Shown here: in pieces, positions 1 to 64,000 of the stretch
Numbering within the stretch: the stretch's first letter is position 1
Layout: every line of letters starts with the position of its first letter
Assembly (NCBI RefSeq): GCF_003234655.2
Contig: NZ_CP126271.1
Span: 2,852,001 to 2,916,000, forward strand
Length of the DNA stretch: 64,000 nucleotides
Direction of reading: 5' to 3'
From: Curtobacterium sp. MCLR17_007
GTDB lineage: Bacteria > Actinomycetota > Actinomycetes > Actinomycetales > Microbacteriaceae
Notes under the pieces: generated by a model
Told to the model about the DNA's origin: nothing
What the model saw: the letters and a program-made list of their open reading frames with translations, nothing else
The model's database searches: none
Program-made: the position numbers and the translations under genes

Positions 1-1
1 C

Positions 2-508
2 GGCACGCTGAAGATCCAGTCCGGCCAGGACCAGCTCTCGCAGGCCGCGACGCAGCAGTGGGACCCGGCGACCGCCAAGGCCCGCATGCAGAACCTCATC
101 GCCAAGTCCTACTCCGGTGGCGAGACGCTGAACGGCGTCCTCTCCCCGTACGACGGCATGTCGATCGGCATCATCTCGGCCCTGCAGGGTGCCGGCTACG
201 GCAGCAGTGACCGTCCGCTCCCGATCGTCACCGGTCAGGACGCCGAGGCCGCTTCGGTCAAGTCGATCATCGCCGGTCAGCAGTACTCGACCATCTACAA
301 GGACACGCGCAAGCTCGCCAAGCAGTCGGTCACCATGGCCGAGGACCTGCTCACCGGCAAGAAGCCCGAGGTCAACGACACGAAGAGCTACGACAACAAG
401 GTGAAGGTCGTCCCGACCTACCTGTTCCAGCCGACCGTCGTCACGAAGGACAACTACAAGGAAGTCCTCGTCGACAGCGGCTACTACACCGAGGCCGACC
501 TCAAGTAG
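2..508 (+). CDS. chvE: Multiple-monosaccharide ABC transporter substrate-binding protein, C-terminal part (partial)
   Basis: The frame is already open at the window edge and encodes the last 168 residues of a ChvE-type periplasmic sugar-binding protein; the signal peptide and N-lobe lie outside. It captures monosaccharides outside the membrane and hands them to the permease encoded downstream. The visible part contains the hinge and second lobe, with segments such as [13 protein letters not shown] and [10 protein letters not shown] that are typical of type I sugar-binding folds. A strong hairpin follows the stop codon, and the ATPase and permease genes come next. The identification rests on the fold-type sequence plus the neighbours, and the sugar specificity cannot be read. 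Confidence 0.85.
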
Positions 509-521
509 GTCCTGCCCATCT

Positions 522-569
522 GACGGACAGGAGGCGCGGTGCCGGCCCGCACCGCGCCTCCTGTCCGTC
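522..569 (+). terminator. Strong hairpin between binding-protein and ATPase genes
   Basis: Two perfect 21-bp arms (522-542 and 549-569) flank a 6-nt loop, without a clear T-run. It sits 13 bp after the stop of the binding-protein gene and before the ATPase gene. It may be a partial terminator or a 3' stabiliser that keeps binding protein more abundant than the membrane components. The arm carries the GGAGGCGCGGTGC core seen in other hairpins of this window. Confidence 0.75.
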
Positions 570-609
570 TCCACCAGCGCGCACGCGCGCACGACGGAAA
601 GGCGTCCAC

Positions 610-2146
<1,537 letters not shown>

Positions 2147-2160
<14 letters not shown>

Positions 2161-3328
2161 GTCCGCCGCCAGCTACCTCACCGGGCAGCTCCGACAGATC
2201 GGCCTGTTCATCGCGCTGATCGTCATCGTCGTCTTCTTCCAGGTGACCACGAACGGCATCACGCTGGCCCCGATCAACGTCTCGAACCTGATCGTCCAGA
2301 ACAGCTACATCCTGATCCTGGCGATCGGCATGGTGATGGTCATCATCGCCGGCCACATCGACCTGTCCGTCGGGTCCATCGTCGCCTTCACGGGCGCCAT
2401 GGCCGGCGTCATGATCACCCAGTGGGGCATCCCGTGGCCGATCGCCGTGGTGCTGTGCCTGGTGCTCGGTGGCCTGGTCGGCGCCTGGCAGGGCTTCTGG
2501 ATCGCCTACTTCGGGATCCCGGCGTTCATCGTGACGCTGGCCGGCATGCTCGCCTTCCGCGGTGCGGCGCAGATCGTCCTGCAGAACCAGCAGATCTCGC
2601 CGTTCCCGACCGGGTTCCGCTCGCTCGGCTCCGGCTTCCTGCCCACCTTCGGCAGCTCGGGCTACGAGCCGCTCACGATGATCCTCGGCTTCGCGGCCGC
2701 GGCGGTCATGGTGGTCGTGTCGATCCGCGGACGCGCCACGCGTCGGAAGTACCAGCTCGAGAGCGAGCCGTTCGTCTGGTTCATCGTCAAGCTCGCCTTC
2801 GGTGCCCTGCTGGTCATCTACGTCGCCCTGCTGCTCGCCAGCTACAGCGGCACCCCGATCGTGCTGGTCATCCTCGGCCTGCTCGTGGTCGTCTACTCGG
2901 TGGTCATGCGCAGCGCGGTCTTCGGTCGCCACGTGTACGCCATCGGCGGCAACGCCCTGGCGGCGCAGCTCTCCGGCGTGAAGACGAAGCGGGTCACGTT
3001 CCTGCTGTTCGTCAACATGGGCGTCATCGCGGCGCTGGCCGGCGTGGTGTTCACCGGGCAGCTCAACCTGGCGGCACCGGGCGCGGGCAACGGCTTCGAG
3101 CTCGACGCCATCGCCGCGGTGTTCATCGGCGGCGCGGCCGTCACCGGCGGCATCGGCACGGTGCCGGGCGCGATCATCGGTGGTCTCATCATCGGTCTGC
3201 TGAACAACGGCATGTCGATCCTCGGTGTCGGCACCGAGTTCCAGTCCCTGATCAAGGGCCTGGTGCTGCTCGCCGCCGTCGCGTTCGACGTGTTCAACAA
3301 GCGCCGGGCGGCGTCCGCGCGCAAGTAG
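2147..3328 (+). CDS. mmsB: Multiple-monosaccharide ABC transporter permease
   Basis: A 393-residue polytopic membrane protein of the BPD_transp_2 family (GguB/MmsB, XylH-like), forming the homodimeric channel for the sugar importer. Hydrophobic segments run through the whole chain, beginning at [14 protein letters not shown]. The conserved cytoplasmic part [14 protein letters not shown], the glycine-rich ending [19 protein letters not shown] and the motif GHIDLSVGS are diagnostic of the family. Its start lies inside the ATPase gene, with GGGAGA just upstream. It ends 24 bp before a long terminator. Confidence 0.94.
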
Positions 3329-3352
3329 GCACGTTCGCAGCGCACCGCACCG

Positions 3353-3410
3353 CACCGCGGAACGGACACAGCACCTCGGATCTCCGGGGTGCTGTGTCCG
3401 TTCCGCGGTG
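3353..3410. terminator. Bidirectional terminator between convergent genes
   Basis: Perfect 23-bp inverted arms (3353-3375 and 3388-3410) lie around a 12-nt centre, between the sugar permease (plus) and the GH13 enzyme (minus). The position fits termination of both transcripts. Confidence 0.85.
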
Positions 3411-3424
3411 CCGTCATGGTCGCG

Positions 3425-4762
3425 TCAGCGGGACAGGACGGCCCAACCGGCAGCCGGGAGGACCACGGTCCCGTCCCGCAGGTCACCACCGCCCGCCTCC
3501 ACCCGCGTCGCGTCGGCCACGGGCAGCTCGACGGGGTCGTCGCCCAGGTTCAGGGCCGTCACGACGGCCGCGTCCGCGGTCGCGGTCCGCAGGACGATCG
3601 CGGTGTTCTCCACGTGCGTCACGTCGGTGTGCGCCCGGTGCAGCCACGGTTCTCGACGGCGCAGGGCGATGAGCGCCTCGTGGGCGTGGGTCAGGTCGGT
3701 CGCGGCGGGCGGTGCGTCCGGGAAGGCCGGACGGACGGCGTCGTCGCCGCCCTCGCGCTCCTCCTTGACGCCGGTCCAGCCGTACTCGTCGCCGGCGTAG
3801 ACGACCGGCGTGCCGGCCACCGTGAACAGCACCGCTGCGGCGTGCCCGGCGAACCGCTCCCCCACCGCGCTGGCGATCCGGCTGACGTCGTGGTTGCCGA
3901 CGAAGGTCGTGGGGACGAACGTCGACAGCAGGGCGTCGTGTCGACCGATCGCATGGGCCAGCTCGTGGCAGTTCCGGTCGGCGATCCCGTGCCAGGTCCC
4001 CTGCCACAGCTCGTACTGCGTCGTGGAGTCCATCGTCGACGCGGACACGATCGCGGCGGCGTCCCCGTGGATCACCTCGCCGCTGAACCACGCGTCCGGG
4101 AACTGTTCCCGGACGCGCGGCAGCACCCGTGCCCAGAACGCCGGGGAGACCGCGTACGCCGCGTCGAGCCGCCAGCCGTCGACGCCGCGCGCGAGCCAGT
4201 GGGTCATGACCTCGACGACGAGGTCCTCGGTGGCCTGGGCGGTGTGGTCGAGGGCGACGAGGATGTCATGGCCCTCGAACAGTCCGACCGGTACCGGGTC
4301 GCCCGGGTTCCAGCCGGTCCAGTCGATGCCGAACAGCGGGGCGGAGTCCGCCGCCGGCCCCTGCGTCTCGAGCGCTCGGAACGCCGGGTGCTCCCGACCG
4401 ACGTGGTTGAACACGCCGTCGAGCAGCACCCGGACCCCGCGGTCGTGGGCGGCACGGACCAGGGCGTCGAAGTCGTCGTCGTCACCCAGGCGCGGGTCGA
4501 TCCGCAGGTGGTCGACCGTGTCGTAGCCGTGGGTCGAGCTCGCGAACACCGGGCCGAGCAGCAGGCCGTTCAGGCCGAGGTCCACGACGTGGTCGAGCCA
4601 GGGGGTGATCCGGTCGAGCCGGTGCTCCACCGCGCGGTCCGCCCAGGGTGCCTCCGGTCGGATCTCGGCGCCGACGAAGCCGAGCGGGTAGACGTGCCAC
4701 CACATGACGTGACGCACCCAGTCCGGTTCGGCGGGACGGTCGGGCACGATGTCGGTGGTCAC
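3425..4762 (-). CDS. GH13 alpha-amylase family glycoside hydrolase
   Basis: A 445-residue cytoplasmic GH13 enzyme without signal peptide, probably acting on alpha-1,4 or alpha-1,6 glucan oligomers. The four GH13 regions are all visible: DGVFNHVG, GWRLDAAY (nucleophile Asp), FSGEVIHGD (acid/base Glu) and FVGNHDVS. The N-terminus MWWHVYPLGF resembles trehalose synthase or cyclomaltodextrinase-like members, and the chain lacks a large N-terminal domain. The GTG start at 4762 is chosen because similarity to the family begins just after it, but GGAG lies only 2 nt upstream, so the start is uncertain. Exact substrate is not determinable. Confidence 0.85.
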   Translation of the reverse strand: MTTDIVPDRPAEPDWVRHVMWWHVYPLGFVGAEIRPEAPWADRAVEHRLDRITPWLDHVVDLGLNGLLLGPVFASSTHGYDTVDHLRIDPRLGDDDDFDALVRAAHDRGVRVLLDGVFNHVGREHPAFRALETQGPAADSAPLFGIDWTGWNPGDPVPVGLFEGHDILVALDHTAQATEDLVVEVMTHWLARGVDGWRLDAAYAVSPAFWARVLPRVREQFPDAWFSGEVIHGDAAAIVSASTMDSTTQYELWQGTWHGIADRNCHELAHAIGRHDALLSTFVPTTFVGNHDVSRIASAVGERFAGHAAAVLFTVAGTPVVYAGDEYGWTGVKEEREGGDDAVRPAFPDAPPAATDLTHAHEALIALRRREPWLHRAHTDVTHVENTAIVLRTATADAAVVTALNLGDDPVELPVADATRVEAGGGDLRDGTVVLPAAGWAVLSR

Positions 4763-4829
4763 TGCTCCGATGCTGCCAGGTGGCGCACTCGCTGGGTACG
4801 GCGATGCGCTTCCGGACGAGGATGGAGCC

Positions 4830-5228
4830 ATGGGACGAGCGATCCGCACCGAGGCCGACGCCGAGCGCAGCGATGCAGCGCACGCCGAGCGGACCTGTGC
4901 GTCGTGCGGACGTCGGATGCCGACGAACGCCGCACCCGACGCGAAGTGGTGCTCGGACGCCTGCCGTCGACACAAGCTCGACGACACCGACCGCGCACTG
5001 GAACGCACGATCGACGAGCTCCTCGACGCCCGGGCCGTGACCTCGAGCATCTGCCCGTCGGACGCTGCCCGCGCGGTCGGCGACGACGACTGGCGCGACC
5101 TGATGGAACCCGCCCGTCGTGCCGCGCGCCGGATGGTCGCGCGCGGCGAGGTCGAGATCACGCAGGGCGGCACCGTCGTCGACCCCTCGACGGCCAAGGG
5201 ACCGATCCGGATCCGTCGTCCGCGCTGA
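4830..5228 (+). CDS. DUF2256-DUF3253 fusion protein, small zinc-ribbon
   Basis: A 132-residue protein of unknown function. Residues about 20-50 hold a cysteine pattern CASCGRR...WCSDACR, a DUF2256-like zinc ribbon. The rest matches the DUF3253 style, with an alpha-helical TSSICPSDAARAVG...WRDLMEPARRAARRMVARGE winged-helix-like stretch ending in GPIRIR. The two domains are often separate genes; here they are one chain. The ATG at 4830 has GAGG at 4818-4821. The gene runs divergently from the GH13 gene with about 70 bp between starts. A nucleic-acid-related role is a guess from the fold. Confidence 0.75.
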   Translation: MGRAIRTEADAERSDAAHAERTCASCGRRMPTNAAPDAKWCSDACRRHKLDDTDRALERTIDELLDARAVTSSICPSDAARAVGDDDWRDLMEPARRAARRMVARGEVEITQGGTVVDPSTAKGPIRIRRPR

Positions 5229-5281
5229 GGCGACACCCGCTGCGGGAACACCCGCAGGACGACAGGTGTTGGCTCCAAACG

Positions 5282-6382
5282 ATGTCTCCTGACGAAACCA
5301 CCACGCAGTCCACCGTCCCCCGCAGCGCCCTGGTCGTCGGTGCCAGCGGCATCACCGGCTCCGCCCTGGTGCAGCACCTGACCCGCGACGGCTGGGACGT
5401 CGCCGCGCTCTCCCGTCGCGCCGGCACCCGCGACGGCGTCCGTGGCGTCGCCGCGGACCTCCGCGACCCGGAGTCGCTCCGCACCGCGCTGGCCGACGAG
5501 CGCCCGACCCACGTCTTCTTCACCGCGTGGCAGCGGCAGGCGACCGAGGCCGAGAACATCGCCGTGAACGGAGGGATGGTCCGCGACCTGCTCGCAGCGC
5601 TCGACCACGCACCCCTCGAGCACGTCGCACTCGTGACCGGGCTGAAGCACTACCTCGGCCCGTTCGAGGCGTACGCCGCGGGCGAGATGCCGGACACGCC
5701 CTTCCACGAGGAGGAGCCGCGCCTCGACACCCCGAACTTCTACTACGCGCAGGAGGACGAGCTCATGGCGGCCGCCGAGCGCCAGGGCTTCACGTGGTCC
5801 GTGCACCGCTCGCACACGGTCATCGGCCACGCGGTCGGCAACGCGATGAACATGGGCCTGACCCTGGCGGTCCAGGCGACCATCGCCAAGGAGCGTGACC
5901 TGGACTTCGTGTTCCCCGGCAGCGAGGCGCAGTGGAACGGCCTGACCGACATGACCGACGCCGGACTGCTCGCCGAGCACATGGTCTGGGCCGCGACCTC
6001 GCCCGAGGGCGCCGACGAGCCGTTCAACATCGTGAACGGCGACGTCTTCCGCTGGCGCTGGATGTGGCCGCGCCTGGCCGCGCACCTCGGTGTCGACCCG
6101 GCGCGGGTCGTCGGCTACCAGGACGCACCCCGGCCGCTCGAGCAGCAGATGGCACCGCACGCGTCCGCATGGCCCGAGATCGCCGAGCGCCACGGACTCG
6201 TCGAGCCCGACATCGACCGGGTCGCGTCCTGGTGGCACACCGACGCCGACCTCGGCCGTGCCATGGAGGTCGTCACCGACATGAGCAAGAGCCGCGAGGC
6301 CGGGTTCACCGGGTACCGGCGCACCGAGCGGTCCTTCACCGACCTGTTCGACCGGTACCGAGCGGACCGCCTGGTCCCCTGA
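5282..6382 (+). CDS. PRISE-type short-chain reductase (progesterone 5-beta-reductase/iridoid synthase-like)
   Basis: A 366-residue NAD(P)H-dependent SDR. The nucleotide motif GASGITG lies at residues 20-26. The PRISE-specific motifs are present: TGLKHYLGPF with the active-site Lys, NFYYAQEDEL with the active-site Tyr, and HRSHTVIG. Plant homologues reduce the C=C bond of enones or cyclise 8-oxogeranial. Bacterial members are mostly uncharacterised, so ene-reductase activity is inference. The gene starts 53 bp after the DUF3253 gene without an obvious ribosome site, so either a leaderless transcript or an unrecognised start is possible. Confidence 0.83.
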   Translation: MSPDETTTQSTVPRSALVVGASGITGSALVQHLTRDGWDVAALSRRAGTRDGVRGVAADLRDPESLRTALADERPTHVFFTAWQRQATEAENIAVNGGMVRDLLAALDHAPLEHVALVTGLKHYLGPFEAYAAGEMPDTPFHEEEPRLDTPNFYYAQEDELMAAAERQGFTWSVHRSHTVIGHAVGNAMNMGLTLAVQATIAKERDLDFVFPGSEAQWNGLTDMTDAGLLAEHMVWAATSPEGADEPFNIVNGDVFRWRWMWPRLAAHLGVDPARVVGYQDAPRPLEQQMAPHASAWPEIAERHGLVEPDIDRVASWWHTDADLGRAMEVVTDMSKSREAGFTGYRRTERSFTDLFDRYRADRLVP

Positions 6383-6392
6383 GGCCCGGGGC

Positions 6393-7226
6393 CTAGCGGA
6401 TCCCGCTCCGCGCGAACCCCTGCACGAACCACCGCTGGAACAGCAGGAACACGACGACGATCGGCACGACGTCGAGCAGGGCGAACGCCATCGTGGCGCC
6501 GTAGTCCGAGTTGAACTGTCCCTGCAGGTAGAGCAGCCCGATGGGCAGCGTGAACAGGCGGTTCTCGCGGAGCGCGATCAACGGCCAGGCGAAGTCGTTC
6601 CACGCCTGCAGCAGGCTCATGAAGAAGAGCACCGCGACGAGCGGCCGCGCCATCGGCAGCACGATCCGGAAGAACACCGCAACGTGCCCGGCACCGTCGA
6701 TGCGTGCCGCCTCGATGAGCTCCTTCGGGATCCCGAGCAGGAACTGCCGGGCGAGGAACACGCCGAAGGCCGACGCCGCGCTCGGCAGGATCACCGCCCA
6801 GTACGTGCCGTACAGGTGCATGCCCGTCACGATGCGGAACAGCGACACGATGATCACCTGCACGGGGACGGCGAGGGTCGCCAGCGCGATGAAGAACAGC
6901 ACGGTCGAGCCCCGGAACCGCAGCTGCGCGAAGGCGTACCCGGCGAGCAGGCTGATCGCGGTCGTCAGGATCGCGACCGACAGGGCGATGGCCGTCGAGT
7001 TGCCGAGCCACTCCACGACCGGGAAGGACGAGAACACCCGGTCGAGGTTGTCGAGCGTCAGCGTGCGCGGGAAGAACCGGACGGTCCCACCGAGCAGCTC
7101 GGAACGCGGCGAGAAGGCCACGACGACCATCCAGTACAGCGGAGCGATCACGACCACCGCGACGACGATCGCGAGGACGGTCCGGGCGGCGAGGCCGATG
7201 CGGGCCCGGCGTGTGCGGGCGCTCAT
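6393..7226 (-). CDS. Carbohydrate ABC transporter permease (CUT1, MalG-like)
   Basis: A 277-residue inner-membrane permease of the BPD_transp_1 family with about six membrane spans. The EAA loop reads EAARIDGAGHVAVFFRIVLPMARP, where the ATPase docks. The start chosen (7226) overlaps the stop of the upstream permease as ATGA, favoured over an ATG 11 codons upstream. It is the last gene of a binding protein-permease-permease operon read leftward. There is no ATPase gene in the cluster, so a shared MsiK-like ATPase must serve it. The substrate is unknown. Confidence 0.92.
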   Translation of the reverse strand: MSARTRRARIGLAARTVLAIVVAVVVIAPLYWMVVVAFSPRSELLGGTVRFFPRTLTLDNLDRVFSSFPVVEWLGNSTAIALSVAILTTAISLLAGYAFAQLRFRGSTVLFFIALATLAVPVQVIIVSLFRIVTGMHLYGTYWAVILPSAASAFGVFLARQFLLGIPKELIEAARIDGAGHVAVFFRIVLPMARPLVAVLFFMSLLQAWNDFAWPLIALRENRLFTLPIGLLYLQGQFNSDYGATMAFALLDVVPIVVVFLLFQRWFVQGFARSGIR

Positions 7227-8137
7227 CCTGCGAGGTCCCGGTTGCGGCTGCCGCGCCACTGCGCGATCGCGAAGACGACCGCCAGCAGCAACAGCACCAT
7301 GCCGATCGCCGCCGCGTAGCCCTGGTCACGCGTGACGAACCCGGTGTCGTAGGCGTACGTGACGAGCACGGACGTCGCGTTGCGCGGGCCACCTCCGGTC
7401 AGCACGAACACGATGTCGAACACCTGGAACGAGTAGATGACGTTGAGGACCGTCAGGAAGAACGTCGACGAGCCGAGCAACGGGACGGTGACGGAGCGCA
7501 GGCGTCGGCTCCACCCGGCGCCGTCGAGCATCGCCGCCTCGGGCAGCTCCGGGCCGATGCCCTGCAGCCCCGCCAGGTAGATGAGCATGTTGAACCCGAC
7601 GCGCCACCAGATGGTCACGAGCACGACCGACGCGAACGCCGCTGTCGGGTCGGACTGCCACTGCACGGGCGAGATGCCGACCACGCCCAGCAGCGCGTCG
7701 AGCACGCCGGAGTTCTGGTCGAACACCAGGACGCCGATCAGGGCCGTCGCGACGCCGGACACCGCCATCGGCATGATCAGGATCGAGCGGAAGAGTCCCC
7801 GAGCAGGGAGCACCGAGTTGAGCAGCAGCGCCGCGAGCAGCCCGAGCCCCATCGAGATCGGCGTCACCAGGACGGTGAACAGCACGGTGTTGAGCAGCGC
7901 CCGCCAGAAGAGCGCGTCGCCGAGCAGGCGCTGGTAGTTCGCCAGCCCGACCCACTCGGCCGCGCCGAAGCCGTTCGTGCGCTGGAAGCTGATGACGAAC
8001 GCGCCGACGAGCGGGACGAGCACGAAGACCGCGAGCAGCACCATGTTCGGCGCGATGAACACGTAGGCGGCGCGTTCCTCGTGCCGGGCGGAGCGCGAAC
8101 GGCGGGGGCGGATCCTCCGCCCGGTCGTGGCGGTCAT
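7223..8137 (-). CDS. Carbohydrate ABC transporter permease (CUT1, MalF-like)
   Basis: A 304-residue membrane permease with an N-terminal basic cytoplasmic stretch (RRIRPRRSRSARHEERAAY) and then about six spans. Its EAA motif is EAAMLDGAGWSRRLRSVTVPLL. It pairs with the MalG-like permease to form the heterodimeric channel. Both ends overlap neighbours by 4 bp (ATGA), showing a tightly coupled three-gene operon with the binding-protein gene first. Confidence 0.92.
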   Translation of the reverse strand: MTATTGRRIRPRRSRSARHEERAAYVFIAPNMVLLAVFVLVPLVGAFVISFQRTNGFGAAEWVGLANYQRLLGDALFWRALLNTVLFTVLVTPISMGLGLLAALLLNSVLPARGLFRSILIMPMAVSGVATALIGVLVFDQNSGVLDALLGVVGISPVQWQSDPTAAFASVVLVTIWWRVGFNMLIYLAGLQGIGPELPEAAMLDGAGWSRRLRSVTVPLLGSSTFFLTVLNVIYSFQVFDIVFVLTGGGPRNATSVLVTYAYDTGFVTRDQGYAAAIGMVLLLLAVVFAIAQWRGSRNRDLAG

Positions 8138-9438
8138 GCCGTCCCTCCCGTGGCGTCGGCGATGCCCCGCTGCAGGCGCTGCACGGTCTCGGCGGCACCG
8201 ACACCGCCGACCAGCGCGTCCTCGATGCCGTTCTGCAGCACGGTGATGATCGCGGCCATGTCCGGCGAGGCCACCTGGGCGACGTCCGCCGGCCGGATGA
8301 CCGACGCCTGGTCGACGAACACCGGCGTCAGTTCAGGCCGCACCGCGAAGCGCAGCCCACCGTCCAGCAGGTCCCGACGAGTGGGCAGCAACGAGGCCCG
8401 CTCGCAGAAGTCCTGCATCTGGGGTCGGCGGGTGACGAAGTCGAGGAACGACGCGGCGAGGTCAGGTTTCTGGGACTGGGCGGTCGCCACCAGGGCGTTG
8501 CCGCCGAAGTCGCTGCCGCCCCGGTCCCGCCGCGGCGCGTACGTCGCGGTCCAGGGGAAGTCCAGCGTCGAGGCGGCGTCGGGGATCTGGAACGCCCCGG
8601 ACCACACCATCGCCACGCGTTGCCGGTACCAGGTGTCGCTGGCGTAGGTCGCCGACTTCACCGAGTCGTTCGCGGGCACCCACCCCTCCGAGAAGAACCG
8701 CTTGGCGAACGTGACGGCATCGCGACCGGCGGCGCTGTCGATCCGCGGCGTCCGCTGGTCCGAGCCGAGGAATGCACCGTCCGCCTGGAACAGCAGGCTG
8801 AGCCACCTGGTGACGCCGTTCCCCTGCCAGTTGTAGGCGAACGGGTGGACGTCGTCGGGCAGCCCGGACCGCAGCTTCCCGGCGACGTCGCCGAGTTCGT
8901 CCCAGGTCCAGGCCTCGTCGACCGTCCGCGGCAACTCGGTGATGCCCGCCTTCCGCATCAGGTCGGTGTTGACGAGGATCGCGGACGTGTCCGTGTGGTG
9001 CGGCACGCCGAAGGGCCGACCGTCGGACTGGACCGCCGCCCACGCTGTCTCGGTGAACCGGTCCCCCACGCTCGCGTTGAGCGAGCGCGACAGGTCGAGC
9101 AGCTGCCCGCGTCCGGCGTAGGCGCCGAACGAGTAGTAGGGCACCCGGAAGACGTCGGGGGCGTTCCCGGCCTGTAGCTGCGCGTCGATGTTCGTGAACA
9201 TCTGCTCGTAGGGCACGGCGTTCAGCTCGACCCGTCGTCCGGGGTACGCGCGCTGGAAGTCCTTGATCGCCGAGCGGAACCCGGCGAGCTCGGCGTCGGT
9301 CCCCCAGGTGGTGAAGGTCAGCGTGTCGGCGTCGTTCCGCGCGCCGGTGTCCTGCGGCACGAACCCGCACCCCGCCAGGGCTGCGGGCAGCGTCAGCGCA
9401 CCCAGCCCCACGAGGAGGTTGCGGCGTGTGATGTGCAC
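8134..9438 (-). CDS. Extracellular sugar-binding lipoprotein (CUT1)
   Basis: A 434-residue solute-binding protein. The N-terminus ITRRNLLVGLGALTLPAALAGC has a twin-arginine-like start and a lipobox LAGC, giving a lipid-anchored protein outside the membrane. The following DADTLTFTTWGTDAELAGF and the cluster-D binding fold are typical of the MalE/UgpB family. It opens the operon with the two permeases. The preferred sugar cannot be told from the sequence, and no glycosidase or regulator is adjacent, unlike the next two importers. Confidence 0.9.
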   Translation of the reverse strand: MHITRRNLLVGLGALTLPAALAGCGFVPQDTGARNDADTLTFTTWGTDAELAGFRSAIKDFQRAYPGRRVELNAVPYEQMFTNIDAQLQAGNAPDVFRVPYYSFGAYAGRGQLLDLSRSLNASVGDRFTETAWAAVQSDGRPFGVPHHTDTSAILVNTDLMRKAGITELPRTVDEAWTWDELGDVAGKLRSGLPDDVHPFAYNWQGNGVTRWLSLLFQADGAFLGSDQRTPRIDSAAGRDAVTFAKRFFSEGWVPANDSVKSATYASDTWYRQRVAMVWSGAFQIPDAASTLDFPWTATYAPRRDRGGSDFGGNALVATAQSQKPDLAASFLDFVTRRPQMQDFCERASLLPTRRDLLDGGLRFAVRPELTPVFVDQASVIRPADVAQVASPDMAAIITVLQNGIEDALVGGVGAAETVQRLQRGIADATGGTA

Positions 9439-9613
9439 TTGTACTCCGTTGGTCGGTCCGGGGCTGGGACGACATCCGTCGGTCCAGCATGCTCCGCCGC
9501 CGACGTTGCCGTCTCACACCTGGCCCGAGCCCGGGAACGGGGTACACGGGCGTCCGTAGAGTCGGAGTCACACCGCCGGGTCCACCGGTGATGCCCCATC
9601 GGAAGGAATCACC

Positions 9614-9790
9614 ATGTCGCTCGGAGACAAGGCCAAGGACGCCACCCAGAAGATCGTCGGCAAGGTCGAGGAGACCGTCGGCAAGCACACGGACGACGCC
9701 GAGCTCAAGCACCAGGGCCAGAAGGACCAGGTCATGGGCGAGGGTCGCATGCAGACCGAGAAGGCGAAGGACGCCCTCGACGGCAAGTGA
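9614..9790 (+). CDS. CsbD family stress protein
   Basis: A 58-residue, highly charged, Lys/Asp/Glu-rich protein beginning MSLGDKAKDATQKIVGKVEE and ending KAKDALDGK. This is the CsbD pattern of general-stress proteins with no known biochemical activity. GGAAGGA at 9601-9607 is a clear ribosome site. A strong hairpin follows. GGGTAC at 9540-9545 resembles a SigB-type -10, but no convincing -35 was found. Confidence 0.88.
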   Translation: MSLGDKAKDATQKIVGKVEETVGKHTDDAELKHQGQKDQVMGEGRMQTEKAKDALDGK

Positions 9791-9809
9791 GCACCGGCTC
9801 CTGAACGTA

Positions 9810-9845
9810 CGGACGGCCCGGCATCCATCGATGCCGGGCCGTCCG
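9810..9845 (+). terminator. Rho-independent-like terminator after csbD gene
   Basis: 15-bp perfect arms CGGACGGCCCGGCAT (9810-9824) and its complement (9831-9845) with a 6-nt loop, 19 bp after the csbD stop. There is no strong T-run, as is usual in GC-rich actinobacteria. Confidence 0.85.
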
Positions 9846-9892
9846 CACGTCTGTCTGTCACCCGGTCGTCCCCGGCGGAGCAGACTCGGGGG

Positions 9893-10189
9893 ATGAGCGA
9901 GCCCGACGACCACTTCTTCGTCGTCGACGGCCGTCGGTGGCGCAGGACCGACCCGGCGATCCCCGAGGCGACGGCCGCAGCGCTCCGGTCGCACCTGGGG
10001 CGCGGTCGGAACGCCGTCAAGCAGGCGAAACGGTCCGGTGACGACGAGGCCCTCGCGGCGGCGCGGCACCGGAACGGCATCGCGAAGCACGGCCTGGGCG
10101 AACGCGGACCGGAGTGGTGGGACCGCCCGGAGGCCGACCGCGTCGCGGACGCCGATTGCGCGCTGCAGGACCTCGACGCCCTCGACTAG
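9893..10189 (+). CDS. Conserved hypothetical small protein
   Basis: A 98-residue acidic/basic soluble protein. The sequence opens MSEPDDHFFVVDGRRWRRTDP and contains ARHRNGIAKHGLGERGPEWWD. I recognise this as a family of unknown function widespread in actinobacteria, sometimes annotated misleadingly as a Tol-type biopolymer transporter although no membrane segment exists. Its last 4 bp overlap the end of the convergent beta-galactosidase gene, leaving no room for a terminator between them. Confidence 0.75.
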   Translation: MSEPDDHFFVVDGRRWRRTDPAIPEATAAALRSHLGRGRNAVKQAKRSGDDEALAAARHRNGIAKHGLGERGPEWWDRPEADRVADADCALQDLDALD

Positions 10190-12015
10190 GCCTCGGTGTG
10201 CCCCAGGTCCGGCTCGGTGCGGAGCGTGACCGTGCGCGATGCCGAGGCGTGCAGCTCGAACACGACGACCTCGTTCCGGCCCGCGCGCAGGACCGGTCCC
10301 GGTACCGCGAGCGTCGTCTGCGGGCCGCGTGACCAGTACCGGCCGAGGCAGAACCCGTTGACCCAGGCGACACCCTTCCGGAAGCCGTCGAGCGCGAGGT
10401 ACCGGTCGTCGACGACGTCGAGGTCGAACGACCCGAGCGCGACGACGGGCCCGGCGAGGACGGAGCCGTTCGTGCTCGGGAGTGCCCGCAGGACGTCGAG
10501 CGCCGCCTCGGGCAGGGGGTCGAGCGCGAGTGGTGACACCGTCCACCGCTCGAGGGGCACACCGTCGACGGACACGCCACCGATCAGGCCCTTCGGTTCG
10601 CCGATGCGGACGCCGTAGTCGACCCGTCCCTGGTCCTCGACCAGCAGCTCCAGCGTGCCGGTCCCCCGCGGCAGCGCCAGCGCCCGGTCGTGGTGCTCCC
10701 GTTCGAGCACGCCCACAGGGCGACCGTCGACCCTGACCAGGACACGGTCACGGACTTCGGTGCCGACGGTGAGGACGCCACCGGTGGGCAGGTCGACCTC
10801 GGTCCGGTAGAGCACGAAGCCCGAGGCGGCGCCGAGCTCGTCGAACGTCGGGACGTCCTGGTGCGTGGTCCAGGACGTGAGGTGCGGGAGCAGCGACGCG
10901 AGCGGCGTGGACCGGTCGAGTCGGACGGCGAGGTCCGTGGCGGGGGTGGGCCGGTCCTCCAGGGCGACGCCGGTCGCGCCCACCGGAGCGAGGCGACCCG
11001 ACCCGCCGGGCAGCATCGACGCGGGCAGCTCGGGCACGGGCGCGTAGCGCTCGATCACCGTGCGGAACGCGTGGAACTTCGCGGTCGGTCGGCCGGCCTC
11101 GTCGAGCGGGGCGTCGTAGTCGTACGACGTCGCGATCGGCCGGTACACGCCCTTGTCGTTCGCGCCGTTCGTGAAGCCGAAGTTCGTGCCGCCGTGGAAC
11201 ATGTAGACGTTGACCGAGCCGCCGGCGGCGAGCAGGTCGTCCAGGTCGGACGCCGACGCCGCGGCCGGGGTGGTGTGGTGGTGCTCGCCCCAGCTGTCGA
11301 ACCAGCCGTCCCAGAACTCCGAGCACATCAGCGGCCCGGTCGGCTGGGCCTGCCGCAGCCGCTCCAGCCGCTCCGTGGAGCGCGATCCGAAGGACCCGGT
11401 CTTGTGCAGCGAGGGCAGCGACCCGTCCTCGAGCATGGTGCCCATCGGCTGGTCGACGCTGGTGAAGGGGACGGTGAGCCCGATCGCACGGTGCATCTGC
11501 TCGAGCTTGGTCAGGTACACCGGGTCGGAACCGTAGGCGCCGTACTCGTTCTCGACCTGCACGAGCACGACGGGTCCGCCAGCGTCGATCTGGCGTGGGA
11601 CGAGGACGGGCGCGAGGGCGTCGAGGTACCGGGACACGGCGGCCAGGAACTGCGGCTCGTCGCGCCGGATGCCGACGGTGCCGTCGGTGAACAGCCAGTA
11701 CGGCAGACCGCCGTTGGTCCACTCGGCGCAGATGTACGGGCCCGGGCGGACGACGGCGTGCATGCCCTCGGCGGCGACCAGGTCGAGGAACCGCCCGAGG
11801 TCGAGGCCGCCCGTGAAGTCGAAGTCGCCCGGCGTGGCCTCGTGCGCGTTCCACGCGACGTAGGTCTCGACGGTGTTCAGGCCCATCAGCCGGGCCTTGC
11901 GGATGCGGTCCTGCCACAGGTCCGGGTGCACGCGGAAGTAGTGGATCGCGCCGGACAGGACCCGGTGCGGTTCGCCGTCGAGCAGGAAGTCGGTGTCGCC
12001 GATGGCGAAGCGCAT
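10186..12015 (-). CDS. GH35 beta-galactosidase
   Basis: A 609-residue beta-galactosidase without signal peptide, so it acts in the cytoplasm on imported galactosides. The catalytic barrel starts at once (LLDGEPHRVLSGAIHYFR). VQVENEYGAYG carries the acid/base Glu (about residue 157) and CSEFWDGWFDSWGE the nucleophile Glu (about 233). The C-terminal part forms beta-sandwich domains. It lies downstream of a CUT1 importer in the same direction, separated from the binding-protein gene by a hairpin. The context suggests uptake and hydrolysis of plant galactan or galacto-oligosaccharides. AGAAAGG precedes the ATG. Confidence 0.95.
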   Translation of the reverse strand: MRFAIGDTDFLLDGEPHRVLSGAIHYFRVHPDLWQDRIRKARLMGLNTVETYVAWNAHEATPGDFDFTGGLDLGRFLDLVAAEGMHAVVRPGPYICAEWTNGGLPYWLFTDGTVGIRRDEPQFLAAVSRYLDALAPVLVPRQIDAGGPVVLVQVENEYGAYGSDPVYLTKLEQMHRAIGLTVPFTSVDQPMGTMLEDGSLPSLHKTGSFGSRSTERLERLRQAQPTGPLMCSEFWDGWFDSWGEHHHTTPAAASASDLDDLLAAGGSVNVYMFHGGTNFGFTNGANDKGVYRPIATSYDYDAPLDEAGRPTAKFHAFRTVIERYAPVPELPASMLPGGSGRLAPVGATGVALEDRPTPATDLAVRLDRSTPLASLLPHLTSWTTHQDVPTFDELGAASGFVLYRTEVDLPTGGVLTVGTEVRDRVLVRVDGRPVGVLEREHHDRALALPRGTGTLELLVEDQGRVDYGVRIGEPKGLIGGVSVDGVPLERWTVSPLALDPLPEAALDVLRALPSTNGSVLAGPVVALGSFDLDVVDDRYLALDGFRKGVAWVNGFCLGRYWSRGPQTTLAVPGPVLRAGRNEVVVFELHASASRTVTLRTEPDLGHTEA

Positions 12016-12033
12016 CGTGCGCCTTTCTGTCAG

Positions 12034-12069
12034 CGGAGGGGCCGCACGGTTGCCCGTGCGGCCCCTCCG
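12034..12069 (-). terminator. Intercistronic hairpin between binding-protein and beta-galactosidase genes
   Basis: Perfect 16-bp arms CGGAGGGGCCGCACGG (12034-12049) and complement (12054-12069) with a 4-nt loop. It sits inside an otherwise co-directional operon, so it probably attenuates the beta-galactosidase gene or protects the 3' end of the binding-protein message. Confidence 0.75.
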
Positions 12070-12087
12070 GGGTGTGCGGTGGCGGGA

Positions 12088-13422
12088 CTACTTGGTCGAG
12101 ACCGTGAAGCCCTGCTGCTTGCCGTACTTCACGAGCGCATCCTGCCAGGCCTGCAGCCCGGACTCGAGGGACGTCCCCTTCTCGTACGACTGACCGACGG
12201 TGTCCGCGTAGACGCTGTTCGCGTACACCTGGTACGGCAGGTAGGTGAAGTCGTTGTCCGACGCCTTGGACGCGTCGACCAGGACCTCGTTGATCTTCTG
12301 TCCACCGAAGTACGACGGCTCCTCGTTGAGGAACGACGACGACTCCAGGTCAGCGGTGGTCGACGGGAAGCCGCCCGACTCCATGAAGACCTTCGTGGAC
12401 TCCTTCGACGAGTTCAGCCACTTGAGGAAGCCAGCGGCCAGGGCCGGGTTCTTCGACTGCTTCATGACGACCTCGGCGCTGCCGCCGTTGTTCGCGGTGG
12501 CGGCCTTCGAACCGTCGTAGGTCGGCATCGGGGCCACACGCCAGTTGCCCGACGCGTCAGCGACGCTCGCCTCGAGGTTGCCGGGCATCCAGGCGCCGGT
12601 GATCAGGGTCGCGATCTCGCCGTTGCCGAGCTGCTTGTACCAGTCGTCGGTCCAGCCGACGGTCTTGGACAGCAGGCCCTTCTCGACGAGCTGGTTCCAG
12701 GTCTTCGTCCACTTCTGCACACCGGAGTCGGCGAGGTTGATCGAGACCTTGTCGCCGTCCGTGGTGAAGGGCGTGCCGCCGGCCTGGGCGATCATGCTCG
12801 TGGTGAAGCCGGCGTCCCCGGAGTCGGCCGCGATGTAGGCGTTCGGGTCGGCCTGGTGCAGCTTCTCGGCCGCGGTGACGTACTCGTCCCAGGTCGTGGG
12901 CACGGCGATGTCGTGCTCGTCGAAGACCTTCTTGTTGTAGAACAGCGCCATGGGGCCGGAGTCCTGGGGCAGACCGTAGACCTTGTCGCCGTCGGTGACG
13001 GAGCTCCACGTGCTGGCCGCGAACTTGCTCTTCAGGTCGCCGAAGCCGTAGCTGGACAGGTCGAGGAGCGACTCGGACAGCGAGAACTGCGGGATGGCGT
13101 AGTACTCGACCTGGGCGACGTCGGGGGCGCCCGAGCCGGCCTTGATCGTGTTCTGCAGCTTGGTGTACTGGTCGGCACCGGTGCCGGCGTTGACGATCTT
13201 GACCTTCACCTTGGGGTACTGCTTCTCGAACGCGGCGACCTGGGCCTTCGCGGACGGGGTCCACGACCAGTAGGTCAGCGTCCCGCCCTTCGACAGCGCC
13301 GAGTCGATGTCCGACGACGAACCGCCGGAGGAGGAGCCGCCGGAGGCGCAGGCCGCCAGGGCGATGGCGGCGGTGACGCCGATGGCGAGGGCGCTGAGTC
13401 CGCGCCGGAGCCTGGTGTTCAT
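12088..13422 (-). CDS. Extracellular sugar-binding lipoprotein (CUT1, galactoside importer)
   Basis: A 444-residue solute-binding protein with signal peptide RRGLSALAIGVTAAIALAAC; Cys of the LAAC lipobox is the lipid attachment site, followed by a Gly/Ser linker. The mature part begins GGTLTYWSWTPSAKAQVAAF, typical of the family 1 fold. GAAAGG precedes the ATG. It lies 79 bp downstream of the two permease genes and upstream of the GH35 gene, so a galactose-containing oligosaccharide is the likely ligand (inference from context). Confidence 0.92.
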   Translation of the reverse strand: MNTRLRRGLSALAIGVTAAIALAACASGGSSSGGSSSDIDSALSKGGTLTYWSWTPSAKAQVAAFEKQYPKVKVKIVNAGTGADQYTKLQNTIKAGSGAPDVAQVEYYAIPQFSLSESLLDLSSYGFGDLKSKFAASTWSSVTDGDKVYGLPQDSGPMALFYNKKVFDEHDIAVPTTWDEYVTAAEKLHQADPNAYIAADSGDAGFTTSMIAQAGGTPFTTDGDKVSINLADSGVQKWTKTWNQLVEKGLLSKTVGWTDDWYKQLGNGEIATLITGAWMPGNLEASVADASGNWRVAPMPTYDGSKAATANNGGSAEVVMKQSKNPALAAGFLKWLNSSKESTKVFMESGGFPSTTADLESSSFLNEEPSYFGGQKINEVLVDASKASDNDFTYLPYQVYANSVYADTVGQSYEKGTSLESGLQAWQDALVKYGKQQGFTVSTK

Positions 13423-13501
13423 GGGGTGCCTTTCACTTCTTCGTGTTGGGGGGTGGTGCTGCTGTGGTGCGGACGGGAGACGCGAGCCTCCGGTCCGGGT
13501 C

Positions 13502-14479
13502 TCAGGCCTTGACTGACCCGGCGGCCAGGCCGGACTGCCAGAAGCGCTGCAGGAAGAGGAACGCGACCACGATCGGGATGATCGTGAGGAGCGACCCGGT
13601 GACGACGAGGTTGTAGATGGGCTGCGCGCCGGAGCCGGTGGCCTGCGCGTTCCACTGGTTCAGGCCGACGGTGAGCGGGTACCACTTCGGGTCGCTCAGC
13701 ATGATGAGCGGCAGGAAGTAGTTGTTCCACGTGGCCACGACCGCGAACAGCAGCACGGTGACCACGCCGGGCGCGAGCAGCCGGAGCGCGATCGTGAAGA
13801 AGATCCGGAACTCCCCCGCGCCGTCCATGCGGGCGGCTTCGAGCAGTTCGGCGGGGATCGCGTCGACCGCATAGGTCCAGATCAGGTACATGCCGAACGG
13901 GCTGATCAGCGAGGGCAGGATGATTGCCCACGGGGTGTTCGTCAGGCCGACCTGCGAGAACAGCAGGAAGGTCGGGACGGCGAGCGCCGTGCCGGGCACC
14001 GCGATCGCGCCGAGGACGACCGCGAACACCGCGCGGCGACCGGGGAACGAGAACTTCGCCATGCCGTAGCCCGCGACCGTGGCGAGCAGGGTCGCCCCAC
14101 CGGCACCGACGACGACGTACAGCAGCGTGTTGCCGAACCACTGCAGGAAGATGCCGTCGTTGTACGTCACCGTCTCGACGATGTTCTGCCAGAGGTTGAA
14201 GTCCCCGCCGAACCAGAGCCCGAAGGTGCTCAGCAGCGACGACTGCGTCTTCGTGCTGTTGACCAGCAGGTAGAACAGCGGCGCGAACGAGTAGACGACG
14301 AACACGATCATCACGGCGGTCAGCAGCCCGGAGCGCTTCGGCTTCCGGCCGTCGACGGGCGGCTTCGTCTTCCTGGAGGCTCGTCCCGCTCCGCCACGGC
14401 CGTCGCGGAGCGTCGTGGTCGCCTCGGTGACGGTGGCCGGAGCGGCAGGACCGGTGGCGGGGTGCTGCAGGGTGCTCAT
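13502..14479 (-). CDS. Carbohydrate ABC transporter permease (MalG-like, galactoside importer)
   Basis: A 325-residue permease with a long Pro/Ala-rich cytoplasmic N-terminus before the first span (LLTAVMIVFVVYSFAPLFYLL). The EAA loop is EAARMDGAGEFRIFFTIALRLLAP. The start at 14479 overlaps the upstream stop as ATGA and has AGGAGA 5 nt away. It forms the channel with the gene upstream. Confidence 0.93.
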   Translation of the reverse strand: MSTLQHPATGPAAPATVTEATTTLRDGRGGAGRASRKTKPPVDGRKPKRSGLLTAVMIVFVVYSFAPLFYLLVNSTKTQSSLLSTFGLWFGGDFNLWQNIVETVTYNDGIFLQWFGNTLLYVVVGAGGATLLATVAGYGMAKFSFPGRRAVFAVVLGAIAVPGTALAVPTFLLFSQVGLTNTPWAIILPSLISPFGMYLIWTYAVDAIPAELLEAARMDGAGEFRIFFTIALRLLAPGVVTVLLFAVVATWNNYFLPLIMLSDPKWYPLTVGLNQWNAQATGSGAQPIYNLVVTGSLLTIIPIVVAFLFLQRFWQSGLAAGSVKA

Positions 14480-15411
14480 CGGTTCTCCTGACGGGTGCCG
14501 CGGACCTGCACGACGTAGGCGATCACGGCGGTGATCACGCCCATGACGATCGCGACGGTGGCGGAGTAGTTGAACTGCTGGCCGCTGAAGGACAGCGAGT
14601 AGGCGTACATGTTCGGCGTGAACGAGCTGCCGATGACGTTCGGGGCGAGGGTCTTCAGCAGGTTCGGCTCGTTGAAGAGCTGGAAGCTGCCGATGATCGA
14701 GAAGATCGTGGCGATGACCATCGGGCCGCGGAGCGCGGGGAGCTTGATCGAGAACACCGTGCGCATCGGGCCGGCGCCGTCGAGCTCGGCTGCCTCGTAC
14801 AGCTCGCCGGGGACGGTGCGGAGCGCCGCGTAGAAGATCAGCATGTTGTAGCCGAGGAACTCCCACGTGACGACGTTGCCGATCGAGGTGAGCACCCACG
14901 TGGGGCTGAACGGCTGCAGCAGGTCGATGCCCATCGCGTCGTTCGCCGCCCCGGTCAGGCCGAACTGGTTGCCGTAGATGAAGCCCCAGATGAGGGCCGC
15001 GACGACGCCCGGGACCGCGTAGGGCAGGAACACCGCGATGCGGAAGAAGCCCGTTCCCCACAGGCGGGCACTGTCGAGCGCCAGCGCGGCGACGAGCGCC
15101 AGGCCGAGCATGATCGGCACCTGGACGACGAGGAAGACCGCGACCCGGCCGAACCCCGTCCAGAACTGCGAGTCCTGGAACAGCTGCACGTAGTTGGCGA
15201 CCCAGACGAACTGGTTGCCGCCGACGAGCTGGTCGCGGAACAGGCTGAGCCAGAGCGCGTACCCGATCGGGACGATGAGCATGAGGACCAGGACGGCGAC
15301 GAACGGCCCGACGAACAGCCAGCCGGTGTACCGGCCGCGGGGCTTCGGCCGCCGTCGCGGAGGCGATTCCGGCGAGGCCGCCGGTGCCGTGCGCGCTGCG
15401 AGCGTGCTCAT
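14476..15411 (-). CDS. Carbohydrate ABC transporter permease (MalF-like, galactoside importer)
   Basis: A 311-residue permease, first gene of the galactoside operon. A basic N-terminal tail (PPRRRPKPRGRYTGW) precedes about six membrane spans. The EAA motif is EAAELDGAGPMRTVFSIKLP. AAGGAG stands 5 nt before the ATG. A perfect palindromic operator lies 33 bp upstream, and the LacI regulator gene is divergent. Confidence 0.93.
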   Translation of the reverse strand: MSTLAARTAPAASPESPPRRRPKPRGRYTGWLFVGPFVAVLVLMLIVPIGYALWLSLFRDQLVGGNQFVWVANYVQLFQDSQFWTGFGRVAVFLVVQVPIMLGLALVAALALDSARLWGTGFFRIAVFLPYAVPGVVAALIWGFIYGNQFGLTGAANDAMGIDLLQPFSPTWVLTSIGNVVTWEFLGYNMLIFYAALRTVPGELYEAAELDGAGPMRTVFSIKLPALRGPMVIATIFSIIGSFQLFNEPNLLKTLAPNVIGSSFTPNMYAYSLSFSGQQFNYSATVAIVMGVITAVIAYVVQVRGTRQENR

Positions 15412-15443
15412 GGGACTCCTTCGTCTGCAGCGTTCTGTGTTGC

Positions 15444-15463
15444 CGATGTTGACGTCAACATCG
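15444..15463. promoter_or_regulatory. LacI-family operator O1 of the galactoside operon
   Basis: CGATGTTGACGTCAACATCG is a perfect 20-bp palindrome with the central CG step common in LacI-family sites. It lies between the permease start (15411) and the LacI gene, so it can control both directions. Confidence 0.85.
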
Positions 15464-15480
15464 AACGAGCCGACGATAGC

Positions 15481-15496
15481 ATGGCAACGTCAACAT
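15481..15496. promoter_or_regulatory. Second, degenerate LacI-family operator O2
   Basis: ATGGCAACGTCAACAT matches the core of O1 at 13 of 16 positions, with an intact right half-site. Its centre is about 35 bp from that of O1. It may support cooperative binding or autoregulation of the divergent lacI gene. Confidence 0.65.
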
Positions 15497-15562
15497 GCGT
15501 TACCGTCCGGGGAGGCCGTTCGGGATCCCGCACGGTTGCCGCAGGTGTCGAGAGGGATCATC

Positions 15563-16591
15563 GTGACGACGGAGCTGTCGCCCGGAGCAAAGCGCTCCCC
15601 CTCGATGGCCGAGGTCGCCGACGCCGCCGGGGTCTCGATGCAGACGGTCTCCCGCGTCGCCCGCGGCTTCGACAACGTCAGCCCCGACACCCGACTCCGC
15701 GTCCAGGCGGTGATGACCTCGCTGGGCTACCGGCCGAACCGTGCCGCGCGTGCCCTGCGCTCAGGGCGGTTCCGCACGATCGGCGTGATCATGTTCACGC
15801 TGGCGTCATTCGGCAACATGCGCACGCTCGAGGCCATCGCCGACGCCGCGGGCGCCGCCGACTTCACGATCACCCTGCTGCCCATGGCATCCCGCACCGG
15901 CGAAGGGGTGCGGTCGGCGTTCTCCCGCCTGCACGAACAGGCCGTCGACGGGGTCATCATCATCATCGAGTCGCACGTCATCGACACCGCCGAGGTCGCC
16001 CTGCCCGACGGCGTCCCGGTCGTGGTCGTCGACTCCACCGGCACGACGGACCACCCGGCGATCGACACCGACCAGACCCAGGGCGCCCGGCTCGCGACGC
16101 AGCACCTGCTCGACCTGGGTCACGACACCGTCTGGCACGTCGCCGGCCCCTCGTCGTCGTACTCGGCAGCACGCCGGCTCGCCGCGTGGCAGTCGACGCT
16201 CGAACGGGCCGGACGCACGGTGCCACCCGTGTTCCGCGGCGACTGGAACACCTCGTCCGGCTACCGCGCCGGGCTCGAGATCGCGGAACGGCCGGAGATC
16301 ACCGCCGTGTTCGCCGCGAACGACCAGACGGCGCTCGGGATCCTGCGGGCGTGCCACGAGCTCGGGCGCGCGGTCCCGTCGTCGCTCAGCGTGGTGGGCT
16401 TCGACGACTCGCCGGAGTCCGACTCGTTCTGGCCGCCGCTGACGACCGTGCACCAGTCCTTCGACGAGGTCGGCCGGCGCGCGGTCGCGACCCTGCTGGC
16501 GCAGATCGACGGCGAGGTCGTCGCCGCCGTGACGGACCTGGTTCCCGTGCGGCTCGTCGAGCGCGCGAGCACGGCGGCGCCGGCGCGCTGA
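15563..16591 (+). CDS. LacI-family transcriptional regulator (galactoside operon)
   Basis: A 342-residue repressor. The N-terminal helix-turn-helix is MAEVADAAGVSMQTVSRVAR, followed by the hinge helix (GYRPNRAARALRSG) and a periplasmic-binding-like effector domain ending QSFDEVGRRAVATLLAQI. GTG at 15563 is chosen because AGAGGGA lies 6-12 nt upstream and the HTH begins 17 residues later. It is divergent from the CUT1/GH35 operon and presumably binds the two TGTTGACGTCAACA-type sites. The effector is probably a galactoside (inference). Confidence 0.92.
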   Translation: MTTELSPGAKRSPSMAEVADAAGVSMQTVSRVARGFDNVSPDTRLRVQAVMTSLGYRPNRAARALRSGRFRTIGVIMFTLASFGNMRTLEAIADAAGAADFTITLLPMASRTGEGVRSAFSRLHEQAVDGVIIIIESHVIDTAEVALPDGVPVVVVDSTGTTDHPAIDTDQTQGARLATQHLLDLGHDTVWHVAGPSSSYSAARRLAAWQSTLERAGRTVPPVFRGDWNTSSGYRAGLEIAERPEITAVFAANDQTALGILRACHELGRAVPSSLSVVGFDDSPESDSFWPPLTTVHQSFDEVGRRAVATLLAQIDGEVVAAVTDLVPVRLVERASTAAPAR

Positions 16592-16623
16592 GCGCGCGCG
16601 GCGCGGCGCGGCGCGGTCGCACG

Positions 16624-16719
16624 GTGCGCGGTTGGTCCTTCGTGCGAGCCTGACCGCCCGGTGCGAGGTTGTAGCGCCGCACCACCCGTGCAACCTCGCA
16701 CGGGCCGCGAACCGCGCAC
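16624..16719. repeat. Nested inverted-repeat element in a convergent gap (copy 1)
   Basis: Outer arms GTGCGCGGTT (16624-16633) and AACCGCGCAC (16710-16719) enclose inner arms GTGCGAGGTTG (16661-16671) and CAACCTCGCAC (16691-16701). It lies between the 3' ends of the lacI gene and the arabinofuranosidase gene. Three other convergent gaps in the window contain the same architecture. No reading frame is supported here. Confidence 0.75.
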
Positions 16720-16721
16720 GG

Positions 16722-16769
16722 TGCGGACGGGAGGCTCGTGGCGGCCCGGCACCGGGCCTCCCGTCCGCA
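16722..16769 (+). terminator. Terminator hairpin with GACGGGAGGC core
   Basis: 14-bp arms TGCGGACGGGAGGC (16722-16735) and complement (16756-16769) lie about 130 bp after the lacI stop, with a 20-nt centre that can pair partly. Confidence 0.75.
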
Positions 16770-16810
16770 GCGTGCGCCGTCGCGCCCGCCTGCCGGCCCG
16801 GGAAGCAGGA

Positions 16811-16851
16811 ACGCGCGTAATGGGTCGGGGATCCCGACCCACCACGCGCGT
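16811..16851 (-). terminator. Terminator of the arabinofuranosidase gene
   Basis: Interrupted stem: ACGCGCGT (16811-16818), TGGGTCGGG (16821-16829), 3-nt loop, CCCGACCCA (16833-16841), ACGCGCGT (16844-16851). It lies 10 bp past the stop of the minus-strand GH51 gene. Confidence 0.8.
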
Positions 16852-16860
16852 CCCGACCTA

Positions 16861-18363
16861 CTAACCGATCGACAGCGCCGTCCACGAGACGGGCGGCAGC
16901 TCGATCGTGACGGTGTCGCCCTCGCGGCGAGCCGTCTCGTTCGTGCGCAGCCCCACGCGCGCCGTGTTCGCGAGGTCGTTGACCGCGTGCAGGTCGTCGT
17001 CCCAGACGCCCTCGGCGTGCAGGTCGCCCGTGACGTCGAGCCCGGACAGGTCGATCGTGACCGTCGTGCTCTCGGACGGGTGGCGGTTCACCAGGAACAC
17101 CGCGGCCTTGCCGTCCTCGATCGTGGCGGCGGAGTCGACCACGGGGACCTGCCCGTACGTGCCGCCGTCGACCGTGTCACCCGATGCGATGACCTGCAGC
17201 GAGGTGCCGTGCGCCAGGCGCGAGGTCAGCGAGAACGGGAAGAACGTGGTCTGGCGCCAGGCCTCGCCACCGGGCTCGGTCATGATCGGGCCGATCACGT
17301 TGACGAGCTGTGCGATCGACGCCGAGGCAACGCGGTCGGCGTGGCGGAGCAGCGAGATGAGCAGGCCGCCGACGACGACGGCGTCCGCCACGGTGTAGAT
17401 GTCCTCGAGCAGACGCGGGGCCACGGGCCACTCGTCGATCGTGAACTCCTTCTGCATCTCGTTCCACTTCGAGATCGACCAGACGTTCCACTCGTCGAAC
17501 GAGATGTCGATGCGCTTGTCCGACTTCTTGTGCGCCTGCACGTGGTCGGCCGCGGTCGTCACGGTGTCGATGAAGCGGTCCATGTTGACGCCGGACGCCA
17601 GGAAGGTCGCGAGGTCGTCGCCCTCTTCGTAGTAGGCGTGCGCCGAGATGTAGTCGACGTCGTCGTAGGCGTGCTCGAGGACCGTGCGCTCCCACTCACC
17701 GAAGGTCGGCATCGAGGCACCGGACGAACCGCAGATCACGAGCTCGAGGTCGGGCTGGATCTGGCGCATGCCCTTGGCGGTCATCGCCGCGAGCTTGCCG
17801 TAGTCGTCGGCGTTCTTGTGGCCGAGCTGCCAGGGGCCGTCCATCTCGTTGCCCAGGCACCACATCGTGACGCCGAACGGTGCCTCGCGGCCGTTGCGCT
17901 TGCGCTCCTCGGAGCGGGCGGTGCCGCCGGGGATGTTCGCGTACTCGAGCAGCTCGATGGCCGCCTCGGTCCCGCGGGTGCCGAGGTTGACGGCGAGCAT
18001 CAGCTCGGAGTCGACGGAGTCGAGCCACTGCTGGAACTCGTGCAGGCCGACCTCGTTGGTCTCGGTGGAGTGCCAGGCCAGGTCGAGGCGCTTCGGACGC
18101 TCGTCGACCGGGCCGACGCCGTCCTCCCACTTGTAGCCGGACACGAAGTTGCCGCCGGGGTAGCGGATCGTGGTGACGCCGAGCTCCTTGACGAGCTCGA
18201 TGACGTCCTTGCGGAAGCCGTGCTCGTCGGCCGTCTCGTGCGACGGCTCGTGGATGCCGTCGTAGACGTGACGGCCGAGGTGCTCGACGAACCCGCCGAA
18301 GAGACGACGGCGCACCGGCCCCACGGTGAAGGCGGCGTCGAGGACGAGGTGTGTGCGGGGCAT
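16861..18363 (-). CDS. abfA: GH51 alpha-L-arabinofuranosidase
   Basis: A 500-residue cytoplasmic arabinofuranosidase that removes arabinose from arabinan or arabinoxylan oligosaccharides. Family signatures: RYPGGNFVSGYKWEDGVGP, WCLGNEMDGPW with acid/base Glu at about residue 173, and ISFDEWNVW with nucleophile Glu at about 291. The length is normal for intracellular GH51. The start at 18363 has GGAG 5 nt upstream; an in-frame ATG 18 codons earlier lacks a ribosome site. It is divergent from a CUT1 importer, with two identical operators between them. Confidence 0.96.
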   Translation of the reverse strand: MPRTHLVLDAAFTVGPVRRRLFGGFVEHLGRHVYDGIHEPSHETADEHGFRKDVIELVKELGVTTIRYPGGNFVSGYKWEDGVGPVDERPKRLDLAWHSTETNEVGLHEFQQWLDSVDSELMLAVNLGTRGTEAAIELLEYANIPGGTARSEERKRNGREAPFGVTMWCLGNEMDGPWQLGHKNADDYGKLAAMTAKGMRQIQPDLELVICGSSGASMPTFGEWERTVLEHAYDDVDYISAHAYYEEGDDLATFLASGVNMDRFIDTVTTAADHVQAHKKSDKRIDISFDEWNVWSISKWNEMQKEFTIDEWPVAPRLLEDIYTVADAVVVGGLLISLLRHADRVASASIAQLVNVIGPIMTEPGGEAWRQTTFFPFSLTSRLAHGTSLQVIASGDTVDGGTYGQVPVVDSAATIEDGKAAVFLVNRHPSESTTVTIDLSGLDVTGDLHAEGVWDDDLHAVNDLANTARVGLRTNETARREGDTVTIELPPVSWTALSIG

Positions 18364-18430
18364 GGATCTCCTTTGATCAGGCTGTTCGTCGTGCAGGGGT
18401 CGTGCGTTCGGTGGCACCCCGTCACGAAAA

Positions 18431-18442
18431 GTGAGCGCTCAC
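18431..18442. promoter_or_regulatory. LacI-type operator, copy 1 (arabinoside locus)
   Basis: GTGAGCGCTCAC is a perfect 12-bp palindrome 68 bp upstream of the arabinofuranosidase start. It is identical to the copy at 18512, with 81 bp between their first bases. Sequence type and position fit a LacI-family repressor, but none is encoded beside it. Confidence 0.85.
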
Positions 18443-18511
18443 CTGTCCGTAACGCTACCGGTATCCACAGCGCGACGAAAGGGCTGGCGCACCGTGGACA
18501 CGCGGGCTAAT

Positions 18512-18523
18512 GTGAGCGCTCAC
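18512..18523. promoter_or_regulatory. LacI-type operator, copy 2 (arabinoside locus)
   Basis: A second GTGAGCGCTCAC, preceded by T and 52 bp upstream of the binding-protein gene. The two sites together cover both divergent promoters. Confidence 0.85.
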
Positions 18524-18574
18524 GGGACACTGACCCAGGTGTCCTCGCCCGGCCCATCCCGATGGAGTGATGCC

Positions 18575-19942
18575 ATGCCGATCCGACCCGTCCCACCCGT
18601 CACGCCGATGCGCGGCGCGGGCTTCTCCCGAAGGAGCCTGCTCGCCGCCGGCGCCGCGGCTGCCACGGTCCTGCCGCTCGCCGCGTGCTCCAGCCCCCTC
18701 TCCGCCGGTCTCGCCGGCAGTGCCCTGAACCCCGAGACCCTGGTCTTCTGGAACCTGTTCGGCGGCGGTGACGGTCTGCGCATGCAGGAGATGGAGCGCG
18801 GCTACGCCAAGCAGCACGGCGGCTCCAGCTCGCTGCAGGCCACCACGTTCGCGTGGGGCAACCCGTACTACTCCAAGGTCACGCTGGCCACCGTCGGCAA
18901 CAAGCCGCCGGACGTCGCGATCTCCCACCTCACCCGCGCGAAGCCGCTGTGGGACGGGGACCTGCTCGACCCGATCACGTCCGACGACCTGGCCGGGGTC
19001 GGCCTCAGCGCGAGCGACTTCAACCAGAAGGCGTGGACGGCGCAGAAGACCGACGGCAAGAACATCTGCATCCCGCTCGACACCCACCCCTTCGTGCTCT
19101 TCTACAACGTCGACGTCTGCCAGAAGGCCGGACTGCTCGACGGCGACGGCAAGCTCAAGGACCTCACCGGCGTGGATGCCTTCGAGAGCGCGCTGGCCGC
19201 GGTCTCCAAGGTCACCGGTGGCACCGCCCTGAACGTCGCGAACGTCAGCGAGGTCGCGACCCCGTGGCGCTTCTTCTGGACGATGTACAACCAGATCAAC
19301 GGTGCGACGCCGTTCATCAGCGACGGCGGCGCGAAGCTCACCGTCAACGAGGACGCGTACACGAAGGTCACCGAGATGACCCAGAAGTGGGTCAAGAGCG
19401 GCTGGCTCAACAAGGGCCTCGACTACGCCACGGCGCAGACGCTGATGTTCACCGGCAAGGCCGGGTTCTTCATGCAGGGCGAGTGGGAGATCAGCACCGC
19501 GCAGTCCATCAAGGGACTGAAGTTCGGCATGGCGCCGATCCCGCAGCTGTTCGACAAGCCCGCCACCCAGGCCGACTCGCACACCTTCATCCTGCCGCGT
19601 AAGGACCGCACGCCGGAGCAGAAGAAGGCGGCGATGCTCTTCATCAAGCAGATGCTCGAGCAGAGCCTCACCTGGGCCCAGGGTGGTCACGTGCCGGCCT
19701 ACCTGCCGACGTACGACAGCTCCGCGTACAAGAACCTGACCCCGCAGTCGAACTACGCGTCGGCCGCCGAGTCGGCCGTGTTCGACGACGCCGCCTGGTA
19801 CGGCGGGTCGGGTTCGACGTTCGAGAACACCGTCGGCGCCCAGCTCGCGCTCGTCCAGCAGGGCAGCAGCTCCCCCGCCGCCGCCATGGGTGCGATCAAG
19901 TCCCAGCTGTCCACCTACCTCAACACGCCGAGCCCGCTGTGA
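18575..19942 (+). CDS. Extracellular sugar-binding lipoprotein (arabinoside importer)
   Basis: A 455-residue solute-binding protein. SRRSLLAAGAAAATVLPLAAC combines a twin-arginine-like motif and a LAAC lipobox. The mature sequence begins with a typical TLVFWNLFGGGDGLRMQEM strand-helix and is rich in Trp/Tyr, as in oligosaccharide binders. GGAG lies 7 nt before the ATG at 18575. It is the first gene of a three-gene CUT1 operon divergent from abfA, which implies arabino-oligosaccharides as ligand. Confidence 0.93.
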   Translation: MPIRPVPPVTPMRGAGFSRRSLLAAGAAAATVLPLAACSSPLSAGLAGSALNPETLVFWNLFGGGDGLRMQEMERGYAKQHGGSSSLQATTFAWGNPYYSKVTLATVGNKPPDVAISHLTRAKPLWDGDLLDPITSDDLAGVGLSASDFNQKAWTAQKTDGKNICIPLDTHPFVLFYNVDVCQKAGLLDGDGKLKDLTGVDAFESALAAVSKVTGGTALNVANVSEVATPWRFFWTMYNQINGATPFISDGGAKLTVNEDAYTKVTEMTQKWVKSGWLNKGLDYATAQTLMFTGKAGFFMQGEWEISTAQSIKGLKFGMAPIPQLFDKPATQADSHTFILPRKDRTPEQKKAAMLFIKQMLEQSLTWAQGGHVPAYLPTYDSSAYKNLTPQSNYASAAESAVFDDAAWYGGSGSTFENTVGAQLALVQQGSSSPAAAMGAIKSQLSTYLNTPSPL

Positions 19943-19996
19943 TCAGCCCGACGACCACCACGAACGCCGTGAACACCCTGCGAAAGGCACGATGAC

Positions 19997-20962
19997 GTGA
20001 CCACAGCACCTGTCCTCGACCGGCCCACGGACGCCGCGTCCGCGCCCCGGAAGCTGCGCACCTACCGCACCAGTCTCACCCGCGGCCAGGGCCGCAGCGG
20101 GTGGCTCTTCCTGGCTCCCTTCGGCCTGTTCTACATCGCCTTCCTGCTCGGACCGACGGTGTGGATGCTCGTCACGAGCTTCTTCAACACCTCGACGGTC
20201 CGCACCGGGCTCGGCAGCTTCGCCGGGTTCTCGAACTACGCGGAGATGCTCGGCCGCGACGACTTCTGGTCGTCGCTCTGGCACACCCTGCAGTTCACGC
20301 TCTACACGACGCCGCCGCTGGTCATCCTGGCGTTCGTGTTCGCCGTGCTGACGAACCGCATGAACAAGGGCCAGTGGTTCTTCCGCCTGGCGTTCTTCCT
20401 GCCGTTCATCCTGCCCTCGGCGACGATCTCGCTGATCTGGGTGTTCATCTTCACGCCGAGCACCGGCCTGTTCGCGAGCATCCAGTCGCTGCTCGGCATG
20501 ACCCCCGGCGCCGGCGTCCTCGCCAGCCCGAACACGGCCATGATCGGTGTGGCCCTGGCGACCGTGTGGTGGACGCTCGGCTTCAACTTCGTGCTCTACC
20601 TGGCTGGCCTGCAGGAGATCCCGCGCGAGCTGTACGAAGCAGCCGCGGTCGACGGTGCGTCGAACTGGCAGCAGATCAAGTCGATCACGCTGCCGCTGCT
20701 CGGCCGGACGACGACCCTCGTCATCCTGCTGCAGATCATCGCCAGCCTGAAGATCTTCGACCAGGTCTACCTGATGACGAACGGCGGCCCGGGCATCTCG
20801 ACCCAGGTCTCGCTGCAGCTCATCACGGGCGTCGGCTTCACCGACAACCGGCTCGGTGCGGCATCGGCCGCATCGGTGCTCCTGTTCATCGTGATCGTCG
20901 CGATCGCGGTCATCCGGCAGCTCGTCGAGCGCGCTGCCGCCAAGCGAGAGATCGGTGCCTGA
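19997..20962 (+). CDS. Carbohydrate ABC transporter permease (MalF-like, arabinoside importer)
   Basis: A 321-residue permease starting at GTG with GAAAGG about 10 nt upstream. Six or so hydrophobic spans follow a Thr/Arg-rich N-terminus. The EAA loop is EAAAVDGASNWQQIKSITLPLL. It lies 54 bp after the binding-protein gene. It pairs with the following permease. Confidence 0.93.
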   Translation: MTTAPVLDRPTDAASAPRKLRTYRTSLTRGQGRSGWLFLAPFGLFYIAFLLGPTVWMLVTSFFNTSTVRTGLGSFAGFSNYAEMLGRDDFWSSLWHTLQFTLYTTPPLVILAFVFAVLTNRMNKGQWFFRLAFFLPFILPSATISLIWVFIFTPSTGLFASIQSLLGMTPGAGVLASPNTAMIGVALATVWWTLGFNFVLYLAGLQEIPRELYEAAAVDGASNWQQIKSITLPLLGRTTTLVILLQIIASLKIFDQVYLMTNGGPGISTQVSLQLITGVGFTDNRLGAASAASVLLFIVIVAIAVIRQLVERAAAKREIGA

Positions 20963-20963
20963 C

Positions 20964-21878
20964 ATGACCGCCACCGAGAGCATCACGACCGAGCGCCCGA
21001 AGTACCGCTCCGGCGTCTCGTCGGCCGCACCGACCAGCGCCGCCAAGATCGGTGTCAGCGGCCGCGGGTTCACGATCGCGTCGGGCATCATCCTGACGGT
21101 GTTCGCGATCATCTGGCTCATCCCGAGCCTGTTCGCGCTGAAGACGTCGCTGTCCGACAACGGCGTCGCGGCCCTCGGCGCGAACTCGATCCTGTCGAAC
21201 TGGAACCCGACGCTGCACTCGTACGCGTCGCTGTTCCAGGCCGGCGACATCTGGAACTGGTACCTGGCCAGCGGCATCACGAGCGTCATCACGGCGCTGC
21301 TGACGGTGCTGTTCGCCTCGATGGCGGCGTTCGCACTGAGCCGGCTGGTGTTCCGCGGCCGCAACGTCGCGTTCCTGCTGATCATCCTCGGCATCATGAT
21401 CCCGACGCAGGTCCTGATCATCCCGATCTTCCAGGAGCTCAACTCCGTCGGCCTGCTGAACACCTACTGGTCGGTCATCTTCCCGCAGGTGCCGGCCGTG
21501 ATCGCGGTGTTCATCTTCAAGCAGTTCTTCGACGGGATCCCCCGCGAGCTCGAGGAGGCCGCACGCATCGACGGCGCGGGCATCTGGAAGGTCTACTGGT
21601 CGGTGATCCTGCCGCTGTCGCGTCCGGTCATCGCCGCGGTGACGATCCTGACGTTCGTCGGCGTCTGGAACAACCTGCTCCTGCCGCTGTTCGTCCTGTC
21701 GAACCCGGATCTCATGACCATCCCGGTCGGTCTGGCGACGGTCCAGGGCAGCTTCGGCCAGCGCTACGCCGACATCCAGGCCGGTGCGCTGCTCGCGGCG
21801 CTGCCGCTGATCATCCTCTACCTGATCTTCCAGCGGCAGATCGTGGAGGGCGTGACGGGTTCCGGCCTCAAGGGCTGA
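20964..21878 (+). CDS. Carbohydrate ABC transporter permease (MalG-like, arabinoside importer)
   Basis: A 304-residue permease; the EAA motif is EAARIDGAGIWKVYWSVILPLSRP. ATG at 20964 directly follows the upstream stop; a GTG at 20955 overlapping that stop is an alternative. It completes the channel; the ATPase must come from elsewhere in the genome. A long terminator palindrome begins 20 bp after its stop. Confidence 0.92.
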   Translation: MTATESITTERPKYRSGVSSAAPTSAAKIGVSGRGFTIASGIILTVFAIIWLIPSLFALKTSLSDNGVAALGANSILSNWNPTLHSYASLFQAGDIWNWYLASGITSVITALLTVLFASMAAFALSRLVFRGRNVAFLLIILGIMIPTQVLIIPIFQELNSVGLLNTYWSVIFPQVPAVIAVFIFKQFFDGIPRELEEAARIDGAGIWKVYWSVILPLSRPVIAAVTILTFVGVWNNLLLPLFVLSNPDLMTIPVGLATVQGSFGQRYADIQAGALLAALPLIILYLIFQRQIVEGVTGSGLKG

Positions 21879-21897
21879 CGCCAGCGGAACGCGCGCA

Positions 21898-21937
21898 GAC
21901 GGGAGGCCCGGTGCCAGCTGGCACCGGGCCTCCCGTC
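21898..21937. terminator. Bidirectional terminator, perfect 40-bp palindrome
   Basis: Arm GACGGGAGGCCCGGTGCCAG followed at once by its complement, between the arabinoside permease (plus) and the siderophore-interacting protein (minus). The same 40 bp recur exactly at 26867-26906. Confidence 0.9.
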
Positions 21938-21963
21938 CGTTCGTGTGTCCGGCCGCGGGCACG

Positions 21964-22797
21964 TCACGCGTGGACGCGCGTGCGCTCCTGCTTCCAGAAC
22001 CCGCTGAAGGTGATGCGGGACTTCGGCAGCCCCGACCGGTGCAGGTGGCGCCGGCCCTCGGTGGCCAGGGTCGACTCCCCCACGACGAACGCGTAGCCGC
22101 GGTCGTCCGACGGGGTGTGGCGGCGGAGTTCCTCGAGGGCGGCGGCACCCGGGGTCGCGTGCGGGTCCTGGCGGACGAGCCAGGTCACCGAGACACCGTC
22201 GGGGGCGTCGAGCTCCCGCATGTCGGCGGCCGCCGGGACCTCGATGATGATCCGTCCGACGGCGTCCCTCGGCAGCGACGCCGCGATGCCGACGACGCCG
22301 GGCAGTCCGGTCTCCTCGGCGACGACGAGCACCTCGGTGGCGTCGTCCGGGCAGTCGAAGATGCAGCCCTGGTCGAGGAAGGCGAGCTCGTCGCCCGGCT
22401 GTGCTGCGCAGGCCCAGAGCGCCGCGCGGCCCTCGGGCGTGCCGTCGACGTCGGTGTGCACGACGAAGTCGATGTCCAGTTCGGCCGGCGACGTCTCGGT
22501 CCCGGGGCGGAAGGCGGCGACGCTGTAGTTCGCGCAGTGCGGGCGGACGTCCTCGGGGATGGCCAGGAACGGCGGCCACCACTTCGCGCCGTCGAGCTCC
22601 GGCAGCCGGAAGGCGTCCTGGTGCGGGAGCGGCATGAACAGGCGGAACCAGTGGTCGAAGCCGAGGTACCCGAACTCGTGCAGGTCGTCACCGGTGACGG
22701 TGACGCGGTGCATCGACGGCGTCGCACGCTCGGTCCGGAGGACGCGCGCCCGGAAGAGCCGGGGGTTCGTGGGCATGAGCCGCGGGGTCTTCGCCAT
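21964..22797 (-). CDS. Siderophore-interacting protein (FAD-dependent ferric-siderophore reductase)
   Basis: A 277-residue cytoplasmic flavoprotein of the SIP/ViuB family that frees iron from imported siderophores by reduction. The FAD-binding N-domain (VTGDDLHEFGYLGFDHWFRLFMP, then ANYSVAAFRP in place of the usual RxYT) precedes the SIP C-domain with WLVRQD and the ending FSGFWKQERTRVHA. The ATG lies at the edge of an iron box, with a possible -10 TAGCCT six nt before it, so the message may be leaderless. It is divergent from the siderophore ABC genes. Confidence 0.92.
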   Translation of the reverse strand: MAKTPRLMPTNPRLFRARVLRTERATPSMHRVTVTGDDLHEFGYLGFDHWFRLFMPLPHQDAFRLPELDGAKWWPPFLAIPEDVRPHCANYSVAAFRPGTETSPAELDIDFVVHTDVDGTPEGRAALWACAAQPGDELAFLDQGCIFDCPDDATEVLVVAEETGLPGVVGIAASLPRDAVGRIIIEVPAAADMRELDAPDGVSVTWLVRQDPHATPGAAALEELRRHTPSDDRGYAFVVGESTLATEGRRHLHRSGLPKSRITFSGFWKQERTRVHA

Positions 22798-22815
22798 GAG
22801 GCAAGGCTAACCTAA
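22797..22815. promoter_or_regulatory. DtxR/IdeR-type iron box between SIP and siderophore permease genes
   Basis: TGAGGCAAGGCTAACCTAA matches the known consensus TTAGGTTAGSCTAACCTAA fully in the right half and at 5 of 8 positions in the left. It overlaps the SIP start codon and ends 1 bp before the divergent permease ATG. Iron-loaded DtxR/IdeR bound here would block both. Confidence 0.85.
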
Positions 22816-22816
22816 G

Positions 22817-23905
22817 ATGATTCGCGTGCCAGTCTCCGTTCCCGTCCCCACGGACACCCGCCCGCTGACCGCCGGCACGTCGGTCCGCGCGACCGGGGTG
22901 CACCGTGCGACGCTCCGCCGGCGGTCACTGCTCGTCGTCGTCATGGTCGTGGCGCTCGCCGTCACGAGCGTGCTGAGCATGCTGCTCGGCAGCAACCACA
23001 TCGGCGTCGACCGGGTCGTGGCCGGGCTGCTGCACACCGGCACGAGCACCGACGACGCCATCGTGTGGGGCTCCCGGATCCCCCGCACGCTCATCGGGGC
23101 GACCGTCGGCGCAGCGCTCGGCATCGCGGGGCTGCTCATGCAAGGACACACGCGCAACCCGCTCGCCGACCCCGGCCTGTTCGGGGTGTCGGCAGGTGCG
23201 GGGCTCGCCGTGGTGGTCGGCGTCTACGTCTTCGGCATCACGAACACGGGCGTGACGGTGTGGTTCGCCCTGGCCGGCGCGGTCGTCGCCAGCGTCGTCG
23301 TGTTCTCGGTCACGATCGCGGGCAGCGGGACGGCGAGCCCCGTACCGCTCGCGCTCGCCGGAGCCGCGGTGTCAGCACTGCTGGGCGCCGTCACGTCGTT
23401 CATCGTCCTGACCGACCGGGACTCGCTCGACGCGTACCGCCTGTGGGTGGTCGGGTCCCTGTCCGGACGGCAGCTCGACGTGCTCGGTGCGACGTGGCCG
23501 TTCCTGGTCGTGGGACTCGTGCTCGCGGTCGCCAACGTCCGCGCGCTCGACGCCCTCGGGCTGGGCGCCGACCTGGCGCGGGGCCTCGGGGAGAACGTGC
23601 TCGTCGCGCGGCTGGTCGGCCTGGGCGGCATCACCCTGCTGGCCGCCGGAGCGACGGCGGCGGCGGGTCCGATCGGCTTCGTCGGTCTGACCGTCCCGCA
23701 CGTGGCACGAGCCCTCGTCGGGACGGGCCACCGATGGGCGCTGCCGGCGTCCGCGCTGCTCGGGGCCGCGCTGGTGCTGCTCGCGGACGTGGTCGGCCGG
23801 CTCATCGGCGGGTTCGCCGAGGTCGAGGTCGGGATCGTGCTCGCCGTGATCGGCGGCCCGGTGTTCGTCGCCGTCGCCCGCCGTCGATCGCTGGTGTCGC
23901 TGTGA
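22817..23905 (+). CDS. Ferric-siderophore ABC transporter permease (FecCD family, first)
   Basis: A 362-residue polytopic permease of the FecCD/BtuC family. Diagnostic stretches are RIPRTLIGATVGAALGIAGLLMQGHTRNPLADPGLFGVSAGAG and GPIGFVGLTVPHVARALVGTGHRW. It imports a ferric siderophore together with the next permease. ATG at 22817 abuts the iron box; a GTG at 22826 is an alternative. A GTGA overlap couples it to the next gene. Confidence 0.94.
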   Translation: MIRVPVSVPVPTDTRPLTAGTSVRATGVHRATLRRRSLLVVVMVVALAVTSVLSMLLGSNHIGVDRVVAGLLHTGTSTDDAIVWGSRIPRTLIGATVGAALGIAGLLMQGHTRNPLADPGLFGVSAGAGLAVVVGVYVFGITNTGVTVWFALAGAVVASVVVFSVTIAGSGTASPVPLALAGAAVSALLGAVTSFIVLTDRDSLDAYRLWVVGSLSGRQLDVLGATWPFLVVGLVLAVANVRALDALGLGADLARGLGENVLVARLVGLGGITLLAAGATAAAGPIGFVGLTVPHVARALVGTGHRWALPASALLGAALVLLADVVGRLIGGFAEVEVGIVLAVIGGPVFVAVARRRSLVSL

Positions 23906-25002
23906 GCGGGCGGGTGCTCGCGGACGCCGACGTCGTCGCACCGCACGCCGGTCCGCGCCGGGGCGTCCGCATCGGACCGATCGGACTCGCCTGGCGCCCA
24001 CGGGTGTTCGGCGTGACGGTCGGCGCGGTCGTGGTGGCCGTGCTGCTCGTGGTGCTCGGCGTCGCGATCGGCTCGACGTGGATCGCGCCGGGTGTGGTCA
24101 TCCGGTCGCTGGTCGGGCTCGAGAGCGGCCCGGACGCCTTCATCGTCACCGCACTCCGACTGCCCCGGGTGCTCACCGGGGCGCTCGTCGGGCTGACGCT
24201 CGCCGTTGCCGGGGCGCTGACACAGACCTTCACGCGGAACCCGCTCGGCACGCCCGACATCATCGGGGTCACCTCGGGCGCCAGCGTCGGCGCGGTGGCC
24301 GCCGTGGTGCTCGGGGGCGGCAGCTCCGCCATCAGCACGCTCGTGCTCGGCGGCGGCATCCCGGTCGCGGCCACGATCGGCGCACTGGTCGCCGCCGTCA
24401 CCGTCTACGGGCTCGGCTGGCGCGGCGGCGTGCAGAGCTACCGGCTCGTGCTGGTCGGGATCGGGGTGAGCGCCACGCTCGACGCGGTCACCAGCTACCT
24501 GCTCGTCCGTGCCCAGATCACCCAGGCCACCGCGGCGTCGCAGTGGCTCGTCGGCAGCCTGTCGAGCACGTCGTGGTCGAGCGTCTGGCCGCTGCTCGCC
24601 GTGGCCGTGGTGGCGGTGCCCATCGCCCTGGCGACGAGCGCGGCGCTCGGCATCGGTCAGCTCGGGGACGAGGTCGCGGTCGGCGTCGGGCTCGGCATCC
24701 AGCGACACCGGCTGCTCGTGATCGCCCTGGCCGTCGTGCTCACCGCCGCCGCCGTGGCCGCCGCGGGCCCGGTCGGCTTCGTGGCCTTCGTCGTGCCGCA
24801 GATCGCCCTCCGACTGGCGGGGACCAACCGTCCGCCACTGCTGCTGTCCGCGGCGCTCGGGGCGGTCCTCGTCCTCGGCGCCGACCTGCTCGCCCGCTCG
24901 GCGTTCCCGTGGCAGGTGCCGGTCGGCATCGTCACGACCGTCATCGGCGCCCCGTACCTGATCTGGCTGCTCGTCCGCCACCGCAAGGAGATGTCCCGAT
25001 GA
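23902..25002 (+). CDS. Ferric-siderophore ABC transporter permease (FecCD family, second)
   Basis: A 366-residue FecCD permease, partner of the previous gene. It carries RLPRVLTGALVGLTLAVAGALTQ, RNPLGTPDIIGVTSGAS and GPVGFVAFVVPQIALRLAG. The GTG start at 23902 overlaps the preceding stop. The stop overlaps the ATPase ATG (ATGA), so the three genes form one translational unit. Confidence 0.94.
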   Translation: MSGRVLADADVVAPHAGPRRGVRIGPIGLAWRPRVFGVTVGAVVVAVLLVVLGVAIGSTWIAPGVVIRSLVGLESGPDAFIVTALRLPRVLTGALVGLTLAVAGALTQTFTRNPLGTPDIIGVTSGASVGAVAAVVLGGGSSAISTLVLGGGIPVAATIGALVAAVTVYGLGWRGGVQSYRLVLVGIGVSATLDAVTSYLLVRAQITQATAASQWLVGSLSSTSWSSVWPLLAVAVVAVPIALATSAALGIGQLGDEVAVGVGLGIQRHRLLVIALAVVLTAAAVAAAGPVGFVAFVVPQIALRLAGTNRPPLLLSAALGAVLVLGADLLARSAFPWQVPVGIVTTVIGAPYLIWLLVRHRKEMSR

Positions 25003-25835
25003 CCCCGTCCGTGCTCGAGGCCCGCGGGCTCTCCGTCGGCTACGACCGCCACCCCGTGCTGCAGGACCTCGACCTGTCGATCGAGCGCGGCACCGTGACC
25101 ACGTTCCTCGGGGCGAACGGCTGCGGCAAGTCCACGCTGCTCAAGGCCTTCGGTCGGGTGCTCAAGCCGATCGCGGGCGAGGTCCTGCTGGACGGCGTCC
25201 CGATCCGCTCGGAGCCGAACCGTGCCGTCGCGCGGAAGCTCGCGATCCTGCCCCAGTCCCCCGTCGCCCCGGCCGGCACCACCGTGCTCGACCTGGTCAT
25301 GCGCGGCCGGAACCCGCACCAGTCCTGGGCGAAGCCGTGGACCGCCGAGGACGCCGCCGTCGCCGAGGACGCCATCGCCGCCACGGGGCTGACGGCGGTG
25401 GCCCACCGCGACGTCGCGAGCCTGTCCGGTGGCCAGCGGCAGCGTGCGTGGATCGCCCTCGTGCTCGCGCAGCACGCCGACACCCTGCTGCTCGACGAGC
25501 CCACGACCTACCTCGACCTGGCCCACCAGCTGGAGGTCCTGCGGCTCGTCCGGCGGATCAACCGCGACCAGGGCGCGACGGTCGTCATGGTGCTCCACGA
25601 CCTGACGCTCGCCGCCCGGTACTCGGACCGCCTGGTCGTGCTGCACGACGGCGGTGTCGTCGCCGACGGCACGCCGCACGAGGTGCTGACGCCCGCCGTC
25701 CTGGCCGCGGCGTTCGGACTCCACGCCCGTGTCGTCCCGGACCCGGTGACCGGGGCGCCGATGGTCGTGCCCGAGGCCGACGAACACGACCTGGACCACG
25801 TCACGGGGCTCGCCGACTCGACTTACTTAGGTTAG
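24999..25835 (+). CDS. Ferric-siderophore ABC transporter ATP-binding protein (FepC-like)
   Basis: A 278-residue ATPase: Walker A GANGCGKST at about residue 38-46, signature LSGGQRQRAWIAL, Walker B TLLLDEPTTYLDLAHQ, switch His in VLHDLTLAARYSDR. All catalytic motifs are intact and the TYLDLAHQ string is typical of iron-siderophore and cobalamin ATPases. It ends inside the iron box of the next gene. Confidence 0.95.
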   Translation: MTPSVLEARGLSVGYDRHPVLQDLDLSIERGTVTTFLGANGCGKSTLLKAFGRVLKPIAGEVLLDGVPIRSEPNRAVARKLAILPQSPVAPAGTTVLDLVMRGRNPHQSWAKPWTAEDAAVAEDAIAATGLTAVAHRDVASLSGGQRQRAWIALVLAQHADTLLLDEPTTYLDLAHQLEVLRLVRRINRDQGATVVMVLHDLTLAARYSDRLVVLHDGGVVADGTPHEVLTPAVLAAAFGLHARVVPDPVTGAPMVVPEADEHDLDHVTGLADSTYLG

Positions 25836-25845
25836 GCTCTCCTAA
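25827..25845 (+). promoter_or_regulatory. DtxR/IdeR-type iron box of the siderophore-binding protein gene
   Basis: TTAGGTTAGGCTCTCCTAA matches the consensus TTAGGTTAGSCTAACCTAA at 17 of 19 positions. It overlaps the stop codon of the ATPase gene and ends one base before the GTG of the binding-protein gene. A possible -10 TAGGCT (25833-25838) lies inside it. Confidence 0.9.
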
Positions 25846-25846
25846 T

Positions 25847-26851
25847 GTGAAGCTCCGATCGATTCTCCTGACCGCAGTGGCCGCATCGGCCCTCCTCCTG
25901 GCCGGCTGCTCGAGCACCGGGACGACCGGATCGTCCGCGGGCAGCGGTTCCTCCGCCGCCGCTGGCGGTGCCTGGTCGTACGAGGACGCCACGGGCACCA
26001 CCGTCAAGGTCGACCACACGCCGAAGCGGGTCGTCGTCCTCAACGACATCGCGATCTCGTTCGTGCAGTACGGTCTGCGCCCGGTCGGTACCTTCGGGCA
26101 GCTGACGATGGCTTCCGACGCGCGCTTCAAGGGCCTCGACACCGACGGCATCACCCAGCTCGGCAAGGCGTACGGCGACATCGACCTCGAGCAGCTCGCG
26201 GCGCTCAAGCCCGACCTCGTGGTCACCTCCGTGTACCCGACGGACGAACAGGGCACGCTCGACCCGAAGGCGCCGGGCTACGGCTTCAAGGACAAGGCGC
26301 AGGAGAAGCAGATCGCGGCCATCGCCCCGATCGTCCAGGTCAAGTGGGGCGGCAAGGGCCTCGACGTGATCAAGGACATCAGCGGGCTCGCCGAGTCGCT
26401 CGGGGCGAAGGAGTCGACGGTCGCCGCTGCCGAGAAGCGCTTCGACACCGCGAAGGACGAACTCACCGCGGCGACGAAGCGACAGGACCTGCGGGTCGTC
26501 TCGATGTACGCCGACGGCGACGGCGCCTACGTCACCCGCCCCGCCGACGAGCCGACGCTGCAGATGTACCGCGACTTCGGTGTCGACCTCGTGACGCCGA
26601 AGCCGAAGGGCTTCTACTGGGGGATCTACAGCTGGGAGAACGCGGGTCAGATCAGCGGCGACGTGCTGCTGCTGTCGCAGCAGGGCTACCAGGTCGCCGA
26701 CCTCGAGAAGCAGCCGACGTTCGCCGACAACACGGCACTGCAGGCCGGCCAGGTCCACAGCTGGACGTTCCCGGCGCTCGACTACGCCTCGCAGGCGCAG
26801 TACATGACGCAGCTGGCGGGCTGGCTCGACGACAGCAAGAAGCTGTCCTAG
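25847..26851 (+). CDS. Ferric-siderophore substrate-binding lipoprotein
   Basis: A 334-residue class III binding protein (FepB/FhuD type). Signal peptide LRSILLTAVAASALLLAGC carries a lipobox LAGC. The core begins WSYEDATGTTVKVDHTPKRVVVLNDI and includes LAALKPDLVVTSVYP, both typical of this family. The GTG at 25847 lies directly after the iron box with no room for a ribosome site, indicating a leaderless message with its own iron-controlled promoter, even though the transporter genes end only 11 bp upstream. Confidence 0.93.
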   Translation: MKLRSILLTAVAASALLLAGCSSTGTTGSSAGSGSSAAAGGAWSYEDATGTTVKVDHTPKRVVVLNDIAISFVQYGLRPVGTFGQLTMASDARFKGLDTDGITQLGKAYGDIDLEQLAALKPDLVVTSVYPTDEQGTLDPKAPGYGFKDKAQEKQIAAIAPIVQVKWGGKGLDVIKDISGLAESLGAKESTVAAAEKRFDTAKDELTAATKRQDLRVVSMYADGDGAYVTRPADEPTLQMYRDFGVDLVTPKPKGFYWGIYSWENAGQISGDVLLLSQQGYQVADLEKQPTFADNTALQAGQVHSWTFPALDYASQAQYMTQLAGWLDDSKKLS

Positions 26852-26864
26852 ACCCACGCCGATC

Positions 26865-26908
26865 CGGACGGGAGGCCCGGTGCCAGCTGGCACCGGGCCT
26901 CCCGTCCG
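26865..26908. terminator. Bidirectional terminator, perfect 44-bp palindrome
   Basis: Extends the 40-bp palindrome seen at 21898-21937 by CG on each side. It separates the siderophore-binding gene (plus) from a small minus-strand gene. Confidence 0.9.
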
Positions 26909-26916
26909 TCGCGTGG

Positions 26917-27180
26917 TCAGTCCTTCGGCAGCAGCGGAGCCCAGAACGCATCGGGGCCGTCGGCGACGACGGCCTCCGGGTCGAAGCGGAAGCCGTACTC
27001 GCCGACGAACTCGGCCGCGCCGGCGACCTCGTCCTGTTCGTCGTCGCGGTCGGGCTCGAACAGGTACACGCCGTGCCCCATCGGGACACCGCTGTCACTG
27101 ATGACGGTCAGGTCCCAACGCCCCTCTTCGGCGCGCTCGATCCGGACGACGGCAGCCTGTGCGGCGGTGAAGTCAGCCAT
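26917..27180 (-). CDS. Hypothetical small acidic protein
   Basis: An 87-residue acidic soluble protein, MADFTAAQAAVVRIERAEEG..., ending FWAPLLPKD. No recognised domain, signal or membrane segment. It ends 9 bp from the terminator of the siderophore locus and runs in the same direction as the beta-lactamase gene 30 bp upstream of it, so it may be the last gene of that transcript. Confidence 0.65.
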   Translation of the reverse strand: MADFTAAQAAVVRIERAEEGRWDLTVISDSGVPMGHGVYLFEPDRDDEQDEVAGAAEFVGEYGFRFDPEAVVADGPDAFWAPLLPKD

Positions 27181-27210
27181 GTCGCGGAGCGTACGCCGCG
27201 GTCCTCCGGG

Positions 27211-28149
27211 TCAGCGCAGCGCTCCGACCGCGGCCTTCGTCGCGGCGGCGACCAGGGCGTCGTCGGTCGTGGCGTCCGGCTGGTCCCGGCTCGTCATGAC
27301 CACGACCACGACCGGAGCACGACCGGCCGGGTAGACCACCGCGATGTCGTTCCGGACGCCGTACTCCCCCGTGCCCGTCTTGTCGGCGACCGGCCACGTC
27401 GGATCGACGCCCGCGCGGACCGTTGCCGCACCCGTGGTGTTGTCGAGCATGGTGTCGCGCAGGAACGTCCGGTCCGTCGTGTCGAGGGTCGTCCCGAGCA
27501 GCACCTTCCGCAGGTCGGTGACGAACTGCGCCGGGGTGGTGGTGTCGCGCGGGTCGCCCGGCGTCGCCTCGTTGAGCTCGGGTTCGAGGCGGTCGACGTT
27601 CGTCGTGTGGTCGCCGATCCCGCGCAGGTACCGCTCGACGGCGTCCGGGCCGCCGACCCGCTCGACGAGCAGGTTCGCCGCGGTGTTGTCGCTGAAGCGC
27701 AGGGTCGCGTCGACGAGCTCCCGCACGGTCATCCCGGAGTCGACGAACCGGCTCGTGACCGGGGCGTAGGACAGCAGGTCGCCTCGGTCGTAGTGCACGA
27801 CGGTGTCGAGGTCGGCGTCCGATGAGCCCGCCAGGACCGCCGCGACGATGAACACCTTGTTCGTCGACGCGAACGCGAATCGCTCCCCCGACCGGTACGC
27901 GACGCGCTGTCCGGAGCCGGTGTCGAGCGCCATGACGCCCAGGCGCGCGTCGTGCTGCCGCTCGAGCTGTCGGAACGCGGCGTCGACCGATCGCTGCGAC
28001 GTGCCCGTGTCCGTCGTCGCTGCCGCCGCCGCTGCCCCCGTCGACGTCGCGGTCGAGGCAGCCGGCGTGGCGCCTCCGCTGCAGCCGGCCGCCGCCAGCA
28101 CGACCGCCAGGCCGATCGCCGACGAGGAGACGATCGTCGTTGCACGCAT
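27211..28149 (-). CDS. Class A beta-lactamase, lipoprotein
   Basis: A 312-residue serine beta-lactamase that hydrolyses beta-lactam rings. All class A motifs are present: STNK (active Ser about 95, Lys about 98), SDN at 153-155, EPELN at 189-193 (the ExxLN base) and KTGTG at 257-261. The signal peptide ends LAAAGC, so Cys 23 is probably lipidated and the enzyme is membrane-tethered. ATG at 28149 is preferred; a GTG 6 codons upstream is possible. A TetR-family gene lies 27 bp upstream on the same strand. The sequence alone does not show the resistance spectrum. Confidence 0.95.
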   Translation of the reverse strand: MRATTIVSSSAIGLAVVLAAAGCSGGATPAASTATSTGAAAAAATTDTGTSQRSVDAAFRQLERQHDARLGVMALDTGSGQRVAYRSGERFAFASTNKVFIVAAVLAGSSDADLDTVVHYDRGDLLSYAPVTSRFVDSGMTVRELVDATLRFSDNTAANLLVERVGGPDAVERYLRGIGDHTTNVDRLEPELNEATPGDPRDTTTPAQFVTDLRKVLLGTTLDTTDRTFLRDTMLDNTTGAATVRAGVDPTWPVADKTGTGEYGVRNDIAVVYPAGRAPVVVVVMTSRDQPDATTDDALVAAATKAAVGALR

Positions 28150-28176
28150 GCCGCCAGTATCCGACACCGACCTGCG

Positions 28177-28788
28177 TCACGGTCGAAGACTGTCGCGCAG
28201 GCGTGCGCAGGCCGAGCGGAAGGCATCGCCGAGCGTCGCATCGTCTGCCGACACCCAGATCTCGAGGGACACCCGCAGCGCCAGGAGCGTGATCGGCACC
28301 ACGAACGGATCCGGACACCGCCAGACGCTCCGGAGGTCGACCATCTGCTCCGCGTCCCGCGCTGCCATCGCAGCCGACAGCGCCGGATCGGAGACCACGA
28401 GGCCCCAGACCCTCCGGAGCCGCTCGCGCTCTCCGGTCGGGTCCGCCTCCATCCGGCCGAGGCACTGGAGGACCCGCTCCGTGACGGCCTCGAAGTCGAC
28501 GGGGTCGCGAACGAGCGCGCCGACGAACCGGTGGACGTGGTGCACGCCGAACCGGAACGCGTCCACCTTCGCCGGGCAGTAGCGGAAGAAGGTCCGCTGG
28601 GTCATCTCCGCCTCGGCCGCGATGTCCTGCGCCGTGACGGCGTCGAAGCCCCGCTGTGCGACGAGCGCCACTGCGGCGGTCTCGATGGCTCGCTGCATCG
28701 CCAGGCGATGTCGGACACGGACCCCCGGGTCGAACTCCATCGGGATCCGGGGCGTCGGGGGGCGCTGCTGGTGTCTTGCCTTCGTCAT
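28177..28788 (-). CDS. TetR-family transcriptional regulator upstream of the beta-lactamase gene
   Basis: A 203-residue TetR-like regulator. The helix-turn-helix is VTAQDIAAEAEMTQRTFFRYCPAKVDAF (residues about 50-78), with a C-terminal ligand domain resembling mycofactocin-type or actinobacterial regulators that contain a conserved Trp near the end (EIWVSADD). The start is uncertain: 28788 has AGAGG directly against the ATG, while a second ATG at 28740 lacks a ribosome site. It is co-directional with the beta-lactamase gene 27 bp downstream, suggesting co-transcription rather than simple repression of it. Confidence 0.85.
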   Translation of the reverse strand: MTKARHQQRPPTPRIPMEFDPGVRVRHRLAMQRAIETAAVALVAQRGFDAVTAQDIAAEAEMTQRTFFRYCPAKVDAFRFGVHHVHRFVGALVRDPVDFEAVTERVLQCLGRMEADPTGERERLRRVWGLVVSDPALSAAMAARDAEQMVDLRSVWRCPDPFVVPITLLALRVSLEIWVSADDATLGDAFRSACARLRDSLRP

Positions 28789-28868
28789 CCTCTGGATGCT
28801 GTCAGTCGCTGACGGAAGTCAGAGGCGGGCGGGGAGCATCTGTGGACAGCCGCCGGTACGCTCGCGCC

Positions 28869-29371
28869 ATGTCCGCCGCCCCGCCGCCCGACGACCCGCT
28901 CGTCGCAGAGCGGATCCGAGCGCTGCAGCGGGCGCTGGCCGACGCGGTCCCGAAGAGCTCGGTCGAGCTGCGGGGGTCGCGGGCGTCGGTCCAGTGGAGT
29001 CGCTGCGACTCGATCCGGACACCCTGCCGAGCAGCGTGCGGTGGCTGGTGTTCGTCCGGATCGCCCACTGGTCGCTCTTCCAGCGGATCGACCTCGAGCT
29101 GACCGGGTCCTTCGGCGGCCCACCGCCGGGGTGGATGCGGCCGTGGCCACGCGCCGAGAGCGCGGTGATGAACGTCGTCGCCGCGACCAAGGCCGAGCAC
29201 CGCGGCCGTGGCGACGTCGACGGGCTGCTGCAGCGCGCCGCGGACCGCGTCGGCATCGGGACACTCGACGGGACGACTCAGGACCGGATGCGCCGAGTAC
29301 TCGACGCATCGGTGCGGGCAGATCCCCGGCAGACCGACCTGGCCGCGCGCGTCACGGCGCTGCTGGCATGA
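28869..29371 (+). pseudogene. Hypothetical gene with an apparent frameshift
   Basis: Two plus-strand frames join end to end. From ATG 28869 the protein reads MSAAPPPDDPLVAERIRALQ... to SVQWS near 29000, then coding character switches to the -1-deletion frame (SLRLDPDTLPSSVRWLVFVR...) and continues to the stop at 29371. A run of five G at about 28972-28977 lies just before the switch. The intact protein would be about 167 residues, with a helical C-terminal part. No known domain. It could be a real mutation, a sequencing error, or a short downstream gene with its own GTG start near 28998. Confidence 0.6.
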
Positions 29372-29375
29372 GGGA

Positions 29376-30857
29376 TCAGGAGCGGGACAGGCGCTCCACC
29401 GTCGCGTGGGCACCGTCGTCGATCAGTCCGTCGAGCGCGTCGCGGTAGGCCGTGACGAACCGCTCGTCGTCGGCCAGGTCCCCGAACACCGCGCGGTTCT
29501 CGATGAAGGCGAGCCGGTCCTCCCGCTGGGTGAGCGCGATGCGGTTGAGTGAGTCCGCGAGCCGGTCGACGATCGTGATGGGCTCGCCCGACTCGTCCGT
29601 CCCCTCGGCGTAGCGCGCCCACGAGGCGACGATGCCCGCGGACAGGGTGACCGGGCCGCCGGAAGCCAGGTTGTCGCGCACGACCGGCAGCAGCCACTTC
29701 GGGATGCGGTCGCTCGACTCGGCGCACAGGCGCGCCAGGGTGTCACGCACCTCCGGGTTCTGGAACCGCTCGATGAGCGTCGCCTTGTAGTCGTCGAGGT
29801 CGATGCCGGGGACGGGCTTGAGCGTCGGCGTGCCCTCCTCGTCCATGTAGCGCCGCAGGAAGGTCGCGATGGCGGGGTCCTGGGTCGCCTCGTGGGCGTA
29901 CCGGTACCCGGCCAGGTACCCGAAGTAGCACAGCCCCTGGTGGCTTGCGTTGAGCAGCCGAAGCTTCATGAGCTCGTAGGGCTCGACGTCGTCGACGAGC
30001 TGCACGTCGGCGTCCTCGTACGGCGGACGTCCCGCCGGGTGGTCGTCCTCGAGCACCCACTGGAAGAACGGCTCGGCGACGACGGGCCACGCGTCCTCGA
30101 TGCCGAGGTCGTCGCGCACCGACGCGCGGTCCTCGTCGGTCGTGACCGGCGTGATCCGGTCGACCATCGAGTTCGGGAAGTGCACGTGCTCGTCCATCCA
30201 GTCGGCGAAGAACGGGTCCTGCAGGCGGGCGTAGGCGGTGAACATCTCGCGTGCGACGTGGCCGTTGCCCTGGATGTTGTCGCACGACATCACCGTGAAG
30301 GGCTCGAGCCCGCGGTCGCGCCGTCGACGCAGCGCCTCGACGACCAGGCCGAAGACCGTGTGCGGCGGCTGGTCCCCGGACAGGTCCGCGACGACACCGG
30401 GCTCGTCCGCCACGAACTCCCCCGTCACGTGGTCGAAGTTGTAGCCGCCCTCGGTGATGGTCAGGCTGACGATCCGGGTGTCGGTCGAGGCCATCTTCTC
30501 GATGACCGCATCGGGGTCGTCGACCGCCAGCAGGTAGTCGACGATGCTGCCGACGACCCGGGCCTCGCGAGTGCCGTCCGCGTGCTTGAGGACGAGCGTG
30601 TACAGGCCGCCCTGGGTCGCCATCGCCTCGGCCATGCGGCGGTCCTGCTCCAGGACCCCGACGCCGCAGATGCCGAAGTCACGAGCCTCGCCCTGCTGCA
30701 GCAGACGGTCGATGACCATGGCCTGGTGCGCGCGGTGGAAGCCGCCGACGCCGAAGTGGACGATCCCGGCGGTGATCCCGGCCCGGTCGTACGTCGGGAC
30801 CGCGACACCGCTCGCGGCGATCTCGTCGAGGGTGTCCGGAGACAGGCGAACGGACAT
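29376..30857 (-). CDS. Mannitol dehydrogenase family protein (polyol 2-dehydrogenase)
   Basis: A 493-residue NAD-dependent polyol dehydrogenase (mannitol/fructuronate reductase family) that oxidises mannitol or a related polyol to the ketose. The N-terminal Rossmann part contains IVHFGVGGFHRAHQAMVIDRLL. The C-terminal domain holds the catalytic Lys in YELMKLRLLNASHQ, and PNSMVDRITP is a family signature. The length is standard. AAGGAG precedes the ATG. The 3' end is 4 bp from that of the frameshifted gene. The divergent TetR gene shares its upstream region. Confidence 0.93.
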   Translation of the reverse strand: MSVRLSPDTLDEIAASGVAVPTYDRAGITAGIVHFGVGGFHRAHQAMVIDRLLQQGEARDFGICGVGVLEQDRRMAEAMATQGGLYTLVLKHADGTREARVVGSIVDYLLAVDDPDAVIEKMASTDTRIVSLTITEGGYNFDHVTGEFVADEPGVVADLSGDQPPHTVFGLVVEALRRRRDRGLEPFTVMSCDNIQGNGHVAREMFTAYARLQDPFFADWMDEHVHFPNSMVDRITPVTTDEDRASVRDDLGIEDAWPVVAEPFFQWVLEDDHPAGRPPYEDADVQLVDDVEPYELMKLRLLNASHQGLCYFGYLAGYRYAHEATQDPAIATFLRRYMDEEGTPTLKPVPGIDLDDYKATLIERFQNPEVRDTLARLCAESSDRIPKWLLPVVRDNLASGGPVTLSAGIVASWARYAEGTDESGEPITIVDRLADSLNRIALTQREDRLAFIENRAVFGDLADDERFVTAYRDALDGLIDDGAHATVERLSRS

Positions 30858-30983
30858 CGGTACTCCTTCGTACGGTGGTGATGGCCCGGCAAGTCAATCA
30901 CGGAACAGATGTTCTGCACCGTCGTTCACCTGCGATCACCGTCGGGGGACAAGCCTGAGCATCCACTCGTGCTCGTTGCACCG

Positions 30984-30999
30984 AGTGCATCGATGCACT
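30984..30999. promoter_or_regulatory. Palindromic operator in front of the TetR-MMPL genes
   Basis: AGTGCATCGATGCACT is a perfect 16-bp palindrome, flanked by CAC and GTG two bases further out (30979-31004). It is 14 bp upstream of the TetR gene start, the usual place for autoregulation. It is 126 bp from the divergent mannitol dehydrogenase start. Confidence 0.8.
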
Positions 31000-31012
31000 T
31001 AGTGTTCACGTC

Positions 31013-31654
31013 GTGACCCTGTCGATCGACCGCCGTGCCGCCCTCAAGGCGAAGCACCGTGCTGCGATCCTGCAGGCCGCGCGGGAACTGGTCGACGAGC
31101 GCGGTGGCCGGGGTTTCAGCGTCGACGAGCTCGCGGAGCGGGCCGACGTCGCCCGTCGCACGGTGTTCAACCACTTCTCCTCGCTCGACGAGATCCTGCT
31201 GACCGTCTGCGAAGAAGTCCTCAGTGTGATCATCGACCGGTTCCTCGCCGACATGGCGAACACACCCGTCGGTGACGGAACCCGGTCGGCGATGTTCGAC
31301 GAGCTCGAGTCGGCCGCCCGCGGAGCCGACCTCGCACCCGCGATCGTCCGGATGCAGACGATCCTCGGCGAGCCCGACGAGGAGACGGACGCCAAGGCCG
31401 CCGTGCTGACGCAGACGGCGTTCACCCGGGTCACCGGCCGGCTCCGCGACGAGGTCGCCCGCCGGCACCCCGCCGCCGACGCCCTCGATGCCGCGCTGCT
31501 CGTCGAGTCGCTCATGAGCGGCATCGTCGTCATCGCGGAACACTGGCTCACGACGACGGGCCCGCGCCTCGACCAAGCTGCCCTCGACGACTGGGACGCC
31601 TTGCTCGCGCGACTCGTGCACAGCGTCCGCAGCGGCTACATGGCCGACCACTAG
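31013..31654 (+). CDS. TetR-family regulator of the MMPL transporter
   Basis: A 213-residue TetR-family repressor with HTH FSVDELAERADVARRTVFNHFSSLDEIL at residues about 39-66. The GTG start at 31013 follows the palindrome closely. The next gene, 74 bp downstream in the same direction, encodes a large MMPL exporter, so the pair probably forms a drug- or lipid-responsive repressor-pump operon (inference from order). Confidence 0.9.
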   Translation: MTLSIDRRAALKAKHRAAILQAARELVDERGGRGFSVDELAERADVARRTVFNHFSSLDEILLTVCEEVLSVIIDRFLADMANTPVGDGTRSAMFDELESAARGADLAPAIVRMQTILGEPDEETDAKAAVLTQTAFTRVTGRLRDEVARRHPAADALDAALLVESLMSGIVVIAEHWLTTTGPRLDQAALDDWDALLARLVHSVRSGYMADH

Positions 31655-31727
31655 ACACACCACCAGGGGTCCGCCGGCGTGCCCCGCACCCACAGCACCA
31701 CCCTCTACGAAAGGAACGGGGCACCGC

Positions 31728-34334
31728 ATGGCCGGTCTGCTCTACCGCCTCGGACGATTCTCCGCACGGCGGCACTGGCTCGTGATCATCACGTGGATCG
31801 TGTTGATGGGCATCGCGGGCGGCACGTACGCCCTGTTCGCCGGGACCATCTCCTCGTCGATCACCATCCCGGGCACCAAGACCAGCCAGGTCCAGGACGA
31901 GCTCGCGGACAAGTTCCCGAGCGCGAACGGCGGCACCGGCACGCTCGTGTTCACCACGAAGGACGGCAAGGCGTTCTCGGACGCGCAGAAGACCGGCGTC
32001 GCGGACTTCCTCGAGGACGTCGAACAGCTCAAGGGCGTCAAGGGCGCCACGAGCGGGTTCGACACCCAGAAGCAGCTCGACGACCAGCGCCAGAAGCTCG
32101 TCGACGGCAAGCAGCAGATCACCGACGGCCGTTCCCAGCTGTCGCAGCAGCAGTCCACCATCGACTCCGGTCTCCAGCAGATCACGCAGGCACAGCAGCA
32201 GCTGGACGCGCAGAAGCAGCAGACGTCTGCGCTGACCGGCGCCGCGGCCGAGGCGGCCCAGCAGCAGCTCACGGCTGCGCAGTCCGAGCTCGACGCGAAG
32301 AAGGCGCAACTGACCGAGGGGCAGGCGAAGCTCGACGCGGCGAAGGACAAGCTCGACGCCAACGCGACCGAGCTCACGCAGGGCACGAAGCTGCTGGACC
32401 TGTCGAAGGACATCCGCTTCGTGTCGAAGAACGACAGCACGGTGATCGGGACGGTCCAGTTCACGAAGTCGACCTACGAGGTGCCGGCGTCCACGAAGAC
32501 CGCGATCTCGGACAAGGCGGACGACGCGAAGATCGACGGCGTCGAGGTGTACGTGTCGAACGACATCGCCCAGGGCGTGCCGTCGATCCTCGGACCCGGC
32601 GAGATCGGCGGCGTGATCATCGCGGCGATCGTGCTGTTCCTGATGCTCCGCACGGTGATCGGCGCCGCGGTCCCGCTCGTGTCGGCTGTGCTCGGCGTCG
32701 GCGTCGCGTCACTCGCCGCGCTCTCCTTCTCGAGCCTGGTCGAGTTCATCTCGGTCACGCCGGTGCTGGGGGTGATGCTGGGCCTGGCGGTCGGCATCGA
32801 CTACTCGCTCTTCATCCTGAACCGCCACCGCACCCAGCTCAAGCAGGGCATGCCGGTGCACGAGTCCATCGGCCTGGCGAACGGCACCTCGGGCAACGCC
32901 GTGGTGTTCGCGGGCGCCACGGTCATCGTCGCGCTGCTCGCGCTCAACATCACCGGCATCCCGTTCCTCGGCCTCATGGGCACGGTCGGCGCGGTCGCGG
33001 TGTTCTTCGCGATCTGCATCGCCACGTCGTTCACCCCGGCGCTGCTGTCGCTCATCGGCATGCGGATCCTGCGGCGCAAGGAGCGGGAGCGCATCGGCAA
33101 CACGGGCTCGACCCGCGTGCCGAACAAGCCGATGTCGACCTGGCGCGCGGTCATCACGCTCGTCGCGGGCGTCGCGGTGCTCGGCACGATCGCCCTCCCG
33201 GCAACGCAGATGCGCCTCGGCCTGCCGAGCGGCTCGTCCGAAGCCGTCGACTCCAGCCAGTACAAGGCGTACAAGGCGCTCGACAAGGAGTTCGGCGCCG
33301 GCCAGAACGGTCCGCTGCTGGTCGTGGCGACCCTGCCGAAGGCGGTCAGCGCGGACGACGTCACCGCGACCGAGGTCACCATCGGGCAGGCGATCGCGAA
33401 GAACGACGACGTCGATGCGGTGCTGCCGATCGGCGCCTCGAAGTCACGCGAGGTCATCGCCTTCCAGGTGAAGCCGAACGGCGGCCCGGACAGCGTCTCG
33501 ACCGAGAACCTGGTCAAGGACCTGCGCACGCAGGACGTGAGCGTGGACGACGGCACGGTCTCGCTCGGGGTCGCGGGCAACGCGTCGGCGAACATCGACG
33601 TGTCCGAGAAGCTGTCGAACGTGCTGCCGCTCTACCTGGCGGTCGTGGTCGGGCTGTCCCTGATCATCCTCATCATCGTGTTCCGGTCGTTCCTCGTGCC
33701 GATCACGGCCACGGCGGGCTTCATCCTGTCGGTGCTGGCGTCGTTCGGTGGCCTGACCGCGATCTACCAGTTCGGCTGGCTCGGCAGCGTGTTCGGGGTG
33801 CACGACCCCGCGCCGATCCTGAGCTTCCTGCCCATCATCGAGATCGGCATCCTGTTCGGGCTCGCGATGGACTACCAGCTGTTCCTGGTGTCGGGCATGC
33901 GTGAGGCCTACGCCCACGGCGCGAACGCGAAGGTGGCCGTCCAGCGCGGTCTGCACGCGGGTCGCGCGGTGGTCACGGCAGCGGCGATCATCATGATCTC
34001 GGTGTTCGCGGGCTTCATCTTCTCGGACTCCTCCACGATCAAGCCGATCGGCTTCGGCCTGGCGTTCGGTGTGCTCGTCGACGCGTTCGTCGTGCGCATG
34101 CTGCTCATCCCGGCGGCGATGCACCTGCTCGGCGAGAGCGCCTGGTGGTTCCCGAAGTGGCTCGACCGCATCGTGCCGGACGTCGACGTCGAGGGCGCCA
34201 AGCTCGAGCGCTCCCACCCCGGAGACCGCCACGAGATGCCGCGCGAGTCGACGCACACGGGGACGCACGTCCTGCCGGTCGCGCCGGACGCCGCGACGCA
34301 CGACTCGGGGCACCCGCCAGCGCACCGCGCGTAG
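31728..34334 (+). CDS. MMPL-family (RND superfamily) membrane transporter
   Basis: An 868-residue exporter. One span near the N-terminus is followed by a large extracytoplasmic loop holding a Gln/Lys/Asp-rich coiled coil (about residues 115-235, from QLDDQRQKLVDGKQQI onward). Then come five spans with GIDYSLFILNRHR, and a second repeat with GLAMDYQLFLVSGMREAY. These GxDY and FxxxxxR motifs are MMPL hallmarks. It probably exports lipids or amphiphilic toxic compounds. AAAGGA precedes the ATG; a terminator follows at 34365. Confidence 0.93.
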   Translation: MAGLLYRLGRFSARRHWLVIITWIVLMGIAGGTYALFAGTISSSITIPGTKTSQVQDELADKFPSANGGTGTLVFTTKDGKAFSDAQKTGVADFLEDVEQLKGVKGATSGFDTQKQLDDQRQKLVDGKQQITDGRSQLSQQQSTIDSGLQQITQAQQQLDAQKQQTSALTGAAAEAAQQQLTAAQSELDAKKAQLTEGQAKLDAAKDKLDANATELTQGTKLLDLSKDIRFVSKNDSTVIGTVQFTKSTYEVPASTKTAISDKADDAKIDGVEVYVSNDIAQGVPSILGPGEIGGVIIAAIVLFLMLRTVIGAAVPLVSAVLGVGVASLAALSFSSLVEFISVTPVLGVMLGLAVGIDYSLFILNRHRTQLKQGMPVHESIGLANGTSGNAVVFAGATVIVALLALNITGIPFLGLMGTVGAVAVFFAICIATSFTPALLSLIGMRILRRKERERIGNTGSTRVPNKPMSTWRAVITLVAGVAVLGTIALPATQMRLGLPSGSSEAVDSSQYKAYKALDKEFGAGQNGPLLVVATLPKAVSADDVTATEVTIGQAIAKNDDVDAVLPIGASKSREVIAFQVKPNGGPDSVSTENLVKDLRTQDVSVDDGTVSLGVAGNASANIDVSEKLSNVLPLYLAVVVGLSLIILIIVFRSFLVPITATAGFILSVLASFGGLTAIYQFGWLGSVFGVHDPAPILSFLPIIEIGILFGLAMDYQLFLVSGMREAYAHGANAKVAVQRGLHAGRAVVTAAAIIMISVFAGFIFSDSSTIKPIGFGLAFGVLVDAFVVRMLLIPAAMHLLGESAWWFPKWLDRIVPDVDVEGAKLERSHPGDRHEMPRESTHTGTHVLPVAPDAATHDSGHPPAHRA

Positions 34335-34364
34335 CGGAGCGCACCGCGCCCCTCGCACCACCCT

Positions 34365-34405
34365 GGAGGCCCGGTGCCGGTCCACGAGACCGGCACCGGG
34401 CCTCC
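34365..34405 (+). terminator. Terminator after the MMPL gene
   Basis: 17-bp arms GGAGGCCCGGTGCCGGT (34365-34381) and complement (34389-34405), loop of 7. Same core as the other hairpins of the window. Confidence 0.88.
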
Positions 34406-34427
34406 TGGCCGTGTCCGACGCGCCAGT

Positions 34428-34443
34428 CGTTCGCGCACGAACG
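34428..34443. promoter_or_regulatory. Candidate MarR/OhrR operator upstream of its own gene
   Basis: CGTTCGCGCACGAACG has 6-bp inverted halves CGTTCG/CGAACG and lies 13 bp before the regulator ATG. The same half-site recurs at 34902-34934. Confidence 0.7.
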
Positions 34444-34456
34444 GTACGCTGGCAGC

Positions 34457-34900
34457 ATGGCCCGCACCGACCTCGACCCGCTCGCCCTCGACCGACAGCT
34501 CTGCTTCGCGCTTGCGGCGACCAGCCGCAGCGTCATCGGGCTGTACCGCGACCTGCTCGAGCCGATGGGCCTGACGCACCCGCAGTACCTCGTGATGCTC
34601 GCACTCTGGGAGCACGACCCGCGCTCGGTCCGCGAGATCGCCAGCGAGCTGCGGCTGGACTCGGCGACGCTCAGCCCGCTGCTCAAGCGACTGGAAGCCT
34701 CCGGGTACGTGCGGCGGACGCGCAGCACCGCCGACGAACGGCAGCTCGAGGTGACGCTCACGACGGCAGGACGTGCCCTCCGGGACCGCGCCCGCACGGT
34801 GCCGGTGACGATCGCCGAGCGCCTCGGGTGGCCGCTGTCGCGCCTCGAGGCCCTGAAGGACGAGCTCACCGCGCTGCTGGAACTCGTCGACACGGTGTGA
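34457..34900 (+). CDS. MarR-family regulator of the OhrR (organic peroxide sensing) type
   Basis: A 147-residue winged-helix regulator. QLCFALAATSR at residues 14-24 places a Cys (about residue 16) where OhrR proteins carry the peroxide-reactive Cys. The rest, LTHPQYLVMLALWEHDPRSVREIASELRLDSATLSPLLKRLE and the wing RTRSTADERQLEVTLT, matches the same subfamily. No ohr gene is adjacent; the neighbours are a small Cys protein and an old yellow enzyme, which may be its targets. Candidate operators lie on both sides of the gene. Confidence 0.87.
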   Translation: MARTDLDPLALDRQLCFALAATSRSVIGLYRDLLEPMGLTHPQYLVMLALWEHDPRSVREIASELRLDSATLSPLLKRLEASGYVRRTRSTADERQLEVTLTTAGRALRDRARTVPVTIAERLGWPLSRLEALKDELTALLELVDTV

Positions 34901-34901
34901 C

Positions 34902-34934
34902 TCGTTCGTGCGACAATGGTGAGTGCACGAACGA
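34902..34934. promoter_or_regulatory. Inverted repeat in front of the small Cys protein gene
   Basis: Perfect 10-bp arms TCGTTCGTGC (34902-34911) and GCACGAACGA (34925-34934) with a 13-bp spacer, overlapping the ribosome site of the next gene. Shares the TCGTTCG half-site with the operator before the marR-type gene. Confidence 0.75.
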
Positions 34935-34945
34935 AAAGGAGAACC

Positions 34946-35158
34946 GTGGGACGCTTCAGCCGGTGGTACGAGCGGTGGAACACGACGCTGATCGAGAAGA
35001 TGGGGCCGTCGCAGATCGGTGCCGGGCACGCCGAGGGCCTCGACGACCGCACGGTCGACCGCGGCTGCCCGATCTGCCACCGGCCGCTGTCGCTGCACCA
35101 GGTGATCCGACCCGAGGGACAGGTGCGCTCCTCGACGCTGGTCTGCCCGCGCGACTGA
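34946..35158 (+). CDS. Small cysteine-containing protein of unknown function
   Basis: A 70-residue protein starting at GTG with AAAAGGAG 5 nt upstream. The N-terminal half is basic and aromatic (VGRFSRWYERWNTTLIEKMG); the C-terminal half has CPICHRPLSLH and a later VCPRD, a possible metal or redox site. It lies directly downstream of the OhrR-like gene behind a shared operator-like repeat, so peroxide-linked expression is possible. No domain name can be given. Confidence 0.68.
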   Translation: MGRFSRWYERWNTTLIEKMGPSQIGAGHAEGLDDRTVDRGCPICHRPLSLHQVIRPEGQVRSSTLVCPRD

Positions 35159-35210
35159 CCGGTCTCCGCACACACGGAATTGCACGCCGCAACAGTGCGT
35201 TGGCCCTGAG

Positions 35211-36302
35211 GTGAAGCTCTTCGAACCCACCTCCCTCGGCGCCCTGCAGCTGTCGAACCGCATCGTCATGGCCCCGCTCACCCGCACCCGCGCCGGCGAG
35301 CACGGCATCCCGAACGACCTGCTCGTCGAGCACTACCGCCAGCGCGCGGGGCTCGGCATGATCATCACCGAGGGCACCTGGCCCGTCCAGGAAGGCCGCT
35401 CCTACCCCGGTCAGCCCGGCATCGAGACGGACGAGCAGATCGCCGGCTGGCGCCGCGTCGCCGACGCCGTGCACGCCGAGGGCGGCACCATCGTCATGCA
35501 GCTCATGCACGGTGGCCGCGTCTCGCACACGTCGATCTCCGCCACCCCGCGCATCGTCGGCCCGAGCGCCGTCGCCGCACCGGGACAGACCCACCTGGCC
35601 GACGGCTCGAAGGCGGACATGCCGGTCCCCCACGAGCTGACCACGGACGAGGTCGCCGAGGTCGTCCAGCAGTTCGCGCAGTCCGCACGCAACGCGATCG
35701 CCGCCGGGCTCGACGGGGTCGAGGTCCACGGTGCCAACGGGTACCTGGTACACGAGTTCATGTCCCCGGTGTCGAACACCCGCACCGACCAGTACGGCGG
35801 CTCCCCCGAGGCCCGCGCGCGCTTCGCCATCGAGGTCACGACCGCGGTCGCCGAGGCCGTCGGCGCGGACCGCACCGGCATCCGCCTGTCGCCGGAGCAC
35901 GGCATCCAGGGCGTCATCGAGGACGACGCCGCAGACGTCCGCGCCACCTACACGGCCGTCGCCGAGGGTCTGGCCCCGCTGGGCCTGGCGTTCATCGACG
36001 TCCTGCACGCCGAGCCGACCGGTGACCTCGTGCAGCACATCCGTCGCACCGCGGGCGCCCCGTTCGTCGTCAACTCGGGCTTCTCGTCGCTGACCACCCG
36101 CGACGAGGCCATCGCCCTGGTCGACGCCGACCAGGCGGACGCCGTGGCCGTCGGCCGGATGGCGATCGCCAACCCGGACCTCGCACACCGCTGGGAGCGC
36201 GACACGGAGCTCAACGAGCCCCGGCCGGAGCTGTTCTACGGGGCGAGCGCCGAGGGCTACACGGACTACCCGACGCTGGCCGAGGTGCGCGCGACGGCCT
36301 AG
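35211..36302 (+). CDS. Old yellow enzyme family alkene reductase (NemA-like)
   Basis: A 363-residue FMN-dependent ene-reductase that reduces activated C=C bonds or nitro groups with NADPH. Family features: LSNRIVMAPLTRTRA, QLMHGGRVSH, DGVEVHGANGYLVHEFMSP, and DAVAVGRMAIANPDL. The His-Gly-Ala-Asn motif (VHGANGYL) contains the substrate-binding His/Asn pair. It starts at GTG with only a weak ribosome site. The position after the OhrR-like regulator suggests an electrophile or oxidative stress role (inference). Confidence 0.94.
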   Translation: MKLFEPTSLGALQLSNRIVMAPLTRTRAGEHGIPNDLLVEHYRQRAGLGMIITEGTWPVQEGRSYPGQPGIETDEQIAGWRRVADAVHAEGGTIVMQLMHGGRVSHTSISATPRIVGPSAVAAPGQTHLADGSKADMPVPHELTTDEVAEVVQQFAQSARNAIAAGLDGVEVHGANGYLVHEFMSPVSNTRTDQYGGSPEARARFAIEVTTAVAEAVGADRTGIRLSPEHGIQGVIEDDAADVRATYTAVAEGLAPLGLAFIDVLHAEPTGDLVQHIRRTAGAPFVVNSGFSSLTTRDEAIALVDADQADAVAVGRMAIANPDLAHRWERDTELNEPRPELFYGASAEGYTDYPTLAEVRATA

Positions 36303-36322
36303 GACCACCGCCCACACGAGCG

Positions 36323-36354
36323 GGAGGCGCGGTGCCGGCTGGCACCGCGCCTCC
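36323..36354 (+). terminator. Terminator after the old yellow enzyme gene
   Basis: 14-bp arms GGAGGCGCGGTGCC (36323-36336) and complement (36341-36354) with a 4-nt loop. Confidence 0.88.
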
Positions 36355-36379
36355 TGTCTGTCCGACCCCGGGAACGCGA

Positions 36380-36410
36380 AAGGCCCCGATGCGGTGTGCA
36401 TCGGGGCCTT
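36380..36410 (-). terminator. Terminator of the tRNA-Arg gene
   Basis: 13-bp arms AAGGCCCCGATGC (36380-36392) and complement (36398-36410), loop of 5. It lies 43 bp past the 3' end of the minus-strand tRNA. Confidence 0.83.
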
Positions 36411-36453
36411 CAGCGGTTCGGTGTCAGTCCGTCGTCCTGAACCGACGGAACTG

Positions 36454-36526
36454 TGCGCTCGAAGGGACTCGAACCCCCAACCTTCTGATCCGTAGTCAGA
36501 TGCTCTATCCATTGAGCTACGAGCGC
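36454..36526 (-). tRNA. tRNA-Arg (anticodon ACG)
   Basis: 73-nt cloverleaf. The acceptor stem GCGCTCG pairs with CGAGCGC, discriminator A. The D arm is AGCTCAATGGATAGAGC, the anticodon loop CTGACTACGGATCAG contains ACG, and the T loop is GGTTCGAGTCC. CCA is not encoded. No integrase or attachment duplication is seen beside it. Confidence 0.97.
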
Positions 36527-36633
36527 ATGGCTGCCGAAGCGGCCGTGGAAGACTCTACAACAGGTGCAGCACGGAGCGCCAATCGAGCCGGGGTCGACGC
36601 CGCAGTCGGCGTGTCGCCCGGCTCGACGGGCGG

Positions 36634-37419
36634 TCAGACGGTGGCGAGCTCCTCGCCGAACACCTCGGCGAGGAACACCTCGAGCGCCTGCCACGAGCGG
36701 CGGTCGGCCCGGGCCTGGTACTGCGCGCCGTGGTCGGGTGCGTCCGTCTCCGGCACCGCGAAGGCGTGCATCGCCCCGGCGTACGTCACGACCTGCCAGT
36801 CGAGGTCGGGGACGGCGCGCATCTCGTCCTCCCACGCCTGGACCGCGTCATCGGGCACGACCGGGTCGACGGCACCGGTCATCACGAGCAGCTTCGCCCG
36901 GATCGCCGACGCGTCGGACGGGTCGTGGGCGATCAGCCCGCCGTGGAAGGACACCGCCCCGGCGAGGTCGGCACCGGTCCGGGCGAGTTCGAGCGCCGCG
37001 GAGCCGCCGAAGCAGTAGCCCATCACCACGATCCGGGAGTGGTCGACGTCGGGGTCGGCGCGGAGCCGGTCGAGGCCCGCCTGCACCCGGGCACGCATGA
37101 GCGGCAGGTCCTGGTAGTACGAGCCGGCGACCTGGCCGGCGGTGTCGTCGCCAGGTCGGACGCCCTCGCCGTACACGTCGGCGCCGAACGCCACGTACCC
37201 CAGGCGCGCGAGCATCGTCACGCGGGCCTCGACGTGCTCGTTCACGCCGTGCCAGTCGTGGATGACGAGCACGCCGGGCCGCGGACCCGACACGGCGGCG
37301 TCCTTGGCGAGGACCCCGAGGAGCGCGGTCCCGTCGTGGTCGTAGCGGACGGGCTCGACACGGATGTCGGCTCCGGCGGGTTCGGGGACGGTCTGCAGGA
37401 CGTCGTCGATCGTGGTCAT
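36634..37419 (-). CDS. Dienelactone hydrolase family protein
   Basis: A 261-residue alpha/beta hydrolase. The catalytic triad is visible as Cys in VMGYCFGGS (about residue 136), Asp in TGAVDPVV (about 185) and His in YAGAMHAFA (about 218). A Cys nucleophile marks the dienelactone hydrolase family, which opens dienelactones in aromatic degradation but has many members of other function. No aromatic-catabolic genes are adjacent, so the role is open. The gap to tRNA-Arg holds nothing else. Confidence 0.92.
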   Translation of the reverse strand: MTTIDDVLQTVPEPAGADIRVEPVRYDHDGTALLGVLAKDAAVSGPRPGVLVIHDWHGVNEHVEARVTMLARLGYVAFGADVYGEGVRPGDDTAGQVAGSYYQDLPLMRARVQAGLDRLRADPDVDHSRIVVMGYCFGGSAALELARTGADLAGAVSFHGGLIAHDPSDASAIRAKLLVMTGAVDPVVPDDAVQAWEDEMRAVPDLDWQVVTYAGAMHAFAVPETDAPDHGAQYQARADRRSWQALEVFLAEVFGEELATV

Positions 37420-37486
37420 GTTCCGGACGCTACGCCCGCCGCCCCGGCCGTTGCCGGGGACGACGGGCCGGTGGCTCCGCAGGCAC

Positions 37487-38908
37487 TCAGCAGTCGATGT
37501 TGTCCCAGCCGTCGGGCCCCTCGGACCCGGCGGCGTAGTCGTCCAGGTCGACCTTGCCGGCCTTCCACGCGGTCAGGAACGGCTCGACGACCTTCCAGCC
37601 CTGCACGGCGCTGTCCCCGCGGACCGAGAGCGTGGCGTCGCCTTCGAGCACGCCGGCCAGGACCTCGCCGTACGCGCTGAGCCGGCCGGGGTTGAACGTG
37701 GTCTCGAGCACGGTGTGGTCGATCGTGTAGGGGTCGCCCGGGCCGTTGACGTTGAGCTCGAGGTCCATCTTGTCCGGCGCGATCCAGATCCGGAGCCGGT
37801 CGGGACGCTGCACGCCGGTGAGCCCGTCGGGCACGTGCGGCGAGTCCTTGAACGTGATGACGATCTCGCGCCGCTGGGCACCGAGGGCCTTGCCGGACCG
37901 CAGCGTGAACGGCACGCCCGCCCAGCGCCAGTTCGCGATCTCGAGCTGGATCTGCGCCAGGGTCTCGGTGCCGATCGACGGGTCGACCCCGTCCTCGTCG
38001 ACGTAGGAGGGCATCGAGCGGTCACCGACCGTGCCGGCGGTGTAGCGCGCACGCTTGCCGGCGGTGAGCGGGTCGCCGCCCCACGGCCGCACGGCGCGGA
38101 GCACGAGTTCCTTCTGGGTGCGCAGGTCGTCGGCGTCGATCGACGCGGGAGCTTCCATGGCGACGACGGCCATCACCTGCAGCAGGTGGCTCTGGATCAT
38201 GTCGACCAAGGCGCCGGCCTTGTCGTAGTAGCGCGCACGGCCCTCGAGCCCGAGGGTCTCGTCGTAGACGATGTCGACGCGCTCGACGTGCGCCGACGAC
38301 AGCAACGGCTCGATGATGCGGTTCGCGAAGCGCAGTCCGAGCAGGTTGAGGACGGTGGCGCGGCCCAGGAAGTGGTCGACGCGGTGGATGCGCTCCTCAG
38401 GCAGGAACGACAGGAGCAGGGCGTTGAGGTGCTCGGCGCTGGCGACGTCGGTGCCGAAGGGCTTCTCGAGCGCCAGGCGGGTGCCGGTCGGCAGGTCGAG
38501 GTCCTTGAGGACGGCGCAGCTCTTCTCGGTGACGGCTGGCGGCAGCGCGAAGTACACGGCGGGGTCGTGGTGGCAGTCGGCCAGCAGTGCCCGGAGGTCG
38601 TCGGCGCTCGTGACGTCGGCCTTGCGGTACGACGAGGCGTCGATGACGTCCTGCAGGCGCTTCGGCAGCGGCTTCGACCCGGAGGCACCCTCGTCCTCTT
38701 CGTTCTTGGAGGCCTGTGCGTTCTCGAACGAGTCGTGAACCAGTTGCTTCCAGTCGGCGTCCGAGATGTCCTCGACGCCGGCGCCGACGAGCTGGATGTC
38801 CCAGTCCTCCTTCACCTCCAGCAGGGTCGCGAGGCCCGGCAGCAGCAGGCGCTTGGAGAGGTCGCCACTGGCGCCGAGGATGAGGAGGGTGGTCTGGAGG
38901 CTCGCCAT
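37487..38908 (-). CDS. Divergent glucose-6-phosphate dehydrogenase
   Basis: A 473-residue NADP-dependent dehydrogenase of the G6PD family (first oxidative pentose-phosphate step). GASGDLSKR at residues 12-20 binds NADP and EKPFG at 148-152 is conserved. The active-site string reads RVDHFLGRATV (His about 179) instead of the usual RIDHYLGKE, changing the KE after LG to RA. An acidic stretch (KNEEDEGASGSK) inserts near residue 68-79. It is not next to pgl, tal or opcA, which usually accompany zwf in actinobacteria, so it may be a secondary paralogue with altered substrate. Confidence 0.85.
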   Translation of the reverse strand: MASLQTTLLILGASGDLSKRLLLPGLATLLEVKEDWDIQLVGAGVEDISDADWKQLVHDSFENAQASKNEEDEGASGSKPLPKRLQDVIDASSYRKADVTSADDLRALLADCHHDPAVYFALPPAVTEKSCAVLKDLDLPTGTRLALEKPFGTDVASAEHLNALLLSFLPEERIHRVDHFLGRATVLNLLGLRFANRIIEPLLSSAHVERVDIVYDETLGLEGRARYYDKAGALVDMIQSHLLQVMAVVAMEAPASIDADDLRTQKELVLRAVRPWGGDPLTAGKRARYTAGTVGDRSMPSYVDEDGVDPSIGTETLAQIQLEIANWRWAGVPFTLRSGKALGAQRREIVITFKDSPHVPDGLTGVQRPDRLRIWIAPDKMDLELNVNGPGDPYTIDHTVLETTFNPGRLSAYGEVLAGVLEGDATLSVRGDSAVQGWKVVEPFLTAWKAGKVDLDDYAAGSEGPDGWDNIDC

Positions 38909-38991
38909 GCCCCTGACCGTACCCACCGGTTCCGGTGCACGGACGGGTGGTTCCAATACTGTGGAGACCTGCACCGGCGCGAGGGAGCACC

Positions 38992-40149
38992 ATGGCGACT
39001 GAGGACACCGGACGACGACTGCGCGTGGTCGTGGTCGGCACGGGGATGATCGCGGCCGTGCACGTGCGCGCCGCGAAGGCGGCCGGGGCCGATGTGCTCG
39101 GGGTGCTCGGCCGGAACGCGGGGCGCTCGACCCAGGTCGCCGCGCAGCTCGACGTCCCGCGTGGCTACGCCTCGCTGGACGAGGTCATCGCCGACGCGCC
39201 GGACGTCGTGCACGTCTGCACGCCGAACGACCAGCACCACCCGCAGGCGCTCGCCGTCATCCGCGCGGGCATCAACGTGGTGTGCGAGAAGCCCCTCGCG
39301 GTGTCGAGCGCACAGGCCCTCGAGCTCGAGCGCGCCGCCGCGGAGGCCGGTGTCGTCGCGACCGTGCCGTTCGTCTACCGCTTCCACCCGATGGTGCGCG
39401 AGGTCCGCGCGAAGATCGCCGACGGCGACCTCGGTCGGGTCCTCGCGGTCCACGGCCACTACCTGCAGGACTGGATGCTCGACGAGGACTCGTCGTCCTG
39501 GCGGGTCGACGCCGGCTCCGGCGGACTGTCCCGCGCCTTCGCGGACATCGGGTCGCACTGGTGCGACCTGGTCGAGTTCGTCACCGGCGAGCGCTTCGCG
39601 ACCGTCAGTGCTGCGACCGACATCGTCTACCCGACACGACCAGCAGCATCGGGTCCGTCGTTCTCCGGGTCGCCGGACCCGGACCCGATCGCCGACGCAG
39701 GCACCCGCGCCGAGGTGACGACCGAGGACACCGCGGTCGCGACCTTCCGCACCGGGAGCGGTCGCATCGGCAACGTCGTCATCTCGCAGGTCGCCGCGGG
39801 TCGCAAGAACCGGCTGTGGTTCGAGGTCGATGGCACCCGCGGTTCCGCCGCGTTCGACCAGGAGCAGCCCGAGTCCGCGTGGTTCGGCACCGAGACCGGG
39901 GCGCAGATCCTGGTCCGCGACCCGTCGCAGGGCTCCCCCGACCAGCGCCGTCTGGCGATCGTGCCGTCCGGGCACCCGCAGGGGTACCTCGACGCCTTCG
40001 CGGCCTTCGTCGCCGACACCTACACCGCGGTCCGGACCGGGGTCGCGCCCGACGGCCTGCCGACCTTCGCCGACGGCGCCCGCTCCGCGCAGGTGATCGA
40101 CGCCGTCGTCGCCAGCGCGGCCGACGGCCGCTGGGGCGCGATCGGCTGA
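38992..40149 (+). CDS. Gfo/Idh/MocA family NAD(P)-dependent oxidoreductase
   Basis: A 385-residue oxidoreductase. The N-terminal Rossmann motif VVVVGTGMIAAVHVRAA and the family signature CEKPLAVS lead into the C-terminal beta-sheet domain with GGLSRAFADIGSHWCDLVEF containing the His used in catalysis. The substrate is probably a sugar or cyclitol. GAGGGAG stands 5 nt before the ATG at 38992. It is divergent from the G6PD gene with 83 bp between starts, followed by a long terminator palindrome. Confidence 0.92.
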   Translation: MATEDTGRRLRVVVVGTGMIAAVHVRAAKAAGADVLGVLGRNAGRSTQVAAQLDVPRGYASLDEVIADAPDVVHVCTPNDQHHPQALAVIRAGINVVCEKPLAVSSAQALELERAAAEAGVVATVPFVYRFHPMVREVRAKIADGDLGRVLAVHGHYLQDWMLDEDSSSWRVDAGSGGLSRAFADIGSHWCDLVEFVTGERFATVSAATDIVYPTRPAASGPSFSGSPDPDPIADAGTRAEVTTEDTAVATFRTGSGRIGNVVISQVAAGRKNRLWFEVDGTRGSAAFDQEQPESAWFGTETGAQILVRDPSQGSPDQRRLAIVPSGHPQGYLDAFAAFVADTYTAVRTGVAPDGLPTFADGARSAQVIDAVVASAADGRWGAIG

Positions 40150-40183
40150 CACCGGTGTCAGGGCCGGCGGTGGGCACCAGCCA

Positions 40184-40231
40184 GGAGGCCCGGCTCGGGT
40201 GACCGACGTCGGTCACCCGAGCCGGGCCTCC
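40184..40231 (+). terminator. Terminator, perfect 48-bp palindrome
   Basis: GGAGGCCCGGCTCGGG begins a 24-bp arm (40184-40207) followed at once by its exact complement (40208-40231). It is 34 bp after the oxidoreductase stop. Confidence 0.9.
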
Positions 40232-40312
40232 CGTCCGGACATGTGAACAGCGTGTGACGTTCACCCCGCGAGCCTGGCGCGTTGTCTGTGGGTCCTCGTA
40301 GGTTCGACGCCG

Positions 40313-42565
40313 ATGAACACGAAACCGACCTCCCGACGGCGCGGCATCGCAGCCGGTACAGCCCTGGCCACCGCCGGCGTCCTCGTCGCCCTGTCCGTCC
40401 CCTCCGCCGCCGTCGCGGCCCCGGGCGACACGACGATCGACATCTACGACGTCAACGACTTCCACGGGCGCATCGCCCAGTCCCTCAGCACGCCGACGCC
40501 GCGCGCCGGGGACGCCGCGGGCGCAGCGGTGCTCGCCGGGGCGCTCGACCAACTGCGCGGTGACGACCCCTCGACCTCGGCGTTCGTCAGCGCCGGCGAC
40601 AACATCGGCGCCTCGACGTTCGAGTCCTTCATCCAGCAGGACCAGCCCACGATCGACGTCCTCAACCAGATGGACCTGTCCGTCAGCGCGATCGGCAACC
40701 ACGAGCTCGACCGCGGCCGCGCCGACCTGCAGGACCGGGTGATCGGGCCGGACGACGCCCGCAACGCGCAGTGGGACTACGTCTCCGCCAACGTCATCGA
40801 CGCGACGACGGGCCAGCCCGCGTTCGACCCGTACTCGATCCAGCAGATCAGCGGCAAGCGCGTCGGCTTCATCGGCGCGACGGTGGACCTGACCGGGCTC
40901 GTCAGCCCCGACGGCATCTCCACGCTCCGCATGGCGGACATCACCACCTCGGTCAACGCGGTCGCCGCGGACCTGCAGGACGGGGACGAGTCGAACGGCG
41001 AGGCCGACGTGCTCGTGCTGCTCGTGCACGACGGCGCCGAGACCTCGGCGGAGGGTGACCTCGACAACGACACCGCGTTCGCGAAGGCCGTGCACGGCGT
41101 GACGCCGAACGTCTCCGCGATCCTGTCCGGCCACACCCACCAGACCTACGTGCACAACGTCGTTCCCGATGGTGGCACGGTCCCCCGCCCGGTGGTCCAG
41201 ACCGGCTCGTACGGCTTCAACCTCGGTCACCTGCAGCTCACGGTGGCAGCGGACGGCACGGTCGGCGCGACCGCCGAGAACATCTCGCTGGTCGACGGCA
41301 CCTTCGCGCCGGACGCCCAGGTCGCCGCGACGGTCTCCGCCGCGGTCGCCGAGGCCGACGTGCGCGGAGCACAGGTGATCGGGTCGACCGACGTCGACAT
41401 GCGCCGCGCGGTGCAGACCGACGGCAGCGAGAACCGCGGCGGCGAGTCGACGCTCGGCAACTTCGTCGCCGAGGTGCAGCGCAGCGCCACCGAGGAGCGC
41501 CAGGGTGCGCAGATCGCGTTCATGAACCCGGGCGGTCTGCGTGCGGACCTGGCCGGCGGCGACGTGACCTACAAGGAAGCCGCGGTCGTCCAGCCCTTCG
41601 CCAACACCCTGGTCGTGCTCGACCTGACCGGGGCCCAGGTCAAGCAGGCGCTCGAGCAGCAGTGGCAGCCGTCCACGGCGAGCCGGCCGTTCCTGAAGCT
41701 CGGCGTCTCGGAGGGCTTCTCGTACGCCTACGACCCGGAGGCCGCTGCCGGTTCGCGGATCACGTCCATGACGCTCGACGGCACCCCGATCGACGCCGCC
41801 ACGACCTACAAGGTCACGGTGAACTCGTTCCTGGCGTCCGGTGGTGACAACTTCACCGCCTTCGCCGGTGCGGCCGCCAAGCAGGACAGCGGCAAGGTCG
41901 ACCTCGAGGCCCAGGTCGAGTACTTCGAAACGAACCCGGACGTCACCGTCGCCGACGACCAGCGTTCGGTCGGCGTCACGGTCACGCCCACGCCCGAGGG
42001 CGGCTTCCAGCCCGGTGACGACGTCGCCCTGCAGCTGTCGTCGCTCGTCTTCAGCAGCGCACCCGACCAGCCCACCACGGTGTCGGTCAGCGCCGGCGAC
42101 CAGCTGCTCGCCACGGGGGACATCGACCCGACGGTCGTCGACACGACGGACGAACAGGGCACGGCCTCGCTGGCGTTCACCGTCCCCACCGCTGCGGACG
42201 CTCCGGCGAGCCGTGCGGCGACCACCGACGAGCCCCTCGTCGTGACCGTGGGCGCAACGCGGATCGTCCTCCCCGTGACCGTCCCGCTCGCCGCGGCGGT
42301 CGACCCGGGCACCGACCCGACGGACCCGTCTGACCCCGGCACCGACCCCGGCACCGACCCCGTCGCGGGTGACGGCGGCACCGGAGCGGGCGCGGGCACC
42401 GGCAGCGTCGTCGGCGCGGGCACGGGCGGCTCGGCCGTCCGTGGCTCCGGCGACCTGGCGTACACGGGTGCCGACCTGGCTGCTCCGGCCGTCATCGCCG
42501 GGCTGCTCCTGCTCGCCGGGATCACGGCGATGGTGGCGGCTCGTCGCAGGCGCACGCGGGCCTGA
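40313..42565 (+). CDS. Secreted 5'-nucleotidase/metallophosphatase with LAYTG sorting signal
   Basis: A 750-residue extracellular enzyme. A signal peptide (cleavage after AVA, about residue 35) is followed by the calcineurin-like domain with metal motifs DVNDFHGR, GDNIGAS, GNHELDRG and GHTHQTY. The 5'-nucleotidase C-terminal domain (MNPGGLRADL...) comes next, then an Ig-like region, a TDPTDPSDPGTDPGTDP linker, and the end LAYTG + hydrophobic span + RRRRTRA. The latter is a sortase signal of the LAXTG type, so the enzyme is probably anchored to peptidoglycan. It likely releases phosphate or nucleosides from external nucleotides. Confidence 0.93.
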   Translation: MNTKPTSRRRGIAAGTALATAGVLVALSVPSAAVAAPGDTTIDIYDVNDFHGRIAQSLSTPTPRAGDAAGAAVLAGALDQLRGDDPSTSAFVSAGDNIGASTFESFIQQDQPTIDVLNQMDLSVSAIGNHELDRGRADLQDRVIGPDDARNAQWDYVSANVIDATTGQPAFDPYSIQQISGKRVGFIGATVDLTGLVSPDGISTLRMADITTSVNAVAADLQDGDESNGEADVLVLLVHDGAETSAEGDLDNDTAFAKAVHGVTPNVSAILSGHTHQTYVHNVVPDGGTVPRPVVQTGSYGFNLGHLQLTVAADGTVGATAENISLVDGTFAPDAQVAATVSAAVAEADVRGAQVIGSTDVDMRRAVQTDGSENRGGESTLGNFVAEVQRSATEERQGAQIAFMNPGGLRADLAGGDVTYKEAAVVQPFANTLVVLDLTGAQVKQALEQQWQPSTASRPFLKLGVSEGFSYAYDPEAAAGSRITSMTLDGTPIDAATTYKVTVNSFLASGGDNFTAFAGAAAKQDSGKVDLEAQVEYFETNPDVTVADDQRSVGVTVTPTPEGGFQPGDDVALQLSSLVFSSAPDQPTTVSVSAGDQLLATGDIDPTVVDTTDEQGTASLAFTVPTAADAPASRAATTDEPLVVTVGATRIVLPVTVPLAAAVDPGTDPTDPSDPGTDPGTDPVAGDGGTGAGAGTGSVVGAGTGGSAVRGSGDLAYTGADLAAPAVIAGLLLLAGITAMVAARRRRTRA

Positions 42566-42583
42566 CGGCCTGATCCGCACGCC

Positions 42584-42617
42584 GGACGCCCCCGAGTCAT
42601 GCGGCACGGGGGCGTCC
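42584..42617 (+). terminator. Terminator of the nucleotidase gene
   Basis: 11-bp arms GGACGCCCCCG (42584-42594) and complement (42607-42617), loop of 12, 18 bp after the stop. Confidence 0.8.
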
Positions 42618-42865
42618 GTCATGTCCGGGAACCTGGACGTCCGCTCCGGGCGTAGCCAGTCGGCGTCGATCGCCTGTCGTTCCCCGGGAACGGCGGGTAA
42701 CCTCAGGCCTGTCGCCCCGCGACGCGCCACGCTGGGTCGCCTCTCTTCGCGAGCGGTGGTTCCGTATCGCGTGACTCCGTGGCGCGGGTGTCCTCCGTCT
42801 CCAGGGAAACGGCGGAGGGCACCCACCTCAGGGCACGTCGCTGGCCCGCTCTGCGTCTACGTGTC
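42618..42865. other. Non-coding stretch with one further hairpin
   Basis: No supportable gene. It holds a hairpin with arms GGGTGTCCTCCG (42786-42797) and CGGAGGGCACCC (42813-42824), 12 bp with one G-U pair. The open frames crossing it are extensions of neighbouring shadows without start signals. Confidence 0.6.
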
Positions 42866-42991
42866 CCCCGACGTCGCACGACCCGCCGCCGACGGATCGC
42901 CGAGGTCGCACGAACTGTCGCTCGCGGCATCGGTGCGCGGCGACCTCCGCGACCTCGGCGGACGCGAGCGGCAGGTTGTGCGACGTCGGGG
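42866..42991. repeat. Nested inverted-repeat element in a convergent gap (copy 2)
   Basis: Outer arms CCCCGACGTCGCAC (42866-42879) and GTGCGACGTCGGGG (42978-42991), extending to 18 bp with one mismatch. Inner arms CGCCGAGGTCGC (42898-42909) and GCGACCTCGGCG (42949-42960). The right outer arm ends exactly one base before the efeB stop codon. Between the 3' ends of the nucleotidase and efeB genes. Confidence 0.78.
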
Positions 42992-44272
42992 CTACCGGAA
43001 GAGCTGCTCGCCGATGTAGGAACCCGCGCGGGGCGCCGGCGGCACAGCGAACACCGCCGACCCGATGTGGGCGATGTACTCGTTGAGCCGGTCGACCGCA
43101 CCCAGGCGCCGCTGGATCCGGGTGAAGTGCTCCGGGTCGGTCATGTAGGCCGCGAAGAACAGCCCCGCGTCGAGCTGCCCGTACTGGTTCAGCCCGTCCG
43201 TGTAGTTGTACCCGCGCCGCAGGATCTTCACGCCGCCGTTGTTCTCGTGCGCTGCGAGGGCCACGTGCGAGCGGGCGTCGATGGCGGTGTCGCCGTCCGA
43301 CTTCCCGGAACCTGCCGCCGCGCGAGCGTGGAAGTCGGGCGTCGTGTGCTCCGACCCGCCGGAGAGCGGTGCGCCCTCGACCTTCGTCCGGCCGAACACC
43401 CGCTGCTGGTCGCTGACGACGTCGGCGTCCCAGATCTCGATGTTCATCTGGACCTTCCGCACCACCTGGTAGGTCCCGCCGGCCATCCACCCGGCGTCGT
43501 CCCCGAGCCAGACGAACCGGTCGTAGTCCTCGTCGGTCGTGATGTTCCGGGTGCCGTCCTTGAACCCCATCAGGTTGCGCGGAGTCGTCTGCGACGGACC
43601 TGCCGACGCCCGCCCGAACCCGAGCACCGTCCACCGCACGGTCGCGGTCCCCCGTGCGATGCGGGCCAGGTCGCGAACCGCGTGGTACGCCACCTGGGGG
43701 TCGTCGGCGCAGGCCTGCAGGGACAGGTCGCCGCCGCTGAGGCCGTCCTGCAGCCGGTCGCTCGGCAGCGCGGGGATGTCCGCCAGTGCGGCGGGCCGCG
43801 AGGACGCCAGCCCGAAGCGGTCGTCGAAGACCCCGGGGCCGAGGCCGACCGTCACGGTGAGCGACGCAGGCCCGAGGTCGAGCGCCTCGCCCGTGTCCGC
43901 ACCGACGCCGTTGCCGTGCGCGGGTTCGACCGACCCGACGGTCTTGCCTGCCTGCAGCTGCGCGATGGAGGCCGACCAACGTGCGAGCAGCACCTGCAGG
44001 TCGGTCTTCACGGACGACGACAGGTCGAACGTCATGAACACGCAGTACCGCTGCGGCTCGGTGCGGATCCCGCCCTGCGGCTGGCGCGCGGCGGTCGCGT
44101 AGAACGGGTGGCTCAGCGACAGGTCGATGGACTCGTCACCGTTGGCCGCAGCGCTGAACGGGTCGACGCCGGTGGCCGCGGTGGCTCCGGCGACGCCCGC
44201 GACCGCGCCCACGCCGGCACCGGCCGCCGCGAGCCCTGCGCCGAGCAGACCGCGCCGTGAGACCGCGCTCAC
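42992..44272 (-). CDS. efeB: EfeB deferrochelatase/DyP-type peroxidase
   Basis: A 426-residue exported haem peroxidase. The N-terminus SAVSRRGLLGAGLAAAGAG is a twin-arginine signal. The DyP motif is GFKDGTRN at residues about 236-243, and the proximal His lies in VALAAHENN. In EfeUOB it oxidises Fe(II) or draws iron from haem at the cell surface. The GTG start overlaps the EfeO stop (GTGA). It is the last gene of the iron-regulated efeUOB operon. Confidence 0.93.
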   Translation of the reverse strand: MSAVSRRGLLGAGLAAAGAGVGAVAGVAGATAATGVDPFSAAANGDESIDLSLSHPFYATAARQPQGGIRTEPQRYCVFMTFDLSSSVKTDLQVLLARWSASIAQLQAGKTVGSVEPAHGNGVGADTGEALDLGPASLTVTVGLGPGVFDDRFGLASSRPAALADIPALPSDRLQDGLSGGDLSLQACADDPQVAYHAVRDLARIARGTATVRWTVLGFGRASAGPSQTTPRNLMGFKDGTRNITTDEDYDRFVWLGDDAGWMAGGTYQVVRKVQMNIEIWDADVVSDQQRVFGRTKVEGAPLSGGSEHTTPDFHARAAAGSGKSDGDTAIDARSHVALAAHENNGGVKILRRGYNYTDGLNQYGQLDAGLFFAAYMTDPEHFTRIQRRLGAVDRLNEYIAHIGSAVFAVPPAPRAGSYIGEQLFR

Positions 44273-45495
44273 GCGGTCGCGACCTTCTCGGCCAGGCGGG
44301 ACAGCGGGTCCTGCAGGGCCTGCACCCGCTGGGAGATCTCGTTGGCGTGCGCGGACTTGGTGGCGTCGGTCCAGCTGTCGAACCCACCGGGGGCTCCGGC
44401 GTTCCGGAAGCCGTCCATCAGGGTGTTCGTGGCGTCGAACTGCGTGCTGATCTGCTTGGTCAGGGTCGGGTCGAGCTTGGTCAGCCCCGGCTTGAGGTAC
44501 GCGAAGGCCTGGCGGGCGCCCTCGACGTTCGCGGCGAGGTCGACCAGGTCGATGTGGCTGTACGCCTCTTCCTCGCCCGAGATCTTGTTCGACTGGACCT
44601 CTTCGAGCAGACCGGCGGCACCGTTCGCCAGGTCCTCGGGCTGGTAGTCGAGCGTCGGCACGAGCTTCGCGAGCAGCTGCACGTCCGTGACCAGCTCGGA
44701 CGCGGTCTTCTTCGTGTCGTCCGTGATCGCACCGTTGGCGAACAGGTCCCGCTCGACGGCGTGGAAGCCGCTCCAGCCGACCGCCGGGTCGAGGTTCGAC
44801 GCGCGCATGTCGATCAGGTAGTCGAGGTTGCCGGCGTTGTCGGTGGCCTTGAAGCCCTTCTTGACGAAGCCGTCGACGTCGCTCTCGACGTGCTCGTAGT
44901 ACGGCCGGGCGTCGGCGTAGTCCTTCTTGGCCGCGTCGAGGTCCCCCGCCTCGACGTGGGTCTGCAGCTGCTTGACGGCCGTGACCATGTCGCTGACCTG
45001 GGCGTCGACGTAGTCCGCGTACCCGGTCGCGCCCTGCTTCAGGAGGGTCGCGGCGCTGCTGTTCGCGGTCGAGGCGACCTTGCCGGTCACGGTGAAGTCG
45101 GTGAGCTCGGTGTCGGCGCCGGGGCAGTACACCTGGTACTTGCCGCCGCCGAGGGTGCTGGTGAACGAGACCGCGGCCAGGCCCGGTGCGAGGTTCTCCT
45201 TCTCGCCGAAGATCCGCTGGTCCTGCAGCAGCTCGACCTCGGTGATCGCGGTCGAGGACTCGTTCTTGACCGTGAAGGTGACGGGGCCGGCCGGGACCTT
45301 CGTGGTCGACACGGCGCACTTGTCCGAGCCGTCGTTCGTCAGCGTGATCGCGACGCGGGCGACCTTGCCCGAGGCCGACGGATCGTCCGTCGCCGAGGAC
45401 GGGTTCGCGGCGCAGCCGGTCAGGGCCAGCGCGGTCACGACGCCGATCGCGCCCAGGATGGTGAGGGGTCGGACGGTTCGCTCAACGAACGGCAT
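44269..45495 (-). CDS. efeO: EfeO iron-binding lipoprotein
   Basis: A 408-residue lipoprotein: signal LTILGAIGVVTALALTGC, lipobox LTGC. An N-terminal cupredoxin-like domain (VPAGPVTFTVKNESSTAITEVELL...YCPGADTE) is followed by the M75 peptidase-like EfeO domain with ARPYYEHVE (HxxE-type) and GFHAVERDLF. It binds ferrous or ferric iron outside and delivers it to EfeU. Its start overlaps the end of efeU by 14 bp. Confidence 0.94.
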   Translation of the reverse strand: MPFVERTVRPLTILGAIGVVTALALTGCAANPSSATDDPSASGKVARVAITLTNDGSDKCAVSTTKVPAGPVTFTVKNESSTAITEVELLQDQRIFGEKENLAPGLAAVSFTSTLGGGKYQVYCPGADTELTDFTVTGKVASTANSSAATLLKQGATGYADYVDAQVSDMVTAVKQLQTHVEAGDLDAAKKDYADARPYYEHVESDVDGFVKKGFKATDNAGNLDYLIDMRASNLDPAVGWSGFHAVERDLFANGAITDDTKKTASELVTDVQLLAKLVPTLDYQPEDLANGAAGLLEEVQSNKISGEEEAYSHIDLVDLAANVEGARQAFAYLKPGLTKLDPTLTKQISTQFDATNTLMDGFRNAGAPGGFDSWTDATKSAHANEISQRVQALQDPLSRLAEKVATA

Positions 45496-47071
45496 GGGCG
45501 GTGCTCCTTGTCGGGTCCCCGGCGGGTGGTCCGCGGGCGGGGACGGGTACGGGGTCGTGGTGCGCGGGTGCAGCCAGACGGCGACGGTCGCGCAGGGCGA
45601 GGCCGAGCTGCGCTGCTGCGGCCACGCCCAGGGCGATCGGCAGCCAGGCGCTCCAGAGCGCGAGTTCGGCGGAGCGGGTCTCGCCGGCAGCCACCGCGGT
45701 GGCCGTGCGCTGCACGCGGGCGGCCGGCACCGCGAAGGCGGTGCGGTCGATCGACGTGGTGCGTGCGGACGGGAGGCCCCCACCCCGCAGCGTCAGCACC
45801 GAGCGCTGGGTGCTGGTCGCGTCCAGGACCCCGCCACCGACCGACCAGAGAGTGGTCGTCGTCGAGACGGACCAGGTGGCCCGGAACGGGCCGGGGTTCG
45901 TGGAGGGCGAGATGCCGACGGGCACACGGCCGAAGACCCCGACCAGGTCGTCGAGCGTCAGCGAGGCTGGCTGGCCGTCGGACCCGTCGTCGGTGGTGGA
46001 CCGCCACCGGTCGGCAGCGACCCCGGCGCGGCTGACGGACCGGTGGGCCGACGCCGGGAAGTCGACACGGGCCTCCCGTCCGTGTCCTCGGGTGCGGAGG
46101 ACCGCAGCCTGCCCGTGGACCTCGGCCGACACTGACGTCTGGTCCCCGGTCGCCGACACGGTCGACGGGACGAGCAGGCCGCCGGTGGGGACGGCGAGCG
46201 CCAGCACGGCTGCTGCGACGGCGAGGACGGCTGCGATGCTCCCGCGGACCACGGGGACGCGTGCGGGGGCGGGTCGCCAAGCGCGCGGCCACAGGGAGAT
46301 CGCCAGGACGGGCACGACGTAGAGCACCCAGCCGAGGACCTCGATCACGCGGGGGTCCGGCGGGATGCCGAGCACGCCGGTGACCAGGGCTCCCTGCACC
46401 GAGCCGTTCGGGGCGAGCCAGTTCAGGTCGACGGTGCGCTGCTGGCCGATGACGACCCACCCGGCCTCGTGGGCCCGGCGGAGGACGGTCAGGACCAGGC
46501 CGCCGGCGACGAAGACCAGGAAGACACCCGTCCCGGTGAAGAACTTCGCCAGGTTCATCCGGACGCCGCCGGTGTAGATGCCGTACCCGACGGCGACCGC
46601 GGCGGCGATGCCCACGACGGCGCCGAGGGCTGCGAGTCCGGTGTCGCTCGACGCCTGGAACGTGGCGAGCAGGAAGACCGAGGTCTCGAAGCCCTCCTTG
46701 AGCACCGCCAGGAACGCCATCCCCGCCAGGGCCCAGGCGGTCCCGCGGCCGAGCGCCTCGGTCGCACTCGCCTCGAGCTCCTTCGTGAGGTGCCGCGCGT
46801 GCGTGCGCATCCAGACGATCATGCCCGTGACGAAGACGACCGCGACGATGCCGATGACCGCCTCCATGCCCTCCTGCTGCGCCTGGGGCAGGGCCTGTTC
46901 GACGGCCTGCAGGCCGAAGCCGACCGCGATGCTCAGCGCGACCGCGACGCCGACCCCGAGCCACATCGGCGCGAGCGGGGCACGGTTGCGGCGCAGGAAC
47001 GCGGCGATGATGCCGACGATGAGCGTGGCTTCGAGGCCTTCACGGAGACCGATGACGAGGGTGACGAGCAT
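45482..47071 (-). CDS. efeU: EfeU ferrous iron permease with a large C-terminal extension
   Basis: A 529-residue membrane protein. Residues 1-265 form the normal EfeU/FTR1 core with its iron motifs REGLE (10-14) and KEGFE (125-129). Usual members stop near 280. Here an additional span (about 277-294) is followed by about 180 residues of probable extracytoplasmic sequence beginning PSTVSATGDQTSVSAEVHGQ, and a final span ALWSAWLPIALGVAAAAQLGL with a basic tail. The extension may replace a separate accessory domain. The ATG at 47071 lies just downstream of an iron box. The gene overlaps efeO by 14 bp. Confidence 0.9.
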   Translation of the reverse strand: MLVTLVIGLREGLEATLIVGIIAAFLRRNRAPLAPMWLGVGVAVALSIAVGFGLQAVEQALPQAQQEGMEAVIGIVAVVFVTGMIVWMRTHARHLTKELEASATEALGRGTAWALAGMAFLAVLKEGFETSVFLLATFQASSDTGLAALGAVVGIAAAVAVGYGIYTGGVRMNLAKFFTGTGVFLVFVAGGLVLTVLRRAHEAGWVVIGQQRTVDLNWLAPNGSVQGALVTGVLGIPPDPRVIEVLGWVLYVVPVLAISLWPRAWRPAPARVPVVRGSIAAVLAVAAAVLALAVPTGGLLVPSTVSATGDQTSVSAEVHGQAAVLRTRGHGREARVDFPASAHRSVSRAGVAADRWRSTTDDGSDGQPASLTLDDLVGVFGRVPVGISPSTNPGPFRATWSVSTTTTLWSVGGGVLDATSTQRSVLTLRGGGLPSARTTSIDRTAFAVPAARVQRTATAVAAGETRSAELALWSAWLPIALGVAAAAQLGLALRDRRRLAAPAHHDPVPVPARGPPAGDPTRSTAHAVR

Positions 47072-47074
47072 GAC

Positions 47075-47093
47075 GTAGGCAAGGCTAGCCTTA
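47075..47093 (-). promoter_or_regulatory. DtxR/IdeR-type iron box of efeUOB
   Basis: GTAGGCAAGGCTAGCCTTA matches the iron-box consensus at 14 of 19 positions and contains the perfect palindrome AAGGCTAGCCTT. It starts 4 bp upstream of the efeU ATG, and a TAGCCT -10-like hexamer lies within it, 10 nt from the start codon. Confidence 0.82.
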
Positions 47094-47131
47094 CTTCCGG
47101 GCTTCCGTCGAGCACGGCGGCGTGGGGTTGG

Positions 47132-47902
47132 ATGGTTCTCATGAACCTGCTCTCGGCGGACGGTCTCGCCGCCGTCACGAACGTGCTCGATCTGGCCGGG
47201 GTCTTCGCGTCCGCGCTGCTCGGGGGCGCAGTGGCCCGGACGATGGACTTCGACCTGTTCGGGTTCCTGGTCGTCGGGTTCGTCTCGGGGCTCGGCGGCG
47301 GCATGCTCCGCGACGTCCTGCTGCAGAACGGCCCCCCGGTCGCCCTGACGGACCCGCTCTACCTGCCGGTCGCCGTCGCCGGCGCCCTGGTCGCCTTCTT
47401 CGTCTCCTTCTCGGAGCGGGGCTGGGACCGGTTGTTCACCTTCCTCGACGCCGCGGTCATCGGCTTCTGGGCGGTGGTCGGGGTCCAGCGCACCTTCGAC
47501 GCCGGGCTCGAGTGGCCGGCCGCGATCATCATGGGGACGATCACGGCCGTCGGCGGCGGGGTCGGTCGCGACCTGCTGTTGCGACGCGTCCCGGCGGTGT
47601 TCGGCGGCAACGCGCTCTACGCGTCGGTGGCCGTGGCCGCCTCGGCGGTGATGGTCATCGCATCCGCGCTCGGCTCGCCCACGATCGGGATCGTCGCCGC
47701 CGTGGTGCTCTCGCTCCTGCTGCGCTGGGGTGCTGTGCGGTGGGGCTGGGGTCTGCCGAACGGCCGTGAGTGGCAACCGCAGTCGACGCTCGCTTCGCTG
47801 CTGCGCCGGGGCCGCGGGCTGCGTCCGGACGCCGTCCGGCTGCTCCGACGGCCCGGGCGACGGCACGGTGACGGCAGCGTGCACGCCGACGACGAGCGCT
47901 GA
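47132..47902 (+). CDS. TRIC/UPF0126-family cation channel protein
   Basis: A 256-residue membrane protein with about seven spans and an internal duplication visible in the repeated motifs GLGGGMLRDVLL and AVGGGVGRDLLLR. These glycine-rich kinks are hallmarks of prokaryotic TRIC (UPF0126) channels, which conduct monovalent cations. A 40-residue Arg-rich cytoplasmic tail is longer than usual. The start at 47132 is chosen for spacing to GGGG at 47124; ATG 47141 is possible. It is divergent from efeU, with the iron box in between. Confidence 0.88.
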   Translation: MVLMNLLSADGLAAVTNVLDLAGVFASALLGGAVARTMDFDLFGFLVVGFVSGLGGGMLRDVLLQNGPPVALTDPLYLPVAVAGALVAFFVSFSERGWDRLFTFLDAAVIGFWAVVGVQRTFDAGLEWPAAIIMGTITAVGGGVGRDLLLRRVPAVFGGNALYASVAVAASAVMVIASALGSPTIGIVAAVVLSLLLRWGAVRWGWGLPNGREWQPQSTLASLLRRGRGLRPDAVRLLRRPGRRHGDGSVHADDER

Positions 47903-48266
47903 CCACCCGGGAGTTGTCCCCATCACGCCGACCTGCTTCCCCGCTCCGAGCGCGACGCCTATCATCGAAACCGCCGGGTATCGAGTACCCGGCGCACCTC
48001 ATCCCGGCGTTGTCCCACACGGCGTGTTCCGCACGCCAGGGGGCCCGAATCGACACCGACGCGACCCGAATGCGGCGGTACCGGTCGGAGCAGCGCGGGG
48101 TGTGCAGCCAACGGGGGCTCCACCGCTCCGCGCGGGTTCAGACGCGCGGTGCGGCAGGTCCCGGGCTGCACAGCGCTGACGACACCGAGTGGGACCGGAG
48201 CCCACAGCCCACACGCCTGCCCACCGCCCGACCACCGGGACGGGCACTCATCTGAACCAGGACCAG
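47903..48266. other. 364-bp non-coding gap with one palindrome
   Basis: No gene is supported. A hairpin or operator CGCCGGGTA-tcgag-TACCCGGCG lies at 47972-47994, preceded by TATCAT at 47960-47965, which could be a -10. It may serve the TetR gene that begins at 48267. Otherwise nothing recognised. Confidence 0.55.
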
Positions 48267-48950
48267 ATGCACGACGCCGATGTCCCCGACGACAGCCCGA
48301 CGACCGGAGCGGCCTCGTCCGCTGCTGCGTCGTCCGGGGCTCGACCCGACGACGCGACAGCCACCGGCCCGACCCGGACGCCGCGTGCCGAGGTCCGGGA
48401 GCGGCTGCTGACCGCGGGCGCTGCGGTCTTCGCCGAACACGGTGTGCACGAGGCCCGCCTCGACGACGTCGCTGCGCGCGCGGGCTTCAGCAAGGGCGCG
48501 GTCTACTCGAACTTCTCCTCGAAGGAGGACCTCCTCGCGCAGGTCATGCAGCGCGCGACGAACCTGGTGCTCGGTTCGCTCGACGACCTGGTCAGCGAGG
48601 ACGTCGCCGCGACCGACATCGGTGACGTGGTCCGCACGGCGTTCGGGCGGCACGACCAGAGCGAACAGTTCGCCCTGCTGTCCGAGTTCCGCGGGTACGC
48701 CATCCGGCACCCGGAGTTCCTGCCCGAGTTCGTCCGGCAGCGCCGCGTGCTGCAGGACGGCGTCGCGCGGCTCGTGCACCTGTGGTTCGACGCGCACCCC
48801 GAGGTCGACCCGGGCATGCCGCTCGACGTGCTCTCCGAGGCGCTCATCGGCGCGAACGTCGGTCTCGTGTTCGATGCGCCGGCGCTCGACGGGACGAACC
48901 CCGGCGAGGTCGTCGCCACCCTGGTCGAGGCGGTCATCCGCCAACGGTGA
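48267..48950 (+). CDS. TetR-family transcriptional regulator
   Basis: A 227-residue regulator with a disordered Ala/Ser/Thr-rich N-terminus of about 40 residues, then the HTH domain RERLLTAGAAVFAEHGVHEARLDDVAARAGFSKGAVYSNFSSKEDLLAQV. The C-terminal ligand domain follows. ATG at 48267 has AGGA 4 nt upstream. It has no clear partner: the next genes are convergent and the previous one is 364 bp away. Ligand unknown. Confidence 0.87.
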   Translation: MHDADVPDDSPTTGAASSAAASSGARPDDATATGPTRTPRAEVRERLLTAGAAVFAEHGVHEARLDDVAARAGFSKGAVYSNFSSKEDLLAQVMQRATNLVLGSLDDLVSEDVAATDIGDVVRTAFGRHDQSEQFALLSEFRGYAIRHPEFLPEFVRQRRVLQDGVARLVHLWFDAHPEVDPGMPLDVLSEALIGANVGLVFDAPALDGTNPGEVVATLVEAVIRQR

Positions 48951-48958
48951 CGCCGCGG

Positions 48959-49002
48959 GCGCTCGCGCTGCGGGCGCTGCGTGCGCTCGCGCTGCGGGCG
49001 CT
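48959..49002. repeat. Imperfect tandem repeat, 24-bp period
   Basis: GCGCTCGCGCTGCGGGCGCT occurs at 48959-48978 and again exactly at 48983-49002, directly after the TetR stop codon. It leads into the inverted-repeat element. Confidence 0.75.
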
Positions 49003-49011
49003 CGGTGCACT

Positions 49012-49093
49012 CGGTGCGAGGTTGACCGCCCCGTGAGGGGCATCAGCCTCGCACCACCCGGTCAGCGGCGCACGAACGGGCAACCTCGCACCG
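49012..49093. repeat. Nested inverted-repeat element in a convergent gap (copy 3)
   Basis: Arms CGGTGCGAGGTTG (49012-49024) and CAACCTCGCACCG (49081-49093) are perfect over 13 bp. The GTGCGAGGTTG core is the same as in copy 1 at 16661. A smaller inverted pair CCCC/GGGG (around 49029-49040) lies inside. Between the 3' ends of the TetR and transglutaminase genes. Confidence 0.78.
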
Positions 49094-49170
49094 TGCTCCC
49101 TCGCACCGTGCTCCCTCGCACCGTGCAACCTCGCACCGTGCAACCTCGCACCGTGCTCCCTCGCACCGTG
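49081..49170. repeat. Perfect six-copy tandem array of a 15-bp unit
   Basis: Exactly six consecutive 15-mers: CAACCTCGCACCGTG, CTCCCTCGCACCGTG twice, CAACCTCGCACCGTG twice, CTCCCTCGCACCGTG. Only the first three bases vary (CAA or CTC). The first unit is the right arm of the inverted-repeat element, so the array is an amplification of that arm. It ends 13 bp before the transglutaminase stop codon. Confidence 0.93.
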
Positions 49171-49183
49171 CGTGCCCGACGCG

Positions 49184-51610
49184 CTACGACCGCGCGGGAC
49201 GGCGTCGGCCCCCGTGGGACCATGCCGACGACGGCGTCAGGCTCGGTGGCAGCAGCCGGGAACGCAGCCGCGCGGGCAGGGAGACGGACGCGTCGAGCGC
49301 GGCCCGGGCCTCGCGCAAGACCACCACCAGTCGATCGCCGTCGACGGAACCCGCCGCGGCGTAGCGCTCCTGGTCGATCGCGTCGACGACGGCCTCGAGG
49401 TGCCCGATCACCGTCGGGGACACCGACACCCGCAGCCGCCCGAGGACGGCCCGTGCCGTCCGGGCCACCGCAGCCGCATCGCCCGGTGGTGCGAGTCCCG
49501 GCGCGTACCCGTGGTCGGCCACGTCATCGAGCAGCTCCCGCCATGCGGTGACCGCCGGCGAGCGACCCGCCGCGACGGCCGTCAGTCGTGCCCGGCGTCG
49601 GACAGCGCGCACGAGCCCGGGGGCGAGGAGCACCCCGACCGCGACGAGGACCCCGACCAGCAGCCCCCACGGGCCGTTTCCACCACCGGTCGGCGTCGCC
49701 GCTCCGGCCTCGGCGGACGCCGACGGGGTCGGGGTGGCCGTGGTCGATGGGGTGGCCTGGTCCGGGGCGGGCAGGGGCGTCTCGGGGTCGGCGGCGGACG
49801 GGCTCGCCGAGGGCTGCGGCTCCGTGGTCGCGGCCTCGTCCGAGTCCGGCGTCGGTTCGAACGCCACCCAGCCGGCGCCCTTGATGTAGAGCTCCGGCCA
49901 CGAGTGCAGCTGCCGGTTCGACACGGTGTACTCGCCGTCCTCGGCGGTGCCGCCGGCGCGGTACCCGACGGCGATGCGGGAGGGGATGCCGAGCGTACGG
50001 GCCATCACGGCCATGGCGGACGAGAAGTGCACGCAGTACCCCTCGCGCACCTGCAGGAACTTCGCGACGACGTCCATGCTGTCCCCGTCGTAGCCCTGCT
50101 CCACCGGCGCCGTCTCGGAGTACGTGAACAGGTCGCTGCGGAACCACTGCTCGAGCGAGCGGGCCTGCTCGTACTCGGTCGCCGCGCTGCCGGCGACCCG
50201 CTGTGCCGTGGCCGCGATGCTCTTCGGCAGGTCCTTCGGCAGCTGTCGGTCGGTCCGGAGCTCGGCTGTGGAGGGGGTCGGGTAGCCGCGGCCGTCGAAG
50301 GCCGCCAGGCGGCCCGACGCGTCGACGGCGTCGAGGTACGCGTTCGCGAAGGTCGATGCGCCGTACACCTGGTAGGTGGCGCCCCGGCGGGTGGCGGGTC
50401 CGGTGGAGCGCACGGTGTTCGAGTTGGCCATCCACCGCCACTGGTCGAGCTCGAGGTTGGTCGACTGGGACTCGATCGACACCGCCCCGGCGGGCACCGG
50501 CAGGTAGTTGCTCGACAGCCCGGTGATGCGGATCGTCGCGTCGCCGCGGCTGGCCAGGCGCGGGTTGACCCCGACCGCCCACTGCTGCTGGTCGGCCGTC
50601 GGGGCGTTGCTGGCGTCCGTGACGGTCGGGACCCAGTCGCCGGAACCGAAGTCGTCGAGGTCCGCGAGCTTGAGGTACTCGGGCTGCCCGTCGGACGTGC
50701 GGTAGCGGAACACCTCGAGCTCGTTCGGCCGGCGGAGGTCCTGGCCGAGGTTGAGGAGCGTGCCCGGACGGCCGGGCTGGATGGGCGACTGGATGGCACC
50801 GGTCACCCCGGACAGCCAGCTCGCGTTCAGCGGCACGATCGACGGCAGTCCCACGGCGATGACCAGCGCGACGGCGCCGACGACCGTCGCCGGCAGTGCG
50901 CGTTGGACGGGTCTGACCGAGAGCCAGAGGATCGCGAGGAAGGCCAGACCGGTGACGATCACGAGCCCCGTGCTCGCCGGCGTTCCGGTGACGACGCCGG
51001 GGACGATGAGGATCACGAGCGCCGGGGCCGCGGCGAGCGCTGCGGCCGGGGCGACCGTCGCCAGGAAGATCGACGCCGCGGCGACCCAGGCGATCGCGAC
51101 CGTCACCACCAGACGGATCGCGTCGGTCTGCGGCAGCGGGGCCGGGTTCAGCCGGATCGCGGCGATCGTCTGCCCGAGTGCTCCGTCCCCGTCGATCCAC
51201 CCGAGCGGCTGGATGTCGTTGACGAGTGCCGCGGCGCACGAGCTGGCGATGAGCGTCGCCACGAGGGCGATGAAGCGGACGCCCGGTGGTCGCTGGCGGA
51301 CGGCCAGCACGACGCCGACCAGCACGACGACGATCGCGAGCGCCGAGGTCCACCAGGCGATGCCCTGCACGAGGGGGCGGAACGCGAGTGCCGCGATGAG
51401 CACGGGGACCGGGGCGAGTGCCACGACCCAGGCGGACGGGCCACGGACGGTGTCCTCGCGCTCGAGGATCTCGCGCACGTCCGCCCGACGACGGTCACCA
51501 CCGGCGCGGGCTGCCGGGCCGCCCGCCGCGCCACCGCGCCCGCCCGCCGCGCCACCGCGTCCGCCGCCGGCGCCACCGCGCCCGCCGCGCCCCGTGTCCT
51601 GCGTGGTCAT
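49184..51610 (-). CDS. TgpA-like transglutaminase-domain membrane protein
   Basis: An 808-residue protein. A Gly/Arg-rich N-terminal tail (GRGGRGGAGGGRGGAAGG) and a linker lead to about seven spans (DUF3488 region). An extracytoplasmic transglutaminase-like domain follows, with Cys in REGYCVHFSSAM, His in SNRQLHSWPELY and Asp/Glu in FEPTPDS. A Pro/Thr/Ser linker, one more span and a C-terminal cytoplasmic domain (DUF4129-like) close the chain. It is the last gene of a MoxR-DUF58-transglutaminase operon, a widespread unit of unclear function, perhaps cell-surface protein processing. Start overlaps the previous stop (ATGA). Confidence 0.92.
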   Translation of the reverse strand: MTTQDTGRGGRGGAGGGRGGAAGGRGGAAGGPAARAGGDRRRADVREILEREDTVRGPSAWVVALAPVPVLIAALAFRPLVQGIAWWTSALAIVVVLVGVVLAVRQRPPGVRFIALVATLIASSCAAALVNDIQPLGWIDGDGALGQTIAAIRLNPAPLPQTDAIRLVVTVAIAWVAAASIFLATVAPAAALAAAPALVILIVPGVVTGTPASTGLVIVTGLAFLAILWLSVRPVQRALPATVVGAVALVIAVGLPSIVPLNASWLSGVTGAIQSPIQPGRPGTLLNLGQDLRRPNELEVFRYRTSDGQPEYLKLADLDDFGSGDWVPTVTDASNAPTADQQQWAVGVNPRLASRGDATIRITGLSSNYLPVPAGAVSIESQSTNLELDQWRWMANSNTVRSTGPATRRGATYQVYGASTFANAYLDAVDASGRLAAFDGRGYPTPSTAELRTDRQLPKDLPKSIAATAQRVAGSAATEYEQARSLEQWFRSDLFTYSETAPVEQGYDGDSMDVVAKFLQVREGYCVHFSSAMAVMARTLGIPSRIAVGYRAGGTAEDGEYTVSNRQLHSWPELYIKGAGWVAFEPTPDSDEAATTEPQPSASPSAADPETPLPAPDQATPSTTATPTPSASAEAGAATPTGGGNGPWGLLVGVLVAVGVLLAPGLVRAVRRRARLTAVAAGRSPAVTAWRELLDDVADHGYAPGLAPPGDAAAVARTARAVLGRLRVSVSPTVIGHLEAVVDAIDQERYAAAGSVDGDRLVVVLREARAALDASVSLPARLRSRLLPPSLTPSSAWSHGGRRRPARS

Positions 51611-52929
51611 CGTGTCGCTCCGGTCCCGGCGACGGGGACCACGAGGGTGCGCCAGCCGCCGCGGTCGAGGATCCCGCGCACCACGGGGTCCGGCGGCACG
51701 ATCGTGGCCAGGATCCCGCGGCTGGAACCGTTGGTCGACGAGACGAGCGCTGCGGCCTGTTCCGCCGTGCAGTTGCCCGTGACGACGGCGGTCATGCCGT
51801 GCACGTCCCGTCCGCGGACGTCGGGCAGGACGTCGGTGACGGCGCGGGCGTCGCTGCGCAGGTGCACCTCGGCCAGCCCGACCAGCACGTCGGTCAGGCC
51901 GCCGGCGTCACCCGTGTGCCGCGTGGCGCCGTCAGCGTCGTCCGTGACCAGCACCACGCGCGACGTCCGTGCCGCCAGTGCCCGTGCGACGCTCGCGGCG
52001 ACCACGACGGCGTGCTCGAACGCCGCGTCGCCGCCGAGGTCGCTCAGCTCGGCGAGGTCGTCCCGACCCAGCTGCTGGTACGACTCGCGCCGCACGTCGA
52101 GCGCGATGACGGCCTCGGGTGGCTGCGCCTGGGTCGTCTGCCGGACGTGGAGCTCTCCGCGTCGAGCGCTCTGCGCCCAGTGCACGCGGCGGATCGGGTC
52201 CCCTGGTCGGTAGGGACGGAGTTCGCTGTCGTCGGCGGAGCCACCCTGCCCGACGCGGCCTTCGTCGGCGGAGACCGCCCCGGCGAGCGCGCCGGTGTCC
52301 ACCGCCGACAGCGGGGTCGAGGACGGCACGACCACGACCTCGTCCGGGGCGACGACGGGGCGGTCGATGCGGAGCAGGCCGAACGGGTCCTCGACGCGGA
52401 TGGTCACCGGACCGACGGTCGTGCGCCCGCGGTGCATCGCCAGGGCCTCGACGTCGAACACGGCCGGCGGCACGGACGGGCCGACCTCGACGTACGCCTC
52501 GGCCTCGGACACGCTGGCAAACGCGTCGTCGAGCTGTTCGCGCACGAGCAGGGTCGACCGCGGTCCGAGCGCCATCGTGGCGCCGCGCAGCGTGACCCGT
52601 TCGCGGTAGACCTCACCCACCTGCACCATCGCCCGCGGAGCGACACGGGACCCGCGCAGCGGCGCCGCGACGAGGAACGCCATCACGAACCCCAGGACGA
52701 CGAGCACCAGCAGCAGCAGTCCGGCCGACACGGCGACGCTCGTGGTGGCGACCAACCCGCCGCCGACCAGGCCGATACCGACCGCGATGACGGTCCAGCC
52801 GCGGGCCGTCGGCCGCGGGAACGGCGTCCGTCGCAGTGCCGCGGTCCCCCGGCGGGTCCACCGCGACAGCGTCGAGCGGGCGGCACCCGCTCGGCGCAGC
52901 AACGGCGGGGCCACCGGCGACCGGGCCAT
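51607..52929 (-). CDS. DUF58 domain-containing protein
   Basis: A 440-residue membrane-associated protein. Two spans lie near the N-terminus (WTVIAVGIGLVGGGLVATTSVAVSAGLLLLVLVVLGFVMAFL). The DUF58 signature LRPYRPGDPIRRVHWAQSARRGELHVR follows in the second half, and a vWA-like fold (VIALDVRRESY) after it. DUF58 proteins are partners of MoxR ATPases. The start overlaps the moxR stop by one base and the stop overlaps the next start by four. Confidence 0.92.
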   Translation of the reverse strand: MARSPVAPPLLRRAGAARSTLSRWTRRGTAALRRTPFPRPTARGWTVIAVGIGLVGGGLVATTSVAVSAGLLLLVLVVLGFVMAFLVAAPLRGSRVAPRAMVQVGEVYRERVTLRGATMALGPRSTLLVREQLDDAFASVSEAEAYVEVGPSVPPAVFDVEALAMHRGRTTVGPVTIRVEDPFGLLRIDRPVVAPDEVVVVPSSTPLSAVDTGALAGAVSADEGRVGQGGSADDSELRPYRPGDPIRRVHWAQSARRGELHVRQTTQAQPPEAVIALDVRRESYQQLGRDDLAELSDLGGDAAFEHAVVVAASVARALAARTSRVVLVTDDADGATRHTGDAGGLTDVLVGLAEVHLRSDARAVTDVLPDVRGRDVHGMTAVVTGNCTAEQAAALVSSTNGSSRGILATIVPPDPVVRGILDRGGWRTLVVPVAGTGATR

Positions 52930-53921
52930 CAGGAGCGGACGGGCGCGGCGGTGAAGGGCACGGCCGTCTCGGCGACGACGCGCACGACGATCTCGCGCGC
53001 CGTGTCCTCGGCGGAACCACCGAGCCCCCGGGCGACCGGCACCAGCCGGTGCGCCAGGACGATCGGCGCCAGCTCGGCGACGTCGTCCGGCGTGACGAAG
53101 GGCCGACCGAGCAACGCCGCGTGCGCCCGGGTCGCCTGGGCGAGGTGCAGGGTGGCGCGCGGGCTGGCGCCCAGCAGCAGGTCCGGGTGGGTGCGCGTGG
53201 CGCGGACGATCGCGATGACGTAGGCCTCGACGTCGGGCGCGATGTGGACCTGGTGGACGGCCTGCATCATCGCGCGGAGCGTCTGGACGTCGACGACCGG
53301 GCGGACGGACTCGAGCGGGTCGCGGGTGCCGCGGGCCGTGAGCATGCGGCGCTCGGCCTCGACGCTCGGGTACCCCATGGCGATGCGGGCCATGAAGCGG
53401 TCGCGCTGTGCCTCGGGCAGCGGGTACGTGCCCTCCATGTCGACCGGGTTCTGCGTCGCGACGATCATGAACGGCTGCTCGAGCGGCCGGGTGACGCCGT
53501 CCACGGTGACCTGCGACTCGGCCATCGCCTCGAGCAGCGCGGACTGGGTCTTCGGGCTGGTGCGGTTGATCTCGTCGCCGATGACGACGTTGGCGAAGAC
53601 CGGGCCGGGCGAGAACCGGAAGGTGCCCGAGGACTGGTCGAAGATGTTCACGCCGGTGACGTCGGACGGCAGCATGTCCGAGGTGAACTGGATGCGGTTC
53701 ACCGACCCGCCCACCGAGGCACCGAGGGCCTTCGCCAGCACGGTCTTGCCGACGCCGGGCACGTCCTCGACGAGCAGGTGCCCCTCGGCGAGCATCACCG
53801 TCAGCGCCGTGCGGATGGCGTCGGTCTTGCCGTCCACCACCGTAGCGACTGCGGACATGATCGCCGCACCGGCGTCACGGACCCGGTCGATGGGGAAGGC
53901 GAAGTCGGGGGCTTCCGGCAC
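52929..53921 (-). CDS. MoxR-family AAA+ ATPase
   Basis: A 330-residue ATPase, chaperone-like partner of DUF58 and vWA proteins. Walker A VEDVPGVGKT is at residues 51-60, Walker B is VVIGDEINRTSPKTQSALLEAM, sensor 1 is FMIVATQNPVDMEGTYPLPEAQRDRF. The GTG start at 53921 has GGAG 6 nt upstream, better than the ATG 18 codons earlier, which would add a Cys/Arg-rich stretch unlike the family. It is the first gene of the operon. Confidence 0.93.
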   Translation of the reverse strand: MPEAPDFAFPIDRVRDAGAAIMSAVATVVDGKTDAIRTALTVMLAEGHLLVEDVPGVGKTVLAKALGASVGGSVNRIQFTSDMLPSDVTGVNIFDQSSGTFRFSPGPVFANVVIGDEINRTSPKTQSALLEAMAESQVTVDGVTRPLEQPFMIVATQNPVDMEGTYPLPEAQRDRFMARIAMGYPSVEAERRMLTARGTRDPLESVRPVVDVQTLRAMMQAVHQVHIAPDVEAYVIAIVRATRTHPDLLLGASPRATLHLAQATRAHAALLGRPFVTPDDVAELAPIVLAHRLVPVARGLGGSAEDTAREIVVRVVAETAVPFTAAPVRS

Positions 53922-54017
53922 GCAGGTCTCCTCGGTTCGATGTCCGCGCATGCTACATCGGGCCGGTGACAGCACCCGGAGGATGTGTCACCGAGGTGCC
54001 GTCGGCACCACGGCACT

Positions 54018-54075
54018 GGACGGGAGGCCCGGTACAGGTGCGCAGATCGGCTCACCGGCACCGGGCCTCCCGTCC
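54018..54075 (-). terminator. Terminator of the isomerase-oxidoreductase operon
   Basis: 16-bp arms GGACGGGAGGCCCGGT (54018-54033) and complement (54060-54075), with a weaker inner pair GGTG/CACC. It lies 23 bp after the minus-strand isomerase stop. Confidence 0.85.
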
Positions 54076-54098
54076 GTGTCCGGTGTCGGGACCGCGCC

Positions 54099-55112
54099 TC
54101 AGTCGCGCCCGGCGCGCGGTGCCAGGGCCGCGTCCGCGGCCAGCAGCACGCGGGCCGCCACGGCGACGCCCTCGTCGCGGCCGAGCTCGGTGTCCTCGTG
54201 CTCGATGTTCACCCACATGTCGGGGTCGACCTCGTGCAGGGCTCGCAGGAACTCGGTCCAGTACGCCTGGTCGTGGCCCTTGCCGAGCGCGACGAAGTCC
54301 CAGGCGGACGGCTTCGGCCACGCGTTGGCCCACTCGTCGCCGCCCAGGTTCGTCCGCGGCTCGTCCGGCGACAGCCGCCCGAACCCGTTGTCGAGCACGC
54401 CGTTGATCGCGGCGTGCGGGTTGATCCGGACGTCCTTCGCAGCGGCGTGGACGACGAGCGGACCGAGGTCGCGGACGACGGCCACCGGGTCCATCTGCTG
54501 CCAGAACAGGTGGGACGCGTCCAGCTCGACCCCGACGTTGGTCAGTCCGCCGCGCGCCACGAGCTCGCGGACCGTGGCCGGGTTGAACACCAGGTTCTGG
54601 GGGTGCAGCTCGAGTGCGACCTTGACGCCGTGATCGCGGGCGAGGGCGTCGATCTCCTGCCAGAACGGCACGGCGATGCTCCACTGGTGCTCGAGCACGT
54701 CGAGGGCCGCGGAGTTCCAGGCGTTGACGACCCAGTTCGGCCGGGTACCGCCGGGCTCCCCCGCCGGCAGGCCCGACATCGTCACGACGCGGTCCTGTCC
54801 CAGTCGCGCGGCCAGACGGATGCTGCGTCGGACGTCCTCGGCGTGCGCAGGGCCGATCGCGGGGTCCGGGTGCAGCGGGTTGCCGTTGCAGTTGAGGCCC
54901 GCGACGGCGACCCCCGTCCCGTCGAACTGCGCCAGGAAGGCGTCCCGTGCTGCGTCGTCCGTGAGGACCGCGTCCATGTCCGGCACGTGCACCGCGGGCA
55001 GGAAGCCGCCCGTGTTCAGCTCGATGCCGGTGAGGCCGTTGTCCCGGACGGCACGGATCGCGTCGGCGAGGGGGCGGTCGTGGAAGACCGCGTCGTAGAG
55101 GCCGAGGTTCAT
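54099..55112 (-). CDS. Sugar phosphate isomerase/epimerase (AP-endonuclease 2 superfamily)
   Basis: A 337-residue TIM-barrel metalloenzyme. Metal ligands are visible in KVALELHPQN, VGVELDASHLFWQ and NIEHEDTE. Members isomerise or epimerise sugars and inosose-type compounds. The chain matches the IolE/YcjR-like group in length. The ATG overlaps the stop of the oxidoreductase gene (ATGA). The two presumably act in succession on one sugar or cyclitol under the divergent LacI regulator. Substrate unknown. Confidence 0.9.
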   Translation of the reverse strand: MNLGLYDAVFHDRPLADAIRAVRDNGLTGIELNTGGFLPAVHVPDMDAVLTDDAARDAFLAQFDGTGVAVAGLNCNGNPLHPDPAIGPAHAEDVRRSIRLAARLGQDRVVTMSGLPAGEPGGTRPNWVVNAWNSAALDVLEHQWSIAVPFWQEIDALARDHGVKVALELHPQNLVFNPATVRELVARGGLTNVGVELDASHLFWQQMDPVAVVRDLGPLVVHAAAKDVRINPHAAINGVLDNGFGRLSPDEPRTNLGGDEWANAWPKPSAWDFVALGKGHDQAYWTEFLRALHEVDPDMWVNIEHEDTELGRDEGVAVAARVLLAADAALAPRAGRD

Positions 55113-56344
55113 GCGTGCTGCTCCTGCCCCGTGCTCGCGCTCGCGTCGATGGTCTGGGTCGCTCCCCCGGCTGCGGCGGACCGCGCGACCGCGTCGAGGA
55201 CCTCCATGTTGTGGACGCCCTCCGCGAAGGTGGCGTTGGCCGGCAGCGCGTCCTCGGCACCGACGACCTCGTCGAGGAACGCCCGTGCCTGCACCTCGAA
55301 CATCTGGTTCTGTCCCCAGCCCACGCCGGGTGCGTCCATCGCCATGCCGCCGGCAACGTAGGGGTGGTCCGGTCCGAGCACCACCTGCCGGTACCCGCCC
55401 AGCCGCGAGCCGTCCGACTGCAGTGCGAGACCGATCTCCGACGGACGCTCCTGGTCCCAGCGGGCGGCACCGTGTTCGCAGAAGACCTCGACGACCAGGC
55501 CGTTCGGGTGACCGCTCGCCACGCGGGACACTTCGAGCGAGCCGACCGCCGAGCCGTCGCCGAAGCGCGCCCCGAACGTGGCGTAGTCGTCGTTCTCGAC
55601 GGTCGCGGTCTCCCCCGTGACCTGGGCCTGCTGCCCGCGCAGGACGTGTCCCGCGGCGACGGGCCGCTCGGTGATCGTGGTGCTGAAGAGCCCGCCGCGC
55701 ACGCTCCGGACGTCCCCGGCGAGGAACTCGGCGACGTACGTCAGGTGTGACCCGACGTCAGCGAGCGCCCCCGTGCCCGGTGCCCCGGCGAAACGCCACG
55801 AGAACGGGACGTCCGGCGACGAGCCGTAGTCCGTCCAGTACCGTCCGGACACGTGCAGGACCCGGCCGAGGGTGCCGTCCTCGACGAGCTGTCGGATCGC
55901 GGCGAGCCCCGGTGCCCGGCGGTACGTGAAGCCGAGTCGTGCGACCTGGCCTCGCCCGGCAGCAGCGTCCGCGGCCACGACCATGGCGCGGGCGTCCTCG
56001 AGCGAGTCCGCCAACGGCTTCTCGCACAGCACGTGCTTGCCGGCGGCCAGCAGCCCCTCGACGATCTCGCGGTGCAGCCGGTTGGCGACGACGACGCTCA
56101 CCACGTCGACGTCGTCCGCCGCGGCGATCGCGCGCCAGTCGGTGTCGTGCCGGGCGTAGCCGAACCGGGCCGCCGTCTCGGCGGCGAGCGGCTCGAAGAC
56201 GTCGCCGACGGACACCAGCCGCACGGGCGGCAGCGTTGAGTCGAACAGGGACGGGGCGTTCCGCCAGGCCGCCATGTGGGCCTTGCCCGCCATGCCTGCT
56301 CCGATGACGGCCACGCCGATGGGGTCGTTGTCGTTGGTGCGCAC
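55109..56344 (-). CDS. Gfo/Idh/MocA family oxidoreductase (sugar or cyclitol dehydrogenase)
   Basis: A 411-residue NAD(P)-dependent dehydrogenase. The N-terminal VAVIGAGMAGKAHMAAWRN is the nucleotide motif, CEKPLADS the family signature, and GTGALADVGSHLTYVAEFL carries the catalytic Asp/His. GTG at 56344 has GGAG 5 nt upstream. It is the first gene of a two-gene operon whose promoter region carries a perfect palindrome and a divergent lacI-type gene. Confidence 0.92.
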   Translation of the reverse strand: MRTNDNDPIGVAVIGAGMAGKAHMAAWRNAPSLFDSTLPPVRLVSVGDVFEPLAAETAARFGYARHDTDWRAIAAADDVDVVSVVVANRLHREIVEGLLAAGKHVLCEKPLADSLEDARAMVVAADAAAGRGQVARLGFTYRRAPGLAAIRQLVEDGTLGRVLHVSGRYWTDYGSSPDVPFSWRFAGAPGTGALADVGSHLTYVAEFLAGDVRSVRGGLFSTTITERPVAAGHVLRGQQAQVTGETATVENDDYATFGARFGDGSAVGSLEVSRVASGHPNGLVVEVFCEHGAARWDQERPSEIGLALQSDGSRLGGYRQVVLGPDHPYVAGGMAMDAPGVGWGQNQMFEVQARAFLDEVVGAEDALPANATFAEGVHNMEVLDAVARSAAAGGATQTIDASASTGQEQHA

Positions 56345-56374
56345 GAGTGCTCCGTTCACGTCGTCGTGCCGTAT

Positions 56375-56396
56375 CGCTCTGGAACGTTCCAGAGCG
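56375..56396. promoter_or_regulatory. LacI-family operator, perfect 22-bp palindrome
   Basis: Core TCTGGAACGTTCCAGA extended by CGC and GCG on the two sides. Central CG and placement between divergent oxidoreductase and lacI genes fit a LacI-family site controlling both. Confidence 0.88.
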
Positions 56397-56444
56397 TGTG
56401 ACAGACTGTAGCTGCCCGACCCCATGTCCTGTCAAGGAGCACGC

Positions 56445-57446
56445 ATGACGAACCGCAGACCGCCGACGATCATCGACGTCGCCGCGCGGGCCGGGGTCTC
56501 GAAGTCGCTGGTCTCGATGGTCATGCGCGACGACCCGGGCGTCTCCGAGCCACGACGCGCCGCGGTCCTCGCCGCCGCTGCGGACCTGGGGTACCGGCCG
56601 AACCGCGCCGCCGCGATCCTGGCCGGCACCCGCACCAGGACGATCGGGGTGGTCATCGACGACTTCCGCAACCCCTGGTACGTGCCGATGCTCGACGGCA
56701 TCCGCGGCGCGCTCGAACCGCACGGGTTGCGACTGACCCTGGCGGACACGACGGCCAACGCCCACCTGCCGTCCTCGCCGTTCGACGACCTGGTGTCGCT
56801 GCGGGTCGACGGCGTGGTGCTCGCCGCCGAGAGCTCCCCCGACCTCGAGGTCCCCGCCGACACCCCGGTCGTCGTCGCCGGCGTCCGGGCGCTGGCGCCC
56901 GCCGACGTCGACGTGGTCGCCTCCGACGAGGCCGCCGGCGCCCGCCTGGCGACGGACCACCTGGTCACGCTGGGCCACCGGTCGATCGCGCACCTGAGCG
57001 GGACGGGAGGCTCCGCGGCCGCCCGCCGCACGGCCACCGTCGAGCGGATGGTGGCGTCCGGCATCGCGCCGGTGGTCGTCGGCGACGGTGCCACCTCCGA
57101 GCAGGCCGGCTACCAGGCGGCACGCTCGGCGCTGACTGAGCACCCCGGGCTGACCGCGGTGTTCGCGGCGAACGACGTCATGGCGATGGGCGCGATGGCG
57201 GCGGCGCGCTCCATGGGCCTCCGGGTGCCGGAGGACCTGTCGGTCGTCGGGCACGACGAGACCCCGTTCGCGGGCTCCGGACTGGTCGACCTGACGACGG
57301 TGGACCCGCACAACGCCGAGGTCGGTCGGCTCGCCGCCGAACGGCTCGTCGCACTGATCGGCACGGGCGCCCGCCCGACGCCGGACACGACCCTGGTGCC
57401 GCCCACGCTCGTGGTCCGGGGGACGACGGCGCCGCCGCGGCGGTGA
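56445..57446 (+). CDS. LacI-family transcriptional regulator
   Basis: A 333-residue repressor with HTH TIIDVAARAGVSKSLVSMVMRDD at residues 9-31 and hinge LGYRPNRAAAILAGTRT. The effector domain (IGVVIDDFRNPWYVPMLDGI...) resembles sugar-binding proteins. AAGGAG precedes the ATG at 56445. It most likely binds the palindrome 49 bp upstream and controls the divergent isomerase/dehydrogenase operon in response to its sugar. Confidence 0.92.
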   Translation: MTNRRPPTIIDVAARAGVSKSLVSMVMRDDPGVSEPRRAAVLAAAADLGYRPNRAAAILAGTRTRTIGVVIDDFRNPWYVPMLDGIRGALEPHGLRLTLADTTANAHLPSSPFDDLVSLRVDGVVLAAESSPDLEVPADTPVVVAGVRALAPADVDVVASDEAAGARLATDHLVTLGHRSIAHLSGTGGSAAARRTATVERMVASGIAPVVVGDGATSEQAGYQAARSALTEHPGLTAVFAANDVMAMGAMAAARSMGLRVPEDLSVVGHDETPFAGSGLVDLTTVDPHNAEVGRLAAERLVALIGTGARPTPDTTLVPPTLVVRGTTAPPRR

Positions 57447-57516
57447 CCGGCGGCGCGTCGACCGCGTGTCGCTGCGCCGCGCGCCGCCCGGCCAGCCATC
57501 CCCCGGGCGCGCGCAT

Positions 57517-57578
57517 CGCGCCCCCGTGCAGACATCGCGCCCCGTTGACCGCGGGCGCGATGTCCGCGCGGGGGCGCG
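57517..57578. repeat. Nested inverted-repeat element in a convergent gap (copy 4)
   Basis: Outer arms CGCGCCCCCG (57517-57526) and CGGGGGCGCG (57569-57578). Inner arms ACATCGCGCCC (57532-57542) and GGGCGCGATGT (57553-57563). Same nested design as the three other copies, but the arm sequence differs. Between the 3' ends of the lacI-type and GH18-like genes. Confidence 0.77.
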
Positions 57579-57579
57579 G

Positions 57580-57624
57580 CATCGGCGTCAGTGCGGGAGC
57601 GACATCGGCGTCAGTGCGGGAGCG
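57580..57624. repeat. Tandem duplication reaching into the GH18-like gene 3' end
   Basis: CATCGGCGTCAGTGCGGGAG plus CG occurs at 57580-57601 and again at 57603-57624, period 23. The second copy overlaps the last codons and stop of the minus-strand gene at 57611, so the first copy is a duplicate of the gene's end placed after the stop. Confidence 0.85.
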
Positions 57625-58600
57625 GCATCGTGCCGAGCGACCAGAGCGCGACCCCGTGCAGGCCGAGCTCCGTGGCGAGCGCGGTCCGGACCCGGTACGA
57701 CCGCGCATCCGACCAGTGCAGCTCGCGCCCGTCGCCGAGCGTGGCCGACCACTCACCGTCCCGCCGCGACCAGGTCGCCGCATCCCCGGCAGCCGAGCGC
57801 GCCGCCGCTGGTGAGAGCAGCCGGTCCGCGCCCCCGCCCCACACGTACCCGTAGCCGGCGATGCCGAGGTCGATCCGGTCCGCGGTGAGCCCCTGCCGCT
57901 GGGCCGCCCGGACCACCCGTTCGGTCCACGGCAGCGACCCGACCGTGCCGGGGCTGCTCCAGGGCCCGTGCTGGTCGTAGGTCATGAGGACGAACCGGTC
58001 GACGTGCTCCATGAGCGCACGGAGGTCGTAGCCCGTGTCGCGGTAGCCCGCGCCGTCCGTCGAGGCCATCACCGCCATCGACACCGTCGCGTCGGGTCCG
58101 ATGCGGTCGTGCACCGCGGTGCGGACAGCGGCGGCGAAGGAGACGAGGTCGGCTCGGTCCCGGGCGCGCAGGGACTCGAGGTCGATCTGCACGCCGCGCA
58201 TCCCGGACCGCTCGGCCGCCGTCGCGAGCTGCCGGGCGACCCGCTCGCGGTTCGTCGCCGAGGACAGCAGCGCCGTACCGACCCGCGGTGAGAAGTCCCC
58301 GAGCTCCTCGGCGTAGTTGCTCACCAGGAGCTCCGCTGCGGCGCCCCCGCCGTTCGCGGTCGCGGCCAGGGTGTCGAGTCCACCCGGGGGCGTCGCGAGC
58401 GTCGCCCCGTCGGACGCGACCGTCACGCCGTCGATGCCGATGGTGCTGGCGAGCGGGACCGCGTCGCGCACCCGGTGCACCGCTCGGGCCCCGGGTTCGA
58501 CGTAGGCCTCGACCTGCAACCCGGCGGGACTTGCGCACCCGGTCAGGAGCGACGCGGCGACGAGCGCTCCGAGGACGACGAGCGCTGCGCGACGGGACAC
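57611..58600 (-). CDS. GH18-like glycoside hydrolase lipoprotein
   Basis: A 329-residue exported lipoprotein; the signal is AALVVLGALVAASLLTGC with lipobox LTGC. The TIM-barrel motif GVQIDLESL corresponds to the GH18 DxxDxDxE signature, where the final Glu would be catalytic, and VDRFVLMTYDQHGPWSSPG is another family segment. Spore peptidoglycan hydrolases of the YaaH type and chitinase-like proteins share it. It may act on cell-wall glycans or chitin. Starts at GTG. The first Asp of the signature is absent, so activity is not certain. Confidence 0.85.
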   Translation of the reverse strand: MSRRAALVVLGALVAASLLTGCASPAGLQVEAYVEPGARAVHRVRDAVPLASTIGIDGVTVASDGATLATPPGGLDTLAATANGGGAAAELLVSNYAEELGDFSPRVGTALLSSATNRERVARQLATAAERSGMRGVQIDLESLRARDRADLVSFAAAVRTAVHDRIGPDATVSMAVMASTDGAGYRDTGYDLRALMEHVDRFVLMTYDQHGPWSSPGTVGSLPWTERVVRAAQRQGLTADRIDLGIAGYGYVWGGGADRLLSPAAARSAAGDAATWSRRDGEWSATLGDGRELHWSDARSYRVRTALATELGLHGVALWSLGTMPLPH

Positions 58601-58803
58601 GTCGACACCGTAGCGCGCTGTCGGCGTGCACCCGGGGACCGTCCGAGGGACCCGGGCGACGCGCAGCCGCTCGGACTACTGTCCACGTCAGGTGACCCAG
58701 ACCCCCGGCCGCTGGAACGATCTCTCGTCCGAAGCCGACCGGAAGTCCTCATGCATGCACCACCTGTCCACCGTCACCCCGATCCCGGTCCGGGGTGTCC
58801 TCG

Positions 58804-59019
58804 ATGACGCTCCTCGACGGCATCCTCTGGGTCGAGGTCGATGACCGCCACTGGGAGGGCTCGTCGGGGCAGGTGCTCGTCGGGATCGTGTCGTGGGAGG
58901 ACGGCTACGCGGTGCGGTCCACAGGCGGCGAGGTCCGTGGCACCCACAGCACGCTCGACAGTGCGAAGGCGCAGCTCGAGGGGTGGATCCGGTGGCTCGA
59001 CTCGAACAGCACTCGCTGA
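58804..59019 (+). CDS. Hypothetical small protein
   Basis: A 71-residue soluble protein, acidic and Trp-rich (LWVEVDDRHWEGSSGQVLV...SAKAQLEGWIRWLD). No known domain. Compositional coding bias is normal and a terminator follows 40 bp after the stop, which supports a real gene. Start ATG 58804 preferred over a GTG three codons earlier. Confidence 0.65.
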   Translation: MTLLDGILWVEVDDRHWEGSSGQVLVGIVSWEDGYAVRSTGGEVRGTHSTLDSAKAQLEGWIRWLDSNSTR

Positions 59020-59059
59020 ACCCGGACGTCCGCCGCTGACGAGCGGGTGCCCGCGACGA

Positions 59060-59092
59060 CGAAAGCCCCGCTGGACAGCAGCGGGGCTTTCG
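59060..59092. terminator. Bidirectional terminator between small gene and tRNA-Ser
   Basis: 13-bp arms CGAAAGCCCCGCT (59060-59072) and complement (59080-59092), loop of 7, with A and T tracts on the two sides. Confidence 0.88.
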
Positions 59093-59107
59093 TGTGTGGC
59101 TCGTGTG

Positions 59108-59196
59108 CGGAGACGGAGGGATTTGAACCCTCGGTCCCCTAAAGGGGACTCCACCTTAGCAGGGTGGTGCACTCGGCCGGACTATGCGACGTCTCC
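59108..59196 (-). tRNA. tRNA-Ser (anticodon GCT)
   Basis: 89-nt class II tRNA with acceptor GGAGACG/CGTCTCC, discriminator G. The anticodon loop CTGCTAAG contains GCT, a long variable arm AGTCCCCTTTAGGGGACC is present, and the T loop is GGTTCAAATCC. CCA not encoded. Confidence 0.97.
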
Positions 59197-59456
59197 GTGC
59201 GCCCTCGCGGACGCAGGCACCACCATACAGGAGGACGCGGGGACTCTCGACTCACCCGCGCTGCGGTGTTCAGCGGCCGGTCCCCCGAAGTGGGGACACG
59301 CCGGGGTTGTCCGCTCGTACCCCGAGCCGTAGGGTCATCGGGACGCGGCGATCACGTTCCGGGGCTCGTCCCCGTTGTCGCGACACAGCACCCAGCGTCG
59401 CTCCCAGGCCTGGGCCCGGCTCGCCCGATGACCGGCGTCCGCCGAGGAGCGACTCC
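59197..59456. other. Non-coding stretch upstream of tRNA-Ser
   Basis: No gene supported. Part of it presumably holds the tRNA-Ser promoter. An open minus-strand frame ends at 59335 (reading AWERRWVLCRDNGDEPRNV), but it has no start codon that does not run through the neighbouring gene. Confidence 0.5.
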
Positions 59457-59486
59457 GCGGGGGCGTGGCCGCGGCCACGCCCCCGC
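59457..59486 (-). terminator. Terminator of the LCP gene, perfect 30-bp palindrome
   Basis: GCGGGGGCGTGGCCG followed by its complement, 35 bp after the minus-strand LCP stop codon. Confidence 0.85.
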
Positions 59487-59521
59487 TTCTGCGTCGCGGG
59501 GTCGGCCCACGAGCCGGAGGC

Positions 59522-60841
59522 CTACGAGCCGAACGCCTTCGAACAGGTCTCCTGTGCCGCGGACTGCCCCTGCAGGCCGTCGATCGTGTCGGACGTCGCT
59601 GGCGCGGACGGGGCGGCGGTCTCGCCCGACGACGACGGCGACGACGCCGCGGACGACGGGGGCGCCGCCTGTCCGGTCGGAGCGGTGGCGTCCGAGGACG
59701 GCGAGGCATCCGTCGGCGGCGCGTCCGGTGCGGCCTCGGACCCGATGCCCGTGCTGCCCTCCCCCAGCGAGAACGACTGGTCCGCCTTGATCTTGGCGAA
59801 CAGCTCGTCCGCCAGGGACTGCGTCGGCTGCACCTTCCCCGCGTACACACCCGTCCCGCCGGTGTCGCCCGGGTACTGCACGAAGTTCACCTGGTCGAGC
59901 GGCAGGTCCTGCAGCGCCCGGCCCATCTGCACCATCGTCCCGACGTCGTTCAGACTCTGCGACAACTGCATGTTCGAGGCCGCCGCCCGCGCCAGCTTGT
60001 ACAGCGTGGCGGGCGAGGTCAGGGTCTCGTTCGACTTGACGGTCCGCAGCAACGAGGACAGGAACACCTGCTGACTCGAGATCCGCCCGAGGTCCGACCC
60101 GTCACCGACTCCGTGCCGGGTCCGCAGGAACTCGAGCGCCTGCGACCCCTGCAGCGTCGTCGTCCCCGCCGGCAGGTCGAGTCCGGTGTAGCGGTCCTTG
60201 ATCGGCGACGCGACGCACACGGGCACGCCGCCGATCGCGTTCGACATCTCGATCACGCCGTTGAACGACACCGCCGCGGAGTACTGCACGTCGAGCCCCG
60301 TCAGTCCCTGCACCGTCTGCACGACGCAGTTCAGGCCGCCCTCGCCCCAGGCGTCGTTGATCGGCTGCGCTGCCATCGCCGGCGTCGTGCCGGACCCGTC
60401 GGGCTTCTCGCAGGCCGGGATCGGCGTGACCAGGTCGCGCGGGATGCTCACCGCCGTCGCGTTCGTGTGGTCGGCTGACACGTGCAGCAGGATGTTGACG
60501 TCGTTGAGCGTCGCGTCCCGCTCCCCGTACTGGGTGCCCTGCGCGGGGTCGTTGTCGGTGCCGACGACGAGCATGTTGAAGCCGCCCTGGTACGCACTGA
60601 GGGACTCCCCCTTCGCTGCGACCGAGGGCTGCCCCTGGATCTGCACGCCGTCGCCGAGGTCGTCCGTGACCTGCTTCGCTGCGATCGCCGCCACCGAGAA
60701 CGAACTCACCAGGGCGACGGCGACCACGCCGGACAGCACCTTGGCGACGGTCCCGAAGGGTCGGTGCCGTGGCAGTCGTCCGTGTCGGGCGATCCCGGAT
60801 GCGCGGTTCAGGCGGTGGGATCGATCACGGACGTCTTCCAC
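59522..60841 (-). CDS. LytR-CpsA-Psr (LCP) family protein
   Basis: A 439-residue membrane-anchored LCP enzyme, which attaches wall polymers such as teichoic or arabinogalactan-type glycans to peptidoglycan. One span (VAKVLSGVVAVALVSSFSVAAIAA) is followed by the LCP domain with FNMLVVGTDND, the catalytic Arg/Asp in AVSIPRDLV, and LEFLRTRHGVGDGSDLGRISSQQ. A Ser/Ala/Pro-rich tail ends in SAAQETCSKAFGS. GTG at 60841 has GGAG 5 nt upstream. It is a paralogue of the next upstream gene (same direction, 190 bp apart). Confidence 0.92.
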   Translation of the reverse strand: MEDVRDRSHRLNRASGIARHGRLPRHRPFGTVAKVLSGVVAVALVSSFSVAAIAAKQVTDDLGDGVQIQGQPSVAAKGESLSAYQGGFNMLVVGTDNDPAQGTQYGERDATLNDVNILLHVSADHTNATAVSIPRDLVTPIPACEKPDGSGTTPAMAAQPINDAWGEGGLNCVVQTVQGLTGLDVQYSAAVSFNGVIEMSNAIGGVPVCVASPIKDRYTGLDLPAGTTTLQGSQALEFLRTRHGVGDGSDLGRISSQQVFLSSLLRTVKSNETLTSPATLYKLARAAASNMQLSQSLNDVGTMVQMGRALQDLPLDQVNFVQYPGDTGGTGVYAGKVQPTQSLADELFAKIKADQSFSLGEGSTGIGSEAAPDAPPTDASPSSDATAPTGQAAPPSSAASSPSSSGETAAPSAPATSDTIDGLQGQSAAQETCSKAFGS

Positions 60842-61031
60842 GGGCGCTCCTGTCGTCGGCGGACACGATGACGGGGCGGTCCTGCACGCCTCCGTCGGGT
60901 CCCGCGCGCGGACCGGTCGGGTCACGCCGCGGGAACGGCAACCGGACAAGGCTGCCACAGGTCCGCCTGGCGGTTCCGTGTGGATCCGGCGTGGATCCCA
61001 GGCGCCTCCGGGGCAGCCCCGAGCGTCGGGG

Positions 61032-62414
61032 TCAGCCAGCGGCGACGGCGCAGGTCTTCTGCTTGGCCGTCTGCCCCGTCACGCCGGACATCTCCTGGGC
61101 GGTCGCCGACGAGGTCGGATCCGACGCCGCCGGTGGGTCGGTGTCCGGACGGGAGGCCCCCGCCGGCTCGTCCGCGCCGGTCGCGCTGGTCGTGCCCTCA
61201 CCCGGGGAGTCGCTGGTCGCGTCCGTCGCACCGCGTCCGGTCGCGCCCGCGTCGAGCCGGAACGGACGGTCGCTGCGGACGGCACGCATGAGCTTGCCAG
61301 CTGTCGCCCGGTCGGGGACGACCTTGCCCGGGAACGCCGGGTCGGTGACGCTGCCCGGGTACTGCACGAAGGTGACGCGGTCCAGGCCGATGCCGTCGAG
61401 CGCCCCGGCCATGTCCACCATCGTCGCCGGGCTCGCGAGCGAGGTCGACAGGGTGATGTTCCTCGACGCGGACCTGGCCAGGCCGTAGAGCTTCGTGGGG
61501 TCGCTGAGCGTGCCCTCGCTCTTGACCTTGCGCAGGAGCGACGACAGGAACTGCTGCAGGCTCGAGATCCGCGACAGGTCACTGCCGTCCCCGACGCCGT
61601 GTCGGTCCCGCAGGAACGCGAGCGCCGTCGCCCCGGACACCGTGTGCTCGCCGGCGGAGAGCTTGAGTCCCGTGTACGGGTCGTCGACCGCGTCCGTGAC
61701 ACAGACCGGCACCCCACCTATGGCGTCCGACATCCGGATGACCCCGGCGAAGCTGACCTGCGCCGCGTAGGGCACGTCCATGCCCGAGACGTGCTCGATC
61801 GTCGAGACGACACAGTCCATCCCACCGCGGCCGTACGCCTGGTTGAGCGGCGTGTCGGTCACGGCGGGTGCGCTGCCGCACGCCGGCTGGTCGACGATGA
61901 GGTCACGGGGGAAGCTCACCGCGACGGCCTGGGTGTGGTCGGCGGAGACGTGGAACAGGACGTTCGAATCGTTGAGCGTGACCCCGCGGTCCCCGTACGA
62001 CTGGCCCTGGGCCGGGTCGTTGTCGGCCCCGATGGCGAGCACGTTGAAGGCACCGTCGGTCGAGGCGCCGTCCCCGATGTCAACGGCACGCTGCTGGAAA
62101 CCGTGTCCGACGTCGTAGGCGGCATAGGCGGAGAGCGACGTGGCACTGGCGACGGCCACCGCAGCCGCGAGCCCCACACCGGTCGCCAGGCGCCTCGCCC
62201 CGAGCGGACCACGCCCACGACCGTGGCGCGCCCCGCTCACGCGGTACCCCGGTCCGGAGACGACGGACGGCCGACGGCGTGCGTCGAGCAGGTCGTCGAA
62301 CGATCCTCCGGTTGCCCTGCCGGTGGACGTCGAGCCGGTCGACGACGGACTGGACACCGACGGGCTGGATGGTGACGTGGCGCGGTTTCGGTACGGACCG
62401 TCGGGATCGGTCAC
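61032..62414 (-). CDS. LytR-CpsA-Psr (LCP) family protein, paralogue
   Basis: A 460-residue LCP protein with a long Ser/Thr/Arg-rich cytoplasmic N-terminus, one span (GVGLAAAVAVASATSLSAYAAY) and the LCP domain: FNVLAIGADND, AVSFPRDLI, LAFLRDRHGVGDGSDLSRISSLQQ. The tail is low complexity and ends QTAKQKTCAVAAG, with the same QxTC motif as its neighbour. Starts at GTG with GGGAG 7 nt upstream. Tandem duplication with the gene at 59522 is probable. Confidence 0.92.
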   Translation of the reverse strand: MTDPDGPYRNRATSPSSPSVSSPSSTGSTSTGRATGGSFDDLLDARRRPSVVSGPGYRVSGARHGRGRGPLGARRLATGVGLAAAVAVASATSLSAYAAYDVGHGFQQRAVDIGDGASTDGAFNVLAIGADNDPAQGQSYGDRGVTLNDSNVLFHVSADHTQAVAVSFPRDLIVDQPACGSAPAVTDTPLNQAYGRGGMDCVVSTIEHVSGMDVPYAAQVSFAGVIRMSDAIGGVPVCVTDAVDDPYTGLKLSAGEHTVSGATALAFLRDRHGVGDGSDLSRISSLQQFLSSLLRKVKSEGTLSDPTKLYGLARSASRNITLSTSLASPATMVDMAGALDGIGLDRVTFVQYPGSVTDPAFPGKVVPDRATAGKLMRAVRSDRPFRLDAGATGRGATDATSDSPGEGTTSATGADEPAGASRPDTDPPAASDPTSSATAQEMSGVTGQTAKQKTCAVAAG

Positions 62415-62548
62415 GGGCGGACTCCCTCCGAGCGACCTGCGGACCGGCCACTCGCGGGGGGACGATACCCGAGACGGTGCGAACGGACCGGCAACCCGAT
62501 CGGCTCGGCGTGCCCTGTTCGGGGGCCAGCGCTCGGATCACCCCCTGC

Positions 62549-63241
62549 TCACGCCGATTCCGCCGATCGGAACCGGTCCGGCAGCGCACTCAGGCAGGTG
62601 CCGAGCTGGCGCACGAGCTGCCCACAGAGCACCAGGTCGTCCCGCTCGGCGGCGTCACGAGCACGGTCGAGCAGCCGGAGCCGCTGTCGGCGGTCGACGT
62701 CCGCATCGATGCCGTTCGCCAGGGCCACGTCGTCGGTGTAGAAGACGTCGAGCACCGGACGCTGCGCCGCGAGCAGGTCCGCGCTGACCGAGGACCCGGC
62801 CCGCCGCAGCAGCCACGCCGCGAGTTCGACGAAGGCCCCGGCTTCGGACAGGCAGTCGCGGATCCAGGCGGGGTCGAAGTGCTCGTCGGTGGCGCCCGTG
62901 GTGGCCGGGGGTTCGGCGAGCATGCAACATCCGAGACGGATCCGTTCCTGCATCTGCTCGACCGACCACGGTGCGATGACGACGCCCACGTACCGCTGCA
63001 CCGACACCAGGCGGAGCGCTTCGAGCGGCACGAGGGCTTCGCGGACCGGGGTGCGCGACACACGCATGTCGTCGGCCAGCGCTTCGAGCCGGAGCCGCTG
63101 CCCTCGTCGGTACTCGCCCCGGAGGATCCGCTCCAGGAGCCGGAGGAACACCGCGTCGCGCAGCAGGCTGCGCGGGACGCCCAGCCCGTCGCGCTCCCGC
63201 TGCCCGAGCACAGCGGACGCTGTCGTCTCCCCGAACCCCAT
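62549..63241 (-). CDS. GntR-family transcriptional regulator (FadR type)
   Basis: A 230-residue regulator. The winged helix RRGQRLRLEALADDMRVSRTPVREALVPLEALRLV is GntR type, followed by an all-helical FCD-like domain. No ribosome site is clear at any of the three candidate starts (63349 GTG, 63259 ATG, 63241 ATG); 63241 gives the usual length. It lies downstream of, and in the same direction as, the MFS transporter gene and may control it. Confidence 0.82.
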   Translation of the reverse strand: MGFGETTASAVLGQRERDGLGVPRSLLRDAVFLRLLERILRGEYRRGQRLRLEALADDMRVSRTPVREALVPLEALRLVSVQRYVGVVIAPWSVEQMQERIRLGCCMLAEPPATTGATDEHFDPAWIRDCLSEAGAFVELAAWLLRRAGSSVSADLLAAQRPVLDVFYTDDVALANGIDADVDRRQRLRLLDRARDAAERDDLVLCGQLVRQLGTCLSALPDRFRSAESA

Positions 63242-63463
63242 GGCACCAGCGTCACGCATGGCACCCGCGGCGCCCCCGGTGGTCGACCGATCCGTGGACG
63301 CCCGCGCGTCGCGCTGCCCTGTGGAGGACCGGACACCCGTCGACCGCACGTCGCCCGGAGGGCCCCGCGATCACCCCGTCTCGCATCACTGCACTCCCGC
63401 TGTCGTGACCCCCGGCGGAGGTCGATGGAGTCAGCGTTGCAGGCCGGGACCCTCACTGCTAAA

Positions 63464-63481
63464 CATTCGGTATTCCGGATG
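63464..63481. promoter_or_regulatory. Imperfect palindrome, candidate GntR operator
   Basis: CATTCGGTATTCCGGATG is symmetric at 14 of 18 positions and sits in an AT-richer patch (TAAACATTCGG...) between the MFS and gntR genes. Confidence 0.5.
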
Positions 63482-64000
63482 TCAGCGCTTCGCGTCTTCC
63501 TTCTTCACGATGACCGAGAGCGGCTGCGTGACGTCCTCCAGCCCCTTCCGCGCGGCGTCGACACCGAAGATCAGCGCCACGACCCCGCCGACGATCATGA
63601 TGCCGGCACCGAGCAGGTAGCCCCAGAAGAGCGGCTCACGCGAGGACCCGTCGCCGATGAGCGCGCCGTAGATGAGCGGTGCGATCGCGCCGAAGATCTG
63701 GGCCAGCGCGAAGAAGTACGAGATCGCCTGCGACCGCAGCTCGAGCGGGAAGATCTCGCTCACGGTCAGGTAGGCGCTCGACGCCCCCGCCGAGGCGAAG
63801 AAGAACGAGATGCACCAGAAGACGACCTGCACGGTGGCGGTGATGGCGTCGGCCTGGAACAGGAACGCCGAGACAGCGAGCACCAGTCCGGAGATCAGGT
63901 AGGTGCTGAAGATCATCTGTCGACGGCCCCACGTGTCGAACAACCGCCCGAGCAGGATCGGCCCGAGCAGGTTGCCGATCGCGAACGGGAAGAAGTACAC
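63482..64000 (-). CDS. MFS transporter, C-terminal part (partial)
   Basis: The last 172 residues of a major facilitator protein; the N-terminus lies beyond the window edge, and the apparent GTG start at 64000 is only where the window ends. Spans are separated by the MFS loop GRLFDTWGRRQM and by SEIFPLELRSQA, the PESPR-like motif of the sugar porter/metabolite-H+ symporter group. It probably takes up a sugar or organic acid. It ends at a palindrome upstream of the gntR gene. Confidence 0.88.
   Translation of the reverse strand: MYFFPFAIGNLLGPILLGRLFDTWGRRQMIFSTYLISGLVLAVSAFLFQADAITATVQVVFWCISFFFASAGASSAYLTVSEIFPLELRSQAISYFFALAQIFGAIAPLIYGALIGDGSSREPLFWGYLLGAGIMIVGGVVALIFGVDAARKGLEDVTQPLSVIVKKEDAKR

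Follow-up and report, generated by a model that had tools for sequence, protein, structure and literature searches.

The window, a stretch of 64,000 nucleotides from Curtobacterium sp. MCLR17_007, a plant-associated bacterium, contains four gaps between converging genes in which nested inverted repeats are found. The genes are those of a codon-position caller, which may have overlooked small ones, and not of an annotation; their products were assigned via Pfam. The features are as follows, with a strand where one applies.

16592..16860: convergent gap of site 1, between genes for a LacI-type regulator (+) and an arabinofuranosidase (-)
16624..16719: site 1, an F1 element with outer and inner arms and an exact six-box lattice
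16711..16780: simple hairpin of the F2 type (CGGACGGGAGGC..GCCTCCCGTCCG) beside site 1, from a covarying, terminator-like family
42566..42991: convergent gap of site 2, between genes for a 5'-nucleotidase (+) and a Dyp peroxidase (-)
42866..42991: site 2, an F4 element, a three-helix palindrome of a dispersed family distinct from F1
48951..49183: convergent gap of site 3, between genes for a TetR-type regulator (+) and a TgpA-like transglutaminase (-)
48996..49091: site 3, an F1 element with five lattice boxes, the outermost left box being degenerate
49092..49166, - strand: tandem 15-bp core repeats (CCTCGCACCGTGCTC / CAACCTCGCACCGTG) trailing site 3
57447..57610: convergent gap of site 4, between genes for a LacI-type regulator (+) and a GH18 protein (-)
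57517..57578: site 4, an F3 element (GACATCGCGCC / GGCGCGATGTC, 23 bp start-to-start) of a third dispersed family

The outer arms of site 1, GTGCGCGGTT (16624-16633) and AACCGCGCAC (16710-16719), enclose an inner pair, GTGCGAGGTTG (16661-16671) and CAACCTCGCAC (16691-16701). Its boxes, GTGCG at 16624 (F0), 16642 (F1), and 16661 (F2) and CGCAC at 16678 (R1), 16697 (R2), and 16715 (R3), match the pattern of the F1 family with 0 mismatches on either strand. Site 3 shows 1 mismatch to this pattern on the - strand and 2 on the + strand, with boxes at 49014 (F1), 49033 (F2, here GTGAG), 49050 (R1), 49069 (R2), and 49087 (R3) and arms of 17 nt each (49012-49028 and 49077-49093; complementarity, 94%). 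The tandem tract behind it has a reduced length in the near-identical strain L070. The arms of site 2 are CCCCGACGTCGCAC (42866-42879) and GTGCGACGTCGGGG (42978-42991), and the Dyp peroxidase stop codon directly adjoins the element; at ∼42709-42830, a conserved RNA-like stretch lies in the same gap. Site 4 has arms of 26 nt each (57517-57542 and 57553-57578) with a complementarity of 92%. Simple hairpins are present in two of the shorter convergent gaps (21879-21963 and 26852-26916), where the earlier note places simple terminators. Two tRNAs are the only matches in the window at the gathering score of Rfam 15, and all matches at sites 1 and 2 lie far below it.

The four nested inverted repeats of the earlier note are thus found as described, with converging genes at each. 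Its proposals that such repeats exceed chance and favor convergent gaps and gene 3' ends also hold: across 364 kb of the genome, nested perfect arms occur in 11/36 convergent, 10/97 co-directional, and 0/52 divergent gaps, against dinucleotide-shuffle expectations of 0.33, 0.33, and 0.23, respectively. The filter behind these counts requires perfect arms (outer, ≥10; inner, ≥8), so it also accepts long simple hairpins as nested and does not pick up site 3. Sites 1 and 3 do have a common core as well, both being members of F1, and this core is dispersed elsewhere in the genome. GTGCGAGGTTG matches the window 10 times with at most 1 mismatch, a number reached in 0/100 shuffles, and is found genome-wide at 75 exact sites, compared to 1 for the reversed word. 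The idea of one design at all four sites has to be given up; the sequences fall into three families differing in sequence and spacing, and a single class is ruled out.

The F1 element is a palindrome of ∼96 bp with six GTGCG/CGCAC boxes, three per arm, in a lattice of 18-19-17-19-18 bp and with the extended core GTGCGnGGTTG. The five-box pattern shows 76 matches in the genome, compared to 0 in the reversed control, and tandem arrays occur too. Within the genome's own stretches, box spacings peak at 18, 19, and 37 bp on the same strand, at 17, 36, 54 to 55, 73, and 91 bp from forward to reverse boxes, and at 6, 24 to 25, and 43 bp from reverse to forward boxes. Loci of relatives, retrieved via a gene and not via the repeat, show identical values or values off by one base. 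A consensus from three genomes begins with GTGCG and ends with CGCAC. Copies were found through the boxes, so that box conservation among paralogs follows from the selection of copies; columns 14 and 45 were unused in this selection and are near-invariant (1.8 to 1.9 bits) amid variable neighbors.

All 42 five-box clusters of F1 fall in gaps between called genes, with 26 in convergent, 16 in co-directional, and 0 in divergent gaps and 0 in genes. An unbiased sample of gaps of at least 100 bp contains 24 convergent, 68 co-directional, and 45 divergent cases, which makes both the convergent excess (p 2e-10) and the divergent absence (p 5e-8) significant. The copies lie behind stop codons; even in co-directional gaps, 14/16 are closer to the 3' end of the upstream gene. 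The elements are clustered, with 17/42 inside 500 kb of the chromosome (scan P 0.001), and the GC skew of the sampled stretches is too noisy for locating ori and ter.

Among the genomes searched so far, F1 is confined to Curtobacterium: matches per genome range from 0 to 81 among 66 Curtobacterium genomes, with at least 14 in 11/66 and none in 37/66, and a search of 244 genomes covering 84 other Microbacteriaceae genera gives no match. Among the papers listed, from a library that lacks most subscription journals, no title or abstract opening describes these repeats. Within one species, 39 orthologous copies could be aligned and 3 could not, with 8 lacking a fetched region. Between two genomes of this species, 21/1440 element bases are changed, compared to 103/3062 in the intergenic flank, a slower change that is due in part to choosing copies by their boxes. 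Three elements of genome G054 are not listed in the window's own genome, G000; the two that were checked as candidate fresh insertions both have orthologous core-word loci in G000, and no case of an element entering an empty site was seen. The earlier suggestion of a miniature mobile element agrees with the dispersal and the copy-number differences and disagrees with copies that are stationary within the species and with the lack of a REP-transposase domain. This domain, Y1_Tnp (PF01797), is found in 0/24 Curtobacterium genomes by a search that is positive in 5/14 control genomes and 1/15 outgroup genomes.

Compensatory changes separate F1 from F2 and F4. Covariation over all nonbox positions of the F1 arms gives z values of 1.6 (G000), -0.8 (G076), and -0.7 (G021), partner columns reach a mean z of 0.25 versus 0.005 for other columns (73 copies), and 75.1% of cells are paired, compared to 74.5% in shuffles (29 copies). 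The F2 hairpins of the same genome served as a positive control and reach z 7.9 (n=42) when cleared of identical rows alone, a treatment less strict than that of F1. After 80% clearing equal to that of F1 (n=15), their inner part keeps z 5.3 (0/3000) and their outer part z 1.9 (151/3000). In F4, 7 pairs are changed on both sides versus 3.6 in shuffles (4/500), and the copies of F3 are too few for such a test. Some signal is seen in F1: its spacers covary in a mixed set of relatives (z 5.3, with lineage uncontrolled) and weakly in its own genome (z 2.1), three spacer positions give z 2.3 (53/3000), and 43 cells are changed on both sides versus 34 (41/500). The earlier note took a lack of compensatory changes between strains as refuting its view; the strain comparison of F1 yields 14 stem changes in 24 single-copy pairs, too few for a decision. 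The claim of selection on structure is not upheld for sites 1 and 3, as F1 copies within three genomes show no significant compensatory changes. F4 at site 2, by contrast, appears to be maintained through its pairing and would function more in the manner of a REPIN or of a hairpin transcribed at the 3' end.

A box-specific purifying signal likewise did not last. A first ortholog test counts 9/780 changes in boxes versus 51/1326 in the nonbox stem, and a simulated ascertainment correction gives 9 box changes versus 25.5 expected. This contrast is caused by tandem copies and is gone once the arrays are removed (5/480 versus 14/816 for the 24 single-copy elements; p 0.47). Mutational coldness of GTGCG was rejected as its cause: outside the elements, the word is changed at 4/215 intergenic and 20/1147 genic positions, compared to 93/4093 and 566/38494 for all bases.

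The four sites are best explained as belonging to three families of extragenic palindromes that are dispersed over Curtobacterium gene 3' ends, with F1 as a REP/BIME-like family kept by its boxes and not by its fold, an account that stands at about an even chance. F1 resembles REP, BIME, and REPIN elements as a high-copy dispersed extragenic palindrome, short and present in inverted pairs and tandem clusters, located mainly between convergent or co-directional genes (26 and 16, with 0 divergent), and uneven among related genomes; the available part of PMC3733652 gives the same placement for REPs. It differs in its three boxes per arm on an 18- to 19-bp lattice, a REP being one hairpin unit of 20 to 40 bp. 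That all the elements are remnants of a REPIN population mobilized by a RAYT is very improbable. Inverted doublets in extragenic space, the convergent and co-directional bias, tandem arrays, and many copies are REPIN-like traits (available parts of PMC3116915 and PMC3733652), but the RAYT-driven origin was dropped given the missing Y1 domain in 24 Curtobacterium genomes. Moreover, F1 differs from the GTAG and CGTC super-families, as neither tag is present in its consensus, an alignment of 60 columns with the ends beyond outside it. Compensatory changes are said to be common in REPIN stems in the available part of PMC3116915; they are significant in F4 and not in F1. As far as the available text of PMC3733652 goes, Actinobacteria are not among the phyla in which it places GTAG and CGTC repeats, and CGTC repeats are said to have no dedicated RAYT either. 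DNA uptake sequences (DUS/USS) are conserved ∼11-mers found genome-wide, often as inverted pairs behind genes. F1 shares these traits but has only ∼75 exact copies, 0/42 five-box clusters in genes, and a complex fixed spacing.

Bidirectional termination, as the earlier note suggested, would have the F1 hairpin end both convergent transcripts as a structural, U-less terminator, a reading that is possible but doubtful. U-less terminators are common in GC-rich actinobacteria; these U-lacking (I-shaped) intrinsic terminators resemble F1 in having a stable stem behind genes that in principle works on both strands, and the F2 hairpins of this genome match the kind well. The 3'-end location fits, and the predicted folds of the 42 elements beat shuffles on both strands (mean z -4.1 and -4.3; z under -2 in 36/42 on the + strand), although low fold energies follow partly from the boxes used to choose the copies. 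For the antisense RNA fold that the earlier note also suggested, the analysis covered such folding. The available part of PMC8269248 reports many U-lacking structured 3' ends in Streptomyces clavuligerus. A scan for a stem with a T run over 40000-59000, a range that takes in sites 2, 3, and 4, finds 1 terminator-like match, at 45237 and at none of the sites, versus 2.7 in shuffles; U-less terminators are possible. F1 differs from them in its conserved boxes, three nested arms, and weaker continuous stems and in stems without the significant compensation that F2 shows; intrinsic terminators elsewhere evolve via compensating pairs, according to the available part of PMC5381666. Hairpins scoring at least 36 are found in 13/40 F1 zones, compared to 25/36 ordinary convergent gaps. 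F1 does not replace other hairpins either: an apparent substitution (6/26 versus 25/36; p 7e-4) is matched by 7.0/26 in a length-matched control, which is harsh in trimming away the central part of gaps; after this matching, the distributions are no longer complementary. In one orthologous gap followed through 36 convergent loci, a four-box lattice (≤2 mismatches) is present in 11/36, and 10/36 have gaps of <60 bp without room for F1. The position thus fits, and the terminator role of F1 is unproven.

Alternatively, the boxes could form a binding array behind genes for a putative dedicated sequence-specific DNA-binding protein with a nucleoid, boundary, or transcription-roadblock function, which is unlikely. 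Such an array is consistent with the exact spacing and dyad symmetry of the boxes, with words that are conserved although they show no pairing, with the restriction to intergenic 3' regions, and with the clustering within 500 kb; spacings of 17 to 19 bp that are not whole helical turns, the 37/66 Curtobacterium genomes without a match, and the lack of a candidate protein argue against it. For the REP/BIME-like family, similarly, no binding protein or mobilizing enzyme has been identified. Such a family would spread and expand in tandem through copying or recombination and would be tolerated where neither genes nor promoters are cut. Its boxes may be kept through recognition of their sequence, probably by a putative DNA-binding or DNA-processing protein. 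The hairpin in either RNA would be a by-product that may help to end or protect both transcripts.

Nested palindromes behind genes are usually taken as RNA hairpins; F1 fails the compensatory-change test that neighboring hairpins pass. F1 also adds an extragenic family that is restricted to one genus, has an exact box lattice, and shows no RAYT in the genomes searched, to elements of a sort that a survey lists for other phyla (PMC3733652, in its available part). A more speculative and quite unlikely reading takes F1 as an array for a putative Curtobacterium protein marking or insulating the far ends of genes, where six boxes at fixed distances would act between convergent genes as a roadblock that is read as sequence and is neutral to direction. 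If true, this roadblock would be the protein-based counterpart of the F2 hairpin terminators that the chromosome uses in other gaps. F1 in Curtobacterium makes a simple question testable, namely, what reads the boxes.

All four nested inverted repeats described in the earlier note are found in the window, with arms matching the description, and gene calls place converging genes on both sides of each. The repeats do not share one design, as had been proposed, and instead fall into three families (F1, F3 and F4), listed here with other features of the window.

16624-16719: site 1, family F1 (six GTGCG/CGCAC boxes)
42866-42991: site 2, family F4
49012-49093: site 3, family F1
57517-57578: site 4, family F3
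21879-21963, 26852-26916, 36303-36633 and 16711-16780: F2, recurrent simple hairpin GACGGGAGGCCCGGTGCC..GGCACCGGGCCTCCCGTC
about 42709-42830, + strand: RNA-like conserved stretch in the site-2 gap, motif CTCCAGGGAAACGnCGGAG
36454-36526 and 59108-59196: two tRNA genes, both inside stretches called convergent gaps by the gene caller

In a 364-kb sample of the 3.8-Mb genome, nested perfect arms number 11 in 36 convergent gaps (0.33 in dinucleotide shuffles), 10 in 97 co-directional gaps (0.33), 0 in 52 divergent gaps (0.23), and 6 in 271 kb of coding sequence.

The core GTGCGAGGTTG, common to sites 1 and 3, occurs 75 times in the genome, compared to once for the reversed word. In own-genome stretches picked by this core, the pentamers GTGCG and CGCAC show distance peaks of 18, 19, and 37 on the same strand; 17, 36, 54/55, 73, and 91 from GTGCG to CGCAC; and 6, 24/25, and 43 from CGCAC to GTGCG. 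In relatives' loci, fetched by a gene, the peaks are identical or one base off. Because these distances sum to it, a single F1 element can be written as GTGCG N13 GTGCG N14 GTGCG N12 CGCAC N14 CGCAC N13 CGCAC, 96 bp in length. Site 1 is an exact fit, and the lattice ends coincide with the bounds first assigned to it. A five-box probe with ≤3 mismatches yields 76 matches, with many copies scoring on both strands, compared to 0 for the reversed pattern. The 42 gaps covering every five-box match are convergent in 26 cases and co-directional in 16, with none divergent and none in genes; unbiased gaps of at least 100 bp comprise 24 convergent, 68 co-directional, and 45 divergent. The upstream gene's 3' end is the closer one in 14 of the 16 co-directional copies, and 17 of the 42 gaps cluster within 500 kb (2.63-3.13 Mb of G000 C1; scan P 0.0011).

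At least 6 exact cores are present in 13 of 24 Curtobacterium genomes; 15 genomes from other families of the order contain 0 to 7 (reversed control, 0 to 4). At ≤3 mismatches, the five-box pattern is found in 29 of 66 Curtobacterium genomes (0 to 81 matches each, at least 14 in 11 genomes), with two single matches in total for the reversed control. The figure of 29 is an upper one, since some 3-mismatch matches are not F1: a recurrent stretch in four genomes (G001, G005, G041, and G047) resembles a portion of a tRNA gene. When ≤2 mismatches are allowed, positives across the family number 2 of 249 genomes, both among the 5 Curtobacterium included, and the pattern is absent from the 244 genomes of 84 other genera. 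The window's TgpA-like protein leads to 43 loci in Curtobacterium, 2 of them listed as Microbacteriaceae. The TetR/TgpA gap holding site 3 is readable in 38 and convergent in 36, of which 11 match the four-box lattice with no more than 2 mismatches and 1 more matches it with 3; the gap is <60 bp in 10 and longer without the lattice in that register in 14, some of which have related boxes spaced differently.

The site-4 word GGCGCGATGTC has 31 copies (control, 3), forming inverted pairs exactly 23 bp apart four times; its 15 places in fetched stretches are convergent (6), co-directional (2), or in called genes (7). The element is nearly unchanged in the near-identical strain L070, and in 8 other readable loci the gap measures 0 to 93 bp in 5 and 184 to 1289 bp in the remainder. 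Tandem 23-bp repeats adjoin site 4 (57572-57630), and another tandem array lies in a different convergent gap (L069 8863-9153).

The DNA of site 2, family F4, gives 32 matches in the own genome, a count that takes in the site itself and hits on both strands, and as many as 49 in a relative; 9 of 13 F4 clusters are convergent and 4 co-directional. Among 11 paralogs, paired cells reach 92.5% compared to 90.5, two-sided cells number 12 compared to 5.4 (0/500), and G-U steps are many. For site 2 (F4), a paired hairpin at the 3' end is the better reading. In L070, flanks 98-99% identical to the window enclose about 450 bp of other repeats, including an F4-like half, in place of a stretch of about 156 bp that contains the F4 element. 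Compared with L070, window positions 42834-42990 are a cassette swap, with near-identical flanks and largely different repeats, among them one with CGAGGTTCCGAAAT..TGGCATCTCG that also occurs in L067.

A search with the motif CTCCAGGGAAACGnCGGAG finds the neighboring RNA-like stretch in the window and, once each, in 34 of 43 loci from relatives. A -10-like TANNNT stands upstream, the number of predicted pairs is 35, and columns such as 119/174, 183/211, and 190/204 covary clearly among C-G, T-A, and T-G. Rfam returned no relevant match for it. The stretch resembles an as yet undescribed Curtobacterium small RNA.

The proposal of selection on structure is not borne out for F1. With copies picked on the basis of four boxes alone, put in a common orientation, and freed of those ≥80% identical, pairing of the non-box stem is at the level of random partner arms in three genomes: 0.577 compared to 0.550 in G000, the genome of the window (n=27, z 1.6), 0.529 to 0.548 in G076 (n=21, z -0.8), and 0.499 to 0.510 in G021 (n=25, z -0.7). 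Mutual information averages z 0.25 in partner columns and 0.005 elsewhere, and the 1 of 22 partner columns with z >3 is a loop pair. A separate count of 29 own-genome copies, including both window copies, gives 75.1% paired cells compared to 74.5 shuffled (125/500), 14 pairs changed on both sides compared to 12.2 (102/500), and 43 such cells compared to 34.1 (41/500). Against an absence of compensation stand a mixed-species set with spacer covariation of z 5.3, lineage uncontrolled, and weak spacer covariation in the own genome.

Under the same permutation in the same genome, the GGAGGC..GCCTCC hairpins of F2 reach z 7.9 (0/3000; n=42), and z 5.3 at equal 80% clearing (0/3000; n=15), with strong compensatory change. 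The F2 word ACGGGAGG occurs in 12 of 44 sampled convergent gaps of ≥30 bp, and F2 is likely the ordinary terminator of this genome. F1 is shaped differently, and a structural terminator, to which its position at 3' ends would be suited, seems a less likely rival reading given its stem pairing; the terminator comparison draws on PMC8269248 and PMC5381666.

Comparison of 50 F1 anchors with the same-species strain G054 aligned 39, left 3 unaligned, and found 8 without a fetched region. Among 24 single-copy elements, 21 of 1440 element bases and 103 of 3062 intergenic flank bases are changed (p 2e-4), rates somewhat biased as matches were chosen by boxes. Given this slower change, the whole element seems to be held within the species; a box-only effect is not shown by the counts (boxes, 5/480; non-box stem, 14/816). 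Single changes at paired stem positions break the pair in 4 cases and keep it in 2. A putative dedicated binding array, with the regular box lattice as its sites, is a doubtful reading of these data. In dispersal and position, F1 is like REP/BIME-type extragenic families, but it lacks the REP-associated transposase (RAYT), tag, and compensation that PMC3733652 and PMC3116915 associate with them; the transposase domain Y1_Tnp (PF01797) is found in 0 of 24 Curtobacterium genomes and 1 of 15 others. The chances appear about even that F1 is a repeat read as sequence, with its hairpin a by-product.
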